Assembly: GCF_029643245.1 (NCBI RefSeq)
Contig: NZ_CP116398.1
Span: 1,674,001 to 1,738,000 of the forward strand
Direction: 5' to 3'
DNA length: 64,000 nucleotides
From: Methylomonas sp. EFPC3
GTDB taxonomy: Bacteria; Pseudomonadota; Gammaproteobacteria; Methylococcales; Methylomonadaceae
The position numbers and the translations under genes are program-made. The notes under the pieces were generated by a model that searched no databases, had not been told where the DNA came from, and saw only the letters and a program-made list of their open reading frames with translations. Position 1 is the first letter of the stretch; each line of letters starts with the position of its first letter. This document shows positions 1 through 64,000 of this stretch, one piece after another.

Positions 1-11
1 TCAGCCGGCGC

Positions 12-1301
12 TCAGTCGAAGTAATATTTCACACCCAGGAAATAGATATTGTTCAGATAACCGCCGAACTCGGTATCGCTACCGCCCAGATTGAATACCA
101 GGTTGGCGGCCAGATTGACCTGTCCGAACAGGTTGTACTCGACAATCGGCACCAGTTGCGCGCCGCCGTCCTGCAGGTTTTGCGAATACAGCACATTAAG
201 GCTGAGGTCTTCGACAATTTCGTGCACCCGGTAATTGGCATACAGGTAATGCTGATTCAGCGAACGGATCTGCACCGACGAGGCCTGGGCCAGGGTGCCG
301 GCGGCCAGGCCTTGCAAATTGGGGTCGGCCCCCAGCAGCAGCCCGGCGGCATTCTGCGCCATACGCCGGTAAGCGGCGCTGTCGGCATTGCTGTAACCTT
401 CGTTGCTGTGGCGGTATTCCAGGTTCAATACGTCGCCGTTGTCGAAGGTATAGGAACCGCCGGCCAGGAAGTCGACGAACCAGCCACGGCCGTTGCCGTT
501 CGGCGCCAATTCGTAGCCCAGCGGCGAGTCGGATGCATGCGGATACAAGCCATAGCTTTTGCCTTTCATGCCGACGTCGAAATACAGCAGCGTCGAATCG
601 TTCAGCGTCCACTGGCCGAACATGCCGCCCTGCGGCAGGCCGTCGTTTTCGCGGTAGCCGGCAATCGCGCTCAGCGAATAATCGTCGCCGCGGTGGTCGT
701 ATTTCAGCGCCACAGTTTTCTTGAAATCCGGCGTTTCCAGCGTCGACCGGCCCCGAGCCAGACTGCCGATCAGCGCCAGCGTGTTGGAATAATCGTGAAA
801 ATACTGCAATTGCACGAAATCCTGGGCGCCGGGTTCGATGAAGGGATTGGTCTGGTTGCTGTTCGGGAAGAACGGGTTGGACGGCGACGCGAACAACGAC
901 GGTCCCCAATACAGCAATTCGCGGCTATAGGACAGGCTGAGGTCGTCCGTCGCATATTGCGCCAGCCAATCCTGGAAATAATGCTCGCCGGCCACGACGT
1001 TGCCGCCGTCGGCCTGATTGCTCAAAAAGTAACCGAAGCGCGGGCTGAGCTTGGCGCTGAAGCCGCCGTAACGGGCGGTGAATTTCGACCGCAGCCGGGT
1101 ACCCTGCTGAAAATTGTCCAGTTGCGCCAGCTGGTTGTCCGGATTCAGATTGCTGTTCTTGGCAATATCGTAAATTGCACCGAAGCTTTGCAGCATGAAG
1201 CTGTGTTCGAACTCGAATTTGTCGGCTGCGGCGGCGATGCCCGGCAGCGATACGGCCAGCAACGCCGGCCGCAAGCCGCGCAGAGCATTCCCCGAAGCCA
1301 T
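12..1301 (-). CDS. outer-membrane beta-barrel protein of the NRPS/PKS operon
   Basis: The product is 429 aa. A signal peptide ends near residue 25 (AAA-ADK), and the rest is alternating amphipathic strands rich in Tyr, Asn and Gly, closing with an aromatic stretch (KYYFD). This is the pattern of an outer-membrane beta-barrel; no named family is recognised with certainty. It is the last gene of the long minus-strand operon seen here and starts 7 bases after the stop of the LolA-like gene. Together with the upstream LolA-like protein and ABC exporter it probably forms the outer-membrane step of a dedicated export or resistance route for the lipopeptide. That role is inferred from context only. 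More genes of the operon could lie beyond the window edge. Confidence 0.75.
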   Translation of the reverse strand: MASGNALRGLRPALLAVSLPGIAAAADKFEFEHSFMLQSFGAIYDIAKNSNLNPDNQLAQLDNFQQGTRLRSKFTARYGGFSAKLSPRFGYFLSNQADGGNVVAGEHYFQDWLAQYATDDLSLSYSRELLYWGPSLFASPSNPFFPNSNQTNPFIEPGAQDFVQLQYFHDYSNTLALIGSLARGRSTLETPDFKKTVALKYDHRGDDYSLSAIAGYRENDGLPQGGMFGQWTLNDSTLLYFDVGMKGKSYGLYPHASDSPLGYELAPNGNGRGWFVDFLAGGSYTFDNGDVLNLEYRHSNEGYSNADSAAYRRMAQNAAGLLLGADPNLQGLAAGTLAQASSVQIRSLNQHYLYANYRVHEIVEDLSLNVLYSQNLQDGGAQLVPIVEYNLFGQVNLAANLVFNLGGSDTEFGGYLNNIYFLGVKYYFD

Positions 1302-1307
1302 CGGCCG

Positions 1308-2057
1308 TTAGCGGCTGAGCAAGGCCCGCAAATCGAAACGGCTCGGCGGTACCGCCGCGGCTTCGACTTTGTCGTAAACCAATACGGTTTTCTGGCCGGT
1401 CTGCACTTCGTCCTGAATCTCGATCTTGCTGACGAAAGGCTGGCTCTTGCCGGCAACCTCGACCCGGTTGGCGTATTCCATCAATGCGGTTTTGAAATGC
1501 TTGTCGGAGACCGTCATGTATTCGGCTTTCAATGCCAGTTGGCTGTCCTTGGCGACGTAATATCGAATCTTGTCGTAGGCCACGTTGGCGTCCTTGGCTT
1601 TCAATTCCAGCACGTAACACGGCTGCCCGGCCACGTCCGCTTCGCCGGCCGGGGTCGCGTCGTAATCCCGACTGTAATTGGTGGTGGCGACGTCGCCGTT
1701 GCTGGCCTCGCCGAGCAGGCGTTGCCGCGGCGAGATCGGCACCGGCTTGCTGACGTCGGGCGATAGGAACCACATATTGCGGTTCTGCATCAGCATCATC
1801 TTACCGGCGGATGTGGCCGGCTTCAGGAAGGTCACCAGGGAATTGTCCTGGTCGGCCTCGATCTTCAGCGTATAGCTTTTATCCTCGACATTGTCCTGAT
1901 AGGCGATGACGGTACTGGTCATGGTAATACCGCCGATCTCGCCGCCGCGGGCGCGGTCGCTGGCTTTTAAAAGCTCCAGCGGCGTCGGCTCTGCGGCCGC
2001 AGCAGAAGCCGCCAGCATTAATATTGCAAATAAAGGGGTGCGGACGAATTCAAACAT
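1308..2057 (-). CDS. LolA-like outer-membrane lipoprotein-sorting family protein
   Basis: About 249 aa with an N-terminal signal peptide (MFEFVRTPLFAILMLAASA...AAA-EP). The body resembles the LolA-like 'outer membrane lipoprotein-sorting protein' group: a MTMTSTV-type first strand, a D-Q-D-N segment, then K-P-A-T, M-L and N-M-W motifs typical of the open barrel that carries a lipid. The start at 2057 is preferred over 2075 because it gives a clean signal peptide; it overlaps the permease stop by 8 bases, so the two are probably translationally coupled. In Lol systems such proteins accept a lipidated cargo released from the inner membrane by an FtsX-type ABC transporter. Here the likely cargo is the acylated peptide made by the same operon, but that is inference. 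Confidence 0.75.
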   Translation of the reverse strand: MFEFVRTPLFAILMLAASAAAAEPTPLELLKASDRARGGEIGGITMTSTVIAYQDNVEDKSYTLKIEADQDNSLVTFLKPATSAGKMMLMQNRNMWFLSPDVSKPVPISPRQRLLGEASNGDVATTNYSRDYDATPAGEADVAGQPCYVLELKAKDANVAYDKIRYYVAKDSQLALKAEYMTVSDKHFKTALMEYANRVEVAGKSQPFVSKIEIQDEVQTGQKTVLVYDKVEAAAVPPSRFDLRALLSR

Positions 2058-3291
2058 GGCCCAGGGCTCCGACAATGGTTTTTTGCGTGGCGTGGCGGGC
2101 CGGGAAATAAGAAGCGACCGCGGCCAACACCGACAGAGTGAATAAAGAACCGAACATGTTATTAAACAACAATTCGATCACCAGCGCGGCTTGTTCCGAA
2201 GAATCCGGCGGCGAATAAGTAATCTGCGCCAGATTGATACCGGCACCGATGGCATAGGATAGTGCCATCCCGGCCAGCGAGCCGACGAAGACGATGATGA
2301 CGCCTTCGATCACGAACAGGCTCTTAATCGTCATCGAGCGCATGCCGATCGCGCGCAAGGTGCCGATTTCGCGGGTGCGTTCGGCAATCGCCATCGTCAT
2401 GGTATTGACCACGCTGGTCATCGCCACCATCACCACTACCACCATAATGAACAGATACATCATGTCGAACAAACCTTTGACTTGAGTGTAGTACACCGAC
2501 AATTCGCTCCATTCCTTGATGTCGGCGTCGAAGCCGGCAGCCTTGAGTTTTTCCAGCAATACCGGCTTTACGGCCGGAATCGAATCGACCGCATCCAGCA
2601 ACACCACGACCCGGTCGGCGCCGTCGCTGCCGTACAACTTACGGGCCAAGGCCAACGGCAACAGCGCGAACTTGTCGTCGGTGCCCATCGAGCCGGTGTT
2701 GGCGATTTCGCCGACCCGGAAATCGACCGCGTTGACCATGCCGGACAGCGTCGACGCCATCAACACGCCGTCGCTGCCCTGCTGCAAGCCCATGATCTTC
2801 GCCATCTTCTGGCCGATTACGACGGCATCGTCCTGGCCCGGCACCAGTTTGCCGGGCAGATAGACATATTCGGCGCCGCGCAGCGCCGTCTGGTCTTCCG
2901 CCGATATGGCTTCGCCGATGAAAATATGCGAGGTGGTGCCGTTACTGACCAAGCCGCTGACGGCCAGCCGCGGGCTGACCAATTTCACACCCGGCACCTC
3001 GCGGACGGTGCGGGTCACCAAGTCCAGCGCGGCGGCATCGAGTTGGAATTTTTCCGGGTCCAGCGTGCCCTGGTCGAAGAAGCCGCGGCGCACCACGGTC
3101 AAGTGGCCCAGACGTTCGCCGACGATGGCCTGGTCTTTCAGAATCCGGTAGACGTAGGTGAAATAACCTTCGAACAAGCTCAGCGCCAGGAAGCCGATCG
3201 CCACCGACAGCACGGTGACCAGGCTTCTGCGCCGGTTTTTCATGACGTTGCGCGCCGCCAGTTTGCAGCGCATTGCGAGTGACATGGACAT
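2050..3291 (-). CDS. FtsX-type ABC transporter permease (LolC/LolE/MacB-like)
   Basis: 413 aa with the usual permease layout of this family. One membrane helix lies near residues 20-45, followed by a large periplasmic domain (about 50-270). Three further helices (about 270-310, 325-355, 375-400) contain the conserved segment with T-R-E-I-G-T-L-R-A-I-G-M that couples to the ATPase. The start codon shares one base with the stop of the upstream ATPase gene (TGATG), and its end overlaps the LolA-like gene. FtsX-type permeases drive extraction of lipoproteins or extrusion of periplasmic cargo by mechanotransmission, not by a membrane channel. The neighbours suggest transfer of the lipopeptide to the LolA-like protein. 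Confidence 0.88.
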   Translation of the reverse strand: MSMSLAMRCKLAARNVMKNRRRSLVTVLSVAIGFLALSLFEGYFTYVYRILKDQAIVGERLGHLTVVRRGFFDQGTLDPEKFQLDAAALDLVTRTVREVPGVKLVSPRLAVSGLVSNGTTSHIFIGEAISAEDQTALRGAEYVYLPGKLVPGQDDAVVIGQKMAKIMGLQQGSDGVLMASTLSGMVNAVDFRVGEIANTGSMGTDDKFALLPLALARKLYGSDGADRVVVLLDAVDSIPAVKPVLLEKLKAAGFDADIKEWSELSVYYTQVKGLFDMMYLFIMVVVVMVAMTSVVNTMTMAIAERTREIGTLRAIGMRSMTIKSLFVIEGVIIVFVGSLAGMALSYAIGAGINLAQITYSPPDSSEQAALVIELLFNNMFGSLFTLSVLAAVASYFPARHATQKTIVGALGHV

Positions 3292-4001
3292 CAGGAAGCC
3301 TCTTTCAAATAAGTATTGTGGCGGTCGTCGACGATCCGGCCGTCGCGGACCTGGATCGAGCGCGCCGCGTAGGACAGCAAATGGGTATCGTGGGTGGCGA
3401 AGACGAAGGTGACCTTGCGTTTTTGATTCAGCTTTTGCATCAACAAAATGATCGCGTCGCTGTTGGCCGAATCCAGATTCGCCGTCGGTTCGTCGGCCAG
3501 CACGATATCCGGATCGCCGATCAAGGCCCGGGCGATGGCCACCCGCTGGCGTTGGCCGCCGCTCATTTCGTCCGGCCGTTTGTGCAAATGCCGCTCCAGC
3601 CCCAGTTCCGCCAGCAGGTCGCGCGCCCGGCGCCGCGCCGTATCGTCGGCTTCGCCGCGGATTTGCAGAGGCAGCATCGTGTTTTCCTGGGCCGACAACA
3701 CCGGCACCAGATTGAAGCTTTGGAAGATAAAGCCCAGGTGACGGCTGCGGAAATCGGCCAGCCGATTGTCGTTCAGCCCCAGGACTTCTTCGTTTTTAAT
3801 CGCGATTCGGCCCTGATCCGGCCGGTCCAGCAGGCCCATCAGGTTCAATAGCGTCGATTTGCCGCTGCCGGAAGCGCCCCAGATACAGGTGAACTCGCCC
3901 TGCTGGATCGACAGGTTCAAGTCCTGCAGCACGTTGACGGCACCGTCGCCGTGGCCGTAGGACTTGGTGATATGTTCCAATTTGATGATCGGTTGCGTCA
4001 T
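3291..4001 (-). CDS. ABC transporter ATP-binding protein (LolD/MacB-like)
   Basis: About 236 aa beginning MTQPIIKLEHITKSYG. It has the Walker A loop GASGSGKST, the Q-loop in FIFQSFNLVPVLSA, the signature MSGGQRQRVAIARA, Walker B IVLADEPTA and the switch His in ATHD. The Q-loop and 'DEPTANLDS' segments are typical of the LolD/MacB/FtsE group. Starts at 4019 or 4001 are possible; 4001 gives the canonical N-terminus, while 4019 sits directly after the thioesterase stop. It should power the FtsX-type permease encoded immediately downstream with a 1-base overlap. Confidence 0.9.
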   Translation of the reverse strand: MTQPIIKLEHITKSYGHGDGAVNVLQDLNLSIQQGEFTCIWGASGSGKSTLLNLMGLLDRPDQGRIAIKNEEVLGLNDNRLADFRSRHLGFIFQSFNLVPVLSAQENTMLPLQIRGEADDTARRRARDLLAELGLERHLHKRPDEMSGGQRQRVAIARALIGDPDIVLADEPTANLDSANSDAIILLMQKLNQKRKVTFVFATHDTHLLSYAARSIQVRDGRIVDDRHNTYLKEAS

Positions 4002-4020
4002 AACTAGTAGTCTCGTCATT

Positions 4021-4827
4021 TTAAAAGACCGGTTCGTAACCGGCTGCGGCAGGAGTCCGCGCCATCGGCAGCAGGATATCGTCCTTGATATGCTCGTTGA
4101 CGATGTCCTGCAGCGCGCCCAGCACGGCGTCGCGGTTCTCCAGTAAAAAGAAGTGGCCGCCGCCGAACAGGCGCTGTTCGAAGCCGGCCGCGGTTTTGTC
4201 GCGCCAGGGCGCCATATCCTCGCCCGGCACCAGATGGTCGGCCATGCCGGTGAAGGCTGCAATTGGGAATTGCGCCGCCGGTTGCGGCACGTGGCTGTAA
4301 GTTTCGTGGATGCGAAAATCGGCGCGCAGCATCGGCAACAACAACTGCATGGTTTCCTCGTGTTGCAACACCTCGTCCGGGGTACCGCCGTAGCGTTGCA
4401 ATTCGACGATGAATTCGCTGTCGCTCAGCGTATGCAACACCCGGTTGCGGCTGCCAAGTTCCGGCGAACGGTAGCCGGAAACGATCAGTTGTTTCGGCGG
4501 CCGCACGCCGCGGCGCTCCAACTCCAGCGCCACCCGGTAAGCGATCAACGCCCCCATGCTGTGGCCGAACAGCAGATAGGGCCGGTCGATCCGCGCGATC
4601 AGCGCCGGCAGCAAGCCGGCGACCAACGCGTCCAGATCGCCGATGGCCGGTTCGGCGATGCGGCGTTCGCGGCCCGGCAGCTGCGCCGCCAGCACGTCTA
4701 CGTTATCCAGCGCGCCGGCCCAGCTGCGAAACACGTTGGCGCCGGCCCCGGAATACGGAAAGCAGACCAGCAGATACGGCGCGCGGCCGCCCAGATTAAA
4801 ATCGGTAAACCAATTGTCGGTAGTCAT
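4021..4827 (-). CDS. type II thioesterase (alpha/beta hydrolase) of the NRPS/PKS operon
   Basis: 268 aa. The type II thioesterase pattern is complete: an N-terminal CFPYSGAGA oxyanion segment, the nucleophile Ser in LFGHSMGA (about residue 95), an acidic residue in GMADHLVP and the catalytic His in GGGHFFL. These proteins hydrolyse wrong or stalled acyl groups from carrier-protein phosphopantetheine arms and so keep assembly lines running. Because the last NRPS module ends in a reductase and not a thioesterase, this enzyme is a proofreader and not the release enzyme. The gene lies 24 bases after the DUF711 gene in the same operon. Confidence 0.93.
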   Translation of the reverse strand: MTTDNWFTDFNLGGRAPYLLVCFPYSGAGANVFRSWAGALDNVDVLAAQLPGRERRIAEPAIGDLDALVAGLLPALIARIDRPYLLFGHSMGALIAYRVALELERRGVRPPKQLIVSGYRSPELGSRNRVLHTLSDSEFIVELQRYGGTPDEVLQHEETMQLLLPMLRADFRIHETYSHVPQPAAQFPIAAFTGMADHLVPGEDMAPWRDKTAAGFEQRLFGGGHFFLLENRDAVLGALQDIVNEHIKDDILLPMARTPAAAGYEPVF

Positions 4828-4851
4828 TGCTCTGTCTTGGTAGTAGTCAAA

Positions 4852-6141
4852 TCAAGCCGGCAGCGCGGTCGGCGCCCAGCGTCGGGGATCGAAAAAGGCC
4901 TCGCTATCGTTGGCCGGCGCGAACGCGTTGCGGTTCAGTGCAATCGGCCGGGTATTGACGATAAACGGATGGTTGAAATTGGTTTCGCCGTTGGCGCCGA
5001 CGCTGCTAGGCAACAAGCGGGTAATCAACGGCTTGTTCCATTTGATGGCTTCGGTGCAAATCGCTTCGATCAAGGCCGCGATCTGGCCGACGCCGACGTC
5101 CAACGCCAGCGGCACCATATCCAGACCGCAGCCGCACACCGTAGAGTACAACAGCAAATCCTTGACATCGACGCTACCGTTGCCCACCGCCCGCGCCAGA
5201 TGGCTGTCTTCCAACACCGACAGCATGGTGCCGTTGTAGCCGACCTGCGGAAAATCGGCCAAGCCCTGCTTCAGCAAATTGTTCACCGCATACAGCGAAA
5301 ACAGGAATTGGAAACTGCCGACCGGACTGCCGGCCAGCGCCTCGATCGCACTGACGGCGCTGGTGTCCTCGCCGGGGTAAGGCGCCAGCGAGAAATCGAT
5401 ACCGCGAAAACCGACCCCGGTCTCGGCGGCCAGCGCCTCGGCGCAATCGGCCGCCTCCTGCGCCGCCCGCCGCACCTGATTGCGGAATACCGCCAGTTTC
5501 TCGTCAAACGGCAAGGGCTGCGAAAACGCGGCGTTGGCCAGTTCCGACAACTCCAGCGCGATACTGAATCCGGCCTCGCCCTGGTGCCAGGACGCCGGAA
5601 AAAACGGCGTACTGGCCTGGACGTTGGACATCACCGCAAACCGGAAATTGGCCTGATGCTGTTGGTCCAGCATGGCCAGTTCCCGCACCACCGCAGCGGC
5701 CCGGCGTAACGCGCCGCGGTGCATGCCGGCCGCCGAACTGACCAAAGTATTCATGAATACGTGGCGGGTGGCGCCGATCACGGCCGGCACCAGCGCCAGC
5801 AATTCCGGGTCGTCGGCTGCATCGACGAAAAACGGGCCGGGCATGCAGAACCAGATATCGCCCAACGCATTCTCCATCCTTACCGCAAATTCGGCCGCGG
5901 CATTGGCCCGAATGCGGCGGCCTTGCAGCAAGCGGTCCAGCGGTTGCCCAGCCAGCCGGAAACAACGCGCCCGCAGGCCGCTTTCCGCCAAACGGTTGCC
6001 GGCCTTCCCGAAAAAGCGCCGCGCCGCTTCCGCGCCGCGCTCCGGCTGGTCCGGGTCCAGGTTCAGCCCCAATGTCACGGTGCGCACCACCGGCGACGGC
6101 GGCCGCGTTCCGAATTCTTCCTGAGCAGTCATCGGTTTCAT
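4852..6141 (-). CDS. DUF711 family protein within the NRPS/PKS operon
   Basis: 429 aa when started at 6141, where ATG overlaps the MbtH stop as ATGA; a longer frame to 6267 lies antisense-free but inside the mbtH-like gene and is rejected. The sequence matches the DUF711 (UPF0210) family: an N-terminal segment with VRTVTLGLNLDP, a central FRGIDFSLAPYPG motif followed by S-A-V-S-A-I-E, then GYNGTMLSVLEDS, LYSTVCGCGLDMVPL and the late NFNHPFIVN segment. The biochemical function of the family is not settled. The tight coupling to the MbtH gene and position inside the operon suggest a tailoring or precursor-making role, but I see no catalytic motif that would tell which. Confidence 0.85.
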   Translation of the reverse strand: MKPMTAQEEFGTRPPSPVVRTVTLGLNLDPDQPERGAEAARRFFGKAGNRLAESGLRARCFRLAGQPLDRLLQGRRIRANAAAEFAVRMENALGDIWFCMPGPFFVDAADDPELLALVPAVIGATRHVFMNTLVSSAAGMHRGALRRAAAVVRELAMLDQQHQANFRFAVMSNVQASTPFFPASWHQGEAGFSIALELSELANAAFSQPLPFDEKLAVFRNQVRRAAQEAADCAEALAAETGVGFRGIDFSLAPYPGEDTSAVSAIEALAGSPVGSFQFLFSLYAVNNLLKQGLADFPQVGYNGTMLSVLEDSHLARAVGNGSVDVKDLLLYSTVCGCGLDMVPLALDVGVGQIAALIEAICTEAIKWNKPLITRLLPSSVGANGETNFNHPFIVNTRPIALNRNAFAPANDSEAFFDPRRWAPTALPA

Positions 6142-6338
6142 AGCGTTCTCAAGCTCAACGGCCGGATGTCGGGCCAATGTTGATTGACGTAGTCCAGACA
6201 GTTTTCCCGGCTGTCGGCCGGTTTGACCTGCTCCCAACCGGCGGGCACCGGCTTGAAAGCCGGCCATAAGGCGTGTTGCTGTTCGTGGTTGCAGACCACG
6301 ACGAAACCCGTTTCCAATTCTTCAGCCATAGCGACCAT
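6138..6338 (-). CDS. MbtH-like protein (adenylation domain chaperone)
   Basis: 66 aa (or 63 from the second ATG at 6329, which sits at better distance from the GGAG upstream). It carries the MbtH signature: NHEQQHALWPAFKPVPAGW followed by SRENCLDYVNQHWPDIRPLSL, with the conserved tryptophans. MbtH proteins bind and activate or solubilise NRPS adenylation domains. The gene lies between the terminal NRPS gene and the DUF711 gene, with an ATGA overlap to the latter. At least one adenylation domain of this line is therefore probably MbtH-dependent; which one cannot be told from sequence. Confidence 0.96.
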   Translation of the reverse strand: MVAMAEELETGFVVVCNHEQQHALWPAFKPVPAGWEQVKPADSRENCLDYVNQHWPDIRPLSLRTL

Positions 6339-6384
6339 TCTCCAATTCTTAATTTAAGTTCAATGCCTGCGGGCGACCGCTTCG

Positions 6385-9300
6385 CTAAAACCAGCCGCGG
6401 CGTTTGAAGGCTACTTCGCGGCCTGCGCTAACGAACAAGCGCTCGATGTAGCGTTGCCAGGCCGCGCGATCGATCTGCGGCGCCGGCAGATCCAGTTCGG
6501 CCAGCCGGCGCAGGGTTTTCGCCTGGCCGATCTGCAGACGGCCCTTGTCCGGCGCGCCGCGGTCGGTATCCCAATAAAACAGGTAGGGCGCGAACGGCAG
6601 CGGGGTTTCGGTCGAAGCCTGCTTGACCCGGTCTACCCAATGGTCGGCGCGGATGCGTTTCAGGCCGACGCTGCCGGCCACGTGCTGGGACAGCAATTTG
6701 CTCCAGTCGTAGCTTTCTTCGCCCATCAGATGGAATATTTCGCCGCCGCCGGTCTGTCCGGCCAAGGCGATAATCGCCCGCGCCGCGTAATCCACCGCAA
6801 TCGCCTTTTCGACCAGCGGATAGTCCGGATAGACCCCGAGCTGGATGCAGGTGCGCAAATACAAGCCGATGAAATCGTCGTCGCGGCCGGCACCGCTGCG
6901 GCTGTCCACCGCCACCCGGCCCAGACGGAAAATCTGGATCGGCAGGCCCATCCGTCCGGCTTGCCTGACTGCCGCTTCCGCCACCCATTTGCTGGCGTTG
7001 TAGCCTTCCAGATCGGTAAAACCTTCGCCGGCCAGATCGGTGTCTTCGTCCACTTTCCGCCCCGAGATTTCGGTGTTGAACACGCCGCCGGTTGAGACGT
7101 AGGCAAATCGTTTCAAGCGGTTATAAGCAGCCAATTCCAGCAGGGCCTTGGTTGAACCGACGTTGGCCGCGGCCAGTTGGCCGTAGCGCAACACGTGGTT
7201 CAGATGCGAGCCGTTATGCAGAATCAAGTCGATTTCCGAGGCCAGGTAATCGCGCACCTCGCCGCTCAAGCCGAGGTTGGGCTTGGCCAAATCGCCGACC
7301 ACCACTTTGATCCGTGGCATATAGCCGTCCCACCAAAGGCCGTATTCCTCCAGATTGGCCCGAATCCGACGCAAACCGTCTTCGGCCGAACCGGCCCGGA
7401 CCAGACAGTGCACCGTGGTCCCCGGCCAGCGTTCCAGCATTTGTTCCAGCAAATAAGCGCCGACGAAACCGGTGGCACCGGTCAGCAACACGTTTTGCAT
7501 CCTGCCGCTGGCCGGCGGCAATGGCGTCGGCAGCGCGATGGCGGATTCGGCTTTCAAATCCACCGGCCGCGGCGGCAGCAGGATTGCGGTGTCTTCCGCA
7601 TCGGCTTGGGTTTCCGCGCCGGCCGCATCCAGATAGGCCGCCATGCTGCGCACGGTCGGCGCCACGAAAAAGTCTTTCAGCGGCATCGAGTGCCCGCATT
7701 CTTCCCGCACCTGCGCCATCAACCGGGTCGCGCTCAGCGAATGGCCGCCCAGTTCGAAAAAGTCGTCGCTGACGCCGACCGTGTCGACGCCGAGAATCTC
7801 CTGCCACAATTCGACCAGCCAGCGTTCGCGCTCGGTTGCGGCCGGTTCGCAAACCCGGCTCGCCGTGTCGGCCGCGCCCGGTAACGGCAGCGCGCCGCGG
7901 TCGATCTTGGCGTTGGGCGTCATCGGCCAGGCAGCCAATACCATTACCGCCATCGGCACCATGAAATGCGGCAAGCTTTCCCGCAGCCTTGCCATCAGCT
8001 CCACGGCCAAACCGTCGGCGCCGGCTTCGCACAGCACGTAGCCGACCAATTGCCGGTTGCCGGCATCGATGTCGCGCACCAACACCAGCGCGTCGCGCAC
8101 CCGCTCGTGTTCCATCAGTCGGGCTTCGATTTCGCCCAGCTCGATACGGAAACCGCGGATTTTGATCTGGTTGTCGATCCGGCCCAGGAATTCGATGGTG
8201 CCGTCCGCCAGCCAGCGCACCAGGTCGCCGGTGCGGTACAAGCGCTCGCCGCTTTCGGGCCGGAACGGATGGGCGATGAATTTTTCGCCGTTCAATTCGG
8301 GCCGGTTCAGATAGCCGCGGCAGACACCGCCGCCGCCGATACACAATTCGCCCGGCACGCCGAGCGGCACCGGCCGCAGTTTGCCGTCGAGGATGAACAA
8401 TTCGGTGTTGGCCAGGGCGTGGCCCAAAGTCAATTTGGCGTCGCCCGGCCGGTAATCGGCCGCCATGCAAATCACCGTGGTTTCGGTGGGACCGTAAGCG
8501 TTGAAAAAACGCCGGTTCGGGCTCCAGGCTTCGGCCAGCGCCTGCTGGTAGCCTTCGCCGCCGACCAGCAAATGGTCGAGGCAGGCCAGTTTCGCCGGGT
8601 CGAGATAAGCCAATAACGACGGCGGCAACAGCGCGTGGCTGGTCGTCGCGGTAGCGACAAAGTCGGCCAGCCGATCCGGACTTTTGATCACGTCGTCGGC
8701 GGCCATGCACAGGCAACCGCCGTTGGCCAAGGCCACCGCCCATTCCCAGACCGAGGCGTCGAAACTGAACGAGGCGAACTGCAACATGCGGCTGCCGCCG
8801 CGAAAATCGAAGCGATTCGCCAACGCCACGCTGACCAGCGCCAGGTTGCGGTGTTCGATCAAGGTCCCTTTCGGCCGACCGGTCGAGCCGGAGGTATAGA
8901 TCACGTATGCCAACTGCTCCGGCAGCATGCCGGCGACCTGCGGTTCTTCGACCGATTCGCGGACGATCGCTTCCCTCAGGTATTCGCCGTCCAGCGCCAG
9001 CAAACGGATACCGGCCGGTAGCGGGATGCGTTCGGCGATATGGCTGTGGGCGATCAACCAGCGGCAATCGGCATCCTCCAGCATGAATTGCTGCCGGTCC
9101 GCCGGATAGTTCGGGTCCAGCGGCACATAGGCCGCGCCGGATTTCAACACCGCCAGAATCGCCACGATCCAGTCCGGGCTGCGCTCCAGACACAAACCCA
9201 CCCGCAATTCGCTGCCGACGCCCAGCCGGATCAGGAAATGAGCCAATCGATTGGCGCGCCGATTCAACTCGGCATAACTGATAGCGCTATCTTGGAACAG

Positions 9301-12300
9301 GACTGCCGGAGCTTCCGGCCGGTCGCTCACCTGCTGCATGAACATCTGTGGAAACAGGCGACCGTCCAAATCCAGGTTTGGCCCTTTACCCAAAGCCAAC
9401 ATCTCGGCGGCACCAGCGCCATCCAACAAATCGTAATCGGCCAGCGCCCGGTCCGGATCGGCCACCAGTTGCGGCAACAACACCGCGAACGATTGCGCCA
9501 GCCGCTCTACGGTTTCCGGGCGGAACAGCGCGCGGCTGAATTCCCATTGCCCGCTCAGGCCGTCCTGCTCGTTGAACACCACATACAAATCCCAGCGCGC
9601 CACCCACTCGTCGCTATCGACTAGCGACATGTCCTCGTAAGCGTTACGCAACGCGAAACAGACCTGGAAGAACGGGTTGTAGGCCGCGCTGCGCGCCGGT
9701 TTCAATTCATCGACCAGCATTTCGAACGGCAGATCCTGATGTTCGTAGGCGGCCTGCGCCGTTTGTTTCGCCGCCGCTAGCAAATCGTTAAAGCTATGGC
9801 CGGCGTCGATCCGGGCCCGGATCGGCAAAGTGTTGACGAAAAAGCCGATCACCGGCTCGGTCTCTTCTAAATGGCGGTTGGCGATCGGGGTACCCAGCAC
9901 GAAATCGTCCTGGCCGGACCAGCGGTACAACAACAATTCGAAGGCCGCCATCAGCGCCATGAACAGCGTCGCTCCCTGTTTTTCCGCCAGCGCCTTCAAG
10001 CCCTGGGCCAGTTCCGGCGCGTAGCGGTCGCGGACCATACCGCCCTGCCAGGACAGTTGCGCCGGCCGCGGAAAATCGTAAGGCAGGCCGATGGTATGCA
10101 CCGCGCCGTCCAGCTCGCCGCGCCAGTAGGCCAGCTGGGTTTCGCGCAGCTCGCCAGTCAAAAGCTGGCGTTGCCACAACGCGTAATCGGCGTACTGCAG
10201 CGCCAGTTCCGGTAGATCCGGCTCCGTGCCAAGTTGGTAGGCGGCGTAGGCCTGGCGAAATTCGCGCACGAAAATATCGGTGGACCAGCCGTCGGTGACG
10301 ATGTGGTGCAAGGTCGCCAACAACACGGCATTTTCGGGATTCAACAACAGTCGGTAGCGTAGCGGCGGCGCGGCGGCCAAATCGAAGGTCGCCTGCGCTT
10401 CCGCCGTGGCCAGCTCGGCCATGCGCAGCTCGCGTTCCGGCTCCGCCAACGCCGACAGATCGTCGATGACCAGCGGCGGCACGAAATCGGGCAAAATCTG
10501 CTGGCGCGGTTCGCCGCCGACGGCCGGGAAGCAGGTGCGCAGCGATTCGTGGCGGCGGGTCAGCCAGGCCAGTGCCCGGCGCACGGCTTCGACATCGGCC
10601 GGCGCGTCGAGAAACACCGCGTTGGGAACGTTATAGGCCGGATTGTCCGGCGCATATTCCTGCACGAACCAAAGCCGGCTCTGGGCGTAGGACAGCGGCA
10701 ACGGTTCGGGTCGTTCCTGCCGGACCAATGCCGGATAAGCCGGCGCGCCGCCCGCTTGCCGGTTGCGGATCAATGCAGCCTGCCCGGCGATGGTCGGCTG
10801 TTGAAACAGTTCGGACAGGCCCAGCTTGACCTCGAACAGCTTCGGAATCCTGGAGAACACCTGAGTGATCGTCAACGAATGGCCGCCCAAGGCAAAGAAA
10901 TTGTCGTTGACGCCGATGTCGTCGCGCCCCAGCACTTTCTGCCAGACGCCGAGCAAGGCCTCTTCCACCGCGTCGGCCGGCGCTTGCGCCAGCGCAGCCT
11001 GCAGCGCATCGCTTGCCTCCGGCGCCGGCAGCGCGGAACGGTCGGCCTTGCCGTTGGCGTTCAACGGAATCGCCGCCAACAGGACGAAGACGCTGGGCAC
11101 CATGTAATCCGGCAGGCGTTGCGCCAGATAAGCCCGCAACTCGGCGCGGAACTCGGCCGGCTCGGCGATAGCCGCCGCCGGCACCAGGTAACTGACCAGT
11201 TGTTGGCGGTCGCCGCCGCTGACCACGGTTACGGCGTCCTGCACCGCGGCGTGGCCGCGCAATACCGTATCGATTTCCTCCAGCTCGATCCGATAGCCGC
11301 GAACCTTGACTTGAAAATCCACCCGGCCTTTGACGACGATGCTGCCGTCCTCGCGGAAGTAGCCCAAGTCGCCGGTGCGGTACAGGCGTTCGCCGGCAAC
11401 TTCCGGCTGCGGATGCGGAATGAACTGGCTGGCGGTCAAGCCCGGATTGTTGAGATAGCCGACGCCGAGCGAAACGCCGCCTATCATCACCTCGCCGGCA
11501 ATGCCGGCCGGCAACGGATTGTTGAAGCGGTCCAATACCAGCATGCGCACGTTGGGCAGGTTTTTGCCGACCGTGACCGGCCACTCCGGATGCTCTAACT
11601 CTTCCCGGCTGAAGCGATGGGTGGTGCAAAGGTCGGTGCATTCGGTCGGGCCGTAGGTGTTGACCAATTCGCAGCGGCTGTGTGCCGACAACAGCCACGG
11701 CGCCAGCCTGGCCTTGTTTACCGGCTCGCCGCCCAGCAGCAAGTAGCGCAGCGAGGCCAAGTCGCGGTAATCGACGTCTTCGCCTTCGGCCAGCGCATAG
11801 CCCATGCTCGGCGTGCAGTTGATCCAGGTAATGCCCTGCTCGGCCACGCTGCGGCGTACGTAGTCCGGATCGAAATGATCGCCGACGGCCAGATGCAATT
11901 CGCCGCCGGTGAGCAAGGCGCCCCAGACGTTTTTCTGCGCCAGATCGAAGGTAATTTTATTGATCAACAGACATTTGTCGGCACTGCCGAAACCGAATTC
12001 GCGGTTCCACCACAAGATGAAGTTGATGAAACTGTCGTGGTAGACCCCGGCGGCTTTGGGCTTACCGGTGGAACCGGAGGTATGGATCACGTAGAACAGT
12101 CGTCGGGTATCGACAGCCACGGCCGGCGCGGTGTCCGGCTGGCTGCTCCAATTCGCCCACGTCCGGTCCAGATCGATAATCTGCAGCCCGTCCGCCGCGA
12201 GCGCGTCGCCGCGGCCATGGTGGCTGAGCAATTGGCTAAAGCTCAGGTCCTGCAACATACCGGCCAGCCGGGCGGCGGGCGCCTTCGGATCGAGCGGCGC

Positions 12301-13908
12301 GTAAGCATTGCCGGTTTTGACCACGGCCAGTATCGCAATAATCAGTTCCGCCGAAGGCTCCAGCAATAGCGCGATTTGGCCGCCGGCCGCGGCACCCTGC
12401 GCCAACAGAAAATGGGCCAGGCTATTGGCGCGCCGCTCCAGTTCGGCATAACTCAGGCGGACGTCGCCGACCGCCAACGCGGTCCGCTCCGGATGCAATA
12501 CCGCCCGCTCGGCGAACAACACCGCCAAGTCCCGCTCGCGCGGAAAATCGGTCGCGGTTGCGTTCCAGGCCGCCTGACGCAGGCGTTCGGCTTCCGCCAT
12601 CGCGCTGACCGTGGCCAGCGGCCGCTCGGCGTCCAGCAGCATCTGGTCCAGCACGGTTTGCCAGTGGTCCAGCAACCGTTCGACCACAGCCGGCGCATAG
12701 CGGCGCGGATCGAACATGGCGCGGATATTCATCTCGCCCGCCGGTTCGACCACCAGCGTCAATGGATAATTGGTCTTTTGCGCCACTGCGACGTCGGGCA
12801 ATTGCACCTGGCTGGACTGCGGAAACGATTCCACCGCCAGCATCGAATCGAACAACGGCAGCCCCGGTCCGATCGGGCTCCAGGCCTGAATCTCGACCAG
12901 CGGGCTATGTTCGTAGCTGCGCAAGGCCAGCAAGCCGTCCTGCAAATCGCGCAGCCAGGCCGCCACCGGCTGGGCGGCGCGGATGCGCACCCGCAACGGC
13001 AGCGTATTGATGAACAGGCCGACCATGTGCTGCGAGTTTTCCAGTTCCGGCGGCCGCCCGGACACGGTACAGCCGAACACGACGTCGTCCTCGCCGCTGT
13101 ACAAAGCCAGCAAGTAAGCGTACGCGCCCTGAATCACGCTATTCGGCGTCAAGCGCGCGGCGCGGGCGAATTCGCGCAAACGCTCCGCCCGCTCCTGGCC
13201 CAGCGCCCGACGGACCACGGCATAGTCGCAGTCCGGCTCGGCGCCGGGATTGCCCTCGACCAGGCCAAGCGGCGTCGGCGCAGCAAAGCCGGCCAGATAG
13301 CCGCGCCAGAAAGTCTCGGCCGCGGTCCGGTCCTGCTGCCCCAACCAACGCAAGTAATTTTTATACGGCGTACTGGCCGGCAGTTCAGGCTCGCGCCCGT
13401 CCGCCAATGCCATGTAAGCCTGAAGGGCCTGATCCAGCACGATAAACGCCGACCAGCCGTCGAGCAGGATGTGGTGGTAGGTCCACAGCAACACGCTCTG
13501 CTCCGCCCCGGTTCGAATCACCCGCAAGCGCAGCAACGGCGCCTTGGCCAAATCGAAGCCCGCTTTGGCGTCCGCAGCGCGCAGCGCTTGCAGGCCTTGC
13601 TCGCGTTCCGCCTCGGCCAGGTCAGACCAATCCAGGGCTTCGACCCGGATTTCGGCTTGGCGCTGCACCACCTGCACCGGCTTTTCCAGGCCTTCCCAAA
13701 AAAAGCCGCTACGCAGGATGTCGTGGTGGGCGATCACCCGGTTCCAGGCTTGTTGCCACAGGCCGGGGTCGACGCCGAACGGCACGGTTTGGCTGAACTG
13801 TTCGACGTACACCCCCGAGTCGGGGCTGCTCAGGGAATGGAACAGCATCCCTTCCTGAATCGGCGTCAGCTTGTAAATATCGGCGATGTTGGCGCGATCG
13901 ATGGTCAT
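6385..13908 (-). CDS. two-module NRPS with terminal thioester reductase: C-A-PCP-C-A-PCP-TD
   Basis: 2507 aa. Domains in order: C (about 12-440, HHILLDG at 145), A (455-960, A10 Lys954), PCP (980-1050, Ser1011), C (1068-1500, HHIVTDG at 1201), A (1520-2010, Lys2001), PCP (2025-2095, Ser2057) and a reductase domain (2138-2507) with the NADPH motif TGATGFVG and the Tyr2303/Lys2307 pair of short-chain reductases. By eye against GrsA, the pocket code of the first A domain is D-L-K-N-L-G-T-D-L (no substrate I can name with confidence). The second is D-A-W-L-L-G-A-V-I, which suggests a hydrophobic residue such as Leu. The reductase should release the chain as an aldehyde or, after a second reduction, an alcohol. 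This is the final elongation protein, 16 bases downstream of the PKS gene. Confidence 0.96.
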   Translation of the reverse strand: MTIDRANIADIYKLTPIQEGMLFHSLSSPDSGVYVEQFSQTVPFGVDPGLWQQAWNRVIAHHDILRSGFFWEGLEKPVQVVQRQAEIRVEALDWSDLAEAEREQGLQALRAADAKAGFDLAKAPLLRLRVIRTGAEQSVLLWTYHHILLDGWSAFIVLDQALQAYMALADGREPELPASTPYKNYLRWLGQQDRTAAETFWRGYLAGFAAPTPLGLVEGNPGAEPDCDYAVVRRALGQERAERLREFARAARLTPNSVIQGAYAYLLALYSGEDDVVFGCTVSGRPPELENSQHMVGLFINTLPLRVRIRAAQPVAAWLRDLQDGLLALRSYEHSPLVEIQAWSPIGPGLPLFDSMLAVESFPQSSQVQLPDVAVAQKTNYPLTLVVEPAGEMNIRAMFDPRRYAPAVVERLLDHWQTVLDQMLLDAERPLATVSAMAEAERLRQAAWNATATDFPRERDLAVLFAERAVLHPERTALAVGDVRLSYAELERRANSLAHFLLAQGAAAGGQIALLLEPSAELIIAILAVVKTGNAYAPLDPKAPAARLAGMLQDLSFSQLLSHHGRGDALAADGLQIIDLDRTWANWSSQPDTAPAVAVDTRRLFYVIHTSGSTGKPKAAGVYHDSFINFILWWNREFGFGSADKCLLINKITFDLAQKNVWGALLTGGELHLAVGDHFDPDYVRRSVAEQGITWINCTPSMGYALAEGEDVDYRDLASLRYLLLGGEPVNKARLAPWLLSAHSRCELVNTYGPTECTDLCTTHRFSREELEHPEWPVTVGKNLPNVRMLVLDRFNNPLPAGIAGEVMIGGVSLGVGYLNNPGLTASQFIPHPQPEVAGERLYRTGDLGYFREDGSIVVKGRVDFQVKVRGYRIELEEIDTVLRGHAAVQDAVTVVSGGDRQQLVSYLVPAAAIAEPAEFRAELRAYLAQRLPDYMVPSVFVLLAAIPLNANGKADRSALPAPEASDALQAALAQAPADAVEEALLGVWQKVLGRDDIGVNDNFFALGGHSLTITQVFSRIPKLFEVKLGLSELFQQPTIAGQAALIRNRQAGGAPAYPALVRQERPEPLPLSYAQSRLWFVQEYAPDNPAYNVPNAVFLDAPADVEAVRRALAWLTRRHESLRTCFPAVGGEPRQQILPDFVPPLVIDDLSALAEPERELRMAELATAEAQATFDLAAAPPLRYRLLLNPENAVLLATLHHIVTDGWSTDIFVREFRQAYAAYQLGTEPDLPELALQYADYALWQRQLLTGELRETQLAYWRGELDGAVHTIGLPYDFPRPAQLSWQGGMVRDRYAPELAQGLKALAEKQGATLFMALMAAFELLLYRWSGQDDFVLGTPIANRHLEETEPVIGFFVNTLPIRARIDAGHSFNDLLAAAKQTAQAAYEHQDLPFEMLVDELKPARSAAYNPFFQVCFALRNAYEDMSLVDSDEWVARWDLYVVFNEQDGLSGQWEFSRALFRPETVERLAQSFAVLLPQLVADPDRALADYDLLDGAGAAEMLALGKGPNLDLDGRLFPQMFMQQVSDRPEAPAVLFQDSAISYAELNRRANRLAHFLIRLGVGSELRVGLCLERSPDWIVAILAVLKSGAAYVPLDPNYPADRQQFMLEDADCRWLIAHSHIAERIPLPAGIRLLALDGEYLREAIVRESVEEPQVAGMLPEQLAYVIYTSGSTGRPKGTLIEHRNLALVSVALANRFDFRGGSRMLQFASFSFDASVWEWAVALANGGCLCMAADDVIKSPDRLADFVATATTSHALLPPSLLAYLDPAKLACLDHLLVGGEGYQQALAEAWSPNRRFFNAYGPTETTVICMAADYRPGDAKLTLGHALANTELFILDGKLRPVPLGVPGELCIGGGGVCRGYLNRPELNGEKFIAHPFRPESGERLYRTGDLVRWLADGTIEFLGRIDNQIKIRGFRIELGEIEARLMEHERVRDALVLVRDIDAGNRQLVGYVLCEAGADGLAVELMARLRESLPHFMVPMAVMVLAAWPMTPNAKIDRGALPLPGAADTASRVCEPAATERERWLVELWQEILGVDTVGVSDDFFELGGHSLSATRLMAQVREECGHSMPLKDFFVAPTVRSMAAYLDAAGAETQADAEDTAILLPPRPVDLKAESAIALPTPLPPASGRMQNVLLTGATGFVGAYLLEQMLERWPGTTVHCLVRAGSAEDGLRRIRANLEEYGLWWDGYMPRIKVVVGDLAKPNLGLSGEVRDYLASEIDLILHNGSHLNHVLRYGQLAAANVGSTKALLELAAYNRLKRFAYVSTGGVFNTEISGRKVDEDTDLAGEGFTDLEGYNASKWVAEAAVRQAGRMGLPIQIFRLGRVAVDSRSGAGRDDDFIGLYLRTCIQLGVYPDYPLVEKAIAVDYAARAIIALAGQTGGGEIFHLMGEESYDWSKLLSQHVAGSVGLKRIRADHWVDRVKQASTETPLPFAPYLFYWDTDRGAPDKGRLQIGQAKTLRRLAELDLPAPQIDRAAWQRYIERLFVSAGREVAFKRRGWF

Positions 13909-13923
13909 GGCTCTATCAACTCG

Positions 13924-16900
13924 TTATTCGATGGTTTGGAACAAGGTAGCGAAGTCCTCTTCGGACAAACCGGCGTCGCCGAAATCGGCGGCGGTAAATC
14001 CCCGGCCCTGAGCCTGTTCGGCTGCAGCCAAGTAGGCAAGCACGGTGTTTTCCAACGCCGTGCTTAGTCGCGGCAATTGCTCTACCTGTTCGGCATCCAC
14101 AGCCAACCGCAACAGCAATCCGTCCGCTGCCAGACAGGCGCTGACGGCAAAGGCCTCGCCGGCGGCCAGCACGGCCTCCGGTTCGAACCGGCCGTTGCCG
14201 TAATGGCCCAGCCAGGTGAAACGCACGCTCGGCAACGGCAATCCGGAAGCGGCCAATTCGAAACCGAAACCGGCGCTGGGCGCTTGCTTGCGGGCAGCTT
14301 TGGCCAGGGTGGTCGCCGTCAATGCATCGCTGTCCGTTTCCAGACAGAGCGGATAGCTGTAGCGCAATACGGCGCCGGATTCGGCAACGATATGGGTTTG
14401 CACGTAGCGGACCGCGACCGGCTCCAGCGCAAAACATTCGCCGATGCTGGCGGCCAATGCCGCCAGCAGCAGATCCTCGGCATCCAGATTCAACGCGGCG
14501 CGCAGGCGTTCCAGGCCCTGGAGTTGGTCGGCCTCGATCCGGATTTCGGCCGCGGCGGCGCAAGCGCCGGTCGCTGCCAGCGCGGCGGATTGGTCCGGCA
14601 GCGCGGCATAGCCGGCGCTCTCGGCCTGAGCATCGCGCTCGCCGGCGGCGGCGGCCAAATCGGCGGCGGCGGCCGGGCGCCAGGGCGCGAGCGGCGCCGC
14701 AGCGGCGCTACCCGACAAGCGGGCTAGCACCGCGGCGCCGATTTGGCTCAGCCCGGCCGCATCCAGACCCAATACCGGCCGGGCTTGCAGCACAAGCCTA
14801 CGGCCATCGGCTAAGACCCGAAATGCGCCTTCGCCGCCGGTTTCCGCCGCCGCGTCCGCCGCCAGAATTGCAACGGTTTCCGCCTGTGTCCAGCTCGGTG
14901 CCTCGCCGTTGATCTCGATCCGGGCCAGCAGCAGCGGGTAGTCCGCCGCCACCGCGGCCAGCGCCGCAGTCAGATCGTCGGTAGTGACGGCAGCAGGCAA
15001 TTCCAGCTGCAGGCTGTCCCAGCCCCGGCCGGCCGCCAGCAATTCGCGCTGGCCGAAAGTCAGCCAGGCCGGTTCGGCCGCCGTCGGCGCCGAAGCACCG
15101 ATCGCGGCCGCCAACGCGGCAACGGTCTGGTGTTCGAACAACTGGTTGGGTTTCACGGTCAAGCCGAAGCGCTTGGCTTGCGACACGACTTGTATCCCCA
15201 TCACCGAGTCCACCCCCATGTCGAAGAAATTGTCGTAAATACCGACCGGTTCGATGCCCAACACGCCCTCCATGATGCCGACCAGGATTTCTTCGGTGGG
15301 ATTGGTCGGCGGCGCGGCATCGGCGTCCTCGCGCTGCAGTTTCGGCTTGGCAGCCGTTGTTCCGGCTTCCTCCGCGGCGCGTTGCGCCTGCATCCGTTCC
15401 AGCAAGGCATCCAGCGGCTGCGGGCTGATCACCCATTGCGGCGAGGCGGCAGACGCCAACGCCCGTTGGAAGATCTCCAGGCCTTCGGCGGTGGACAGGC
15501 TATCGTCCTCGCCGTGACTGTCGGCGGCGGTGGCCGGCGGCAAGGCAAAGGCGCCGGCCGGCACTTTCTTCAAGGTGAATTCGTCGATTTGGGCCAGGCG
15601 CTGCCCGGCCATGTCGTACAAGGCAATGTCGAAACTGAGCGATTCGCGGTCGCCGCTCAGGCCGCGGAAACAAACGTGGCTGAGAAATTCGGCCGGCAAC
15701 GGCGCGGCGATCGTCAGCCGGCCGTAACCGAACGGCAGGTATTCGCCGTCGATATCCAAATCCAGCCGCCGCAACAGATGGCCGGTGATCGGGCCGCTGG
15801 CCATGTCCAGCAGGCTGGGATGCAGCATGAACTGATTCAGGTCGTCGACAAAAGCGGCCGGCAACTGCAAGCGGCCCAACAGATGGTCACCGCCGCAGCG
15901 GATCTGACTTAGCACTTGCCAGCGCGGCCCCAGACTGAGGAAGCCGGAATCGTCCTGCACCGCCTGCGGCCGGCCGTCGCTAAAATCCAGCACCTCGCCG
16001 CTGCAGCTTGCCGCCAATGCCTGCGGGTCGATCCGGGCCACCGCCAGCTCGGCGGCGTAAATATCGCCGGCCAGCAGCGGCGCCTTGACCCCGGCTTCCC
16101 GGGTGTAGACCTCGAAGCCGTAGCCGCCGCCCGGCAACGCGTTAAAGTCGCAATGCACTTCGGCCATGTCCAGAGCCGGTACCATCAGCGGCCGGAAGAA
16201 ATATAAATTATCGATCGCTACCTGTTCGGCGCCGCGATAATCCTGGAACGCCGCCCGCACCATTTCCACCAGGCCGGTACCGGGCATCGTCGCCACGCCT
16301 TCGATCCGGTGCTCGAGCAGCGCCCAGTGGTCCGGTTCGCGCAGCCAGGCCGCGTAGCTGGCGTGTTGCGCCGATTTTTCCCGACACGAGTGCAGATAAG
16401 GATGAGCCAGCGTCTTGCCGGCCGGCAGCGGCGGCAGTTCGCGCCGGGCGTACAAGCCGGCATCGACCGCCATGCCGGTCTCGCGCCAGCCGCCGAAGTT
16501 CAACGACACCACCTTGCTGGCGCCGAAACCGGCGCGGGCATAGGCGTCCAGCACGTTGTTGGCGGCGGAATAATCGACTTGGCCGATACCGCCGATCACG
16601 GCAAACAAGGACGAAAACAGCACGATGAAGCCGGGCTCGGTATCGGCGGCGCGGAACGCCTGCTCCAGCGCCAGGATGCCGCGCACCTTGGGCCGCAGTA
16701 CGGCTTCGGCCGCGTCGCGGGTTTTCAGTTGGATCAAGCCGCCGCCGGCCACGCCGGCCGAATGCACCACCCCGGCGATCCGACCGTATTTGTCCAGCAA
16801 CGCCGCCACCAGTTCGGTCATACGCTCGGCATCGACCACGTCGCCCTGGCAGATTTCGACTTCGGCGCCGCGAGCCTCGATCGCCGCCAGTTTGCGGATG

Positions 16901-19900
16901 CGCTCGGCGCTACGGTCCTGCGCCTCGTGTTCGGCCAGCCAACGCGGCCACTCGGCTTTCGGCGGCAAGGCCGAGCGGCCGAGCAGGACGATATGTTTGG
17001 CGCCGCGGGCGGCCATGTAGTCGGCCACGGCCAGACCCAGCCCGCCCAGACCGCCGGTCACCAGATAGGCGCCGTCGGCGGTGAAATCCAGCGGCGCCGG
17101 GTCGATGCGGGTCGGTTCGTAGTGCGCCGCCCAACGGTAACCGTGGCGGCAGGCGGCGAAATGGTCGGCCGGCGCCAGCAGCGGTTTGGTTTCGCCGCGC
17201 AGCCGCGCCAGCTCGCCGACAGCGCGGTCGGCGCTGGCGGCGATGGCAGCGGCGCCGACCAGATCGTCCGGGCCGAAATCAAGATTGCGGCTCAGGAATT
17301 TGCGGTATTCGTGGCCCAGGCACAGATGCACGCCAAGCAACGCCGCCTTCAGCGGGTTGACCGGCTCGGCCGGCAACACATCGTGGATTTCGCTGGACAG
17401 CGTCAGCAACGGCAGGCGGCGGTCGCCGGCCTCGGCCGAAAACTGCTGCGCCAGAAACACCAGACTGTGAAAGCTGCGCTCCAGCCAATAGTCCTCGCTG
17501 TCGAGTCCGGCTGCAGAGCGCGGCGTGGCGCACAGCGCATGTACGATTGCGGTAGGCTGAGCCTCGGCGAACACCGCGGCCAGCCGTTCGAAGTCGGCCG
17601 CTTCGCCGATATTCAAGCTGTAACCGCTTTCGCCGTCGTCGGCGAAGCCGGCGCCCGGCGCAGCAATCACCGCGCTGCCGCCGGCCGCCTCGATCCGCTC
17701 GGCCAGGGCCCGGCTCAAGCCGTTACGCTCAGCGACGATCAACACCCTCTCGCCGGACCAATCACCGATGTCCGGCAGGCGGCCGGGCTGGCGTTTCCAC
17801 GACGGCGCGTAAAACCATTGCGCCGGATCGGCCAGACGTTGCGCCGGGTTTTCCGTGCCGGCGGCGCCGGCTTGCGGCGGTTCCAGCCAGTGGCGCTCGC
17901 GGGCGAACGGATAGGTCGGCAGCGAAATCCGCCGTCCCTGGTTATCGCTATCGACCCGTTCCCAATCCAGCTCCAGCCCGGCCGCCCACAAATCGCCCAG
18001 CGCCTGGCGCAATACCAGCGCGTCGGGCTTGGTTTCCTTGGGGTGGCGCACGGTTTGCACCACGGCCGCCGCCGCTTTGGCGGCATTGATCGCGTGTCTG
18101 GCGAAGGTGCTCAACACGTTGCCGGGGCCGATTTCAATGAAATAACTGCCGCCGCCGGCCAACAAAGTCGCCATACCCTGGCGAAAACGGACGCAGCCTA
18201 GCAAATGCCGGGCCCAGTAGTCCGGGTCGCAGGCGTCGGCGGCGGCCATCCAGTCGCCGGTCAGGTTGGAGACGTAGGGCCGACTCGGCGTTTTGGGCGC
18301 CGCCAGCCGCACCGCAGCGGTAAAATCGGCGATCATCGGCTGCATCATTGCCGAGTGAAAGGCGTGCGACGTCAACAACGGCCGGCAGGCGGCGCCGGCC
18401 GCTTCCAACCGCTCGCGTACCGCCGCGATTGCCGCGTGCGGCCCGGACAACACGCAGGCATTCGGACTGTTGACCGCGGCCAGACTGACCTCGCCGCCGA
18501 CATAGGCCGCTACCGCGGTTTCGTCCAGCGATACCGACAGCATGGCCCCGGACGGCATGGCCTGCATCAGCGCGCCGCGCAAAGCCACCAGCCGCAAGGC
18601 CGCGTCCAGCTCGAATACCTCGGCCAGGCAGGCCGCGACATATTCGCCCAGACTGTGGCCGATCATCGCGTCCGGCTCGATGCCGAGCGCCTGCATCTGT
18701 TTCGCCAGCGCATATTCGAAGGCGAACAGCATCGGCTGTGCCAAGCGGGTCTGCCCCAGTTGTTCAGTGAGCGCCGCATCGGTCGGATCGGCGGCCAGCA
18801 CGAAATCGCGCAAATCCAGCCCCAAATGGCCACGCAGCTGGTCGCAGCAGTCGTCGAACACCTGGCGGAACACCGGCAGATTTTGGTAAAGCCCGCGCCC
18901 CATGGTCAGATACTGGCTGCCCTGGCCGGTGAACAGGAATACTTTCTTGGCGTCGGCCGGCAGCGCCTTGGTTTTGGCGGGATTGTCGCGAATCGCGGCC
19001 AACCCCTGCTGCAGGGTCTCCAAACTATCGGCAGCGACGGCGGCGCGTACCGGAAAGGCTTTGCGGCCCTCTTGCAAGGTAAAAGCCACGTCGTCCAAAT
19101 CGACGCCGGGTTGGCGGCGCAAGAAATCGTCCAGATTTTCCGCGGCCCGGCTCAAGGCCTTGGAAGATTTGGCCGACAACACGAAGCTGCGCAATTTTGC
19201 GCCGGAACGGGTGACCGGCTGCGGCGGCGCTTCTTCCATGATTGCATGGGCATTGGTGCCGCCGATGCCGAACGAGCTGACCGCGGCGTAACGGGTACCG
19301 GCGCAATCCCAGTCGCGCAGAGTGTCGTTGACGAAGAACGGGCTGTTGGCAAAATCGATGCGCGGATTCGGCGTGCCGAAATGCAGGCTGGGCGGCAGCG
19401 TGCGGTGCCACAAGGCCAGGGCGGTCTTGATTACCGAGGCGACGCCGGCCACCGGTGCCAGATGGCCGACATTGGTTTTCAGCGAGCCCAGCGCGCAATA
19501 GCCGGTGCGTTCGGTACGCTTGCGCCAGGCCCGCGCCAACGCGGTAATCTCGATCGGATCACCCAGCGGCGTCGAGGTGCCGTGGGCTTCGACATAGCTG
19601 ATCTGGTCCGGATCGACCCCGGCATCGGCCAAGGCCCGCTCGATCACATGCATCTGGCCGTCGATACCCGGCGCGGTATAACCGGCCTTGAAGGCACCGT
19701 CGTTGGTCACCGCAGTACCGCGGATCACCGCATAAACCCGGTCGTGGTCGGCCAACGCGTCTTCGAGGCGTTTCAACACGACGATGCCGACGCCGCCCTC
19801 GCTGAACACGGTGCCCTCGGCTTTGGCGTCGAAGGTGCGCAACAAGCCGTCCGGCGAAGCCATGCTGCCTTCCTGGTATTGGTAGCCCAGGCCGCCGGGC

Positions 19901-20565
19901 ACGGTCGCCAGGGCGCCGCCGGCCAGCGCCGAGTCGCATTCGCCGGCGCGCAAGGCCCGACAGGCCAGATGGATCGCGACCAGGGAGGTCGAGCACGCGG
20001 TTTGCACCGTGATCGACGGCCCGGTCAGGTTTAGTTTGTAGGCGGTGCGGTTGGTGATGTAATCCGGCTCGTTGCCGATGCCGGCGATCAAGTCCTTGGA
20101 CGACGCGAACATGATGTCGCGGTTCGGGAAAATGTTATTGAAAAAATAGCGCGACAAGGCGGTGCCGGCATAGACGCCGACCGTGCCGGGGCAGTCGTCC
20201 GGGATGTAACCGGCGTCTTCCAGCGCCGCCCAGGCGCACTCCAGGAACAAGCGCTGCTGCGGATCGAGCAGCTCGGCTTCGGCCGGGGTATAGCCGAAAA
20301 AACCGGCGTCGAATTTATCGACGTCGTCCAGGTAATAACCGGCGGCCACCCAGGAACCGCCGGCCACTTGCTTGCGCACGTAGGGAATCGAGGCGGCGTC
20401 ATGCGCGGCGATGCCCTGCTGCACTTCTTCCTGAGTGTAATGCCGCAACGCGTCGCGGCCGGCAACCAGATTGTCCCAGAATTCGCTGACCGAATTCGCT
20501 CCCGGAAAACGGCCGGCAAGGCCGATGATGGCAATGGCGCCCGAGTTGGCTTGATTTGCTTGCAT
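13924..20565 (-). CDS. modular PKS: KS-AT-KR-DH-ACP with C-terminal degenerate condensation-like domain
   Basis: 2213 aa. KS (8-445) has Cys191 in TACSTSL, His328 and His368. AT (543-840) has Ser638 in GHSLGE and the HAFH motif (734-737) of malonyl-CoA-specific ATs. A KR (structural half about 915-1150, catalytic half 1158-1365) has GGLGGLG at 1171, Ser1319, Tyr1332 and Asn1336. A DH-type hot-dog domain (about 1385-1680) has HxxxGxxxxP starting at His1419 and Asp1587. ACP (1755-1825) has Ser1787. Residues 1830-2213 look like the C-terminal parts of a condensation or epimerisation domain, but the HHxxxDG motif is not present. The module should add two carbons and reduce and dehydrate them to an alkene next to the thiazole. 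KR before DH is opposite to the common cis-AT order. The gene lies between the thiazole module and the terminal NRPS. Confidence 0.95.
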   Translation of the reverse strand: MQANQANSGAIAIIGLAGRFPGANSVSEFWDNLVAGRDALRHYTQEEVQQGIAAHDAASIPYVRKQVAGGSWVAAGYYLDDVDKFDAGFFGYTPAEAELLDPQQRLFLECAWAALEDAGYIPDDCPGTVGVYAGTALSRYFFNNIFPNRDIMFASSKDLIAGIGNEPDYITNRTAYKLNLTGPSITVQTACSTSLVAIHLACRALRAGECDSALAGGALATVPGGLGYQYQEGSMASPDGLLRTFDAKAEGTVFSEGGVGIVVLKRLEDALADHDRVYAVIRGTAVTNDGAFKAGYTAPGIDGQMHVIERALADAGVDPDQISYVEAHGTSTPLGDPIEITALARAWRKRTERTGYCALGSLKTNVGHLAPVAGVASVIKTALALWHRTLPPSLHFGTPNPRIDFANSPFFVNDTLRDWDCAGTRYAAVSSFGIGGTNAHAIMEEAPPQPVTRSGAKLRSFVLSAKSSKALSRAAENLDDFLRRQPGVDLDDVAFTLQEGRKAFPVRAAVAADSLETLQQGLAAIRDNPAKTKALPADAKKVFLFTGQGSQYLTMGRGLYQNLPVFRQVFDDCCDQLRGHLGLDLRDFVLAADPTDAALTEQLGQTRLAQPMLFAFEYALAKQMQALGIEPDAMIGHSLGEYVAACLAEVFELDAALRLVALRGALMQAMPSGAMLSVSLDETAVAAYVGGEVSLAAVNSPNACVLSGPHAAIAAVRERLEAAGAACRPLLTSHAFHSAMMQPMIADFTAAVRLAAPKTPSRPYVSNLTGDWMAAADACDPDYWARHLLGCVRFRQGMATLLAGGGSYFIEIGPGNVLSTFARHAINAAKAAAAVVQTVRHPKETKPDALVLRQALGDLWAAGLELDWERVDSDNQGRRISLPTYPFARERHWLEPPQAGAAGTENPAQRLADPAQWFYAPSWKRQPGRLPDIGDWSGERVLIVAERNGLSRALAERIEAAGGSAVIAAPGAGFADDGESGYSLNIGEAADFERLAAVFAEAQPTAIVHALCATPRSAAGLDSEDYWLERSFHSLVFLAQQFSAEAGDRRLPLLTLSSEIHDVLPAEPVNPLKAALLGVHLCLGHEYRKFLSRNLDFGPDDLVGAAAIAASADRAVGELARLRGETKPLLAPADHFAACRHGYRWAAHYEPTRIDPAPLDFTADGAYLVTGGLGGLGLAVADYMAARGAKHIVLLGRSALPPKAEWPRWLAEHEAQDRSAERIRKLAAIEARGAEVEICQGDVVDAERMTELVAALLDKYGRIAGVVHSAGVAGGGLIQLKTRDAAEAVLRPKVRGILALEQAFRAADTEPGFIVLFSSLFAVIGGIGQVDYSAANNVLDAYARAGFGASKVVSLNFGGWRETGMAVDAGLYARRELPPLPAGKTLAHPYLHSCREKSAQHASYAAWLREPDHWALLEHRIEGVATMPGTGLVEMVRAAFQDYRGAEQVAIDNLYFFRPLMVPALDMAEVHCDFNALPGGGYGFEVYTREAGVKAPLLAGDIYAAELAVARIDPQALAASCSGEVLDFSDGRPQAVQDDSGFLSLGPRWQVLSQIRCGGDHLLGRLQLPAAFVDDLNQFMLHPSLLDMASGPITGHLLRRLDLDIDGEYLPFGYGRLTIAAPLPAEFLSHVCFRGLSGDRESLSFDIALYDMAGQRLAQIDEFTLKKVPAGAFALPPATAADSHGEDDSLSTAEGLEIFQRALASAASPQWVISPQPLDALLERMQAQRAAEEAGTTAAKPKLQREDADAAPPTNPTEEILVGIMEGVLGIEPVGIYDNFFDMGVDSVMGIQVVSQAKRFGLTVKPNQLFEHQTVAALAAAIGASAPTAAEPAWLTFGQRELLAAGRGWDSLQLELPAAVTTDDLTAALAAVAADYPLLLARIEINGEAPSWTQAETVAILAADAAAETGGEGAFRVLADGRRLVLQARPVLGLDAAGLSQIGAAVLARLSGSAAAAPLAPWRPAAAADLAAAAGERDAQAESAGYAALPDQSAALAATGACAAAAEIRIEADQLQGLERLRAALNLDAEDLLLAALAASIGECFALEPVAVRYVQTHIVAESGAVLRYSYPLCLETDSDALTATTLAKAARKQAPSAGFGFELAASGLPLPSVRFTWLGHYGNGRFEPEAVLAAGEAFAVSACLAADGLLLRLAVDAEQVEQLPRLSTALENTVLAYLAAAEQAQGRGFTAADFGDAGLSEEDFATLFQTIE

Positions 20566-20615
20566 GTGCTTTGCTTCCGTTGTCTATGTTTCGATGAAAT
20601 TGGCGGCAGGCGGGC

Positions 20616-23600
20616 TTATTCCGCGCCGCTGCGGCGGCGCGGCGCCCGGCCGGAGCGTTGCCGCCGCGCGCCGTCTGCGGCCGCGGCGGACGGTGCCGCG
20701 GCGCGCGGTTTCGGTTGCAGGTAGTCGACCAGCGCGGCGATGGTCGGGTAGACGAAAAACATGTCCAGCAACGGCACGTCCTTGCTCAACAAGGGCCGCA
20801 ACCGGGTATGGATCTTGATCATGTCCACCGAGGTACCGCCCAGGTCGAAGAAGTTGTCGCCGGGGCCGACGCTGTCCACGCCGAGCACTTCGCGCCAGAC
20901 GCCGCAGATTTGCCGGGCCAGATCGGAATCGGCCACCGCCACGGCGGCGACGGCCTCGACTTCCTTGCGCGGTTGCGGCAGGGCTTTGCGGTCGAGTTTG
21001 CCGTTGGCGGACAGCGGCAGTTCGTCGAGGCGGATAAACAGCGACGGCACCATGTAGTCGGGCAGTTTCTGGTTCAGGTAGTCGCGCAAACGGGTTTCGA
21101 AACCGGCGTCGGAATGCTGGAACCGGGCTTGCGCCAGTTGCAGTTCGCGCAGTTCCGCGTCCCCGAGTTCGACGCCGCCGACCAGCGCGTGCAGATAGGC
21201 CGAACGCTGTTCCAGCTGGAACAGCGGCCGGGCCCGTTCGAAATCGAAACCGCCGAGCTGGCAGGTGGCCAGACCGAAGCGATGCGCGTCCTGCTCCAAA
21301 ATTTGCGTGATCAGGCCGCTCTCGATCCGGCACAGGTGCATGGAATCCTGGCCGTACAAGGGTTCGATGGCCTCCAGATTGGCGACCAGGAACAGGTGGA
21401 AGGCGGCGCTGTCGACCATCGCCGCATTCCAACTGCCGTAGTACGCGGCGTCGATCCGGCCGTTACCGGGCAAATGCACCAGACGGTGCTGGTCCGGATC
21501 GTAGTAATACATGCCGCCGGCCAGGCCGGCGATCCGGCCCGGTACCGCATAGAGATAGAGTTGCACCGGATACAGCGAACCGGCCGAACCGTAGCGGTAT
21601 TTCGGGGTGGCCGCAGCCGGATCGCGGCGCAACCGGCTCAACAGCCGGCCCAGACTGCCGAGATCGACGGCGGTGTCGGGAAACAACCGCTGCGAGCGGC
21701 GGCGATAGCCGGCGTCGCTCGCCTCTGGCTCCGCGGCCAGCGCCACCGCCTCGGCGGCGGCGTCGAAGCGGCGCAGGCCGGGCTGCGACAGGCGGAAGCG
21801 GATTTTGTCGTTGTCTTCCGTTTTGGCGGCGGCCGGCGCCTCCGGGTCACGCACGTAGTAGGCGATCAACTGCCGGGCCCGGCCACTGTCGCCGGTGACG
21901 GCGCATACCGCCGCCTTGACGCCGGCAAAGCGCGCCATATTGATTTCCACTTCGCCCAATTCGACCCGAAAACCGTTGATCTTGACCTGAAAATCCTTGC
22001 GGCCGAGAAACTCAATGTTGCCGCAAGGTAGCAAACGGCCGAGGTCGCCGGTCCGGTACATTTTTTCGCCGCTGCGGGGATGAGTGACGAATTGGGCCGC
22101 GCTACGCTCGGCGTCGCGCCAATAGCCCAGCGCCACGCCGATGCCGCCGATGTACAGCTCTCCCGGCACCCAGACCGGACAGGCTTGCATCTGCTCGTCC
22201 AGCACGTGAAAGCTTTGGTTGAGCATGGCCTTGCCGTAGGGAATGCTGCGCCAGTCCGGGCTGAGCTCGCCGATCGGATAGATGATGGACCAGATCGAGG
22301 CTTCGGTGGCACCGCCCAGGCTGAACTGTTGCGCGTTGGGGCAACTGCGCCGAATCGCCTCCGGCAGCGGCAACGGAATCCAGTCGCCGCTCATCATCAC
22401 CAGCCGCAGGCTGGTATTCGGCCGCCGCGCCACCTCGTCCAGGTAGGTGGTGTAAATGTCCATCAAAGCCGGCACGGTGTTCCAGAGCGTGACGCCGTGG
22501 CGCTGCACCATCTCGTCCCAATGGCCGGGGTCGCGCTGGCGGTCGGCATCCGGCAACACCAGCGCGCCGCCGGCGCCGAGCACACCGAAAATGTCGTAGA
22601 CGGACAGGTCGAAATTCAGCGCCGACAAGCCCAATACCCGGTCGTCCGGACCGACTTCAAAGCGCTGGTTGATATCGACGCAGGTGTTGAGCGCGCCGCG
22701 ATGGTCGATCATCACCCCTTTCGGAGTGCCGGTGGAACCGGAGGTGTAGATCACGTAAGCCAGATCGGTCGGCTGCCGCATTACCGGCAGCGCTTTGACC
22801 GGTTGCGCCGACGCCGCCAATTCGGCCACCGTCAGCACTTCGATACCCGCCGGCAGCCGCAGCCCGGCCGCGGCATCTACGGCCACGACCCGCTGCAAGC
22901 CGGACAATTCGATAATCTGGGCGATCCGGTCCGGGCCGTAACCGGGTTCGATCGGCAGATAGGCGCCGCCGGCCTCGAGAATGCCCAACGCGGCCACCAC
23001 CTGCCAGCGGCCTTTCGGCAATAGGATGCCGACCAGCTCGCCGCTACCGGCACCGCTCTGCCACAAGCGCTGCGCCAAGCGATTGGCCAGCCGGTACAAC
23101 TCGCCGTAACTGAATTCGGCCTCGGCGTCGATCACGGCAATCCGCTCCGAATTGGCGCGGGCCTGACGTACGAAAGGTTCGTGCAGCAATCCGGCCGGCA
23201 CCGGCGCCGCGGTGGCGTTGGCCGCTGCGATCAGTTGCCGCTGCTCGCGCGGCAGCAGGTCGAGTTCCGGCCGTTGCCAGAGCATGTCGTCCTGAGCCAG
23301 GCCGCCGACCAGTTGCCGGTAGGCGTCGAACATCGCTTCCAGGAAGCCGTCCGGAAACAGGCCGGACACCGAGTCCCAATCGTATTCCAGTTTGCCGGCG
23401 TCTTCGGTGACCTGATGGTCCAGCCAAACCTGCGGCGTCTGCGTAATCGTGTAATGCACGTCGCCCAGCCAGGACATCGCCGCCGGGGTGTCGTCCGCCG
23501 GGTTCGGTTTGATCGCGCTGGTAAACACCACCGGGAACAAGGAGGCGTTGGCGTCGCGGCGCTGTTCGGTCAATTCCCGCAGCACTTGCACGCCGCTGAC

Positions 23601-24713
23601 GTAGCGATGGTCCATGTCGCGCCATAACTGCGCCTGCACCGACTTGACCCGTTCCGAAAATGACGCCGGCCGGGAATAATCCAGCTCCAGCAACACCACC
23701 GACGTAAAGTCGCCGACCAGCGCGTTGACTTGCGGATGAAACGGCAGCCGATTGAACAGCGTCAGATTCAAGGTAAAACGTTTGCGGCTGCTCCAGCGGG
23801 CGACGACGGCGCCGTAGGCGGCCAGCAGCACCGCCGACGGCGTCACGCCCAAACGTTGGGCGCGGCTTTTGATTTGGCCCCAGCGCGCGGCGTCCAGGCT
23901 GGCGGACAGGCGGCGGAATTGCGGGCGGGCTATGCTTTCCGGAGCCACGGCCAGCGGAAAATCCGGGCCGGGCGGCAGATCTTTGATCTTTTCCCGCCAA
24001 TACGCGCAGGACTCGCGGTAGGCTTCGGTTTGCTTCATCAATTCCAGACCGCGGACGTAGTCGGCGTAGGACAGTTCCAGCGGCGGCAATTCATCGCCCT
24101 GGTACAGCCGGCGCCATTCCTCGCTGAGGATGTCGAAGCTCAAGGCGTCGAAAATCAGCACGTCTATGCTCAGATGCAGCCGCACCACGCCGTCCGCCAG
24201 CAGGCTGGCGCGAATATCGAACAAGGGCCACACCGCGGTATCCAGCACCTGGTGCGACATTTCCTCGCGGACTTGCTCGAGACTGGCGGCACTCTCGTCC
24301 CCGGCGACACTGGCGTCCAGCACTTCGAAGCGGTATGCGGGGACCGTTTTTAAAATCTGTTGGCGGCCGTCGGGATTGACGACGGCGCGCAGCATGTCGT
24401 GGCGCTGGATCAAACGGTTGAAAGCCGTTTCCAGCCGCGCCAGATCCAGGCCGCGGCAGTCGACTTCCATGTAGCCGTGGGCGGCGATATTGCCCAGATC
24501 GAATGCCGCCTGCCGGCCGACCCAATACGCCTGCTGAATGTCGGTCAGCGGAAACGGCTCGAAGCGGGCTTCGCCCATTGGCTGCAGTTTCGGCACGTAG
24601 AAGTCGGTTTGGGCTTGGGACCTATCGTCCTGCGACCGTTGTTGCAGTCTGGCCATCAGACTCTGGCGCTGTTCGTTGCTCAGTTCGGCGATCAATGATT
24701 GTGTGTTTGCCAT
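20616..24713 (-). CDS. thiazole-forming NRPS module: Cy-A(Cys)-Ox-PCP
   Basis: 1365 aa. The first domain (about 52-480) has the cyclisation motif DxxxxDxxS (Asp184, Asp189, Ser192) in place of HHxxxDG, so it both condenses and cyclises. The A domain (about 510-960, closing at A10 Lys1239) reads D-L-Y-N-M-S-L-I-W at the substrate pocket, the well-known Cys code. Between A8 and A10 a nitroreductase-like FMN oxidase domain is inserted (about 975-1195; RYGSAGSLYPVQLYLY), as in epothilone-type modules. The PCP follows (Ser1295), then an Ala/Arg-rich tail. The module should add Cys, form a thiazoline and oxidise it to a thiazole. A good Shine-Dalgarno (GGAG) stands before the start. It acts after the 3722-aa protein and before the PKS. 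Confidence 0.96.
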   Translation of the reverse strand: MANTQSLIAELSNEQRQSLMARLQQRSQDDRSQAQTDFYVPKLQPMGEARFEPFPLTDIQQAYWVGRQAAFDLGNIAAHGYMEVDCRGLDLARLETAFNRLIQRHDMLRAVVNPDGRQQILKTVPAYRFEVLDASVAGDESAASLEQVREEMSHQVLDTAVWPLFDIRASLLADGVVRLHLSIDVLIFDALSFDILSEEWRRLYQGDELPPLELSYADYVRGLELMKQTEAYRESCAYWREKIKDLPPGPDFPLAVAPESIARPQFRRLSASLDAARWGQIKSRAQRLGVTPSAVLLAAYGAVVARWSSRKRFTLNLTLFNRLPFHPQVNALVGDFTSVVLLELDYSRPASFSERVKSVQAQLWRDMDHRYVSGVQVLRELTEQRRDANASLFPVVFTSAIKPNPADDTPAAMSWLGDVHYTITQTPQVWLDHQVTEDAGKLEYDWDSVSGLFPDGFLEAMFDAYRQLVGGLAQDDMLWQRPELDLLPREQRQLIAAANATAAPVPAGLLHEPFVRQARANSERIAVIDAEAEFSYGELYRLANRLAQRLWQSGAGSGELVGILLPKGRWQVVAALGILEAGGAYLPIEPGYGPDRIAQIIELSGLQRVVAVDAAAGLRLPAGIEVLTVAELAASAQPVKALPVMRQPTDLAYVIYTSGSTGTPKGVMIDHRGALNTCVDINQRFEVGPDDRVLGLSALNFDLSVYDIFGVLGAGGALVLPDADRQRDPGHWDEMVQRHGVTLWNTVPALMDIYTTYLDEVARRPNTSLRLVMMSGDWIPLPLPEAIRRSCPNAQQFSLGGATEASIWSIIYPIGELSPDWRSIPYGKAMLNQSFHVLDEQMQACPVWVPGELYIGGIGVALGYWRDAERSAAQFVTHPRSGEKMYRTGDLGRLLPCGNIEFLGRKDFQVKINGFRVELGEVEINMARFAGVKAAVCAVTGDSGRARQLIAYYVRDPEAPAAAKTEDNDKIRFRLSQPGLRRFDAAAEAVALAAEPEASDAGYRRRSQRLFPDTAVDLGSLGRLLSRLRRDPAAATPKYRYGSAGSLYPVQLYLYAVPGRIAGLAGGMYYYDPDQHRLVHLPGNGRIDAAYYGSWNAAMVDSAAFHLFLVANLEAIEPLYGQDSMHLCRIESGLITQILEQDAHRFGLATCQLGGFDFERARPLFQLEQRSAYLHALVGGVELGDAELRELQLAQARFQHSDAGFETRLRDYLNQKLPDYMVPSLFIRLDELPLSANGKLDRKALPQPRKEVEAVAAVAVADSDLARQICGVWREVLGVDSVGPGDNFFDLGGTSVDMIKIHTRLRPLLSKDVPLLDMFFVYPTIAALVDYLQPKPRAAAPSAAAADGARRQRSGRAPRRRSGAE

Positions 24714-24740
24714 CTCGTTGTCTCCAGTTAACCCGTTGGC

Positions 24741-27700
24741 TTAGGACGCGGCCAATTCGGCGCCGTCGCGCACCAGTTCCGCCAGCAGCGCCTGCAAATC
24801 CGGCGAATCCTGCAATGCGCGCTCCAATACGGCTTCCGCCAGTTCGGCCACGGTCGGGTGTTTCATGATGTCGGTCAGCCGCAAGCGGCAGCCGTGGCGG
24901 CGATTGATTTCGTACAGGATTTGCGTCGCCAGCAGCGAATGGCCGCCCAGGGCAAAGAAATCGTCGCCGATATGGATGCTGTCCAATTGCAGGTGCTCGG
25001 CCCAGATCGCGGCAATTTCGCTTTCCAGCGCGTTGCGCGGCAACTGTCCGCCCGGCCCGGCCTCGGTCGGTTCCTGGCCATGGGCCAGTTGCGCCAGTTG
25101 GCGCCGGTCGATCTTGCCGTTCGGGCTCAACGGAAATTCCGTCACTCGGGTGCAGACGCCAGGTACCATGAACGCCGGCAACTTGGCCGCGGCGGTTTGT
25201 TTAAGCGCGTCGCCCAGCTCGGTCTCGGCGCTGTAGAAAGCCAGCAGGCGCTGGCGGCCTGGCTCGCCGTCGGCGATGACCACCGCCCGCTGCACGCCCG
25301 GCACTTGCGCCAGCACGGTTTCGATTTCGCCCAGCTCGATGCGGTGACCGCGAATCTTGACTTGAAAATCGGAGCGGCCCAGGTATTCGACCATGCCGTC
25401 CGGATTGAGCCGGCCCAGGTCGCCGGTGCGGTACATGCGCGCTCCCGGCGTCGCCGAAAACGGATCGGGCAGGAACGCGGCCGCGGTGCCGGCCTGGTTG
25501 CCGAAATAGCCCCGGCACAAGCCGTTGCCGGCCAGATAAATTTCGCCCTTGCCACCGGCCGGCACCGGATTCAGATCGGGGTCCAGCAGATAAAGCTGGC
25601 TGCCGGCGATCGGCCGGCCTATCGTCACCGGCCCCTGGAACCGTTCCGGGAAACGGACGAAGGTGCTGTAAGTGGTATCTTCCGAGGGGCCGTACAGGTT
25701 GTAGACCGCCACGTCGGGATAGTGCTGCTGGATGCCCTGTACCAGGGCCAACGGCAAGGCTTCTCCGGCCAGATTGATGGTGCGCACCGACGCCGGCACC
25801 GCCCGTTGCCGCAGAATTTCTTCCATCGCCGACGGCACGGTGTTGATCACGGCGATATCGTCCTGGCGCGCCAGTTCCGGCAGGTGCAGGATGTTATCCA
25901 CCATCACCACCTTGCCGCCGTGCGCCAGCGGGTAAAAGATTTCGTAAACCGACAGGTCGAAGCAAACCGAAGTCGAGGCCAACATACCGGCGCCGGCAGG
26001 TAACGCGAATTCCTGCGCCGCCCAGTCGATCATCGACGCGGCGTTGCGGTGTTCGATCGCCACGCCTTTGGGCAGGCCGGTGGAGCCGGAGGTAAAAATG
26101 ATGTAGGCCAGATGTTCCGGGCGGACCGCGCTGGCCGGTGCCGTGTCCGGGCACGAGGCCAGACGCGGGTCGGCCGGGCTCAGCAGCGGCGCGGCGTTGG
26201 CGGCGGCCGAGATGGCGGCATCGGCCGTATCGGCGAGCAACAGTTTGGCTTCGGCGCAACGCAAGATCACGGCCCGACGTTCGGCCGGATAGTTAGGGTC
26301 GACCGGTACATAGCAGGCGCCGGCCTTCAATACCGCCAGCAAGGCCACCACCAATTGCGGCCCGCGCGCCAGGCATACCGCCACCCGGTCTTCCACACCG
26401 ACGCCATGCTGTTGCAGCAGATGCGCCAGCCGGTTGGCCTGTGCGTCCAGTTCGCGGTAGCTCAATTCGGTGTCGTGCCAACGCAGTGCAATCCGTTCCG
26501 GCGTGCGTTTGGCCTGGTCCGCGCATAAATGGTGCAGGCAGCGGTTGTCGTAGGCGATGGGCGGATTCATGCCCAAGCCCTCGCGTTCTTCATCCAGCAG
26601 CAAATCGATGCTGCCGAGCCGGGTGTCCGGCGCCGCCGCCAGCTGCGCCAACAGCTTGGCGTAACGCGCCAGCAAACGTTCCGCGGTGTCGGCCGCGAAC
26701 AGCGCGGTGTTGTAGGTCAGCACCAGCACGGTTTGGCTGGCGTCGGCCACCACGTCCAAGGTCAATTCGTATTTGGTGTGGGCGCTGGGCGGTACCAGCG
26801 GCGTGAAACGCAAACCGCCGCCGGCCAGCGCGCCGACCGCCTCGTAATTGAACACCGCGCTCACCAGCGCCGGCCGGCTCGGATCGCGTTCCGGATTGAC
26901 GGCGCGCACCAGTTCGGCGAACGGAAAGCCGCGGTGCTCGAAAGCTTGCAGAAAGACGTGCTTGGCCTGTTGCAGATAGTCGGCGAAGGTGGCCTGGCTA
27001 TCGCTGTTGCCGACGATAGGCAGGACATTGACCCCAAAGCCGATGAAGCTTTCGCCGGGCCGGTCGCCGTGCATCGACACCGGCACGCCGATCACCGAGC
27101 GCTGCTGGCCGCTCAGACGGTTCAACAGCAAGCGGTAGACGGCCAGCATGACCATGAACGGCGTCGCATTGCAGCGTTGGGTCAGCGCTTTCAATTGGGC
27201 CGCAACCTCCGCATCCAGCACCAGGCAGGTGCGCTGCGCAGCGAAACGCTGTTCCGGCGGCCGCGGATAATCGGTCGGCAAATCCAGTGCCGGGACGCCC
27301 TGGCCGAACTGCTGCAACCAGAATTCGCGATCCTGCGGCCGTTGCGCGGCAACCCGGCGATTGGCTTCCGCCAACGTCACCGGCCGCGGCAGGGCCAGCG
27401 CGCTGCCGTCGCTCAGGTGGCGGTAGAACTCGACGATTTCCTGGATCAGCAAGCCGTAGGAAATGCCGTCGATAATCATGTGATGGGCCAGAAACAGCAA
27501 CCAGTAGCGGTCGTCACCCAGCCGGGCCAGAAACGCTTTAATGAGCGGCGGCCGGGTCAGATCGAAAGGTTCGGCGCTACGCGCCAACACCCATTCCCGG
27601 GCCTTGGCTTCGGCCAGTGCATCCGGCAAGTCGGAAAAATCGGCTTCGACCAGCGTCGTATCCGGCTCCTGGCCGATAACGACCTGGCTGCGATCTTCGC

Positions 27701-30700
27701 TCAATGCAGCGCGCAACGAGTCGTGCCGGGCCACCACGCCGCGAAAGGCCTGCTCCAGTTTGTCCCGCTCCGGCGCTCCGGCCAGCTCGAACAGCACCAG
27801 TTCGTTGTACGCCGCCTGCACTTCCTCGCTCAATTCCAGATGCACCAGGATGTCCTGCTGCGCGCCATTCAGCGGCAACGCGGCCGGCGCCTGCGGCAGC
27901 CGCGCCGTGATAACCGCCTGATAACCGGCATGGACTTCGGCTGCGGCTTCGATGAAGCCGGCGCGTTGCAATAACTCAGTCCAGGCGGCGGCCGGCAGCA
28001 ACGGATAATCGGCGCGTAACGTGCTGTCCTGAAACGCCCACCAGCCGTCGGTCAGGCCGAAGATCAAGTCCAGCCAGGGCTGGCGGCCGACGCATTCCAG
28101 CAACAGCAGGCGACCGTTCGGCGCCAGCAGGCTGCGCAGATGGTTCAGGGTTTTGCCCAGATCAGCGGTCGCGTGCAGCACGTTGGAGGCCACGATCAAA
28201 TCGAAACTTTGCCGGACAAAACCCTGCTCGGCCGGGTCGCGTTCGATATCCAGGGTGGCGTATTCGACCTGTGGGTAGGCGGCGAATTCGCGCTCGGCGC
28301 GGTGTAAAAAGGCGCTGGACAGATCGGTAAACAGATAGCGCAAATCACGGCGGCTCAGGCCGGGCAACAATTGCGCGGTGGCCGAACCGGTGCCGGCGCC
28401 GACTTCCAATACCGCGGCTTTGCCGGAAACGTCGGCGACGGCGGCGGCGGCCGCCGCCGCCCGCGCCAGAGCCGCATTGGCCGCGGCAGCGCCGGGGGCG
28501 TGGCGGTAAAGCCGTTGCAGCAAGGCGTAGTTTTCGCCGCCGAACAGCACTTCCGCCGCATCACTGCGGCCGCACAGCACGGCCGGCAACGCGGCGGCGC
28601 AATGCAGCAATAAGTCGACTGCGGCGGCGTCGGCCGAACTGCGCGCCTCGCGTTCCAGATCCGCGGTCGCCACCGGCAGCGATTGCAGCAACTCCCAGTC
28701 TTCGCCGACGGCGCGCAGCCAGCCGGCTTCGTTCAACATCGCAAACATACGGCCGAACAGGCGGCGGCGCTTGGGTGCCACGCCGATGGCGCCAGCGGCG
28801 CGTTCGACCTTGCAAATGCCGCCGATGTGCGCCGGCAAGGCTTGCAATTCTTGTAAGGCCTGAGCCGCCAACGCGGTCGCCAGCGCATTCAATGCCTGGG
28901 CGCCGGCTTCGCTGCCGGCCGCGTCGCGGCTGGCCGGCAATGGCGATCCGGCCGGCGGCGGGAAGAAGCCGCCTTGGCGCAGCGCCTGCGCCGATTCGCG
29001 CCCGGCGCGGACGATAAAGTCGACGTCGGCGTCGCTATGGGCGCTGCTGAGGAAGCAGGTGTGGCCTTCCCAGATATACACGCCGCGCAGCGTCATGTGG
29101 TAGAAAAACAGATTGGCTTCGATGGGCTGGAATTCGACGCTGTAATTGTCGAAAAACACGAAGCGGAACAAGGAGCCGGCGTGGTTGACCCGAATCGCGA
29201 AACCCTCGGCGGCGAAATAGTCGTTCAATTCCTGCACCAGCCGCGCAGTCTTGGCGGTGATGCCGGCTTGCAAGGCCGGGCCGGCATCGCGCAACTGGCG
29301 CAGTACCGCAACGGCGGCGGCCATGGTCAGCGGATGGCCGCTGAAGGTGCCGGCAAAGAAAGTCGCGGTGGCCGCCGGATAAGAGTCGTCGTCGAATTGC
29401 CAGGGGCCGCCGTCGATCGCGTTCATGAAGCGGGCGTTGCCGGCGACGATGCCGATCGGCATGCCGCCGCCGGCCACCTTGCCGTAAGTCACCAAGTCGG
29501 CGCGGACGCCGAAATATTCCTGGGCGCCGCCCGGCGCCAAACGAAAACCGGTGATGATTTCGTCGAATATCAACGCGCAACCGGCGGCGCTGGCGATTTC
29601 CCGCAAGCGCTGCAGAAACTCGCGCGGTTGCAGGCCGGGCCGGCGGCTTTGCACCGGCTCGACCACGATGGCCGCCAGTTCGCCGGCATGGCGCTGGATC
29701 GTTGCCAGCGCGGCCTCGTCGCCGTAGGCCAGCACGATGGCGTCCTGCGCCACCGAAAGCGGCACACCGGGCGCGATCGGCAAACCGCTGCCACCCTCGC
29801 CGCCGGCCTTGACCAGCATGGTATCGGAATGGCCGTGGTAAGAGCCGGCAAAGCGGACGATGCGGGTGCGGCCGCTGACGGCACGAGCCAGCCGCACCGC
29901 GGTCATCACCGCTTCGGTGCCGGAATTGGCGAAAGCCACCCGTTCGCAGCCGGTCAGATCGCGCACCAACTGCGCCGCCTCGCCGACCAGAGGGCTTTTA
30001 GGTCCGACCTGGATGCCGTCCGCCAGCTGGGCGGCCAAGGCTTGCTTGACCAACTCCGGGTTGTAGCCGAGCAGGCTGGAACCGAAGGCCATGGTCAGAT
30101 CGACGAATTCGTTGCCGTCCAGGTCGTAAATCCGGGAACCGGCCGCGGTTTTGACCACCAGCGGGAAGATCATCGCTTTGGTCGCTTGGCGGAAGCCGAG
30201 CGAACTGCGGTAATCGGCGAACACCTCGCGGTAGGTTTCGGCATAACGTTTCGAGCCGGCGTGCTTGGCCTGGTAGGCGGCGGCCAGTTCGCGCAGATGT
30301 TGTTGTTGCGCCGGGTTCAAGCCGGCCGCCGCGGCATTACCGGTGGCCGGCAACGGCGTTGCCGGGCGCAAAGCCGGAGCCGCTGCCGGCGCCGGACTGG
30401 GGCTGGATGCCGGCACCGCGGGTGCCGGTTGCGACGGCGAAGAGACGCCGCCGCGCAACAAGCCAAGTTGGTCTTGCACCAGCCGGTTGAACGCATCCAG
30501 TTGCCGCTCCAGCAAACCGTGCCAGTCGCCTGGGGCTGCGGCGCCGGGTGCGGCAGACGGTAACGGCGCCTGTTCCGATTCGGCCGCCGCCGGTAATGCC
30601 GCTACGGCGGCCGGCTCGGCGTCGAGTGTCGGGCTGGCGGCGGCAATCGCCGGCGCCAGCGTGTCGATGCTGGACAGCTCGGCAAACAAGCGCGCCATCC

Positions 30701-33700
30701 CGATGTCGACCGCATAACGTTCGCTAACCAGGCGCAACAGTTCGGTCAACACCAGCGAGTCGGCGCCCAATTCCAGGAAACTGCGCCGGTTGTCCAATTC
30801 GTCGGCCGGGCGTTTCAGCAACAGGCCGAGCTGTCGTTGCAACCAGCTAGCGACCTCTACAATGGCAGCGGCCGACTCTGCCTCGGCACCGGCCGGCAAA
30901 GTAGCGCCCTGCTCCGCCAGCCAGGCGGCCAGCGCCTGCAGGCTGCGCAAGTCTTCGAATAAACTGTGAATCGCAACTTGCACGCCGAAACGGCCCTGCA
31001 CCTGACGCAGAAACTCCACCAGCACCAGCGAGTCGGCGCCCAGTTCCAGGAACGAGCGGTTGGGGTCGATGTCATCGGTTGCGCATTTCAGCAACGGGGC
31101 TAGTAAACGGGCAAGTTCGCCGGTCGTGGTGGTGGCGGTCGCGGTCGTCATGGGTGTCCTGGTGGTAGGTTGGAGCCAAAAACGGCTGGGTTGAAACGGA
31201 TAGCCGGGCAAATCGAGCTGGTCGAAGGTTTCGCCGGCCCAAGCGGCGCCGAAATCGACTCGGTAACCGGCGCGCCACAACTCGGCCAGGGCCGAATTCA
31301 GCGCCAGCCAGTCGGGGCGCTGCGCATCCAGGCTGGAGACGACGGCCGGGGCCGGGTCGAAGCGGCGCAGCATTGCAGCCAATGCCGGTTGCGCGCCGAT
31401 CTCCAAAAACGTTCCGGCGCCTAACGCCTCGGCGGCGGCGATGCATTCTCTAAAGCGTACCGGTTGGCGCAGATGTTCGACCCAATAGTCGGCGTCGAAG
31501 CGCGCTACCGGCGCCGCGTGCAGGTTGCCGATCACCGGCAGCCGCGGCGCTTGCCACGCCACCTGATTGGCGACGGCGCGGAATTCTTCGAGTATCGGTT
31601 CCATGTCGGCGCTATGAAAAGCGCGCTTGACCTTCAACGGCAGCACGGCGATACCCGCAGCCTTGGCACGTTCGGTCAGCGCTTCCAGCGCCGGCAGCGG
31701 ACCGGAGACCGTGACCTGGGCCGGGCCGTTGTCGGCTGCCAGCGCCAGCCCCGGATCGGCGGCGATCAGTTCCAGAGCGGCGGCCTTGTCGGTCAGCATC
31801 GCCAGCATGCCGCCGCGGTCGGAACAGCGCTGCATCAGTTGCGCGCGCAACACCACCAGGCGCAAGGCATCGGCCAGCGACATCGCCCCGGCAAAGCAGG
31901 CGGCGACGTATTCGCCCAGACTGTGGCCGACCGCGACGGCCGGAGCCAGGCCGCAGCTTTCGAAATAGCGCGCCAGCGCATAGCCGACCACGAACAACGC
32001 CGGTTGCGCGGTCGCGGTTTCGGCCAGATGGTCGCTATCCAGCGCGTCCGGGCCGTACAACAACGGCGCCACCGGCGCCATTCCGGCGCCGCTCAATAAC
32101 AGATCGCATTGGTCGACCGTGGCCCGGAACACCGGCGCATGCGCGTACAATCCGCGGGCCATGCCGGCATATTGGCTGCCCTGACCGGTAAACAGGAGGG
32201 CCAGCGGTTTCGGCGTGCCGACGACAGCCGCCGGCCCAGCCTGACCGCTTTGCGCCAGCCGGGCCAGGCCGGCCAGCAATTCGCCGCTGTCGGCGGCATG
32301 CAACACGCTGCGGTAAGGCAAGCCGCTGCGGCCGCGGTTGGCCTGATAACACAGGCTGGCCCAGCGCTCGGCGCCGGCTGGCAGAAAATCCAGGTATACC
32401 GCAGCCAATGCCGCCAAATCGGCCGGCCGCTCTGCGGACAACAACAAGGCGTAATGCGAACGCTGCGGCCGATTCACGGCGGCAACGGCCGGTTCCGCCC
32501 GGCGCAGCACGACGTGGGCGTTGCTGCCACCAAAGCCCATCGACGTCACGCCGATGTGGCGCAACGGCTGTTCTGCAGCGAAACGGCGCAGTTCGGTATT
32601 GACCGCCAGCGCCTTGGCATCGAAGCGGATGTGCGGATTCAGCGCACTGAATCCGGCCAGCGGCGGTACGGCATTGTGTTGCAGGCACAACACGGCCTTG
32701 ATCAGGCCGGCAATACCGGCCGCGGCCTCGAGATGGCCGATGTTGGCCTTGACCGAACCGATCAGGCAGGGCCGCTCGCGGCCGGCCCCGACCACCTCGG
32801 CCAGGGCACCGGCTTCGATCGGATCACCCAACGCGGTGCCAGTACCGTGCGCTTCCAGATAATCGACCGTATTCGGCTCCAGTTTGGCAGCGGCATAGGC
32901 CCGGCGTAACAAGGCGCGTTGAGCGACGCCGTTCGGCGCGGTCAGGCCGAAGCTGTGGCCGTCCTGGTTGATCGCGCTGCCAGCGATGTACGCCAGCACC
33001 CGATTGCCGCGCCCGGCCGCCAGCGTTTCCCGGCGCAACACCACCAGCCCGACGCCTTCGCCGCGCACGTAACCGTCGGCTGCGGCGTCGAAACTATGGC
33101 AGGCGGCCGTCACCGACAGCATGCCGGCCTTGCCCAGGGCGCGAGTCAAGGCCGGATTCAGCATCAAATTGACGCCGCCGACCAGAGCGGTGTCGCACTC
33201 GCCGGCCAGCAGGCTTTGGCAGGCCAGGTGCACCGCCACCAACGACGAGGAACAGGCCGTATCTACTGCTAAGCTGGGGCCACGCAAGTCCAGAAAATAA
33301 GAAAGCCGGTTGGCGGCGATACTGGCGGCGGTACCGGTGCCGGCGTGGCCGTCCAAACTGCTGTCGCTGCGCCAGGCCAATTGCCCGTACTCCGAACCGC
33401 TGATGCCGATGAACACGCCGGTAGCGGAGCCGGCCAATTCCTCGCGGGAAATGCCGGCCTGTTCCAGCGCGGTCCAGGCCGCGGTCAGTAGCAAGCGCTG
33501 CTGCGGATCGAGTATCTCCGCCTCTTTCGGCGAAATATGGAACGGCGCCGGATCGAACAGGTCGATGCCGTCCAGCCAGCCGGCGGCGCCGAGCGCGTCG
33601 ACATCGTCCACCAAGCCGGCCAGCAAGGCCTTGCGCTCGGCGGGCAGCGGTCGCACCGCGCTGGTGCCGGCGCTCAGTAAATCCCAGAACGCCGCGGTGT

Positions 33701-35909
33701 CGTCCGCCCCCGGAAAGCGGCAGGCCATGCCGACGATCGCGATGTCGGCACTTGCTTCGGCGGCGGATTCGCTGGCGAGCGTCTCGGCTTCGCCGCGGCA
33801 CAAATACTCAACGACCCGGTCGATGCTGGGATAGTCGAACAATAAATTGGCCGGCAAGCGGCCGTAGCCGAAGGCTTTTTCCAGTTCGTCGGTCAGGCGC
33901 ACGGATAAATTGGAATCCAGACCAAATTCGCCGAACGCGGCATCGCAACCGATTTCGGCCGGCTCCAGACCGGACACTTCAGCTACCCGCTGCCGCAACC
34001 AGGCGCGCACCGCCTCGGCGTCGGGCCGGGTTGCGGCGGCGCCGGATTCGGTTGGCGCCAGTTGCCGTTCCAGATTGCGATTGATCCATTGCGCCAACGG
34101 CTGCAGACTCTGTTGCAAAAAGCCGCGCTTGGTTGCCGCGCGCTGGATTTTGCCGCTGGTGGTTTTCGGGATAGCACTTTCCCGCAACAGCGCGATGGCG
34201 GCGGTTTGCAGCTCGTGGCCGTCGGCCACCGCCTTGCGGATCGCCGCGAACAATTCCTGCGCATGCTGCTCGGCCTTGAAACGGCGCGAGGTTTCGGCGA
34301 CCACCACCAGGCGTTCCTCGCCGTCGGCGCTGACGGTGAAGGCCGCGGCGCCGCCCATCTTTAATAACGGGTGGGCCTTGTCCACCGTCCATTCGATATC
34401 CTGCGGATAATGGTTTTGGCCGCGGACGATGATGACGTCCTTCAAGCGGCCGGTGATATAAAGTTGATCGGCGTATAAAAAGCCCAGGTCGCCGGTGCGC
34501 ATCCAGCGCCGGCCGGAATCGTCGCCGGCCACACAGGCGTGAAAGGTGGCCTGGGTCTGCTCGGGATTTTGCCAATAACCCGGCGATACCGCACCGTTGC
34601 GGACCCAGACTTCGCCGACCCGATCGGCCGGGCATGGCGCCAGGGTATCGGGGTCGACGATCAGCAATTCGGTATCGGCAATCGGGTAGCCGCTACCGGC
34701 CAGCGACAATGCCGACGGCTCGTCGGCGCTGGCGAATACCAGCCGGTTGCGTTGCAATTCGGCGGCGCGGACCCAGACTTCTTCCGCCGCCGGCCGCTGC
34801 TGCCGGTGCTGGCCGCTACCGGCGTAGTGCAGACCGGTAACGATACAAGCCGCTTCGGCCAATCCCCAACTGGGACTGAACACGCGGAAATCGAAGCCCG
34901 CCGCGGCGAAGCGTTCGGCGAAGGCGCGCATGGTCTGCATCCTGACCGGCTCGGCGCCGTTCAGCGCGTGTTGCCAGCGGCTCAGGTCCAGCCCGGCCAA
35001 TTGCTCGTCGCCGACGCCGTGCAGGCACAGGTCGAAGGCGAAGTTCGGCCCCATGGTATGGGTGATGCCGAAGCGGCTGATCGCTTCCAGCCAGCGCGCC
35101 GGCCGTTGCACGAAGGCGGCGTTGGGCAGGATGTAACAGGCCATGCCGCAATAGACCGGCGTCAGCAGGCCGTAAATCAGGCCCAGATCGTGAAACGGCG
35201 GCAGCCAGGTCAACAATCGGGACTCGGCGCTGTGGACCCCACTGCGGTCGAAGTACTGCATGTTGCACATCAGGTTGGCGTGGGTCAGGATCACGCCCTT
35301 CGGCAACGAGGTCGAACCCGAGGTGTATTGCAGGAAGGCGATATCGTCGGCTGCGACGTCCGGTTTACGCCAGCCGTCAGCCAGCCCGGCATCCAGGGTA
35401 TCGGTCGCCAGCCAGCGCATCGCCGCAAATTCGGGCAGGCTGCCGAAATGTTCTTCCGCTTTTTCCTTGACCGCCTGCGTCGTCAACACTGCCACCGGTT
35501 GCGCCGAACGGGCAATTTCCAGGACTTTTTCCAGGGTTTGCAGCATGCGCGATTGGCGCGGCGGCGGTAACGGGATCGCGATGTGCTTGGCGTACAAGCA
35601 ACCGAAATAAGAGGTAATGAATTCGATACCCGGCAAATACAACAGCATGACCCGCTCGCCCTCGGCGGCGATGCCTTGCAAAGCCGCGGCCACGGTTTTC
35701 GCCTTCAAGGCCACGTCTCGAAACGACAGCGTTTCCGCCAGGTCTTCGCCGTCGCGCAGGTAGTGATAGATCGGAAAATCGGGTTGGATTTCGGCACGGT
35801 GTTCCAGCAAACCCAATAAATCGGCAACCGGCGCCGCTGCGGCGGAATCGGCATTTTTTTGCTCGGCTCCGAGCACGGATGCAATTGAATCGCTAGTCAC
35901 GGGTTTCAC
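24741..35909 (-). CDS. starter and first-elongation megasynthase: FAAL-ACP-KS-AT-ACP-ACP-AMT-MT-C-A-PCP
   Basis: 3722 aa. Domains: fatty acyl-AMP ligase (30-600, YTSGSTSLPKG near 195), ACP (632-706, Ser666), KS (720-1145, Cys886, His1021, His1059), malonyl-type AT (1236-1540, Ser1330, AFH near 1432), tandem ACPs (Ser1627, Ser1718), class III PLP aminotransferase (1870-2315, Lys2144 in TYGKVAGGG), SAM methyltransferase (2430-2665, LEVGAGTGS at 2501), C (2678-3100, HHMIIDG at 2809), A (3120-3610, pocket D-L-Y-N-N-A-L-T-Y, Ala/Gly-like) and PCP (Ser3658). The layout is that of mycosubtilin-type MycA: a fatty acid is activated, extended by malonate and beta-aminated, then joined to the first amino acid. 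The annotated start is GTG; a second GTG at 35900 sits at a better distance from an AAGAG. First gene of the operon. Confidence 0.96.
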   Translation of the reverse strand: MKPVTSDSIASVLGAEQKNADSAAAAPVADLLGLLEHRAEIQPDFPIYHYLRDGEDLAETLSFRDVALKAKTVAAALQGIAAEGERVMLLYLPGIEFITSYFGCLYAKHIAIPLPPPRQSRMLQTLEKVLEIARSAQPVAVLTTQAVKEKAEEHFGSLPEFAAMRWLATDTLDAGLADGWRKPDVAADDIAFLQYTSGSTSLPKGVILTHANLMCNMQYFDRSGVHSAESRLLTWLPPFHDLGLIYGLLTPVYCGMACYILPNAAFVQRPARWLEAISRFGITHTMGPNFAFDLCLHGVGDEQLAGLDLSRWQHALNGAEPVRMQTMRAFAERFAAAGFDFRVFSPSWGLAEAACIVTGLHYAGSGQHRQQRPAAEEVWVRAAELQRNRLVFASADEPSALSLAGSGYPIADTELLIVDPDTLAPCPADRVGEVWVRNGAVSPGYWQNPEQTQATFHACVAGDDSGRRWMRTGDLGFLYADQLYITGRLKDVIIVRGQNHYPQDIEWTVDKAHPLLKMGGAAAFTVSADGEERLVVVAETSRRFKAEQHAQELFAAIRKAVADGHELQTAAIALLRESAIPKTTSGKIQRAATKRGFLQQSLQPLAQWINRNLERQLAPTESGAAATRPDAEAVRAWLRQRVAEVSGLEPAEIGCDAAFGEFGLDSNLSVRLTDELEKAFGYGRLPANLLFDYPSIDRVVEYLCRGEAETLASESAAEASADIAIVGMACRFPGADDTAAFWDLLSAGTSAVRPLPAERKALLAGLVDDVDALGAAGWLDGIDLFDPAPFHISPKEAEILDPQQRLLLTAAWTALEQAGISREELAGSATGVFIGISGSEYGQLAWRSDSSLDGHAGTGTAASIAANRLSYFLDLRGPSLAVDTACSSSLVAVHLACQSLLAGECDTALVGGVNLMLNPALTRALGKAGMLSVTAACHSFDAAADGYVRGEGVGLVVLRRETLAAGRGNRVLAYIAGSAINQDGHSFGLTAPNGVAQRALLRRAYAAAKLEPNTVDYLEAHGTGTALGDPIEAGALAEVVGAGRERPCLIGSVKANIGHLEAAAGIAGLIKAVLCLQHNAVPPLAGFSALNPHIRFDAKALAVNTELRRFAAEQPLRHIGVTSMGFGGSNAHVVLRRAEPAVAAVNRPQRSHYALLLSAERPADLAALAAVYLDFLPAGAERWASLCYQANRGRSGLPYRSVLHAADSGELLAGLARLAQSGQAGPAAVVGTPKPLALLFTGQGSQYAGMARGLYAHAPVFRATVDQCDLLLSGAGMAPVAPLLYGPDALDSDHLAETATAQPALFVVGYALARYFESCGLAPAVAVGHSLGEYVAACFAGAMSLADALRLVVLRAQLMQRCSDRGGMLAMLTDKAAALELIAADPGLALAADNGPAQVTVSGPLPALEALTERAKAAGIAVLPLKVKRAFHSADMEPILEEFRAVANQVAWQAPRLPVIGNLHAAPVARFDADYWVEHLRQPVRFRECIAAAEALGAGTFLEIGAQPALAAMLRRFDPAPAVVSSLDAQRPDWLALNSALAELWRAGYRVDFGAAWAGETFDQLDLPGYPFQPSRFWLQPTTRTPMTTATATTTTGELARLLAPLLKCATDDIDPNRSFLELGADSLVLVEFLRQVQGRFGVQVAIHSLFEDLRSLQALAAWLAEQGATLPAGAEAESAAAIVEVASWLQRQLGLLLKRPADELDNRRSFLELGADSLVLTELLRLVSERYAVDIGMARLFAELSSIDTLAPAIAAASPTLDAEPAAVAALPAAAESEQAPLPSAAPGAAAPGDWHGLLERQLDAFNRLVQDQLGLLRGGVSSPSQPAPAVPASSPSPAPAAAPALRPATPLPATGNAAAAGLNPAQQQHLRELAAAYQAKHAGSKRYAETYREVFADYRSSLGFRQATKAMIFPLVVKTAAGSRIYDLDGNEFVDLTMAFGSSLLGYNPELVKQALAAQLADGIQVGPKSPLVGEAAQLVRDLTGCERVAFANSGTEAVMTAVRLARAVSGRTRIVRFAGSYHGHSDTMLVKAGGEGGSGLPIAPGVPLSVAQDAIVLAYGDEAALATIQRHAGELAAIVVEPVQSRRPGLQPREFLQRLREIASAAGCALIFDEIITGFRLAPGGAQEYFGVRADLVTYGKVAGGGMPIGIVAGNARFMNAIDGGPWQFDDDSYPAATATFFAGTFSGHPLTMAAAVAVLRQLRDAGPALQAGITAKTARLVQELNDYFAAEGFAIRVNHAGSLFRFVFFDNYSVEFQPIEANLFFYHMTLRGVYIWEGHTCFLSSAHSDADVDFIVRAGRESAQALRQGGFFPPPAGSPLPASRDAAGSEAGAQALNALATALAAQALQELQALPAHIGGICKVERAAGAIGVAPKRRRLFGRMFAMLNEAGWLRAVGEDWELLQSLPVATADLEREARSSADAAAVDLLLHCAAALPAVLCGRSDAAEVLFGGENYALLQRLYRHAPGAAAANAALARAAAAAAAVADVSGKAAVLEVGAGTGSATAQLLPGLSRRDLRYLFTDLSSAFLHRAEREFAAYPQVEYATLDIERDPAEQGFVRQSFDLIVASNVLHATADLGKTLNHLRSLLAPNGRLLLLECVGRQPWLDLIFGLTDGWWAFQDSTLRADYPLLPAAAWTELLQRAGFIEAAAEVHAGYQAVITARLPQAPAALPLNGAQQDILVHLELSEEVQAAYNELVLFELAGAPERDKLEQAFRGVVARHDSLRAALSEDRSQVVIGQEPDTTLVEADFSDLPDALAEAKAREWVLARSAEPFDLTRPPLIKAFLARLGDDRYWLLFLAHHMIIDGISYGLLIQEIVEFYRHLSDGSALALPRPVTLAEANRRVAAQRPQDREFWLQQFGQGVPALDLPTDYPRPPEQRFAAQRTCLVLDAEVAAQLKALTQRCNATPFMVMLAVYRLLLNRLSGQQRSVIGVPVSMHGDRPGESFIGFGVNVLPIVGNSDSQATFADYLQQAKHVFLQAFEHRGFPFAELVRAVNPERDPSRPALVSAVFNYEAVGALAGGGLRFTPLVPPSAHTKYELTLDVVADASQTVLVLTYNTALFAADTAERLLARYAKLLAQLAAAPDTRLGSIDLLLDEEREGLGMNPPIAYDNRCLHHLCADQAKRTPERIALRWHDTELSYRELDAQANRLAHLLQQHGVGVEDRVAVCLARGPQLVVALLAVLKAGACYVPVDPNYPAERRAVILRCAEAKLLLADTADAAISAAANAAPLLSPADPRLASCPDTAPASAVRPEHLAYIIFTSGSTGLPKGVAIEHRNAASMIDWAAQEFALPAGAGMLASTSVCFDLSVYEIFYPLAHGGKVVMVDNILHLPELARQDDIAVINTVPSAMEEILRQRAVPASVRTINLAGEALPLALVQGIQQHYPDVAVYNLYGPSEDTTYSTFVRFPERFQGPVTIGRPIAGSQLYLLDPDLNPVPAGGKGEIYLAGNGLCRGYFGNQAGTAAAFLPDPFSATPGARMYRTGDLGRLNPDGMVEYLGRSDFQVKIRGHRIELGEIETVLAQVPGVQRAVVIADGEPGRQRLLAFYSAETELGDALKQTAAAKLPAFMVPGVCTRVTEFPLSPNGKIDRRQLAQLAHGQEPTEAGPGGQLPRNALESEIAAIWAEHLQLDSIHIGDDFFALGGHSLLATQILYEINRRHGCRLRLTDIMKHPTVAELAEAVLERALQDSPDLQALLAELVRDGAELAAS

Positions 35910-36542
35910 TCTTTAAGGCTCTCTTCGTTTCGAATCGGGGTTGTTTGCTGTGCAAATTCAGCGTTAGCCGATGCAGCGTTACGATATTTTTTTTGGAACT
36001 TTGAATCAGTAACGGACTTATCCCAAATAACGTGAAATTGTTCACAGACATATCCGAAAGCAGCATAAGCAGGGACAGGAATCAGCCGCGCCACCGGCTA
36101 TTGTTGGCGGTCGCGGCCTGCGGTGTTGTCGTTACGCGCCATCGGTTTCCGCATTGCGCCCGGCGTCGCCTCGCTAGACGCCATAATCATGCGACAAAAG
36201 CCAACCCAGCCCCGCGACATCACGGCACGTTCCGTAAAATTGGTTACTATTTCCTGCACGTTTCCGGTATTTTCTGGATTTTGTCAGCACCTTATGCAAT
36301 TAACGCGATAAAGAATAAGGGAGGTATGTTACGGCTCAGTTAAACTTGAAAATAAATCGGCGCCGTAGTATGGCCGCAAGACGATTGCGGGTTCGCGGCG
36401 GCTGAACCGGCGCTGAAGCTGGGGAACGTTAAGCTAAGGGTTACCGGTGCCGACGGTCCTCCGGTTTATGCCTTACCGGGCAAGCGGGACTTTGGAAACG
36501 GTGGAGATGAAAGCTGAACAGATGATACCGGTTACGGCAGCT
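35910..36542. other. long promoter region of the NRPS/PKS operon, no gene recognised
   Basis: This 633-base stretch separates the stop of the amino-acid permease gene from the first megasynthase gene, both on the minus strand. It contains the CRP-type palindrome at 36031-36046 and small hairpins (for example CCGCAA/TTGCGG at 36374-36390 and GGCGTC/GACGCC at 36162-36182). Short open frames exist on both strands but lack ribosome sites and protein-like composition. The part closest to the megasynthase is clearly AT-richer than the flanking genes, as expected of a promoter. A long leader or an unrecognised small RNA cannot be excluded. Confidence 0.6.
36031..36046 (-). promoter_or_regulatory. 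CRP-type operator upstream of the NRPS/PKS operon
   Basis: The sequence CGTGAAATTGTTCACA fits the CRP consensus TGTGA-N6-TCACA with one mismatch and contains a perfect GTGAA/TTCAC dyad. It lies about 120 bases upstream of the first megasynthase codon. It differs at only 3 of 16 bases from the palindrome at 58113-58128 ahead of a Crp-family regulator gene in this window. Binding by that regulator is inferred from this match. Confidence 0.65.
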
Positions 36543-37934
36543 TCAAGAGCGGCGGCGTTTGGCGGCAATCCAGTAAATCAGGCCGCCCAATGCATTCCAG
36601 ATCAGGAAATAGGCTTGCGTTTGCCACGGCAGGCTGACGAACAAATAGCCGCAGCCCAGAATGGCGAGCGGGCCGGTCAGCCAGGGCAGCGGCGCGCGGA
36701 AGCGGCCCGGCGGCGGCGGACCTTGCCGGCGGGAGATCAGCATGCTGGCGGCGACTGCGCTAAACGCCAGCAAGGTTCCGGCATTGGCCAATGCCGCGAT
36801 CTCCGCCAGCGGAAACGTGCCGGCGATGGCGCCGACCAGCAACGCAGTAAAGGCCGTGGCGCCGGCCGGCGTGCCGCGCCGGGAAATTTTGGCCAGCGCG
36901 GCCGGTAACAGGCCGTCCCGCGCCAGCGCATAGAAAATCCGGCTTTGGCCGTAAAAGAACGCCAGAATCACGGTCGGCAACGCCACAACCGCGGACAAGC
37001 CCAGAAACCGCGCCGCCAATGGTTGACCCAGTTCGCGCAACACCAAGGCCAACGGCTCCGGACTGGCGGCAAACCGTTCGTAACTCAGCGCCCCCAACGC
37101 CGCCAGCGCGACAGCAATGTAAATCGCCACGCAGACCAACATCGAACCGACGATACCGAGCGCCAGATCCCGTTCCGGATCGCGGGCTTCTTCGGCCGCG
37201 GTGGCGATCGCATCGAAACCGTAAAACGCAAAAAAGATGATGGCCGCGGCGACCATCACACCGCGCTCGACGCCGTCGGCGCCGGTTTGTTTGGCAAAAC
37301 CGAACGGCATGAAAGGTTGCAGATTGACCGGGTCGAATTCGCGCGCCGCCAACACGACGAACAGCAGCAAGGCGACCAGTTTCAAGCCTACCAACAGTGC
37401 GTTGAAAGTTGCGCTTTCCCGGGTGCCGTAGATCAAAGCTGCCGCCACGGCGGCGATGACGGCCACGGCAGGCAGATTGGCGCTGCCGCCGGCCTCGGGG
37501 CCTTGCATCCAGTGCCACGGAATCGCCAGCGCGTCGTGCAGCAACGGTGCGGCATACCCCGACCAACCGACCGCGACGGCGCTGACCACCAGCGAATACT
37601 CCAGAATCAGGCTCCAGCCCACCAGCCAGGCGATCCGCTCGCCGATTACGAGCCGGGCATAGGTGTACGCGCCGCCGGCCTGCGGCATCGCAGTCGCCAT
37701 TTCGGCATAAGCCAGCGCCGCGCAAGCGCAGACCAGGCCGGCAAACACGAAAGACACCACCACGGCCGGACCGGCCTTGCCGGCACCGACGCCGATCAAG
37801 GTCAGAATGCCGGTGCCGACGATGGCGCCGACGCCGAGCGCGAGCAGATGGAACCAGTGCAGGCTGGGCCTCAGCCGGTCCGGCGGTGGGGCGATGCCGG
37901 TCGATTCCGATATTTTCGCAGCGCGCCGCGTCAT
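36543..37934 (-). CDS. APC-superfamily amino-acid permease (cationic amino-acid transporter type)
   Basis: 463 aa with about 12 membrane helices. The first helix has GVGAIVGTGIL, the substrate-binding signature of the APC fold. It is followed by AGLVCACAALAYAEMATAMPQAGGAYTYA (typical of the CAT/YfnA branch) and a mid-protein IIFFAFYGFDAIATAAEEARDPERDLALGI motif that is strongly conserved in that branch. It should import or exchange amino acids across the inner membrane. It lies upstream of the NRPS operon on the same strand but more than 600 bases away, so it is probably a separate unit; a role in precursor supply is possible but not shown. It starts 4 bases before the stop of the DUF4239 gene's frame, so those two are likely co-transcribed. 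Confidence 0.88.
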   Translation of the reverse strand: MTRRAAKISESTGIAPPPDRLRPSLHWFHLLALGVGAIVGTGILTLIGVGAGKAGPAVVVSFVFAGLVCACAALAYAEMATAMPQAGGAYTYARLVIGERIAWLVGWSLILEYSLVVSAVAVGWSGYAAPLLHDALAIPWHWMQGPEAGGSANLPAVAVIAAVAAALIYGTRESATFNALLVGLKLVALLLFVVLAAREFDPVNLQPFMPFGFAKQTGADGVERGVMVAAAIIFFAFYGFDAIATAAEEARDPERDLALGIVGSMLVCVAIYIAVALAALGALSYERFAASPEPLALVLRELGQPLAARFLGLSAVVALPTVILAFFYGQSRIFYALARDGLLPAALAKISRRGTPAGATAFTALLVGAIAGTFPLAEIAALANAGTLLAFSAVAASMLISRRQGPPPPGRFRAPLPWLTGPLAILGCGYLFVSLPWQTQAYFLIWNALGGLIYWIAAKRRRS

Positions 37935-37938
37935 GCCT

Positions 37939-38748
37939 CTACTCCGCCGGATTGGCGCCGGCCTGACCGCGAATCGCCGCCTGCAAACCGGTCAGGCTAT
38001 CCTGGCTAACCTGAATCAAACCGCGGTGCGGCCGGTCCAGATCGAGAATGATGAACACTAACACCACGATCAAGCCGACCATGATATGGGTGACGAAAGA
38101 AGCGCGGTGGCCGGACAAGCCGGTGGCGTAACCGACGATAGCGCCGGTCATCAGGAAAGTAGCGTACAGTAGCAACAGCACGAATTCCGGTACGTGCCGG
38201 TTCATCTCGGCGTCGCGCTTGCCGAAATTGTCGATCATCTCGTTCAACGCCGGAATGAACAAGCCGGTCGTCACCGGACTCGGTGCGGCGGCGTTAGCCT
38301 GGCTGGCATATTCCCATAGTCTGGCCTGCATTCTGCCGGCTTCGGCGATCAAGGCTTTACGCCGCACCCGCTCGGTCAGGTCGACGTTACCGGTCTGCAC
38401 CCGCAAATCCAGGTAATCGCGCAGCAAGGCCAAGCTCTGCCCGCGGTGCGGTTCCGCCAGCAATTGCGCGCGCAAATAGGCGGTGCCGATTGCATTGGCC
38501 TCGTCGACCACCGCCTCGCTACGGCTATCGTAACGCTGCAAAGACAACGAAAAGGTAAAACCCAACAACAGGGCCAGGATGCCGACCAGCGATGCCGAGG
38601 TCGCATTGACATGGGCCTTGAAGTCGTCGCGCACGGTCGGCATGATGCGCAGGCCCACACGATAGCCGATCTCTATCGCCAGCAACATCGACAATAACAA
38701 CAACAATGCAATCAGCAGACTGCTGACGTCGTACATAATTTCTTGCAT
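37939..38748 (-). CDS. DUF4239 (bestrophin-like) membrane protein
   Basis: 269 aa with a pair of N-terminal helices (about 8-30 and 48-68), a soluble helical middle and a pair of C-terminal helices (about 190-212 and 218-238). The late segment LDLDRPHRGLIQVSQDSL matches the conserved D-x-D-R-P-x-x-G motif of DUF4239, a family distantly likened to bestrophin channels. Its substrate and role are unknown. An alternative ATG at 38736 would shorten it by four residues. The gene ends 4 bases before the permease start, suggesting one transcript. Confidence 0.75.
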   Translation of the reverse strand: MQEIMYDVSSLLIALLLLLSMLLAIEIGYRVGLRIMPTVRDDFKAHVNATSASLVGILALLLGFTFSLSLQRYDSRSEAVVDEANAIGTAYLRAQLLAEPHRGQSLALLRDYLDLRVQTGNVDLTERVRRKALIAEAGRMQARLWEYASQANAAAPSPVTTGLFIPALNEMIDNFGKRDAEMNRHVPEFVLLLLYATFLMTGAIVGYATGLSGHRASFVTHIMVGLIVVLVFIILDLDRPHRGLIQVSQDSLTGLQAAIRGQAGANPAE

Positions 38749-38905
38749 AAGCCCAAACCCGAAATGGCCGAAAGCCTTATTTATACAGCTTCGGCGCTAT
38801 CCGTTCACGCTTTTGTCGGCCAGCGAGCTTGCCGCTGCCGCCGCCGCGATCAAGCCAGGTTAGCCGCAGCGAGATTCGACTGCGGCTACCACCTTCTCGG
38901 CCGGC

Positions 38906-39313
38906 TCAATCGCCTACCGTGTAGTCGCGCGCTTCCATCATGTTTTCCAGCATACCGAACAAGCGTTGCGGCGCAATCAAACAGCCCGGCGCCGGACCGC
39001 GCGGCAGGATTTCCAGCGTCACGTCCTGGCCGGCCGCGCGATTTAGGGTCTGATAGGTAAAATAGTCCACCGATTCCGGCACCGGCTGCAACCCCTCCCA
39101 GTCGCCATTGGCGGCAGCCTCGGCAAAGATTTTATACGGCCAAACCGGCAGCGTGTCCCGGCCGGCCACGTCGCGTAGCACCGGTTGCCCGGCGTCTTTC
39201 AGACACCAAACTTCGTCGGTCTCGAACACGCGGTACAAAAAATACTCCAGCAATTCTTCATCGGACATCTCGGGAACGGCAGCAATTTCGTCTGAGTGAG
39301 GTTGGTAGCGCAT
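38906..39313 (-). CDS. DUF2750 domain protein
   Basis: 135 aa from the ATG at 39313, which has GGA about 8 bases upstream; a longer frame to 39373 adds residues without a ribosome site. The sequence DEELLEYFLYRVFETDEVWCLKDAG...LPVWPYKIFAEAAA fits the DUF2750 family (a short soluble domain with E-V-W-x-L-K-D and P-V-W-P-x-x-x-A motifs). Function unknown. It stands alone, with 157 bases to the DUF4239 gene. Confidence 0.75.
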   Translation of the reverse strand: MRYQPHSDEIAAVPEMSDEELLEYFLYRVFETDEVWCLKDAGQPVLRDVAGRDTLPVWPYKIFAEAAANGDWEGLQPVPESVDYFTYQTLNRAAGQDVTLEILPRGPAPGCLIAPQRLFGMLENMMEARDYTVGD

Positions 39314-39769
39314 CCCAATATTCCAGGCAGTGAAAGATACTCCGGAACCAGCAAAAACCACACCAGATAGCAAGATCGTGCAGACCGGGTTTCACCGTGA
39401 GACCTAAACGGCTGGACCAGCCCAGCCGGCCTTGACGGTCGACAAAACCCAGCTCACTTGTAGGAAATGCGACAAGACGATCCCGGCATGACCGGACCGC
39501 GTTTTGCGAAAAATGAATCGGCTTTCTTTCTCCGGCTCCGCCGGGAACGCCGCGGCCAACGGGCATCGGCAAACTTTGCGCCGGCCGTTTCCGGTCCCGC
39601 CGTGCTCCGCGACCACGACGTGGCATGGCGCTTGCTCCGAGCCAATCGCACCCGAACAGTGTCGGAGCGGAGTCCAGCCAGGTCATTCCAGGCCGTTGGC
39701 GCGGGATGCACCGGTCGACGACATTCGGGCCCAACCTGCAATCCAACTTACTTTTATGAGGTAAAGACC
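39314..39769. other. intergenic stretch without a recognised gene
   Basis: About 456 bases between the divergently arranged DUF2750 gene and the small plus-strand gene at 39770. Open frames cross it on both strands, but their translations are rich in Arg, Pro and Trp in ways typical of non-coding GC-rich DNA and have no ribosome sites. It presumably holds the promoters of both flanking genes; I could not place them. Confidence 0.5.
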
Positions 39770-39976
39770 ATGGCTGAGTTTTACGTCGAAATCAATGCTC
39801 AAGCAAACGGAGACCATCTGGTTCACAACGCGGCCTGCACCCTGTTGCCGGCCAAGGACAGCATTCGCTACTTGGGCTCTATCGCCAGTTGCGCCAGCGC
39901 GGTCAAAAAAGCCGCCGAATCGTTCCGCCAAGTTAACGGTTGTCCGCAGTGTGCCACGTCCTGCCACGTCGCTTGA
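39770..39976 (+). CDS. small Cys-containing protein of unknown function
   Basis: 68 aa, MAEFYVEIN... to ...CATSCHVA. The start at 39770 is chosen because GAGG stands 8 bases before it; the frame stays open upstream to 39467 without a ribosome site. The sequence has a His-x5-Cys near residue 20-26, the segment Y-L-G-S-I-A-S-C-A-S-A, and a C-terminal NGCPQCATSC. The Cys and His residues could bind a metal. Small proteins with a YLG...NGCPxC pattern seem familiar from other bacteria, but I cannot name a family. The 3' end is overlapped by the antisense tail of an Rhs remnant. Confidence 0.7.
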   Translation: MAEFYVEINAQANGDHLVHNAACTLLPAKDSIRYLGSIASCASAVKKAAESFRQVNGCPQCATSCHVA

Positions 39977-40683
39977 GCGTTCGCTTTGAAGCAGATTTTC
40001 AGCAGCCGGTTGCCGGCATCCCATTGGTAAGTGCGAATGCCGTCGTCGGTGAGTTTGCCGTTGGCGTCGTAGCTACAGGCCACGCCGTTGGCGCTGCTGA
40101 TCTGGTTGACGCTGTTGACGGTCAGCGCGGTGCCGGCCGTCGGCGTGGCGATGTCGGTCAGGTTGTCGCCGGCGTCGTAGGCGTAGCGGTATTGGCTGCC
40201 GTCGCTGGCATCGGCTTGCAACAGGCGGTCGGCGGCATCGTAAGCGTAGTTCCAGCGTTTGGTCTGTTTCGGCACGGCAGCCGGGCCGGTTTCCTGGATT
40301 TGGCTGATGATATTGTTGGCGGTGGTGACATAGTCGTAACGCCGCGAGGCGCCGCTGTTGACGATGCCGGTCAGGCGCCGGTCGTTTGGGTTGCCGTCGT
40401 ACTGCCATTGGCTGCCGATAGCGGTACCGCTCAAGGTCTGCGCGGTCAGTTTCCCGGTTTCGCCCAGATAACTTTGCTCGAAGTTGCCCAGCGGGCTGGT
40501 GTGATTGATAGTCCGACCTTGCCCGTCGTATTGGTAAGCGGGATTGGCGAGCTCAAAAGCCGGCAGATATTTGCTGGCTTGCACAGAGCAGGCAAAACCT
40601 GCACAAATCCCCATCAACAGCCATTGCCAACAGCACAATAAGACCAGCGAAGGGCGAGTGTAATGCGTTATTCGAAATGGCAT
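39868..40683 (-). pseudogene. Rhs/YD-repeat protein remnant
   Basis: An open frame of 271 codons. Residues about 47-230 are clear YD repeats (YDGQGRTI, YDAADRLLQADASDGSQYRY, YDAGDNLTDIAT, YDANGKLTDDGIRTYQWDAGNRLL) as in Rhs and tRNA-modification-toxin shells. The first 37 residues look like a signal peptide. Full Rhs proteins exceed 1000 aa and end in a core barrel plus toxin, so this is only a short internal slice. The match stops at about 39993, right next to the end of the plus-strand small gene, and the last 40 codons are just the antisense of that gene. I read this as a truncated remnant left by rearrangement beside the IS110 element. Confidence 0.75.
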
Positions 40684-41045
40684 GAAACCTCTGAATATCG
40701 GTGTAACCGAAATGCTATCGCATCGCCATCGTAATGTTGTAGCGCAAGATTCATCTTAATCCGCGTGGGCACAAAACCGTGCCCACCCTTATATCTCGAT
40801 TCTGACCGAAAAAAGAGGCAGAATCCCCGACTGATCATCGGGAGGGCGATGGAGAAGACGTGCCCACCCTGAGGCTTTAAAGCCTGCCTTGTAGATAGTT
40901 CTCTCCATCGCCCGCACTCACTTTAAAGTTCGAACGGTATTCTAAGGGCTTGGTTAACCTTGACCCTGTATGCATAAGGCTGAACTTTGCGAGTGTCCAT
41001 TCTGATCCAGCGTTCGATTTTTGTTATTTCAGTTAGGTAGCGATC
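40684..41045. other. non-coding left side of the IS110-type element with strong stem-loops
   Basis: No gene is seen in this 362-base stretch. It holds a hairpin GTGGGCAC/GTGCCCAC at 40765-40786 and a 12-bp perfect stem GGGCGATGGAGA/TCTCCATCGCCC at 40844-40913. Inside the loop of that stem is the 14-base palindrome AGGCTTTAAAGCCT (40872-40885). A 5' non-coding region of this size is where IS110-group elements encode their guide (bridge) RNA, so a structured RNA here is plausible. The exact left end of the element is not visible because IS110 elements lack terminal inverted repeats. Confidence 0.5.
40844..40913 (+). ncRNA. candidate structured RNA (possible IS110 bridge RNA segment)
   Basis: A perfect 12-bp stem encloses an internal 14-base palindrome, giving a stem with a large internal loop, 130 bases upstream of an IS110-type transposase. 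Bridge RNAs of IS110-group elements come from this side and have stems with recognition loops. No sequence match to a known bridge RNA was made, so this is a proposal only. Confidence 0.3.
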
Positions 41046-42005
41046 ATGACTTCCATTATCATTGGCATCGATATTGCCAAGCTTAAATTCGACGTGGCCC
41101 GGCTCGCCGAAGGCAAATACAAGCATGCTAAGTTTGCCAACAATCCCGAGGGCTTTGCCGCGTTTGCCGTCTGGCTAGACGGCTTTGGCGACACCGACCC
41201 GCGTCTTTGCATGGAAGCCACTGGCGCTTACGGCCTACCCCTGGCAGAGTTTCTCGCCGACCGAGGCTACTTCGTCAGCGTGGTCAATCCTGCTCAAATT
41301 CATGCCTTCGGAAAAAGCGAACTCAGTCGCGCCAAAACCGATAAAGCCGATGCCAAGCTGATTGCCCGCTATGCCCTGCAAGCCGACCCGGTCGCCTGGA
41401 AACCACTACCCGCAAATCTGCGCCAGTTGCACGCCCTCACGCGTCGCTTAGAGCACTTGGGGGAAATGCAGCGCATGGAGCAGAACAGGTTGGAGACGGC
41501 TGACACCACCATCGTCCCTTCCATCAACACGGTGCTGGCGACATTGGCGGCCGAACTAAAGGCCACCCGTCAAGCCATCCAGGACCATATCGACAAGAAT
41601 CCCGATCTCAAACAGCAAAGCGACCTGTTGACCTCCATTCCGGGGATCGGCCCCGCGACGACCGCCTATTTGCTCGTGGCTCTAAGCCCTCATCACGGCT
41701 ACGTCAATGCCAAACAAATCGTGGCCCAAGCCGGACTCGCGCCCGCCATCCGTCAGTCAGGACAATGGCAAGGCAAAACCTGTATTGCCAAGACCGGTGA
41801 CGCTCGGTTGCGCAAAGCGCTCTATCTACCCGCTTTGGTCGCCTGGCAACATAATCCAGCCATCCGCGTCCCATGCGAACGGCTCAAAGCCAACGGCAAA
41901 AACGGCAAGCTCACCGTCTGCGCCGCCATGCGTAAGCTCATTCATCTGGCTTTCGCTATCTTGAAATCCGGTAAACCTTTTGATCCTAATTTTTCCCTTG
42001 CATGA
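41046..42005 (+). CDS. IS110-family transposase (DEDD/Ser recombinase)
   Basis: 319 aa. The N-terminal RuvC-like DEDD domain starts with IIIGIDIAKLKFD (Asp at residue 8) and goes on with CMEATGAYG (Glu) and RAKTDKADAKLIARYA (paired Asp). The C-terminal domain has IPGIGPATTAYLLV and the Ser-containing AIRQSGQWQGK, then TGDARLRKALYLPAL. This is the complete IS110/IS116/IS902 architecture, in which the transposase is guided by an element-encoded RNA and needs no terminal inverted repeats. The frame is intact, so the element may be active. It lies at the border between GC-rich resident genes and an AT-richer island. Confidence 0.95.
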   Translation: MTSIIIGIDIAKLKFDVARLAEGKYKHAKFANNPEGFAAFAVWLDGFGDTDPRLCMEATGAYGLPLAEFLADRGYFVSVVNPAQIHAFGKSELSRAKTDKADAKLIARYALQADPVAWKPLPANLRQLHALTRRLEHLGEMQRMEQNRLETADTTIVPSINTVLATLAAELKATRQAIQDHIDKNPDLKQQSDLLTSIPGIGPATTAYLLVALSPHHGYVNAKQIVAQAGLAPAIRQSGQWQGKTCIAKTGDARLRKALYLPALVAWQHNPAIRVPCERLKANGKNGKLTVCAAMRKLIHLAFAILKSGKPFDPNFSLA

Positions 42006-42072
42006 GCGGGTTTAAGACGGTATCTACCGGGCTGCCGTATAGGTATTGGGTTTTTCTCTGCTCATTTTGGAT

Positions 42073-42104
42073 CACAATTTTTTTCGGATATTTTAAAAAT
42101 TGTG
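42073..42104 (+). terminator. AT-rich stem-loop after the IS110 transposase
   Basis: CACAATTTTT and AAAAATTGTG form a perfect 10-bp stem with a 12-base loop, 68 bases after the transposase stop. No U tract follows the 3' arm, so it may be a terminator or part of an element end. Confidence 0.35.
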
Positions 42105-42160
42105 TCCGGTTTAGTGTAGCCCCATCAATATCCAAAACCGTTGTGGATGACTTGAACCGG

Positions 42161-42200
42161 GAGCCGGATGGTGTAACGCTCCAAGTCCGGTTCTGCGAGG
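42161..42200 (+). ncRNA. group II intron domain V fragment (3' end of a lost intron)
   Basis: The sequence from GAGCCGGATG to AAGTCCGGTTCTG has the form of bacterial group II intron domain V, the catalytic hairpin near the intron 3' end, and the preceding GAACCGG is also usual. No intron-encoded reverse transcriptase and no domains I-IV are present upstream, since the IS110 transposase lies there. It is therefore an orphan 3' fragment. Confidence 0.6.
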
Positions 42201-42207
42201 GCCGTTA

Positions 42208-42339
42208 GCAGGTTGGTGAAAAACTCTTTTTTGCCTTTGACTGACTCTATATTTAGTGACGATGAGGCTGTTTTTCCCACTAAATGCTGGTTCTATTGAG
42301 CAAAATTAGTGTCTGAAATATGGTTTTTCACCAACCTGC
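42208..42339. mobile_element. 132-bp MITE-like element with 17-bp perfect inverted repeats and TA flanks
   Basis: Both ends carry the 17-base repeat GCAGGTTGGTGAAAAAC in inverted orientation (42208-42224 and 42323-42339). Each end is bordered by TA (42206-42207 and 42340-42341), as expected of IS630/Tc1-type transposition. There is no coding frame. It sits 8 bases after the group II intron fragment. Confidence 0.75.
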
Positions 42340-42390
42340 TAGGCGTAAGCCTAATGGCTACTCTCCCGAATGTGTGTAAATTTTAACCTA

Positions 42391-42491
42391 AGGAACCGCT
42401 GATTAATTCGTTATCTCGAATTTCAATGCCTATAAAATCAATGGGTTGCACATCGATTTTTCTTGAAAAACAGCATTGATCAGAGGTTCCC
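42391..42491. mobile_element. 101-bp MITE-like element with imperfect inverted repeats and TA flanks
   Basis: The left end AGGAACCGCTGATTAATTC and the right end, read on the other strand, GGGAACCTCTGATCAATGC agree at 15 of 19 positions. TA stands on both outer sides (42389-42390, 42492-42493). No coding frame is present. The ends resemble those of full-length insertion sequences, so it may be a deletion derivative. Confidence 0.55.
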
Positions 42492-42548
42492 TAACAATTT
42501 CTTAAGTTTGAGTTTTAAGAAACTAACGAATGACCGAAGCCAAGTTGT

Positions 42549-43967
42549 TTAGCTTCCGTTATACAAAGTTTCTCCTGCCGCAAAAACACGATGCAGTTGA
42601 ATGTAGGCATTGAGCGCCGATTGTGCAGCATCCAATTTTTCCTGCTTGGCTGACAGCAACCTTTCTTGGACTAAGAGCTGTTCTAACAAATCAATCAGCC
42701 CTTCCCTTTGTTGGACATTGGCGAGCTTGGCGGCTTGTTCTGCCTGAGTGGCAGAGTTGGCGGCTAGCGCCAGTCGTGCTTGCTGTTGTGCCAAGGCATT
42801 GAGGCTTGCCTCCGCTTCCTCATAGGCATTAATCACGGTTTGGCGGTAGCGTGCTGTCTCAGCTACCAGGCCCGCGTAACGCGCATCCACCTTGGCAAAG
42901 CGCTGGCCCCAATCGAAGAGCGGGACGGTCAATGATGGCCCGAAATTGCCGACGCCGCCTGCGCCCGGCACCAGGGAAACCCCCACGAGATTGGCGTTGA
43001 GGGCAATACTGCCTTCTAGCGTCAACCGTGGGAATACGTCTGCTTTGGCGACGCCAAGCTCTGCCGATTGCCTAAGCACAGCGGCTTCGGCGCGGCGTAC
43101 ATCCGGGCGCAAACGGAGTAAATTGGCAGGCGTTATATTAATGTTGACAGTAGACGGGGCAGGTAAATTATCGGGCTTATCCAACCTTGCATCCATTGTG
43201 GTTTGCCCCAGCAGCGCCATCAAGCGCAGCTTGGCACGGGCTTCATCTTCTAGTGTTTGTGGCAGTTGCGCCTTGGTCTGCGTTGCCGACTGCTCGGCGC
43301 GCGCCAAATCAAACGCGCTGGCAAGCTCATTAATAAGCCTTACTTTGGTCAACTTTACGAGCTGATCCTGAATATCAGTAATCCATTTGATGAGTTGCTG
43401 GCGTTGCTGCGCGGTTCGTAACTGGATGTAAGCGCTGGCAATTTCTGCACGTAAGATAAGCTGGGCGGCCTTGATGTCTTCTTCGGCCAAGGCAACATTT
43501 GCCTTGGCCCCGTCCACCACCGATTGATAACGGCCAAACAGCGGCACTTCCCAGCTGGCTTTGGCGGCCAGTGTGTAAGTCCCTGAGGTCCGTCCTTGTT
43601 GTGTAGTGCTTGGGTTGATGTTGGTTTCCTTACGACCAAGGCGATGATTAATATCAGCACTTGCCTGACCATCAAGCCGTGGCAACAGCGTGCTGGTATC
43701 AATTGTTTGCGTCGCTTCCGCTTCAACCAGCCGCGCTTTGAGCTCGGCTAGTCCAAGATTCTGACGTTCAGCCTTGGCAATCAAGTCGGCAAGCAGGGGA
43801 TCATGCAACGCAGCCAACCAACTTTGAGATTTTTGTGGTGGCTGTGTCGCTTGTAAGCGATAGATAAATTTGTCCGGCACGGATTTATCAGGCACAGGCA
43901 GTGGCTTATGGAGTAAAGAACAACCTGTAAGTGCTACTGAAATAATGATGGGGGTCAGTAAACGCAT
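42549..43967 (-). CDS. outer-membrane efflux channel lipoprotein (TolC/NodT type)
   Basis: About 472 aa from the ATG at 43967. The N-terminus MRLLTPIIISVALTGCSLL is a lipoprotein signal with the lipobox LTGC. Two repeats of the outer-membrane-factor fold follow, each with long coiled-coil helices. Typical features are the ASWEVPLFGRYQSVVDGAKANVALAEEDIKAA segment in the first repeat, LLRLRPDVRRAEAAVLRQSAELGVAKADVFPRLTLEGS, and VPLFDWGQR in the second. It should form the outer-membrane channel of a tripartite pump. It is divergent from the regulator-permease-ATPase-adaptor genes at 44116-47689, which supply exactly the other three pump parts. Its GC content is lower than that of the NRPS region. 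Confidence 0.92.
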   Translation of the reverse strand: MRLLTPIIISVALTGCSLLHKPLPVPDKSVPDKFIYRLQATQPPQKSQSWLAALHDPLLADLIAKAERQNLGLAELKARLVEAEATQTIDTSTLLPRLDGQASADINHRLGRKETNINPSTTQQGRTSGTYTLAAKASWEVPLFGRYQSVVDGAKANVALAEEDIKAAQLILRAEIASAYIQLRTAQQRQQLIKWITDIQDQLVKLTKVRLINELASAFDLARAEQSATQTKAQLPQTLEDEARAKLRLMALLGQTTMDARLDKPDNLPAPSTVNINITPANLLRLRPDVRRAEAAVLRQSAELGVAKADVFPRLTLEGSIALNANLVGVSLVPGAGGVGNFGPSLTVPLFDWGQRFAKVDARYAGLVAETARYRQTVINAYEEAEASLNALAQQQARLALAANSATQAEQAAKLANVQQREGLIDLLEQLLVQERLLSAKQEKLDAAQSALNAYIQLHRVFAAGETLYNGS

Positions 43968-44057
43968 AACAATGTCCAACTGTTGTGGGTAGTGAAGTTA
44001 TGCATACTTATACCACAAACTTATCGCAAATAATTAGTTAATTAATGTTTATCATTA

Positions 44058-44094
44058 AATATTTATTGAAATATTAATTTTTTACTGTTATAGT
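44058..44094 (+). promoter_or_regulatory. sigma-70 promoter with an operator dyad overlapping the -35 box
   Basis: TTGAAA (44066-44071) and TATAGT (44089-44094) are spaced by exactly 17 bases, a near-consensus sigma-70 promoter facing the exporter operon. A perfect dyad AATATTT-ATTG-AAATATT (44058-44075) overlaps the -35 box. The XRE-type regulator encoded second in the operon is the obvious candidate to bind it and repress; this is inference. The divergent channel gene starts about 90 bases away and could be controlled from the same site. Confidence 0.6.
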
Positions 44095-44115
44095 GTTGAT
44101 ATTAAGGAGATGACC

Positions 44116-44643
44116 ATGCTGAAACCTCAAGAACTAAAGCTATTTGTACGACTGGACCTGTTCTGCCGCATCTTGTGGGTGCTGTTTCCCATCACCCTTT
44201 GCTACGGGCTGTATTGGGTGTTTGAGTTTGGTTACTTCACCGAGACCGGCGACGAATGCAGCGCGCATCCAATTAAAGAATTCTCGCTGCCCGGTAAAGT
44301 TCTCGCAAGTATTTACCTGGGCATCAACATCGTGCTTTATGCGCTGCTGTTGGCGTTTATCCACCATTTGATCCGCAAATTCCGCCAAGGCGAGATGTTT
44401 GTCGAGAGTACGCTCGAGATCATGAAAAGTATTGCTTTTGTGCTGATGGCCTGGCCTTTCATTGAGATTACGCTGTACAACCTCGTCGCTTACAGCCTGA
44501 ATAAAATCGGCGATCTCAAAGACTGGGACCCTTCTTTCTATCTCGAACTGGTCTTACTGGCGCTGGGCGGGGTGATACTTGCGCTGAGACTAGTGATTGC
44601 TTACGCCATCAAATTGCACAAAGACGCAGAGATGACCGTGTAA
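44116..44643 (+). CDS. DUF2975 family membrane protein
   Basis: About 175 aa. The start at 44116 is chosen because AAGGAG lies 6 bases before it but directly abuts the alternative ATG at 44110. Four membrane helices are visible (about 18-38, 65-90, 108-130, 145-170), with the conserved F-x-x-G-x-M-F-V segment between helices 2 and 3 (RKFRQGEMFVEST). DUF2975 proteins are commonly encoded next to a small YozG-type XRE regulator, as here. They are thought of as membrane partners of that regulator, but their function is not established. First gene of the exporter operon. Confidence 0.8.
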   Translation: MLKPQELKLFVRLDLFCRILWVLFPITLCYGLYWVFEFGYFTETGDECSAHPIKEFSLPGKVLASIYLGINIVLYALLLAFIHHLIRKFRQGEMFVESTLEIMKSIAFVLMAWPFIEITLYNLVAYSLNKIGDLKDWDPSFYLELVLLALGGVILALRLVIAYAIKLHKDAEMTV

Positions 44644-44650
44644 GGGGGCG

Positions 44651-44884
44651 ATGATGACCATTATCGTCAATTTAGATGTCATGCTCGCCAAACGCAAAAT
44701 GCGCCTGAACGAATTATCGGAGCGCACCAACATTTCAATTCAAAACCTCTCGATTCTAAAAACCGGCAAAGCCCGTGCGATCAGGTTCACCACGCTTAAC
44801 TGTATCTGCGAAGCCTTAGAATGCCAGCCGGGCGATATTTTGGAATATAACCCAGGCCCACAAGGTGAGGATGAAGATTGCTAA
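44651..44884 (+). CDS. small XRE-family transcriptional regulator (YozG-like)
   Basis: 77 aa. Nearly all of it is one Cro/CI helix-turn-helix: MLAKRKMRLNELSERTNISIQNLSILKTGKARAIRFTTLNCICEALECQPGDILEY. The short length and C-Q-P-G-D-I-L-E-Y end are typical of the YozG group that pairs with DUF2975 proteins. It probably regulates the promoter/operator at 44058-44094. The gene lies 7 bases after the DUF2975 gene and overlaps the permease gene start by 14 bases. Confidence 0.88.
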   Translation: MMTIIVNLDVMLAKRKMRLNELSERTNISIQNLSILKTGKARAIRFTTLNCICEALECQPGDILEYNPGPQGEDEDC

Positions 44885-46013
44885 AGTCTCGCTGGCGCGC
44901 GCTTCCTTGCAATATGAATGGCGGCGCTATTTGCCTGCCATTTTCGCCGTGGCGTTCTCTGGGTTGCTGGTGTTGGTGCAGGCGGCGCTGATGATCGGTA
45001 TGTTCGCTACTACCGCCGTGTACATAGACAAAACAGGGGCGGATTTGTGGGTGGGCTTTCCTGGCACAATGTCCATCGACCAAGGCCAGCCTGTGAGCGA
45101 TGATGTCGAGGCGTTTTTGCACATGCACCCAGAAGTTAAGCAGGTCGAAGCGTTCCAATGGGGGCAGGGTCAGTGGCGGCAACCGGGGCTTGGCAAGGTT
45201 GCTGTGTTCCTGATCGGTGTCCTCACCCATGCCGATTCCCTGGTCATGCGGGAGGTATTAACGCCAGAGGCCAAAAAATTGCTCAACGAACCCAACAGCA
45301 TCCTGATTGATGAAGCCGACCAAGAGAAGTTGAATGCAACCGTCGGTGATTATGCAGAAATCAACGGAAACCGGGTCAAAATTGTAGCGCTTACCCAAGA
45401 CCTTAAAGCCTTGGGCGGAGTCAATGTCGTTGCTTCCATAACCACCGTGCGCAACCTGGATGCCAGCTTGAAAAGCAGCGATGAAGTCGCCTATTTTGTG
45501 GTTAAGCTGAAAAACCCTGCATACGCTGAAATCGTCCGCGATCAACTGAAGCCCACCGGCTCCCTCAAGCGCTATGAGATATGGACAAAAGATGAATTCT
45601 CGATGATGAGTACATTATTCTGGCTGTTTGAATCCGGCGCGGGCATTGGTTTTTTATTTTCCACTATCATTGCCATGGTTGTCGGTACGGTCATTACTAG
45701 CCAAACATTAATGGCCGCTGTTGCCGCCGCCATCAAGGAATACGCAACGCTCAGAGCGCTTGGCGTGGTGTTTGTCAAACTCAAGTTCGTGGTGCTTGAG
45801 CAATCGCTTTGGGTTGGGGTTATTGGCCTGATCATTTCGTTTGTGTTGAGTTTCTCGCTCATTTGGCTCGCGCAGGTAAACTACGTGCCGGTTGGCTTGA
45901 ATTTCTCGTTGGTACTGTTGGTCGCTATTTCAGTGATGGCAGTGGCGCTGTTTTCTGGCTTGCTTGCACTTAGGCAACTCAAAAAGGCTGATCCGGCGGC
46001 TCTGCTCAGATAA
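44871..46013 (+). CDS. FtsX-type ABC permease of a tripartite exporter (DevC/MacB-like)
   Basis: 380 aa from the ATG at 44871, preceded by AAGG; it overlaps the regulator gene by 14 bases. One N-terminal helix (about 20-45), a periplasmic domain, then three helices (about 255-285, 310-335, 345-370) form the FtsX-type layout. The segment AAVAAAIKEYATLRALGV is the usual ATPase-coupling motif of DevC-type permeases. With the ATPase, membrane-fusion protein and divergent outer-membrane channel it completes a DevBCA/MacAB-TolC-type exporter. The substrate is unknown. Confidence 0.88.
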   Translation: MKIAKVSLARASLQYEWRRYLPAIFAVAFSGLLVLVQAALMIGMFATTAVYIDKTGADLWVGFPGTMSIDQGQPVSDDVEAFLHMHPEVKQVEAFQWGQGQWRQPGLGKVAVFLIGVLTHADSLVMREVLTPEAKKLLNEPNSILIDEADQEKLNATVGDYAEINGNRVKIVALTQDLKALGGVNVVASITTVRNLDASLKSSDEVAYFVVKLKNPAYAEIVRDQLKPTGSLKRYEIWTKDEFSMMSTLFWLFESGAGIGFLFSTIIAMVVGTVITSQTLMAAVAAAIKEYATLRALGVVFVKLKFVVLEQSLWVGVIGLIISFVLSFSLIWLAQVNYVPVGLNFSLVLLVAISVMAVALFSGLLALRQLKKADPAALLR

Positions 46014-46014
46014 T

Positions 46015-46758
46015 ATGCAAAAGCAAGCTTCTATTATCGCTAAAGATTTAGCCAAGTCTTTTACCACTGGCAGCATCACGATTGCCGTCCTGAAAGGTTT
46101 GTCGATTGAAATTTATCCGGGTGAAATGACGCTTATCATTGGCCCTTCCGGTTGCGGTAAAAGTACGTTGCTGGCGCTACTGTCCGGTTTGAATCGGCAA
46201 GACCGTGGGGATATAAGTGTGCTAGGGCAACGTCTTTCGGCGCTTGATGATGATGGCATGGATGATTTCCGCTTGCAAAATTCCGGGTTTATTTTTCAGG
46301 GCTTCAACCTATTCCCTTCACTGTCTGCACTGGAACAAGTGATTTTGCCGTTGCAATATTTGGGCTTGGACGAACACACCGCCGAACAAAAAGCGAAAGA
46401 GGCGCTTAGCCATGTCGGGCTTGCGCCACGGATGCACCTGCGTCCAGCGGAATTATCCGGCGGCGAGAAACAGCGCGTTGCCATTGCACGGGTGCTTGCA
46501 AAGGAGCCCAAGATTTTATTCGCCGATGAACCGACTTCTGCGCTCGATAAAGTCAGCGGGCAGAATGTGGTGGATATCCTGCAGCATACGGCGCACGAAA
46601 AAGGCACGACAGTCTTGTGCGTAAGCCACGACCAGCGCCTGATCGCCCATGCCGACCGCGTACTATCGATGGAAGATGGCATGATTCATTCCGACACACA
46701 CCCTGATAAAGATATGGCGGCAAGATTCAAATCCATGGAACACGCGTATGATCACTAA
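46015..46758 (+). CDS. ABC transporter ATP-binding protein (DevA/LolD-like)
   Basis: 247 aa starting MQKQASIIAKDLAKSF at 46015, one base after the permease stop. Walker A is GPSGCGKST, the Q-loop FIFQGFNLFPSLSA, the signature LSGGEKQRVAIARV, Walker B ILFADEPTSALD and the switch His is in VSHD. The group is that of DevA/MacB/LolD ATPases which pair with FtsX-type permeases. It ends overlapping the membrane-fusion gene by 11 bases, so the genes are translationally coupled. Confidence 0.92.
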   Translation: MQKQASIIAKDLAKSFTTGSITIAVLKGLSIEIYPGEMTLIIGPSGCGKSTLLALLSGLNRQDRGDISVLGQRLSALDDDGMDDFRLQNSGFIFQGFNLFPSLSALEQVILPLQYLGLDEHTAEQKAKEALSHVGLAPRMHLRPAELSGGEKQRVAIARVLAKEPKILFADEPTSALDKVSGQNVVDILQHTAHEKGTTVLCVSHDQRLIAHADRVLSMEDGMIHSDTHPDKDMAARFKSMEHAYDH

Positions 46759-47689
46759 GAAGAGACTGTTTTTTTTCGGTTTGCTGGTGTTGGTTGCTGC
46801 GGCAACATTTTTAATGTTTGAAGAAGCCCCAGGCAATGAAGGGCAAAAGCAGGTCAAGGCTTACGATCCGGCTTATGTTGCCGTAGCCAAAGGCCGTGTC
46901 GATGTGGAGGGCGGGGTTATCAAGCTGGCCGCCCAGCGTGATGGCATTATCCAAGAAGTGTTAGTAGAAGAAGGCACCGAGGTAAAAATAGACCAGATCC
47001 TAGCCAAGCAAGATACACGGCAAGCTGAAATTCAAGTGGAGTTGGCACGTACAGAGTTGCAACGCGCAACCGCCCAAGTCAGTCTGCTTGAAGCCCGCTA
47101 TGAATTCGCCAAACGCGATCAAGTACGCTACGTTAACGCCGCCAGAGAAGGGGCCGTCTCTAAACAGATTGTCGATAATAAAAGCACCGATGCCAAAAGC
47201 CAGAAAGCAGAACTGGATGCCGCCAGAGCTGCCGGGTTGGTTGCCAAGGCGCAGCTAAGGCAAGCAGAATTTGAGATTGAAGTTCGCAATATCCGTGCGC
47301 CGTTTGCTGGCCGGATTATTAGCCGTAGCGCCAAGCCTGGGGTGGGGTTGTCAACCCTTAACGTCACGGAACTGTTTCAGCTCGCACCCGCAAATGCCCG
47401 TATCGTCCGCGCAGACATTGACGAGCAGTTCATTGATGCGGTGAAGGTGGGAATGCCTTCTGAAATCATTTCTGAAACCAACCCAAATCAGAAATGGCGC
47501 GGCAAAGTAATCCGCATCGGCGAAATGTTTGGCAAGCGTAAGCAAAGCGACGACCCAAATGAGCGGCAAGATGTGCGCGTGGTCGATACCGTTATTTCTC
47601 TGGATGACAACGCCGTGCGTATCGGCCAGCGCGTGTTGGTCAAAATCGGCGCAAATAACCAACTCAACTTGGGTGCTTTGCGATTATAG
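46748..47689 (+). CDS. membrane-fusion (HlyD/DevB-type) adaptor of the tripartite exporter
   Basis: 313 aa. An N-terminal membrane anchor (about 5-24) is followed by a first lipoyl half (VIKLAAQRDGIIQEVLVEEGTEVKIDQILAKQD) and a helical hairpin (about 95-175). The second lipoyl half (FEIEVRNIRAPFAGRIISRSAKPG) and a beta-barrel domain come next. This is the adaptor that bridges the FtsX-type permease to a TolC-type channel across the periplasm. Last gene of the exporter operon. Confidence 0.9.
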   Translation: MITKKRLFFFGLLVLVAAATFLMFEEAPGNEGQKQVKAYDPAYVAVAKGRVDVEGGVIKLAAQRDGIIQEVLVEEGTEVKIDQILAKQDTRQAEIQVELARTELQRATAQVSLLEARYEFAKRDQVRYVNAAREGAVSKQIVDNKSTDAKSQKAELDAARAAGLVAKAQLRQAEFEIEVRNIRAPFAGRIISRSAKPGVGLSTLNVTELFQLAPANARIVRADIDEQFIDAVKVGMPSEIISETNPNQKWRGKVIRIGEMFGKRKQSDDPNERQDVRVVDTVISLDDNAVRIGQRVLVKIGANNQLNLGALRL

Positions 47690-47930
47690 CAATTCATATT
47701 TTTTATTGATTAGCAAGATTCTTCCGCCTAATTTATTTTCTTTTGCCGAAGGCAGGCGTATGGTGGCAACGGGCGAAGTTAACCGCGTACGTTGGGTTAA
47801 TTGTATGTTGTGTGTGGGCTTGCGAACCCCAACAAATTAAATGCTTTTCATCCCCACACCGTTGCGGGAGTGCATCCTGACAAATCTTATGGGCTAGCCT
47901 AATGCCAAGTTACATAATGCGTGGGTGTAA
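47690..47930. repeat. gene-free spacer with a GTTGGGTT-type extragenic repeat
   Basis: No gene is present between the adaptor gene and the IS3-type element. The stretch 47788-47837 contains GTTGGGTT and an inverted AACCCCAAC partner separated by about 20 bases, similar in form to dispersed extragenic palindromes of gammaproteobacteria. Genome-wide copies cannot be checked from this window. Confidence 0.35.
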
Positions 47931-47955
47931 TGGTCAACAAAAACCGGACACTTGT

Positions 47956-48762
47956 TTAGGCAGCGTCTCTCGAAAATTCCCGCTCGAATTCGATCGGGGA
48001 TTGATAGCCCAATGTTGAATGCGATCGACGGCCGTTGTAAAAAGCCAAATAGTCGATCACGCTCAGTTTTGCCGCCTCTTGGGTTTTGAATTTTTCGTAG
48101 TTGAGCTGTTCATGCTTCAAGCTACGGAAAAAGCGTTCCGTCGGCGAATTGTCCCAGCAATTGCCTTTTCGGCTCATGCTTTGCTCCATGCGCATCACGG
48201 CCAGATGTTGGCGATATTCTCGACTCGCATACTGACTACCACGATCCGAGTGATGCAGCAGACCAGGTGGCGGTTTGCGACGCCAGAAGGCCATTTGTAA
48301 TGCCTTGACACAGAGCGAGGTCCGCATGTGGTCGTCAATGGCCCAGCCCACCACTTGGCGGGAGAATAGATCGATAACGACCGCGACATACAGCCAGCCC
48401 TGTAACGTCCAGACATAGGTAATATCCGTGCTCCACACTTGATTTGGCTGAGCGACCTTGAATTGGCGATCCAGCCGATTTGGGGAGATGGCCTCGCTGT
48501 GGTTGCTGTCCGTGGTCACTTTAAATCGTTTGGGGTAGCGAACTTTTAACTTCAACTCCCGCATGATCCGCCGCGTTTTAAAGCGGCCGACGGCAAAACC
48601 CTGTTTCTGCAAGCGATCCGCTAAGCGACGCGAACCAAAGCACTGCTTGTTGTCGGTAAAGATTTGACACACTTTATCGGTAAGCTGTTGATCCTGCCGC
48701 TTTTTATCACTGCCTTGTGAGGCGGTGCACCATTCGTAGTAAGCACTAGTGCCAACGCCCAT
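47956..48762 (-). CDS. IS3-family transposase OrfB (DDE integrase)
   Basis: 268 aa from an internal ATG; the true product is probably an OrfAB fusion made by -1 frameshifting, since the frame is open upstream back to the orfA overlap (KYGFIREQQKTYPVTVLCRV... precedes). HTH_21-like and rve integrase domains are complete, with the catalytic Asp in WSTDITYV, the second Asp in LHHSDRGSQY and the Glu in NSPTERFF. All residues needed for cut-and-paste/copy-out activity are in place. Confidence 0.95.
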   Translation of the reverse strand: MGVGTSAYYEWCTASQGSDKKRQDQQLTDKVCQIFTDNKQCFGSRRLADRLQKQGFAVGRFKTRRIMRELKLKVRYPKRFKVTTDSNHSEAISPNRLDRQFKVAQPNQVWSTDITYVWTLQGWLYVAVVIDLFSRQVVGWAIDDHMRTSLCVKALQMAFWRRKPPPGLLHHSDRGSQYASREYRQHLAVMRMEQSMSRKGNCWDNSPTERFFRSLKHEQLNYEKFKTQEAAKLSVIDYLAFYNGRRSHSTLGYQSPIEFEREFSRDAA

Positions 48763-48821
48763 GACCCGACACAGTACGGTGACTGGATAGGTCTTCTGTT
48801 GCTCTCGAATAAACCCGTACT

Positions 48822-49136
48822 TTATTCGGTTTCTTTCGCAAAGAAGACTGCGGCCTTTTTTAAGATTTCGCGCTCCATTCGCAACTGTTCATTTTCCTTC
48901 CGTAAGCGGATCAATTCGTCACGGTCCCCCAGATTCAGACAAGACTTTTTTACCGCCGATTCGTTCGCCGAAGGCTTGCGTTCCGCTCGTACCCAGCGTC
49001 CTAGGGCGCTTTGCGATATGCCCAAATGATCGGCTGCCTGCTGTTGGCTGTAGCCTTTTTCCAGAACCAGTTTGGCGGCATCTTGTTTGAATTCCAGGCT
49101 GTATTTTGGCCGATTGTGTTTTTTGTCGTTACTCAT
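48822..49136 (-). CDS. IS3-family transposase OrfA (helix-turn-helix)
   Basis: 104 aa starting at the ATG at 49136 (a GTG two codons earlier is possible). It has the HTH_Tnp_1 domain YSLEFKQDAAKLVLEKGYSQQQAADHLGISQSALGRWVRAE followed by a leucine-zipper segment (DELIRLRKENEQLRMEREILKKAA). It binds the element ends. The heptads run into the frameshift site at 48855-48861. Confidence 0.95.
   Translation of the reverse strand: MSNDKKHNRPKYSLEFKQDAAKLVLEKGYSQQQAADHLGISQSALGRWVRAERKPSANESAVKKSCLNLGDRDELIRLRKENEQLRMEREILKKAAVFFAKETE
48855..48861 (-). promoter_or_regulatory. programmed -1 frameshift site (A-AAA-AAG) of the IS3 element
   Basis: On the minus strand the orfA codons TTA-AAA-AAG form the classic slippery heptamer AAAAAAG. 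Slipping back one base here enters the orfB frame, which stays open to the transposase domain, so the OrfAB fusion can be made. Confidence 0.75.
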
Positions 49137-49195
49137 GACCACCTCTGCTAACAGTATAAATTCTGCCTTTAGAAGTGTCCGGGGTTATTAGACCA

Positions 49196-49634
49196 TTTCA
49201 GGGATTATCCGGACAAACAGCGTGGGTTCGCCTTCCGCTTCGTCCTTTGTCCGCATAATTCGCATTATATAAAATGGCACTTGCTTTGCTCGTGCGTCCG
49301 CTTAAGCGCATTAAATAATCACGTTGCCAACTACCACTTTGGGTCCAGACGGAACTGCTCAACTATGGCTAAATGACACCCCCATTTTTCAAAACCAATC
49401 GAACAAATACACAAATACCATACTGGAAAGTCTGGCAGTGGCAAGCTCAACTGATTTTTTTAGGGGCCGGGTTAATAACGACAGCCAACGCCGGATTTCC
49501 CGGCAGCTCCGGCGGCCGGGAATCCTGGCGCACTCCGCGAGCCGGCGGCGGGCGCGCCCGATTGGCGGCGGCGCGTGTATTTCGCAGTCAACAGGGCTAT
49601 ACTCAGCTCTCCTAACAACGTAAGGAGATTGAGC
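49196..49634. other. gene-free stretch with a probable promoter for the 49635 gene
   Basis: No protein frame with a ribosome site or family pattern was seen in these 439 bases; they start AT-rich and become strongly GC-rich with small inverted repeats near 49490-49570. TATACT at 49598-49603 is a good -10 element about 32 bases before the start codon, but no clear -35 is visible. Confidence 0.45.
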
Positions 49635-49892
49635 ATGAAAAAATTGGTTTCAATTCGGGCACTGACCGCCAGGATCAATCGGAAGTTGGCTAAGGAATCG
49701 AAGAAATTACAAAAATACCAGCCAAGGTTAATCAGCGAAAATCCGCTGGTCGAATACGCGGTTGTCGATCTGAAAACAAACGCGATCTTGAACTTTCACA
49801 TGGCCGGCGAAATTCAGGAATTCGCCCGAGAATTGGGTTGTTTGAGTTTTCTGGAAGACGTATCGCTTGAGGCCGAAGGCTTGGCGACCTAA
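49635..49892 (+). CDS. small hypothetical protein
   Basis: 85 aa, MKKLVSIRALTARINRKL... The start has an excellent TAAGGAG 8 bases upstream. The N-terminal third is very basic (Arg/Lys-rich helix), followed by YAVVDLKTNAILNFHMAGEIQEFARELGCL, a compact alpha/beta segment. No family is recognised. It ends 94 bases before the convergent SRPBCC gene, with a hairpin between them. Confidence 0.7.
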   Translation: MKKLVSIRALTARINRKLAKESKKLQKYQPRLISENPLVEYAVVDLKTNAILNFHMAGEIQEFARELGCLSFLEDVSLEAEGLAT

Positions 49893-49936
49893 CGCCGGCC
49901 AGGCTTAACCGGACGGAAGCCAGACTTCCAACCCGA

Positions 49937-49961
49937 AGTGCCCAGGCAAAGCTTGGGCACT
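49937..49961. terminator. hairpin between convergent genes (likely bidirectional terminator)
   Basis: AGTGCCCAGGC and GCTTGGGCACT form an 11-bp stem (one G-T pair) with a 3-base loop between the converging ends of the small 49635 gene and the SRPBCC gene. A short A/T run follows on the plus side. Confidence 0.55.
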
Positions 49962-49985
49962 ACCGCAAAATCCAATCCGCCAGCA

Positions 49986-50519
49986 TCAAGATGCTGCCTC
50001 AACGATCCGCTTGATCGCCGCCAGACCCTGTTCGAATTGGCCGCCCACCATCTTGTCGCAGTTCATCACCAGATTCATCGCCTTACCGACGAAATTGTTG
50101 CGCCCGGACATGGTCCAGGTCACGACGGTTTCGGTACCGGCGCTGTCAAAGCTGAATTCGGCAATATTGCTGGCTTTGAAGGGCTTTACAAACTCCAGAC
50201 TAAAGCGGATGAAGCTGGCCGGCCGGCTGTCGACGATGGTCATACTGCCCTGCCCGACCTTATTGTTGCCCGACCAACGCATCGCCGCGCCGACGCCGGC
50301 GTCGGGGCCTTCGAAACTGTTTTGCGCATTCGGATCCAGCTTGGCCCAAGGCGACCAGGCATCCCATTTACGCAACTCGTTGACCTGGGCAAACACAAGC
50401 GATGCCGGTGCCGCCATCGCCAACGAACGGCTGACGCTGAAGCTATCCGGTTCGCGCGTGGCGATAAAGGCAAAAGCCGCCAACGCCACGGCGACCAGGA
50501 TTAAGACGATTTCCAGCAT
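49986..50519 (-). CDS. SRPBCC (polyketide cyclase/START-like) family protein with N-terminal anchor
   Basis: 177 aa from the ATG at 50519, which has AGGAG upstream. A membrane helix (MLEIVLILVAVALAAFAFIA) precedes a START-like fold: SRSLAMAAPASLVFAQVNELRKWDAWSPWAKLDPNA is the usual SRPBCC beginning, and TVVTWTMSGRNNFVGKAMNLVMNCDKMVGGQFEQGLAAIK is the usual end. Such proteins bind hydrophobic ligands; the ligand is unknown. It is the last of three overlapping genes (creD-like, ydjM-like, this one); its start lies 19 bases inside the preceding gene. Confidence 0.85.
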   Translation of the reverse strand: MLEIVLILVAVALAAFAFIATREPDSFSVSRSLAMAAPASLVFAQVNELRKWDAWSPWAKLDPNAQNSFEGPDAGVGAAMRWSGNNKVGQGSMTIVDSRPASFIRFSLEFVKPFKASNIAEFSFDSAGTETVVTWTMSGRNNFVGKAMNLVMNCDKMVGGQFEQGLAAIKRIVEAAS

Positions 50520-51304
50520 AAAATTCTCCTCAGATTCTGTTTCGGGAATTCCTGACCAAGCCGCCGGCAACACATCATCCATTCGCTTGCCGCCCGCTCG
50601 AGCCAGCGCCGAGCCGGTTGGGCGACAGGCGGTTTGCGGTTTTTTCCGCCGCTTACGCCAATCGCCTTATACCACGTCGTCCGCTCATCGTTGCCGGCGA
50701 GAAGCAAAGTCCGCCATCCTCTGGATTCCAACGACCGATAATTCGGCGGATAGTCAACCGGCTTGCGTAAAGCGTTACTAAGAACCTTCGCTGGCAGTTC
50801 AGGATTGGCCGCCAACCCACGCCGCCGCCGGATCATCCAGGCGGTTGCCGTAATCGCGATTTCCACCGCAAACGACCGATGAAGTAGAAAGTTCAGCCAC
50901 CACGGCTGATAAACCCGATCCACCAAGCTCAGAGAATACGGCTTCAATACGAACGGCGCCAGCCAGTAAATATTGCTGGCGATGTAATCCAGCAGCATGT
51001 GCAGGAAGCCGTTGCCGGCAAATACCAGGGCCAGTATCGGCAGGCGCCGGTCCGCGCTGCGCCGGTAATAAACCGCGGCCGCCGCCACCAGCAACAGCCA
51101 GGTCAGCGGAAAGTGGCTGAAATAACTGTGGTGCGGGTGCATGCCGCCGTCCACCAGATAAAAGTAAATCATGTCGAAATCCGGCGCCACCGCACCCAAC
51201 ATGCCGCAGCGCAGATAGGTTTTACAATCGACTTGCTGCCCGCGAGCCAATGGGTAAGTCAGTACCGAAACAATGTAGCCGGCCGGTAAATGGGCGATCA
51301 GCAT
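50501..51304 (-). CDS. YdjM-type membrane-bound metal-dependent hydrolase-like protein
   Basis: 267 aa from the ATG at 51304, which overlaps the creD stop by 7 bases (ATGCTGA). Features: an N-terminal HLPAGYIVSVLTYP, then GMLGAVAPDFDMIYFYLVDGGMHPHHSYFSHFPLTW, in which the Asp and His residues form the conserved metal-binding pattern of the YdjM/DUF457 family. At least three further membrane helices are visible. The C-terminal 80 residues are basic and not conserved in that family as far as I can judge. A longer upstream frame exists but lies inside creD in antisense-like composition and is rejected. Confidence 0.75.
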   Translation of the reverse strand: MLIAHLPAGYIVSVLTYPLARGQQVDCKTYLRCGMLGAVAPDFDMIYFYLVDGGMHPHHSYFSHFPLTWLLLVAAAAVYYRRSADRRLPILALVFAGNGFLHMLLDYIASNIYWLAPFVLKPYSLSLVDRVYQPWWLNFLLHRSFAVEIAITATAWMIRRRRGLAANPELPAKVLSNALRKPVDYPPNYRSLESRGWRTLLLAGNDERTTWYKAIGVSGGKNRKPPVAQPARRWLERAASEWMMCCRRLGQEFPKQNLRRILCWKSS

Positions 51305-52668
51305 GATTCCCTCCCGCTTGCACCGGCGCCGGTTTCGGCCAACCCGTACCAATCCAGCTTGCGCGTCGCCAGCATCGCGATGCTCAACACCGCAAACAAC
51401 AGCAACGAACCCAGCATCAGCGCGTTGTCTTCCGATTCCAGCAAGCCGTAAAGGCTGGCGAACAAGGCCGCCAACAACACGCCGGCCGCGGTGCCGCGCG
51501 CCGCGCTGAGCAACACCGCGCTCAGATAGACCGCAATCAGCAGCACGCAAGCTCCGCTGGCCAGGCAATACGCTGCAGCAAACGGCAAATGCTCCGACAG
51601 GCTGAGCAGCAATAAAAAGAACATCGCCAACGCCAAACCGACCAAGGCATATTGGGCCGGATGGATCGCCAGTTTTTTCAGGAGTTCGAACAGAAAAATC
51701 GCGGCGAAGGTCAGACACACGAATAAAAAGCCGTACTTGGCGGCGCGATCGGACAAGGAATAGACATTGATCGGTTCGATCAGGCGCACGCCGAAACTGT
51801 CGTAGCTGGCGATATGGCGAACTCCACTCAGATTGCGGCCCACATTCGAAGCCAAGGCATCCACGCTCCAGGCCGCGCGAAAGCCGTCGCTGCCGGTCTG
51901 CTGACTGCTAGGGTCAGGCAAAAACCGGCCGAAAAAGCTCGGATGCTGCCAGGCCGAGGCCAGCTCGACTTGGGTATGTTTGCCGGCCGGGACGAATTCC
52001 AGTGCTTCGATGCCGCGCAGCTTCAAATCGAAGCCGAACGGAATCGAGATCGGGCCGAATTCGACCGGCATCGGCTCCAGATTGGCGTGCATGCCGCTGG
52101 CATCCTCCAGCGGCAAATTCGAACCTTGTTCGAAGGCATAGGTTTTGCCGGCCCACTCCACACCCGGCGCAGCCAACACCCCGCGCATATCCGACAAGGC
52201 GATGCCGATATAAGGCGTGCCGAATTGGATGCGGCCGCCGTGCAACGGCGCCGGATTGCCGTAACTGCCGGGCAGTTTGATCTCGCCTTTGCCGGATAGA
52301 TTCACCACGTAAGAACGGACCTCGAACAGGCCGCGGCGCTTGGTCTCGGTGGCCAGCTCGCCGGTCAGGCGCAGTTGCTCGGGTAGAAAATGTAAATAGC
52401 GCAGCTCGCTACGTTGCAGCACCTCGCGCACCGCGGTACGGTCGCGGATGGTTTCGGAGACTTCGCTCCAAATTTCGTGATAAGGCACCACCAATACCGG
52501 ACCGAACAGCTTTTGCGGGCCGGCCGAGCTGGCGGCGATATCGTTCACCGCCTGCAGTTGCCGGTTCTCGCGTTCGTTCGCCAGGTCCTTGACCATGCCG
52601 ATCGGGATCAATAACAGCAACGTCAGTACTGCCATTGCCGCCGCTTTTTGCCATAGTTTGTTTCGCAT
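51298..52668 (-). CDS. creD: CreD family inner-membrane protein
   Basis: 456 aa. An N-terminal helix (about 9-28) is followed by the CreD signature LANERENRQLQAVNDIAASSAGPQKLFGPVLVVPY, then a large periplasmic domain and six C-terminal helices. These include the conserved YDSFGVRLIEPINVYSLSDRAAKYGFLFVCLTFAAIFLFELLKKLAIHPAQYALVGLALAMFFLLLLSLSEH segment. CreD is an envelope-integrity protein, in other bacteria part of the CreBC regulon; no creBC genes are in this window. It heads a three-gene overlapping operon. Confidence 0.92.
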   Translation of the reverse strand: MRNKLWQKAAAMAVLTLLLLIPIGMVKDLANERENRQLQAVNDIAASSAGPQKLFGPVLVVPYHEIWSEVSETIRDRTAVREVLQRSELRYLHFLPEQLRLTGELATETKRRGLFEVRSYVVNLSGKGEIKLPGSYGNPAPLHGGRIQFGTPYIGIALSDMRGVLAAPGVEWAGKTYAFEQGSNLPLEDASGMHANLEPMPVEFGPISIPFGFDLKLRGIEALEFVPAGKHTQVELASAWQHPSFFGRFLPDPSSQQTGSDGFRAAWSVDALASNVGRNLSGVRHIASYDSFGVRLIEPINVYSLSDRAAKYGFLFVCLTFAAIFLFELLKKLAIHPAQYALVGLALAMFFLLLLSLSEHLPFAAAYCLASGACVLLIAVYLSAVLLSAARGTAAGVLLAALFASLYGLLESEDNALMLGSLLLFAVLSIAMLATRKLDWYGLAETGAGASGRESC

Positions 52669-52796
52669 CGTCGTTCTCCACAGGTTTGAATACGCTGCCT
52701 AGCATGCGCCCAAGCCGTGAAACCATGATGTCGGGATCGTGAAGCGGAGGTGAAGTTGGCCGAAGTTCGGAGTTCGGCTGGGTAGCATCGTCCCTG

Positions 52797-52830
52797 GCCG
52801 GGCCGGCCAAATCCTTATGGCCGGCCCGGC
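52797..52830. terminator. 13-bp perfect GC-rich stem-loop after the bacteriocin operon
   Basis: GCCGGGCCGGCCA (52797-52809) and its exact inverse (52818-52830) enclose an 8-base loop, between the end of the six-Cys protein gene and the creD promoter. The stem is very stable; no U tract follows on the minus strand, so terminator function is likely but not certain. Confidence 0.5.
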
Positions 52831-52897
52831 ATCGGCTTTTGGCTGCGTCCGCTCGATGGCGCAGCCGAAAACCGTTCCCTTACTCAAACTCGCGCCG

Positions 52898-53266
52898 CTA
52901 ATCGGCGGAACAGACCCAGCCTTGAATGCAGGCTTCCATGCAGGCCGGGGTAGAGGTGAACAAACAGAATTTTTCGATCGGGTTTAGATCCGGCACCGCA
53001 TTCAAATCGGCGACGATGGTGTTCAAGGCATCCAGCCGCCCCAGGCTGCGGGTCCGTTCCCGGCTGTAATATTCGGTATTGGGCAAATTGTTGATACAAG
53101 CCTTTAATTCCGCAGGCGTCGACGCGCTAAGCACGCAACTGCGTTCGTACCGGGTAATGGTCGGCAGCCGGCCGAATAGTTTGGCGATGTCGGCCGGCGC
53201 CGAAACCGCGGCGGTACTGGCGCATACGCCGCATGCAAGCAATAGATAAGTTATCCACGTCTTCAT
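52898..53266 (-). CDS. secreted six-cysteine protein downstream of the bacteriocin exporter
   Basis: 122 aa with a clear signal peptide (MKTWITYLLLACGVCASTAAVSA). The mature part has exactly six Cys (44, 57, 101, 109, 113, 119), which suggests three disulfides in the periplasm. A ribosome site (AGGA) precedes the start. The gene follows the C39-peptidase ABC gene by 100 bases on the same strand and before the stem-loop at 52797, so it is probably the last gene of that operon. A role in immunity, oxidative folding or as an effector is possible; no family is recognised. Confidence 0.7.
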   Translation of the reverse strand: MKTWITYLLLACGVCASTAAVSAPADIAKLFGRLPTITRYERSCVLSASTPAELKACINNLPNTEYYSRERTRSLGRLDALNTIVADLNAVPDLNPIEKFCLFTSTPACMEACIQGWVCSAD

Positions 53267-53366
53267 TTCGTGTGTCCTCGGTTGCGGTCCGGGGCGGAAG
53301 CGACACCCGGACCGGTTCTGATCAGGAACTCGCCCCCTTCGGGCAAGGCTTCCGCTCCGGAACCTG

Positions 53367-55487
53367 CTACGCTGCCTGCGATACCGCCTCGCAGCGGCCG
53401 CGCTGGGCCAGGGCCTGCAAATCGATCACCCGGTCCACCGAGGCGATGGTCTCCGGGCGGTGAGCGATGATGATGCGGGTCAGCTTCAATTGCTGAATCG
53501 CGCCGTTCACCAAGCGCTCCCGCGCCACGTCCAGATGGCTGGTGGCCTCGTCCAAAACCAGAATCTTCGGCCGTTTGTATAAGGCCCGCGCCAGCAACAC
53601 CCGTTGTTTCTGGCCGCCGGACAATACGGTGCCCATATCGCCGATCAACGTGTTGTATGCCATCGGCATCGCCACGATATCCTGGTGTACCGCCGCCAGT
53701 TGGGCGCAGGTTTCGATCCAGGCCTGGTCCGGTTCCGGATCGAAGAAACAGATGTTGTCGGCGATCGAACCGGCGAAGAGTTGGTCTTCCTGCATCACCG
53801 CCGCGACCATGTCCCGGTAGTCACGGTTGTCGATTTGCGGCAAGCGCACGCCGCCGACCAATATTTCGCCGGAGCTCGGCTGCAACAGGCCGAGAATCAA
53901 CTTGGCCAGCGTGGTCTTGCCGTATCCGGACGGACCGACGATGGCCACCGATTCGCCGGCCTGGATGTCCAGACTCAGATTGCTGATCACCGCCGGTTCC
54001 GACGGCGCATAACTGAATGCCAGATCGCGGATTTGCAGCGAGGCCGGCAAGTCGCGCTGGCCGCAGCCCAAGCCGGCGCGCTCGGTGTCGGCCAGGGCAA
54101 TGTCGGCCACCCTTTCGGTGTGCAGGCCCAGCATTTTGAATTCGATACTTTTCTCGATGAAGCTGCCGACCCGATGGGTGAATTGGTCCTTGAACGACAT
54201 GAAGGCAAACAGCATCCCCACCGAAAAACCGCCGTCCAGAATGAACAGCGCGCCAAGCCAGACCACGGCGATGTTTTCCAGGCCGAACAACAGGCTGTTC
54301 AGCGCCTTGTAGACGATGCCCAGCTTTTGCACGCGGATGCCGGCGTTGAAGTGGTCCACCATCAGATTCTGGTAACCGACCTTGCGTTGCAACTCGCGGT
54401 TGAACAACTTCACGCTCTGCATGCCGCGCACGGTTTCCAGCAGATTGGTCTGCTGTTTGGCGCCGCGCAGGATTTGTTCCTCGGTCGCCAGCCGCAACGG
54501 CGTAAACAGGCTCAGCCTCAACAAACCGTATAGCGCGGCGGCCAGGCAGACGATGGCGGCCAGTTTCCAGCTATAGACCAGCATCATCGCCAGCGTGGCC
54601 AGCGCCATCGCGCCGTCGACGATGGCTTCCAGGAAGCCGGTGGTCAGCGTGCGTTGGATCACGTTCAACGATTCGAAGCGGGAGACGATGTCGCCGAGAT
54701 GGCGTTTTTCGAAAAAACTCATCGGCAATTGCAATAAGTGACCGAACAGATTGCTCAGCAATTGCAGATTGGCCGAGGTGCTCAAGACCAGAACCACCCA
54801 GGAGCGCAATGCGGTAATCGCGGTCTGGATCAGAAACAGTAACAAAAAGCCCAAGCCCAGCACCGTCAGCAGGTTGTCGTCGCGGGCCACGACCGCGTTA
54901 TCGACCACCAATTGCATAAAAAAAGGCGCGACGATGGCAAACACTTCAATGGCCGCAGCCAATAAAACGATTTGCCAGATCGCGCCGGCGGCCCCATCCA
55001 ACTGGCCAATCAGGCGGGAGAGCTTGATTTGTTGACGTTCGGTTTTCGGCGTAAAGCTTTGGGTCGGCATCAGTTCCAAAGCGATGCCGGTGAAATGTTT
55101 GGAGATGTCGCTAAACGGCAGATTCAGCACGCCTTTGGCCGGATCGTGTATTGTCGCCACTCCGCGCTTGACCTGGGTCAACACCACGAAGTGGTTGAAA
55201 TCCCAATGCAGGATCGCCGGCAGGCTCAGCTTGCTCAGCTCCGGCAAATCGACTTTGACCGGGCGCGAGGCCAGATGCAACTGGTCGGCAATGCGGATCA
55301 AATGGTTCAAGGTCGAGCCTTTCAAGGACACCGAAAACTTGCGACGCAAACTGGCGACGTCGAGCCGGTGGCCGTGGTATGAAGCCACCATCGCCAGACA
55401 GGCCAGCCCGCATTCGGCGGCTTCGGTTTGCAGAATCGACGGCGTTTTCTTGCGGCCGGAAAAATCCAGCATGGCTTGTATGCTCAT
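53367..55487 (-). CDS. peptidase-containing ABC transporter (PCAT; bacteriocin/microcin exporter)
   Basis: 706 aa. An N-terminal C39 peptidase (about 15-140) has the catalytic triad Cys26 (TEAAECGLAC), His99 (WDFNHFVVL) and Asp115, with Gln20 as oxyanion residue. Six membrane helices follow (about 165-440), then an ATPase with Walker A GPSGYGKTT, signature LSGGQKQRVLLARA, Walker B ILVLDEATSHLD and His in IAHR. Such CvaB-type exporters cut double-glycine leaders while exporting the peptide. The two precursor peptides at 57225-57729 carry matching leaders. The gene starts 2 bases after the adaptor gene. Confidence 0.95.
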   Translation of the reverse strand: MSIQAMLDFSGRKKTPSILQTEAAECGLACLAMVASYHGHRLDVASLRRKFSVSLKGSTLNHLIRIADQLHLASRPVKVDLPELSKLSLPAILHWDFNHFVVLTQVKRGVATIHDPAKGVLNLPFSDISKHFTGIALELMPTQSFTPKTERQQIKLSRLIGQLDGAAGAIWQIVLLAAAIEVFAIVAPFFMQLVVDNAVVARDDNLLTVLGLGFLLLFLIQTAITALRSWVVLVLSTSANLQLLSNLFGHLLQLPMSFFEKRHLGDIVSRFESLNVIQRTLTTGFLEAIVDGAMALATLAMMLVYSWKLAAIVCLAAALYGLLRLSLFTPLRLATEEQILRGAKQQTNLLETVRGMQSVKLFNRELQRKVGYQNLMVDHFNAGIRVQKLGIVYKALNSLLFGLENIAVVWLGALFILDGGFSVGMLFAFMSFKDQFTHRVGSFIEKSIEFKMLGLHTERVADIALADTERAGLGCGQRDLPASLQIRDLAFSYAPSEPAVISNLSLDIQAGESVAIVGPSGYGKTTLAKLILGLLQPSSGEILVGGVRLPQIDNRDYRDMVAAVMQEDQLFAGSIADNICFFDPEPDQAWIETCAQLAAVHQDIVAMPMAYNTLIGDMGTVLSGGQKQRVLLARALYKRPKILVLDEATSHLDVARERLVNGAIQQLKLTRIIIAHRPETIASVDRVIDLQALAQRGRCEAVSQAA

Positions 55488-55489
55488 GG

Positions 55490-56737
55490 TTACACCCGTC
55501 CGGCAATGCTATAGAGCGGTTCGAAAATCCAGTCGATCAAGCGGCGGTGATCCAGCCAGATGTCGGCATCCAGCAACATGCCGGACTGCAACGGGATCTC
55601 CTGGCGATAGGCCTGCACCGACTGTTTATCCAGCACGACCGTGACCCGGTAAACCGCTTCCTGCAAGGTCACCGGCAAATCCGCGTCCTTCGGCGTGATC
55701 AGCGTTTTGGCGATTTCGACGATACGCCCCCGGTGGCTGCCGAAACGCTGGTACGGAAAGGCCTGGTAACGGATCGCCACGGTTTGGCCGGTCTCGACGA
55801 AACCGACCGCGCTGGACGGCACCAGCAGTTGCGCCTGCAATTGGGCGCCGGCCGGCAAGATCGACAATAACGGATTGGCGGTGCCGGCATTTTGGCCCTG
55901 TTCGGCCAGAATCGCGGTCGCGGTGCCGTCGTGCGGTGCGGTGATGACGATGTTGCGCCGGGATTCGGATTCGGTGATGTTCTGGGTCAGGGTCGAGATG
56001 TTGCGTTCGATTGCCGCCCGCTGGTTTCTGAACTTCATCTGGCTGCCGTCCACTTCCAACTGGGTGGCGCGGATGTCGCGCTGCAACGTCATTTGGATGC
56101 GTTGCAAGGCCTGCAATTTGGCTTGGTGGTCCAGCCATTCGTCCTGTTTTTGCTGGGCCTGTACCGCCGAGACGAATTTAGTTTGGAGCAACTGCTGGTA
56201 GCGCTGCAGCGTGGCTGCCGCCCCGGCCAAACGTTGCTGCTGGGTAGCGATCTCGCTGTTGACTTGCTGCAGTTCGCGTTGCATGCCTTGCCAGCGGTCC
56301 AGCAAGGCGCGATATTGAATTTGGTCGATTTGTTCCTGCTTGCTCAACTCGGTTTCCAGGCTTTCCCGGCGCTGCTTGAGCTGTTCGATCGCGGCGGCCT
56401 GGGCCTGCGGCGTGTCGCGGGAACTGCTGTCGGTGGACAACACGAACAAGGTATCGCCGGCTTTTACGGTTTGGCCTTCCTTGACGTGCTTCTCGATCAG
56501 GGTGCCGGCTTGCGGCGGGTAAACTTTGATCAAACCCATGCTCGGCGCCAAATAACCGCTGACATGGGATTTGCGGGTGTATTCGCCCCAGAAGGCGAAG
56601 GCGATCAGCAGCACCGCGCTGCTAACCGCCAATGCGGTAAGTAAGGAAAACGGCAAAGCTTCCACCCGTATCACCTCTCCCAAAGGCTTGTCTCTTTTGT
56701 AATCCAAGGCTTGTTGTCGAAATAATGCCGGTTTCAT
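55490..56737 (-). CDS. HlyD/CvaA-type membrane-fusion protein of the bacteriocin exporter
   Basis: 415 aa. One N-terminal membrane helix (about 30-50, FSLLTALAVSSAVLLIAFAFWGEY) precedes a lipoyl half (GLIKVYPPQAGTLIEKHVKEGQTVKAGDTLFVLST), a long coiled coil (about 115-270) and the second lipoyl half (NIVITAPHDGTATAILAEQGQNAG). A C-terminal beta-domain closes it. The start KPALFRQQALDYKRDKPLGEVI is typical of CvaA-type adaptors of peptide exporters. It connects the PCAT transporter with an outer-membrane TolC channel, which is not encoded in this operon. Confidence 0.93.
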   Translation of the reverse strand: MKPALFRQQALDYKRDKPLGEVIRVEALPFSLLTALAVSSAVLLIAFAFWGEYTRKSHVSGYLAPSMGLIKVYPPQAGTLIEKHVKEGQTVKAGDTLFVLSTDSSSRDTPQAQAAAIEQLKQRRESLETELSKQEQIDQIQYRALLDRWQGMQRELQQVNSEIATQQQRLAGAAATLQRYQQLLQTKFVSAVQAQQKQDEWLDHQAKLQALQRIQMTLQRDIRATQLEVDGSQMKFRNQRAAIERNISTLTQNITESESRRNIVITAPHDGTATAILAEQGQNAGTANPLLSILPAGAQLQAQLLVPSSAVGFVETGQTVAIRYQAFPYQRFGSHRGRIVEIAKTLITPKDADLPVTLQEAVYRVTVVLDKQSVQAYRQEIPLQSGMLLDADIWLDHRRLIDWIFEPLYSIAGRV

Positions 56738-56782
56738 GCTGCCGTTCTCCTCTCACCTGTGCTGCGTTAAAGACCAAAGCAC

Positions 56783-57217
56783 TCAGATAACGCCGTAATC
56801 GGCGGCCAGTCGCATCTCGTCGCTGGGTTTGAGGTTATTGGTCACCACTTGCGGACATCTGAAACAAGCCGCCTTCCCCTCCTGGTTCCACCAGCGGCAA
56901 TCGGCGCGAATCGCGCACACCGGCAATTGCTCGGTAACCGACGGCGTAAAGCGCACGACTTTTTCGGCCAAGCGACATTTCGATTCCTCGGCGGCAAAAT
57001 GGCCGCATCCGCTGCAGGCGCAAGGCGCGGAGAAGCGAAACACTTCGGCCGGCGTCAACGGGCCGGCCATGGCCAGCACTTGCTCGGTGACCGGTTGCGG
57101 CGTATTCAGATAAGCCATTTCCGGCTGTTCCGGGGTACCGGCCACAACCCCGATGACTTGGGCTCCGTCCCATTCCGGCTGCGCGCTGGGGCATAACACT
57201 GCGTTATCCGAGGCCAT
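56783..57217 (-). CDS. eight-cysteine cluster protein of the bacteriocin operon, function unknown
   Basis: 144 aa. The C-terminal half holds eight Cys in an ordered pattern: Cys66, 68, 71 (PCACSGCGHF), 81, 101, 107 (ADCRWW), 118 and 121 (ACFRCP). This spacing suggests two metal or Fe-S sites or two disulfide-bonded knots, with no signal peptide, so a cytoplasmic Fe-S or zinc protein is more likely. It stands between the second precursor peptide gene (8 bases away) and the adaptor gene. It could be a maturation enzyme, immunity protein or redox partner. I recognise no named family. Confidence 0.75.
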   Translation of the reverse strand: MASDNAVLCPSAQPEWDGAQVIGVVAGTPEQPEMAYLNTPQPVTEQVLAMAGPLTPAEVFRFSAPCACSGCGHFAAEESKCRLAEKVVRFTPSVTEQLPVCAIRADCRWWNQEGKAACFRCPQVVTNNLKPSDEMRLAADYGVI

Positions 57218-57224
57218 GGCGCGC

Positions 57225-57506
57225 TCAACCCAGCCGGGTTGCTCCTTGGATACCGGCAGCCAAGCCGCCAGCGGCGGGGTTGGTGGCCAGGCCGTTGACG
57301 GCTTTGAATTGGTCGAACCATGGGCCGCCGGCGATGATGCCTTTGCTCAGCACCAGGCTGACCGAGGCGCCGCCGCTGACTTGCTCCAGCTCGGCGGCGC
57401 TCAATTCGCTGCCGGCCGCGGCGCGGGCCTGCAATGCGCGTTGCTTGCCTTGTTCGGCGAAAGCGGCTATGTCGTCGGCGGAAATCCGGGTAGTTTTATT
57501 TGACAT
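57225..57506 (-). CDS. double-glycine bacteriocin precursor peptide, 93 aa
   Basis: 93 aa with a GGAG ribosome site 7 bases upstream. The leader ends in LSAAELEQVSGG (residues 35-46), the classic double-glycine motif with hydrophobic residues at -4, -7 and -12, fit for C39 cleavage. The predicted core is 47 residues (from Ala47), rich in Gly and Ala with a GLAAG (GxxxG) motif, as in membrane-active class II bacteriocins. It has no Cys. It pairs with the peptide encoded 31 bases upstream and the exporter downstream. Confidence 0.88.
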   Translation of the reverse strand: MSNKTTRISADDIAAFAEQGKQRALQARAAAGSELSAAELEQVSGGASVSLVLSKGIIAGGPWFDQFKAVNGLATNPAAGGLAAGIQGATRLG

Positions 57507-57537
57507 GATTGTTCTCCAGACTGTGGTTGGAAAATCC

Positions 57538-57729
57538 TTAGCGCACCAGAACGTTCTGGGCCAAGGTTTTAACGTTGATCACGCTGGCGCCCGGATTGAT
57601 CACCGGCCAGAATTTGCGCGGAAACTGGCTCAAGTCGCCTTCCGGGCCGATCAGGCCGCCGGCCACCTGGGCTTGCTCCTGTGAGGTCAAGACTTGCAAG
57701 TCTTGGGTAAATGCGGGTTGTTTTGACAT
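57538..57729 (-). CDS. double-glycine bacteriocin precursor peptide, 63 aa
   Basis: 63 aa from the ATG at 57729, which has AAGGAG 7 bases upstream; the frame is open further but without ribosome site. The leader ends LTSQEQAQVAGG (residues 14-25), and the predicted core is 38 residues (LIGPEGDLSQF...). The core is Cys-free with PRKFWP in the middle and an amphipathic C-terminal half. Together with the 93-aa peptide it may form a two-peptide system. First gene of the operon; the upstream 565 bases include a CRP-type site at 58113. Confidence 0.85.
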   Translation of the reverse strand: MSKQPAFTQDLQVLTSQEQAQVAGGLIGPEGDLSQFPRKFWPVINPGASVINVKTLAQNVLVR

Positions 57730-58294
57730 TTTCTTGCTCCTTAAGACAGAACACACCGGACCGAATCGGTCGCGGACGAAACGCGGAGCGGAAACAGCCG
57801 ACGAGCGACCGTAACTCCGCCATTCCCCGTCGCAGGCCAGGCCGTGGACGGGTGCCGATACAGTAGCCAAGGCGGCCGCTGCCAGGCAGTGACAAATTGC
57901 ACGGCCGAGGTGTGGAGTTGTTAACCTGGGTATTCTCGGCGCTAGGTAAGCGGATTGATTCGGCTACAGCTTGCCTGGTGTTGGCCCAAACCCGGTAAGC
58001 GGCCCAGTTCAGCGTCAGCACCTCCAGCGCCATTTTCGACAGCTTGCTGCTGCGGCGGCGTTAGCTTAGCGGAACAAAAAAAACAGCGCCGCGACTTGAT
58101 TCACCGGAGATATGTGAAATACTTCACAGGACAAAGCGCTACGGTGCCGGCGCATTTGCGCGGTAAGCCCCGGCCGACTCGGTTTTTCACCCGGCACCGC
58201 TGCCCAAACTAAACCCATGGCCGTTTGCCGGAATTCACTGTTAAGGCCTGCTACCGCCCGTCAACCAAACATCAGAAAATGTAAAAACGCCGTT
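57730..58294. other. divergent promoter region between bacteriocin operon and Crp-family gene
   Basis: No gene is seen in these 565 bases; frames across it have no ribosome sites. It holds a perfect CRP-type palindrome (58113-58128) and a weaker, incomplete one AGTGACAAATTGCACG (57888-57903). Promoters for both directions must be here, but I could not assign -35/-10 boxes. Confidence 0.55.
58113..58128. promoter_or_regulatory. perfect CRP-type operator upstream of a Crp-family gene
   Basis: TGTGAAATACTTCACA matches the consensus TGTGA-N6-TCACA at all ten fixed positions. It lies 167 bases before the start of the Crp-family gene and 384 bases before the first bacteriocin precursor gene, on the other side. 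The recognition helix of the neighbouring regulator keeps the Arg-Glu pair that reads this half-site, so autoregulation is plausible. Confidence 0.7.
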
Positions 58295-58960
58295 ATGCAA
58301 TCCGAAGTTCTCGCTTGTCTCAACCAAATCCCGTTTTTGGCCGGCATGCCGGAAGAAGCGCTCAGCGCGCTGGCCTCGCGGGCCAAAGTCGTCAAATTCC
58401 CCAAGAAAGCCCTGATCATCTCCGAAGGCGACGATACCTGCTCGATGTATATCGTGTTGTCCGGCAAAGTCCGGGTGTTCAGCAGTAACGAAAAGGACAA
58501 GGAAGTGACTTTGCTGATTCAGGAAGCCGGTTCCTACTTCGGCGAACTGGCCTTACTCAGCAACGAGCCGCGTTCGGCCGGCGTCGAAGCCATGGATAAG
58601 ACGGTTTGCGGGGTCATTTGCAAGGCTGACTTCATCCACTGGCTAAAACAGTACCCGGACGCCGCGATCGAGCTGCTTGGCGTGTTGGCGGAAAAAGTGC
58701 GGGCGTTGACCGAGAAAGTCAAACAGATGGCGCTGTCCAACGTCTACGAACGCACCATCAAGATATTGCAGGACATGGCCGAAAAGGACGGAGACATTTA
58801 CGTGATCCACAACCGGCCCACCCAGCAGGAACTGGCGACCATGGTTGGCTCGTCACGGGAGATGATCAATAAAGTGATGAAGGAATTGACCAAGGGCGGC
58901 TACGTCAGCGTCGACGATAAAACGCTGCGCATCCTGCACACCCCGCCGGCATCCTGGTAG
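58295..58960 (+). CDS. Crp/Fnr-family transcriptional regulator with intact cyclic-nucleotide pocket
   Basis: 221 aa from the ATG at 58295; an upstream start at 58217 would add 26 unlike residues. The cNMP-binding domain (10-125) has the phosphate-binding cassette FGELALLSNEPRSA with Glu84 and Arg93-Ser94, as in cAMP-binding Crp. A long dimer helix (about 125-155) leads to a winged helix with TQQELATMVGSSREMINKVMKEL (176-198); Arg188-Glu189 match the residues of Crp that contact TGTGA. There are no N-terminal Fe-S cysteines, so it is not Fnr-like. It probably responds to cAMP; a CHASE2 sensor that may carry a cyclase is encoded 4 kb downstream. Confidence 0.9.
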   Translation: MQSEVLACLNQIPFLAGMPEEALSALASRAKVVKFPKKALIISEGDDTCSMYIVLSGKVRVFSSNEKDKEVTLLIQEAGSYFGELALLSNEPRSAGVEAMDKTVCGVICKADFIHWLKQYPDAAIELLGVLAEKVRALTEKVKQMALSNVYERTIKILQDMAEKDGDIYVIHNRPTQQELATMVGSSREMINKVMKELTKGGYVSVDDKTLRILHTPPASW

Positions 58961-59117
58961 CCGGCAAACTCGCCGTTCAGCCCCCATTAATCTGGCCGCA
59001 AGCCAGAACTTAATCCGCTTCCAAGCAGCGTAACCGCACCGGCGGCGAGTTAATTATTACCTTGATAATGTGACCACTTCGACTATATTGCAAAGAAAAC
59101 GCCACCTTGGAGAAATA

Positions 59118-62100
59118 ATGCGTTGTCTTGTGATTTGGCTCATGTTTTTATTTTCGCAGTTATGTTCTGCGGAAACAGCCGCCTTCGCGGCATGCAGCCA
59201 ATCGGCATCGGCCACCTTAGTCTCGCTGCAGGGCAGCCTTTATTTCGATCCCGACGGCCACGGCCGCTGGCAAGCGGCGCAATTAAACCAAGCGCTTTGC
59301 GAAGGCAGCCGGGTCCGGGTCGAAACCGATAGCCGCGCCAGCTTGCTATTGCCGAGCGGCATTACCTTACGTTTGAGCGGCGGCTCGGTCTTAACGCTAA
59401 ATCGTATCGGTCAGCAAAGCCCCACGCTGTTGGACATGGCAAAAGGCTTCATCCATTTCATCAGCCGCACCCCAAAACAACTGCAAATCACCACGCCGGT
59501 GGCAAACGCCGGACCGGAAGGTACCGAATTCGCATTACAAGCAGACTCGGCGACGGCTTCGCTGTGGGTCTACGAGGGCGGCGTACGCTTTTTCAACGCT
59601 CAAGGCGAAATTCGCCTGCACCCCGGCGAAGCGGGGCAAACCCAGCTCGGACAAGCGCCGCGAGCGCAGCTGGACATCAAACCGCGCGACGCCGTGAATT
59701 GGGCGCTCTACTATCCGCCGTTGCTGGACTATCCCAGTCACACTCAGCCGGTCGAGCCGGGTTTAAGCGCGGCGATTGCCGACTTTCGCCGCGGTCGAAC
59801 CGACCTGGCATTAACGGCCTTATCGGCTTTGGCCCCGGCCCAGCAAACGCCAGAGTTCTTGAAAGCCCGCGGCGCGATGCGTCTCAGCGTCGGCCAGACC
59901 GATGCCGCGCTACAGGACATCAACACTTTATTGGCAGCCAACCCGCGCGACGCCGACGCCCTGTCCTTGCAAGCCATTCTGGCGCTAAGCCAAAACCGCA
60001 AAGCCGAAGCCGACCGTCTGGCCTCCCAGGCGGTGGCCGCCGATGGCGGTTCGGCCGCGGCGCATTCGGCCCTGTCTTACGTGCAACAAGGCCGCTTCGA
60101 GCTGGAACCGGCCCAGGCATCCGCCGCGCGCGCCGCGGAACTGGCGCCGCACGATGCCCTGGTCTGGGCCCGGTTGGCCGAATTGCAACTGGCGCTGGGC
60201 CGGCGCGGTGAGAGCCGCGACTCTGCCGCCAAGGCCTTCCAGCTCGATCCTAATCTGGAACGTACCCAGACCGTGGCCGGTTTCTCGCACCTGTTCGATA
60301 CCGAAATCGATCAAGCCCGCCGCAGCTTCGAAACCGCAATCCGCTTGGATTCCAGCTCGCCACTGGCGCGGCTGGGTTTGGGACTGGCGAAAATCCGCGA
60401 CGGCGACCTGGAACAAGGCCGCCAGGAACTGGAAATCGCAGCGGTACTCGACCCGGAAAACGCACTGATCCGCAGCTACCTGGGCAAAGCCTATTACGAA
60501 GAACGCCGCGACAGCCTGGCAGCCGACCAGCTTGAACTGGCCAAGGAACGCGATCCGAACGATCCGACCCCCTATTTTTACGACGCCATCCGCAAACAAA
60601 CCACGAATCGGCCGATCGAGGCCTTGGCGGATATGCAGCAAGCGGTCGAACTCAACGACAAACGCGGGGTTTACCGCTCCAAGTTATTGCTGGACGAAGA
60701 CGCAGCCGCCCGCTCCGCCAACTTGGCCAGGATTTATAACGACCTGGGGTTTGGCAGAGTAGCTTTGAAGCAAGCCTGGAATGCGTTGGACTACCATTCG
60801 GCCGATCCGACCGCACACCGCTTCCTGGCGGACGCTTACCAGGGCCTGCCCGGCCAGCGAGTAGCCAGAGCCAGCGAGTTGTTGCAAGCCCAATTGCTGC
60901 AGCCGATCAACATCACCCCGGTGCAACCGCAACTGACTAACGAAAACATCGGCATCCTGAACAACACCGGCCCCGGCAGCCTATCGGTCAACGAATACGA
61001 TCCGCTGTACACCGCCAACGGTGCGCACATCGTCCTGAACGGCGCCTACGGTAGCCGCGACACCAAGACCGACAGCGCCATCGTTTCCGGCGTTTACAAC
61101 AATCTGTCGATGAGCCTGGGCCAATTCCATTACCAAACCGACGGCTTTCGCCAAAACGACGACTACCAGCAAAACATCTACGATGCGTTTGCCCAGTATG
61201 CTTTTTCTTCGGATTTCAGTATGCAGGTGGAGTTGAAGTCGGAGAAGATCCGGGCGGGAGATGTCGCCACACGATTAAATGGAAACCACGACACAACCCT
61301 TAGGCAACTCAACAACCAGGATACGGCTCGCATTGGCGCGCATTACCGCATCGATCCGGAACAAGACCTGATCGCCTCCGGATTTTATACATCAAAGCGT
61401 GAGGTAACAGGCAATCAAGTAACCGACGTTTCTTCGCCGAATGACCTCAACTGGAATATTGACTCAACTTCGCGAAACACTCGAAGCGTCGGGTATCAAA
61501 CCGAATGGCAGTACATTTTTCACCCCGAGAATTTCGAAATGATTGCCGGCTTGGGTTATTTAAACTTGGAAAACCATTTACACGCCAACGAAGAAGTCAA
61601 TTTTTTTGTACCGCCGGCCTTTATAGAGAATTATTCAACCCGACAAAAATTCGATACCGATCATTTCAACGGCTACATTTATACCAAACAGCACTTTGGC
61701 CGCAGCATCGTCACTACATTGGGATTAAGTTTCGATTCCATCACCAACCAACTTAATCAGTTTGACTCTGTGCTAAGCAACTCGTTTGGCGATTCCGGGC
61801 CCTTTCGCCGAGCTCCAGACCTAATTGAACGTCAGCAGTTAAACCCGAAGTTTGGCATAACCTGGAATCCTATCGAGAACCTGACAGTCCGCGCCGCTGC
61901 ATTTAGAACGCTAAACCGCCGGCTGGCAGCCAACCAAACCATAGAACCCACGCAAATTGCCGGCTTTACTCAGTTTTACGATGAAAACAACAGCGCAAGC
62001 GCTTGGCGCTATGGATTTGGGATGGATTACCACCCATTGAAAAACGTGTTTTTCGGTGGCGAGTTGAGTTGGCGAAACAGCAATCAACCCTCAAATGGCG

Positions 62101-62588
62101 CAGAAGTAAACGCCAGTCAGGATCGCAACGAATCATCGCACTTGGCTTACCTTTATTGGACTCCTACTGACTGGGCTGCGTTTCGAACCGAGTATCGCTA
62201 CACAACCACTGACCGAAGTTTTACTCCGGGCAATGGAAGCGGCAATCTTCCACAGAGCGTCGGTACCCACCAAGCACCGATTTCTTTAAACTTGTTTCAT
62301 GCAAGCGGTCTGTTTACCCGAGTGACCGGAACCTTGGTCAGCCAGCACGTCGTCGAAGTAAGTGATTCTGTTACTACGTTACTGGAACATCGCAGCGAGG
62401 CATTCTGGACCTTTGACGCCGCAATCGGTTATCGCTTTCCACAAAGACTGGGAACGATTAATTTCGAAATGCGAAATTTATTCGATAATAAATTCAACTA
62501 CCAAAGTAACTTCGATGCGGTTGGCCCGCAACTCAGTCCGTTTATTCCAGAACGGCAATTGTTCGTAAAACTTAACTTGTTTTATTAA
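59118..62588 (+). CDS. FecR-domain, TPR and outer-membrane beta-barrel fusion protein
   Basis: 1156 aa from the ATG at 59118 (GGAG upstream; the frame extends to a GTG at 59070 without a signal peptide). A signal peptide (about 1-20) is followed by a FecR domain (about 30-150: LVSLQGSLYFDPDGHGRW...GSRVRVETDSRASLLLPSGITLRL), about ten TPR-like helical repeats (about 210-580) and a large barrel (about 610-1156) of amphipathic strands ending KLNLFY. FecR-TPR proteins are often encoded next to CHASE2 sensors, and here a CHASE2 gene follows. Likely an outer-membrane protein with periplasmic FecR/TPR parts that sense or assemble surface structures. The barrel half is markedly AT-richer than the front half. 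Confidence 0.85.
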   Translation: MRCLVIWLMFLFSQLCSAETAAFAACSQSASATLVSLQGSLYFDPDGHGRWQAAQLNQALCEGSRVRVETDSRASLLLPSGITLRLSGGSVLTLNRIGQQSPTLLDMAKGFIHFISRTPKQLQITTPVANAGPEGTEFALQADSATASLWVYEGGVRFFNAQGEIRLHPGEAGQTQLGQAPRAQLDIKPRDAVNWALYYPPLLDYPSHTQPVEPGLSAAIADFRRGRTDLALTALSALAPAQQTPEFLKARGAMRLSVGQTDAALQDINTLLAANPRDADALSLQAILALSQNRKAEADRLASQAVAADGGSAAAHSALSYVQQGRFELEPAQASAARAAELAPHDALVWARLAELQLALGRRGESRDSAAKAFQLDPNLERTQTVAGFSHLFDTEIDQARRSFETAIRLDSSSPLARLGLGLAKIRDGDLEQGRQELEIAAVLDPENALIRSYLGKAYYEERRDSLAADQLELAKERDPNDPTPYFYDAIRKQTTNRPIEALADMQQAVELNDKRGVYRSKLLLDEDAAARSANLARIYNDLGFGRVALKQAWNALDYHSADPTAHRFLADAYQGLPGQRVARASELLQAQLLQPINITPVQPQLTNENIGILNNTGPGSLSVNEYDPLYTANGAHIVLNGAYGSRDTKTDSAIVSGVYNNLSMSLGQFHYQTDGFRQNDDYQQNIYDAFAQYAFSSDFSMQVELKSEKIRAGDVATRLNGNHDTTLRQLNNQDTARIGAHYRIDPEQDLIASGFYTSKREVTGNQVTDVSSPNDLNWNIDSTSRNTRSVGYQTEWQYIFHPENFEMIAGLGYLNLENHLHANEEVNFFVPPAFIENYSTRQKFDTDHFNGYIYTKQHFGRSIVTTLGLSFDSITNQLNQFDSVLSNSFGDSGPFRRAPDLIERQQLNPKFGITWNPIENLTVRAAAFRTLNRRLAANQTIEPTQIAGFTQFYDENNSASAWRYGFGMDYHPLKNVFFGGELSWRNSNQPSNGAEVNASQDRNESSHLAYLYWTPTDWAAFRTEYRYTTTDRSFTPGNGSGNLPQSVGTHQAPISLNLFHASGLFTRVTGTLVSQHVVEVSDSVTTLLEHRSEAFWTFDAAIGYRFPQRLGTINFEMRNLFDNKFNYQSNFDAVGPQLSPFIPERQLFVKLNLFY

Positions 62589-62628
62589 ACTAGTATTCCG
62601 GACTTTTTTATTAACCAGGAGAAAATTG

Positions 62629-63129
62629 ATGACCATCAAAACAACCGGCAAAAACTTGGCGTTATTAATCTCGAGCAGTCTATTTATGTTTGGGTGCTCT
62701 TCGCATCACCCGACATTTCAGAAACTATTGGATAAGGAGGTTGCACTCGCTAGCGGCATTGATTTCAAAACGGAAAAAGTCGTGGCGGTTGACCCGGAAA
62801 CCGAAGAGGAAATTATGCCATGTAACCATTCGGGTGCGGACAAACCGGACGGTCGAGCTAGTGTGGCGCCAAGTACCAACAGCAATACCGCAGACGGCAA
62901 GACGGATTGCAAAGTCGAGTTATTGCTTGACAATAACCCAGCGTTGAAAGCTGCGATCGCACTCAGCCAAAAAACAATCGAAGGCAAAATCAAAAAAGAC
63001 GGAGAACAAAAACCTGCGCGTTTTGTTGTCACGGTCACGACGCTTTACCATGGCTCGCATTGCAATGTGGTCTATTCCGGTGGAGATCAATACGAAAACT
63101 GCAGCAAACACACGCGCCCTACCCGTTAG
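62629..63129 (+). CDS. small lipoprotein of unknown function
   Basis: 166 aa from ATG at 62629, with AGGAG 6-10 bases upstream. The N-terminus MTIKTTGKNLALLISSSLFMFGCSS is a lipoprotein signal with Cys at about residue 23. The mature part contains a polar linker (residues about 70-90) and four further Cys, two near 65 and 87 and two near the end (SHCNVVY, YENC). No family is recognised. It sits between the FecR-TPR-barrel gene and the CHASE2 gene on the same strand and may belong to the same system. Confidence 0.75.
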   Translation: MTIKTTGKNLALLISSSLFMFGCSSHHPTFQKLLDKEVALASGIDFKTEKVVAVDPETEEEIMPCNHSGADKPDGRASVAPSTNSNTADGKTDCKVELLLDNNPALKAAIALSQKTIEGKIKKDGEQKPARFVVTVTTLYHGSHCNVVYSGGDQYENCSKHTRPTR

Positions 63130-63302
63130 TATTGATCGAAGCAACTAGACGATCGGCCGCTGTTTTCTGGAATTTGAAAGTTTTCATGTTGCAGCGGCAA
63201 TTTGCTGGCTTATCCGAATCGGAGAAACACCTAAGTCCTCTCAGCTCAAAGTCTCTCGGCATATCGATTTGCCTGTTAAAGACTACGAGCATCCAATAAG
63301 CA

Positions 63303-64000
63303 ATGAACCGTCATTTTCTGCGTACGGTTGTTCTCGCCGCAATCTCACTGATACTGACCTGTGCAGTAGACTCGTCAACCGATCTCGAACTCTCCAGCCA
63401 AGACACCCTCTTCCGCTGGCGGGGGCCGTTGCCGTCACCGGGGCAAGTCGTCGTCGTGGCGATGGACGAGGCTTCCGAAACGCAGTTGGGTGTCGGCCAG
63501 GATCTGACGCGTTGGCGGCCCTACCATGCCCGCTTGATTCGGCAATTGCAGCAGCAAGGCGCCAGACTGGTGATTTTCGATTTGCAGTTCATCACCCCCA
63601 ACCCGGCGGTGGATCCGGACTTGGCAGCCGCAATGCGCGAAGCCGGCAACGTGCTGATCGGCGAATGTATCCAGAAATTCCGCCACGGTACTGCCGACTT
63701 TTTCGGCCGCGAAGAATGCGCGGAGGCCAACCGGCAAACGGTCATTGCCCTGGAAGGCGAGGCGGCCGGGGAATTGCCGGAACAATTGGTGGCAATGCGT
63801 AAAATCAGCGCGACGCCGGCGATCGCGCAAGCGGCGCTGGATAGCGCACCGTTTTTCCTGGTCAACGATGCCGAGGAGGCCAAAGTCCGGGAAGTCTGGA
63901 CCTTTTTCGACGCCCTGGCCGATTCGCCGAGCCTGCCCGTACTGGCCTGGGCTTACACGCGACAACCTTTCGCCGACTGGACCGGAACCGGTCAAACCCT
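63303..64000 (+). CDS. CHASE2-domain sensor protein, cut by the window end
   Basis: 232 codons are visible before the window ends, without a stop. An N-terminal membrane segment (about 8-25, VVLAAISLILTCAV) is followed by the start of a CHASE2 domain: LELSSQDTLFRWRGPLPSPGQVVVVAMDEASETQLG, then RWRPYHARLIRQLQQQGARLVIFDLQFITPN. CHASE2 proteins usually continue with three membrane helices and an adenylate/guanylate cyclase or kinase output; that part is outside. The pairing with a FecR-TPR protein upstream is usual. A cyclase output would tie it to the Crp-family regulator 4.3 kb upstream. Confidence 0.85.
   Translation, partial: MNRHFLRTVVLAAISLILTCAVDSSTDLELSSQDTLFRWRGPLPSPGQVVVVAMDEASETQLGVGQDLTRWRPYHARLIRQLQQQGARLVIFDLQFITPNPAVDPDLAAAMREAGNVLIGECIQKFRHGTADFFGREECAEANRQTVIALEGEAAGELPEQLVAMRKISATPAIAQAALDSAPFFLVNDAEEAKVREVWTFFDALADSPSLPVLAWAYTRQPFADWTGTGQT

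Follow-up and report, generated by a model that had tools for sequence, protein, structure and literature searches.

Four neighbouring genes encode a hybrid NRPS-PKS assembly line that, on balance, we believe to be working and to make a lipopeptide with a beta-aminated fatty-acyl starter, a thiazole, an alkene and a reductively released end. The pathway is real and conserved, and it is probably active. At the junction between its PKS module and the last synthetase lies a tail that is related to epimerization (E) domains and could record the exchange of a whole module.

Four synthetases in one collinear line

We analysed a window of 64,000 nucleotides (positions 1674001-1738000 of a 4.44 Mb single-contig genome) in which four minus-strand open reading frames, of 3722, 1365, 2213 and 2507 residues, follow each other with gaps of 27, 50 and 15 bp, as in what may be one transcription unit (Table 1). 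Their domains read FAAL-ACP-KS-AT-ACP-ACP-AMT-MT-C-A-PCP / Cy-A(Ox)-PCP / KS-AT-KR-DH-ACP-X / C-A-PCP-C-A-PCP-TD, where X is the tail of synthetase 3. Pfam recovers every named domain class except this tail, and since even the weakest of them, the nitroreductase-family oxidase, scores E 2.6e-10, chance is ruled out for the domain set. The translations also contain motifs that we take to be catalytic: TACSS/TACST in KS, GHSLGEY in AT, DxxxxDxxS in Cy, HHxxxDG in C, HxxxGxxxxP in DH, YxxxN in KR and YxxxK in TD. Gene and domain order are conserved in genome G147 (window 12-36056, 86.6% DNA identity) and in G011, listed under the same species as the window genome (window 1-39984, 96.8%); the contig of a fourth genome, G141, covers window 14673-30380 only.

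The open reading frames, the Pfam domains and the order kept in G147 and G011 thus bear out an earlier note on this DNA, which had read the four proteins as a collinear assembly line. Its domain order stands, with two labels revised: "MT" now has a kind, C-methyltransferase, and "(C-like)" becomes a degenerate E domain. The note had the four synthetases right and missed the accessory genes on the left side of the cluster.

Table 1. Features of the cluster (window positions; domain limits of synthetase 1 are approximate)
Feature	Position	Strand	Basis or remark
Synthetase 1 (P0001)	24741-35909	-	Pfam, solved relatives, A code
FAAL	34095-35822	-	
ACP	33780-34022	-	
KS	32460-33746	-	
AT	31350-32207	-	
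Two ACPs	30630-31127	-	
AMT	28980-30242	-	
C-methyltransferase	27930-28829	-	
C	26580-27887	-	
A	25080-26537	-	DLYNNALTYK
PCP	24840-25037	-	
Synthetase 2 (P0002)	20616-24713	-	Pfam, solved relatives, A code
Cy	23244-24566	-	DVLIFDALS
A	21834-23216	-	DLYNMSLIWK, Cys
Oxidase, nitroreductase-type	21144-21761	-	Inserted in A domain ahead of NGK motif
PCP	20709-20921	-	
Synthetase 3 (P0003)	13924-20565	-	Pfam; profile comparison for tail
KS	19216-20553	-	
AT	17986-18948	-	
KR	16471-17808	-	
DH	15526-16413	-	
ACP	15091-15303	-	
Degenerate E domain (probably non-catalytic)	13927-15060	-	PKS-module end; residues 1836-2213
Synthetase 4 (P0004)	6385-13908	-	Pfam, TIGR01746, MxaA match, tree, codes
C, module 1	12574-13881	-	After-E group
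A, module 1	11014-12531	-	DLKNLGTDLK, homoserine-like
PCP, module 1	10774-10956	-	
C, module 2	9394-10707	-	
A, module 2	7879-9351	-	DAWLLGAVIK, Leu-like
PCP, module 2	7624-7827	-	
Thioester reductase (TD)	6439-7506	-	TIGR01746, MxaA
DUF711 protein	4852-6267	-	PF05167; one weak solved relative, 2ha9
Type II thioesterase (editing)	4021-4827	-	PF00975
ABC transporter ATPase	3291-4262	-	PF00005; start uncertain
FtsX/MacB-type permease, probable exporter	2050-3291	-	Domain match
LolA-like outer-membrane lipoprotein-sorting protein	1308-2075	-	PF17131; kept in G147 and G011
Possible outer-membrane barrel protein	12-1301	-	By eye: signal-like N-terminus, ends YYFD
Phosphopantetheinyl transferase (PPTase)	L061:11195-12001		From window base 1 leftward; cluster-linked

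A predicted fatty-acyl starter with a beta-amine

Synthetase 1 unites in one protein the parts of a MycA-type starter, namely FAAL with ACP, then KS-AT, then a class III aminotransferase. These parts support both the fatty-acyl starter with a beta-amine and the likeness to mycosubtilin-type starters that had been proposed earlier. The FAAL identity comes from solved relatives; Pfam shows an AMP-binding domain only.

The plain beta-amino C2 extension proposed at the same time is incomplete, as it overlooked a probable alpha-C-methyl group. The MT, which lies between the AMT and the C domain, has CurJ as its closest solved relative (209.6 bits), followed by DisA, a putative methyltransferase and the lovastatin and citrinin synthases. 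It aligns with CurJ and keeps the NVLHAT motif with its His position, a motif that presumably has a catalytic role in the CurJ C-methyltransferase. Given this kinship to polyketide C-methyltransferases, a 3-amino-2-methyl acyl unit is probable. The position of the MT downstream of the AMT leaves the timing of methylation unproved, and this same position, ahead of the C domain, could fit an enzyme that N-methylates the beta-amine rather than the carbon; weak matches lower in the solved-structure listing do include N- and O-methyltransferases. However, all of the five top solved relatives but one, which is named as a putative methyltransferase, are C-methyltransferases, and the CurJ-type kinship makes N-methylation very unlikely in our judgement. 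The A domain that follows has a code that we tentatively read as Ala/Gly-like and that found no match in the open-access literature searched.

A thiazole module followed by an alkene-forming module

Synthetase 2 contains everything expected of a thiazole module: a Cy domain with DxxxxDxxS, a Cys-type A code and a flavin oxidase. An excerpt of PMC12283262 places DLYNMSLIWK among the Cys codes with oxidase. The code, together with Cy and Ox, supports the thiazole from Cys that the earlier note had read here. The likeness to epothilone-type modules holds as well (EpoB Cy, 356 bits), the closest solved relative being the bacillamide NRPS BmdB (779 bits).

The KS-AT-KR-DH set of synthetase 3 supports a C2 alkene. 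LDD and Trp are the fingerprints by which KR domains are sorted, and this KR has neither, so the geometry of the alkene is not readable from it.

A probable relic of an epimerization domain at the PKS-NRPS junction

The tail of synthetase 3 had been labelled C-like. Even with E allowed up to 10, searches of Pfam, NCBIfam and PDB with the tail by itself gave nothing. We therefore compared profiles by hhalign, with a query built from the window copy and two orthologues. The tail matched Methylomonas E domains with Prob 92.8 and E 3.9e-7 (8 E rows) and, with 12 E rows, Prob 95.7 and E 9.6e-9 over 193 columns of its second half. We rejected an ordinary C domain: C-domain profiles gave Prob 0.2 and 0.7 only, against 0.8 and 0.5 for an AT control.

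As for specificity, we also compared 23 other tiles from the four proteins, six of which exceeded Prob 80 with the E profile. Five of them contain all or the beginning of a C or Cy domain and score better with the C profile. In the sixth (synthetase 3 residues 1521-1898), residues 281-367 of the tile match the start of the E profile; this stretch joins the end of the ACP to the initial 52 residues of the relic, which means that an E domain also fits the relic at its front, with the carrier adding to the score. In fact, intact C and Cy tiles reach E-profile scores of 115-135, above the 69 of the relic, which is distinctive by matching E and not C.

A joint alignment places E-type motifs near the end of the relic (FTWLGHY vs FNYLGQ; FTAADF vs TPSDF). 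HHxxxDG is missing from the window copy and the two orthologues, as is the EGHGR stretch of E domains from the joint alignment. HHxxxDG and the Glu of EGHGR are catalytic in E domains, and their loss argues for a relic rather than a working enzyme: the tail is probably a degenerate, non-catalytic epimerization domain. Its dN/dS (0.26 and 0.28) is the highest among the catalytic-type domains and close to that of linkers, one of which also has 0.28, yet it is below 1; in the G011 comparison, two carriers that have hardly any synonymous changes, ACP1 (0.65) and the PCP of P0002 (0.32), lie above it. A domain that is still active and has taken on a new task with the enoyl chain would explain why the relic is retained in the window genome, G011 and G147 at a dN/dS far below 1, but the missing motifs and the fastest evolution of any catalytic-type domain make this highly improbable. 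As a non-catalytic domain, the relic is possibly a docking partner for the C domain of the next protein.

Among 301 genomes of the order (E<=0.001), the relic is found in the four cluster genomes only, and in G141 it is broken by the contig end. A plasmid search with P0003 gave 585 records, all below 60% identity, the best 6 of 585 stopping at residue 1815, before the relic. A MAFFT alignment of the relic with the C and Cy domains of the window was discarded for its poor quality (16-21% identity), and single-sequence structure prediction reached a mean pLDDT of 39.8, for which reason we dropped a fold search.

The next C domain is the first of synthetase 4. In a tree of 31 domain rows from few genomes, it falls in a 13-row group (support 100/99) that contains all ten C domains following an E domain and two of the 12 other C domains from relatives (Fisher p 1e-4, the rows not being independent). 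One of these two opens a frame about 1 kb downstream of a frame ending in an E domain. The other, G094_m2_3907 (genome G094, loci L047-L048), is a C domain of the after-E group with no preceding E found by motif search.

An after-E-type C domain beside an E relic is consistent with an old E/C pair that persisted when the module ahead of it was exchanged. We envision, as an evenly balanced proposal, that the C-A-PCP of an NRPS C-A-PCP-E module was replaced by KS-AT-KR-DH-ACP, with the swap junction near the carrier/E border, and that the orphan E was kept as a catalysis-free adapter to the C domain of the next protein. If so, the enoyl chain that the after-E C domain of synthetase 4 receives would be achiral, and nature would already have tested this junction as a place to cut when PKS and NRPS parts are combined, which suggests a splice point for engineering. 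NRPS/PKS module exchange is mostly inferred from trees; here it is testable at a single junction.

Predicted substrates of synthetase 4 and reductive release

We read the A codes from aligned A domains, using the canonical Cys code of A2 to fix the columns; for A4, the two final positions lie in an alignment gap and were read separately. The nine-position codes DLYNNALTY, DLYNMSLIW, DLKNLGTDL and DAWLLGAVI, each followed by the invariant Lys of the NGK/NAK motif, are identical in the window, G147 and G011. The third residue had been called unknown in the earlier note. Its place in the line stands and its code is now homoserine-like: passages of PMC12283262 give DLKNVGSDVK and DLKNLGTDVK for homoserine or homoserine lactone, and a part of PMC7524897 gives DLKNFGSDVK for homoserine in laxaphycin-type synthesis. 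A3 is identical to DLKNLGTDVK at 9/10 positions and differs at position 331. The last residue remains Leu-like, A4 sharing 7/10 positions with the common Leu code DAWFLGNVVK; DAWLLGAVIK itself had no match in the open-access literature searched.

The TD scores above the curated cut-off for thioester reductases (TIGR01746, 272 bits vs 213, in a curated family search run without P0002) and its YxxxK is intact, which upholds a reductive end. The emphasis on an aldehyde fares less well. Of 13 solved sequences, the best is MxaA (217 bits over 371 residues), followed by a type I PKS reductase (168), NRP (98) and CAR (94), down to the AusA reductase (52). The MxaA reductase forms alcohols and the AusA reductase aldehydes. 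With the TD nearest to MxaA, the chances of an alcohol are no lower than those of an aldehyde, the kinship not being decisive. Both outcomes are open to R domains in general, with a two-electron reduction giving the aldehyde and a four-electron reduction the alcohol, according to a section of PMC12783407.

The release step also bears on what the product could be. Peptide aldehydes inhibit proteases, and the earlier note had favoured a linear lipopeptide aldehyde with a protease target. The intact YxxxK of the TD agrees with this, as does the release of peptide aldehydes by R domains in antipain-like clusters. Nevertheless, the far better match to MxaA than to AusA, the free beta-amine that would tend to trap an aldehyde in the same molecule, and the lack of any peptidase family match (E<=0.001) among the cluster proteins scanned make it doubtful; the inhibitor idea is a guess drawn from the TD and nothing else. 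Macrocyclisation after reductive release, by reaction of the aldehyde with the beta-amine to a koranimine-like cyclic imine, is an outcome to which we give a minor but real chance. The AMT leaves the amine free, the TD passes through an aldehyde and the koranimine ring closes spontaneously after reductive release (in the relevant part of PMC9640594), but an MxaA-like TD may go on to the alcohol, and a thiazole together with an alkene, if trans, may strain the ring.

Accessory genes and cluster borders

We searched the accessory genes in 37 Methylomonas genomes (the synthetase in 21 of the 37 and the relic in at least 24). Three of them occur in four of the 37, which are the four known holders of the synthetases: the DUF711 protein (E<=0.001), the FtsX permease (E<=1e-40) and the barrel-like protein (E<=1e-20), the last with no match in Pfam or PDB. 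The DUF711 protein is divergent (91.6 bits, where its NCBI family has a cut-off of 440), and among 143 genomes of the class (E<=1e-20) one besides its own has it; it may serve in biosynthesis or self-protection. Close copies of the type II thioesterase (86-100%) are found in the four cluster genomes and distant ones (29-39%) in five others of the 37. The linked PPTase has a copy at 70-100% in the four, and some PPTase match is present in 36/37. The ABC ATPase gene probably starts near 4019, given a frame of 242 aa in G147.

Synteny with G147 stops about at the PPTase. At the opposite end, we rejected an amino-acid permease (36543-37934) as a cluster gene, as it has matches in 32/37 genomes. 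With the PPTase and synthetase 1 as its ends, the cluster is therefore about 36.7 kb long.

Beyond it, about 9.5 kb (window 39985-49475) are missing from G011, where the flanks are joined with 2 bases between them, and GC is about 0.50 over window 42-50 kb. The segment codes for an IS110-type transposase, OEP, DUF2975, a MacB-like permease, an ABC ATPase, HlyD and an rve integrase; by its gene content it is an efflux-system island, with insertion elements close to either end. On the minus strand at 53367-57729, a C39-peptidase ABC exporter and its HlyD partner lie near small ORFs with double-glycine-like leaders (57225-57506, ...LEQVSGG; 57538-57729, ...AQVAGG), possibly a microcin/bacteriocin locus.

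Distribution and selection

A scan of the collection for the AMT-MT pattern gave 37 matches at 4 distinct loci. The same protein is found in Methylomonas koyamae SM2 (97%) and Methylomonas sp. SURF-1 (98%), and two further loci match at 40%, to the MT only. End to end, the 801-residue AMT-MT stretch matches in 4/201 genomes of the family (G000, G011, G141 and G147); the other family matches, among the matches listed, cover one domain each, with both in separate frames in some genomes. In a phylum sample of 398 genomes, 15 match at E<=1e-120, with the full stretch only in the window's own, the other 14 stopping at residues 441-540, mainly AMT. Thus, this kind of AMT is widespread, and its combination with a closely related MT is found in the four genomes only, though a diverged version of the same order could occur elsewhere. 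In genomes G110 and G126 (L017, L018, L031-L034), other large frames carry an AMT that is 52% identical, with a C-MT at 44-45% in a nearby frame; from these domains, the loci are probably further beta-amino-acyl lipopeptide clusters.

The synthetases are under purifying selection. Full-length dN/dS is 0.094-0.127 against G011 and 0.131-0.162 against G147, and against G141 it is 0.106 for P0002 (full length), 0.110 for partial P0001 and 0.071 for partial P0003; we dropped the G141 row for P0004 (0.81), which had been paired with a different synthetase of that contig. A silent or decaying cluster is scarcely credible, with its long frames intact, dN/dS far below 1 and the cluster kept in four genomes.

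Predicted pathway and comparison with known systems

To explain these results, we propose the following pathway. The FAAL would activate a fatty acid to acyl-AMP and load the first ACP with it, and the KS-AT of synthetase 1 would add malonyl. The resulting beta-keto chain would be methylated at its alpha carbon by the C-methyltransferase and have its keto group converted to an amine by the AMT, giving the 3-amino-2-methyl-acyl unit. C-A-PCP would add the Ala/Gly-like residue; Cy-A-Ox would add Cys, cyclise it and oxidise it to the thiazole, which KS-AT-KR-DH would extend to a thiazolyl-acryloyl chain. The relic would no longer epimerise, since this substrate has no such centre, and would dock synthetase 3 to the next protein. 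Synthetase 4 would add homoserine and then the Leu-like residue, and the TD, with NADPH, would reduce the thioester off as an alcohol (leucinol) or an aldehyde, the latter being able to close on the beta-amine to the cyclic imine. Export could proceed through the linked ABC, FtsX, LolA-like and barrel-like proteins. Outside the cell, our likeliest guess is a diffusible antagonistic or surfactant lipopeptide.

We found no description of such a cluster or product in the open-access literature searched, in agreement with the earlier statement that no described product has the whole set. To our knowledge, few such products are known from methanotrophs. A concrete lipopeptide is thus predicted from a culturable methane oxidiser, and the prediction indicates a mass to look for. 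Methanotroph clusters are treated in general in parts of PMC11964084 and PMC11392852.

Several known systems resemble parts of this line. As in MycA/ItuA of mycosubtilin and iturin, a single protein would activate the fatty acid, elongate it, aminate it at the beta position and add the first residue; a passage of PMC4219810 describes these MycA activities, from fatty acid activation to the first residue, within one protein. Synthetase 1 differs by the extra C-methyltransferase after the AMT, and the line by its other peptide and its terminal reductase. Iturins are closed onto the amine by a terminal thioesterase, whereas here the terminal domain is the TD and the sole thioesterase is a separate type II protein; the starter is therefore MycA-like but the pathway is not the iturin pathway. 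PuwE of puwainaphycin also has a modifying domain beside the AMT between PKS and NRPS modules, with the alpha carbon as presumed target. There it is a monooxygenase (2-hydroxy), and a C-methyltransferase in its place fits the predicted 2-methyl group. EpoB and BmdB, reportedly with an oxidase in their modules, share the Cy-A with Cys code and flavin oxidase, but here KS-AT-KR-DH comes next, giving the predicted thiazolyl-acryloyl unit ahead of homoserine. MxaA of myxalamid has the closest solved TD and differs in the chain that is reduced. Koranimine reportedly lacks the beta-amino fatty acid and the thiazole. It is a heptapeptide from NRPS genes whose synthetase resembles ours in aldehyde release and in a cluster with type II thioesterase and PPTase (both from sections of PMC9640594). 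Each chemistry of the line is thus known from one system or another; the combination and the E relic set this line apart.
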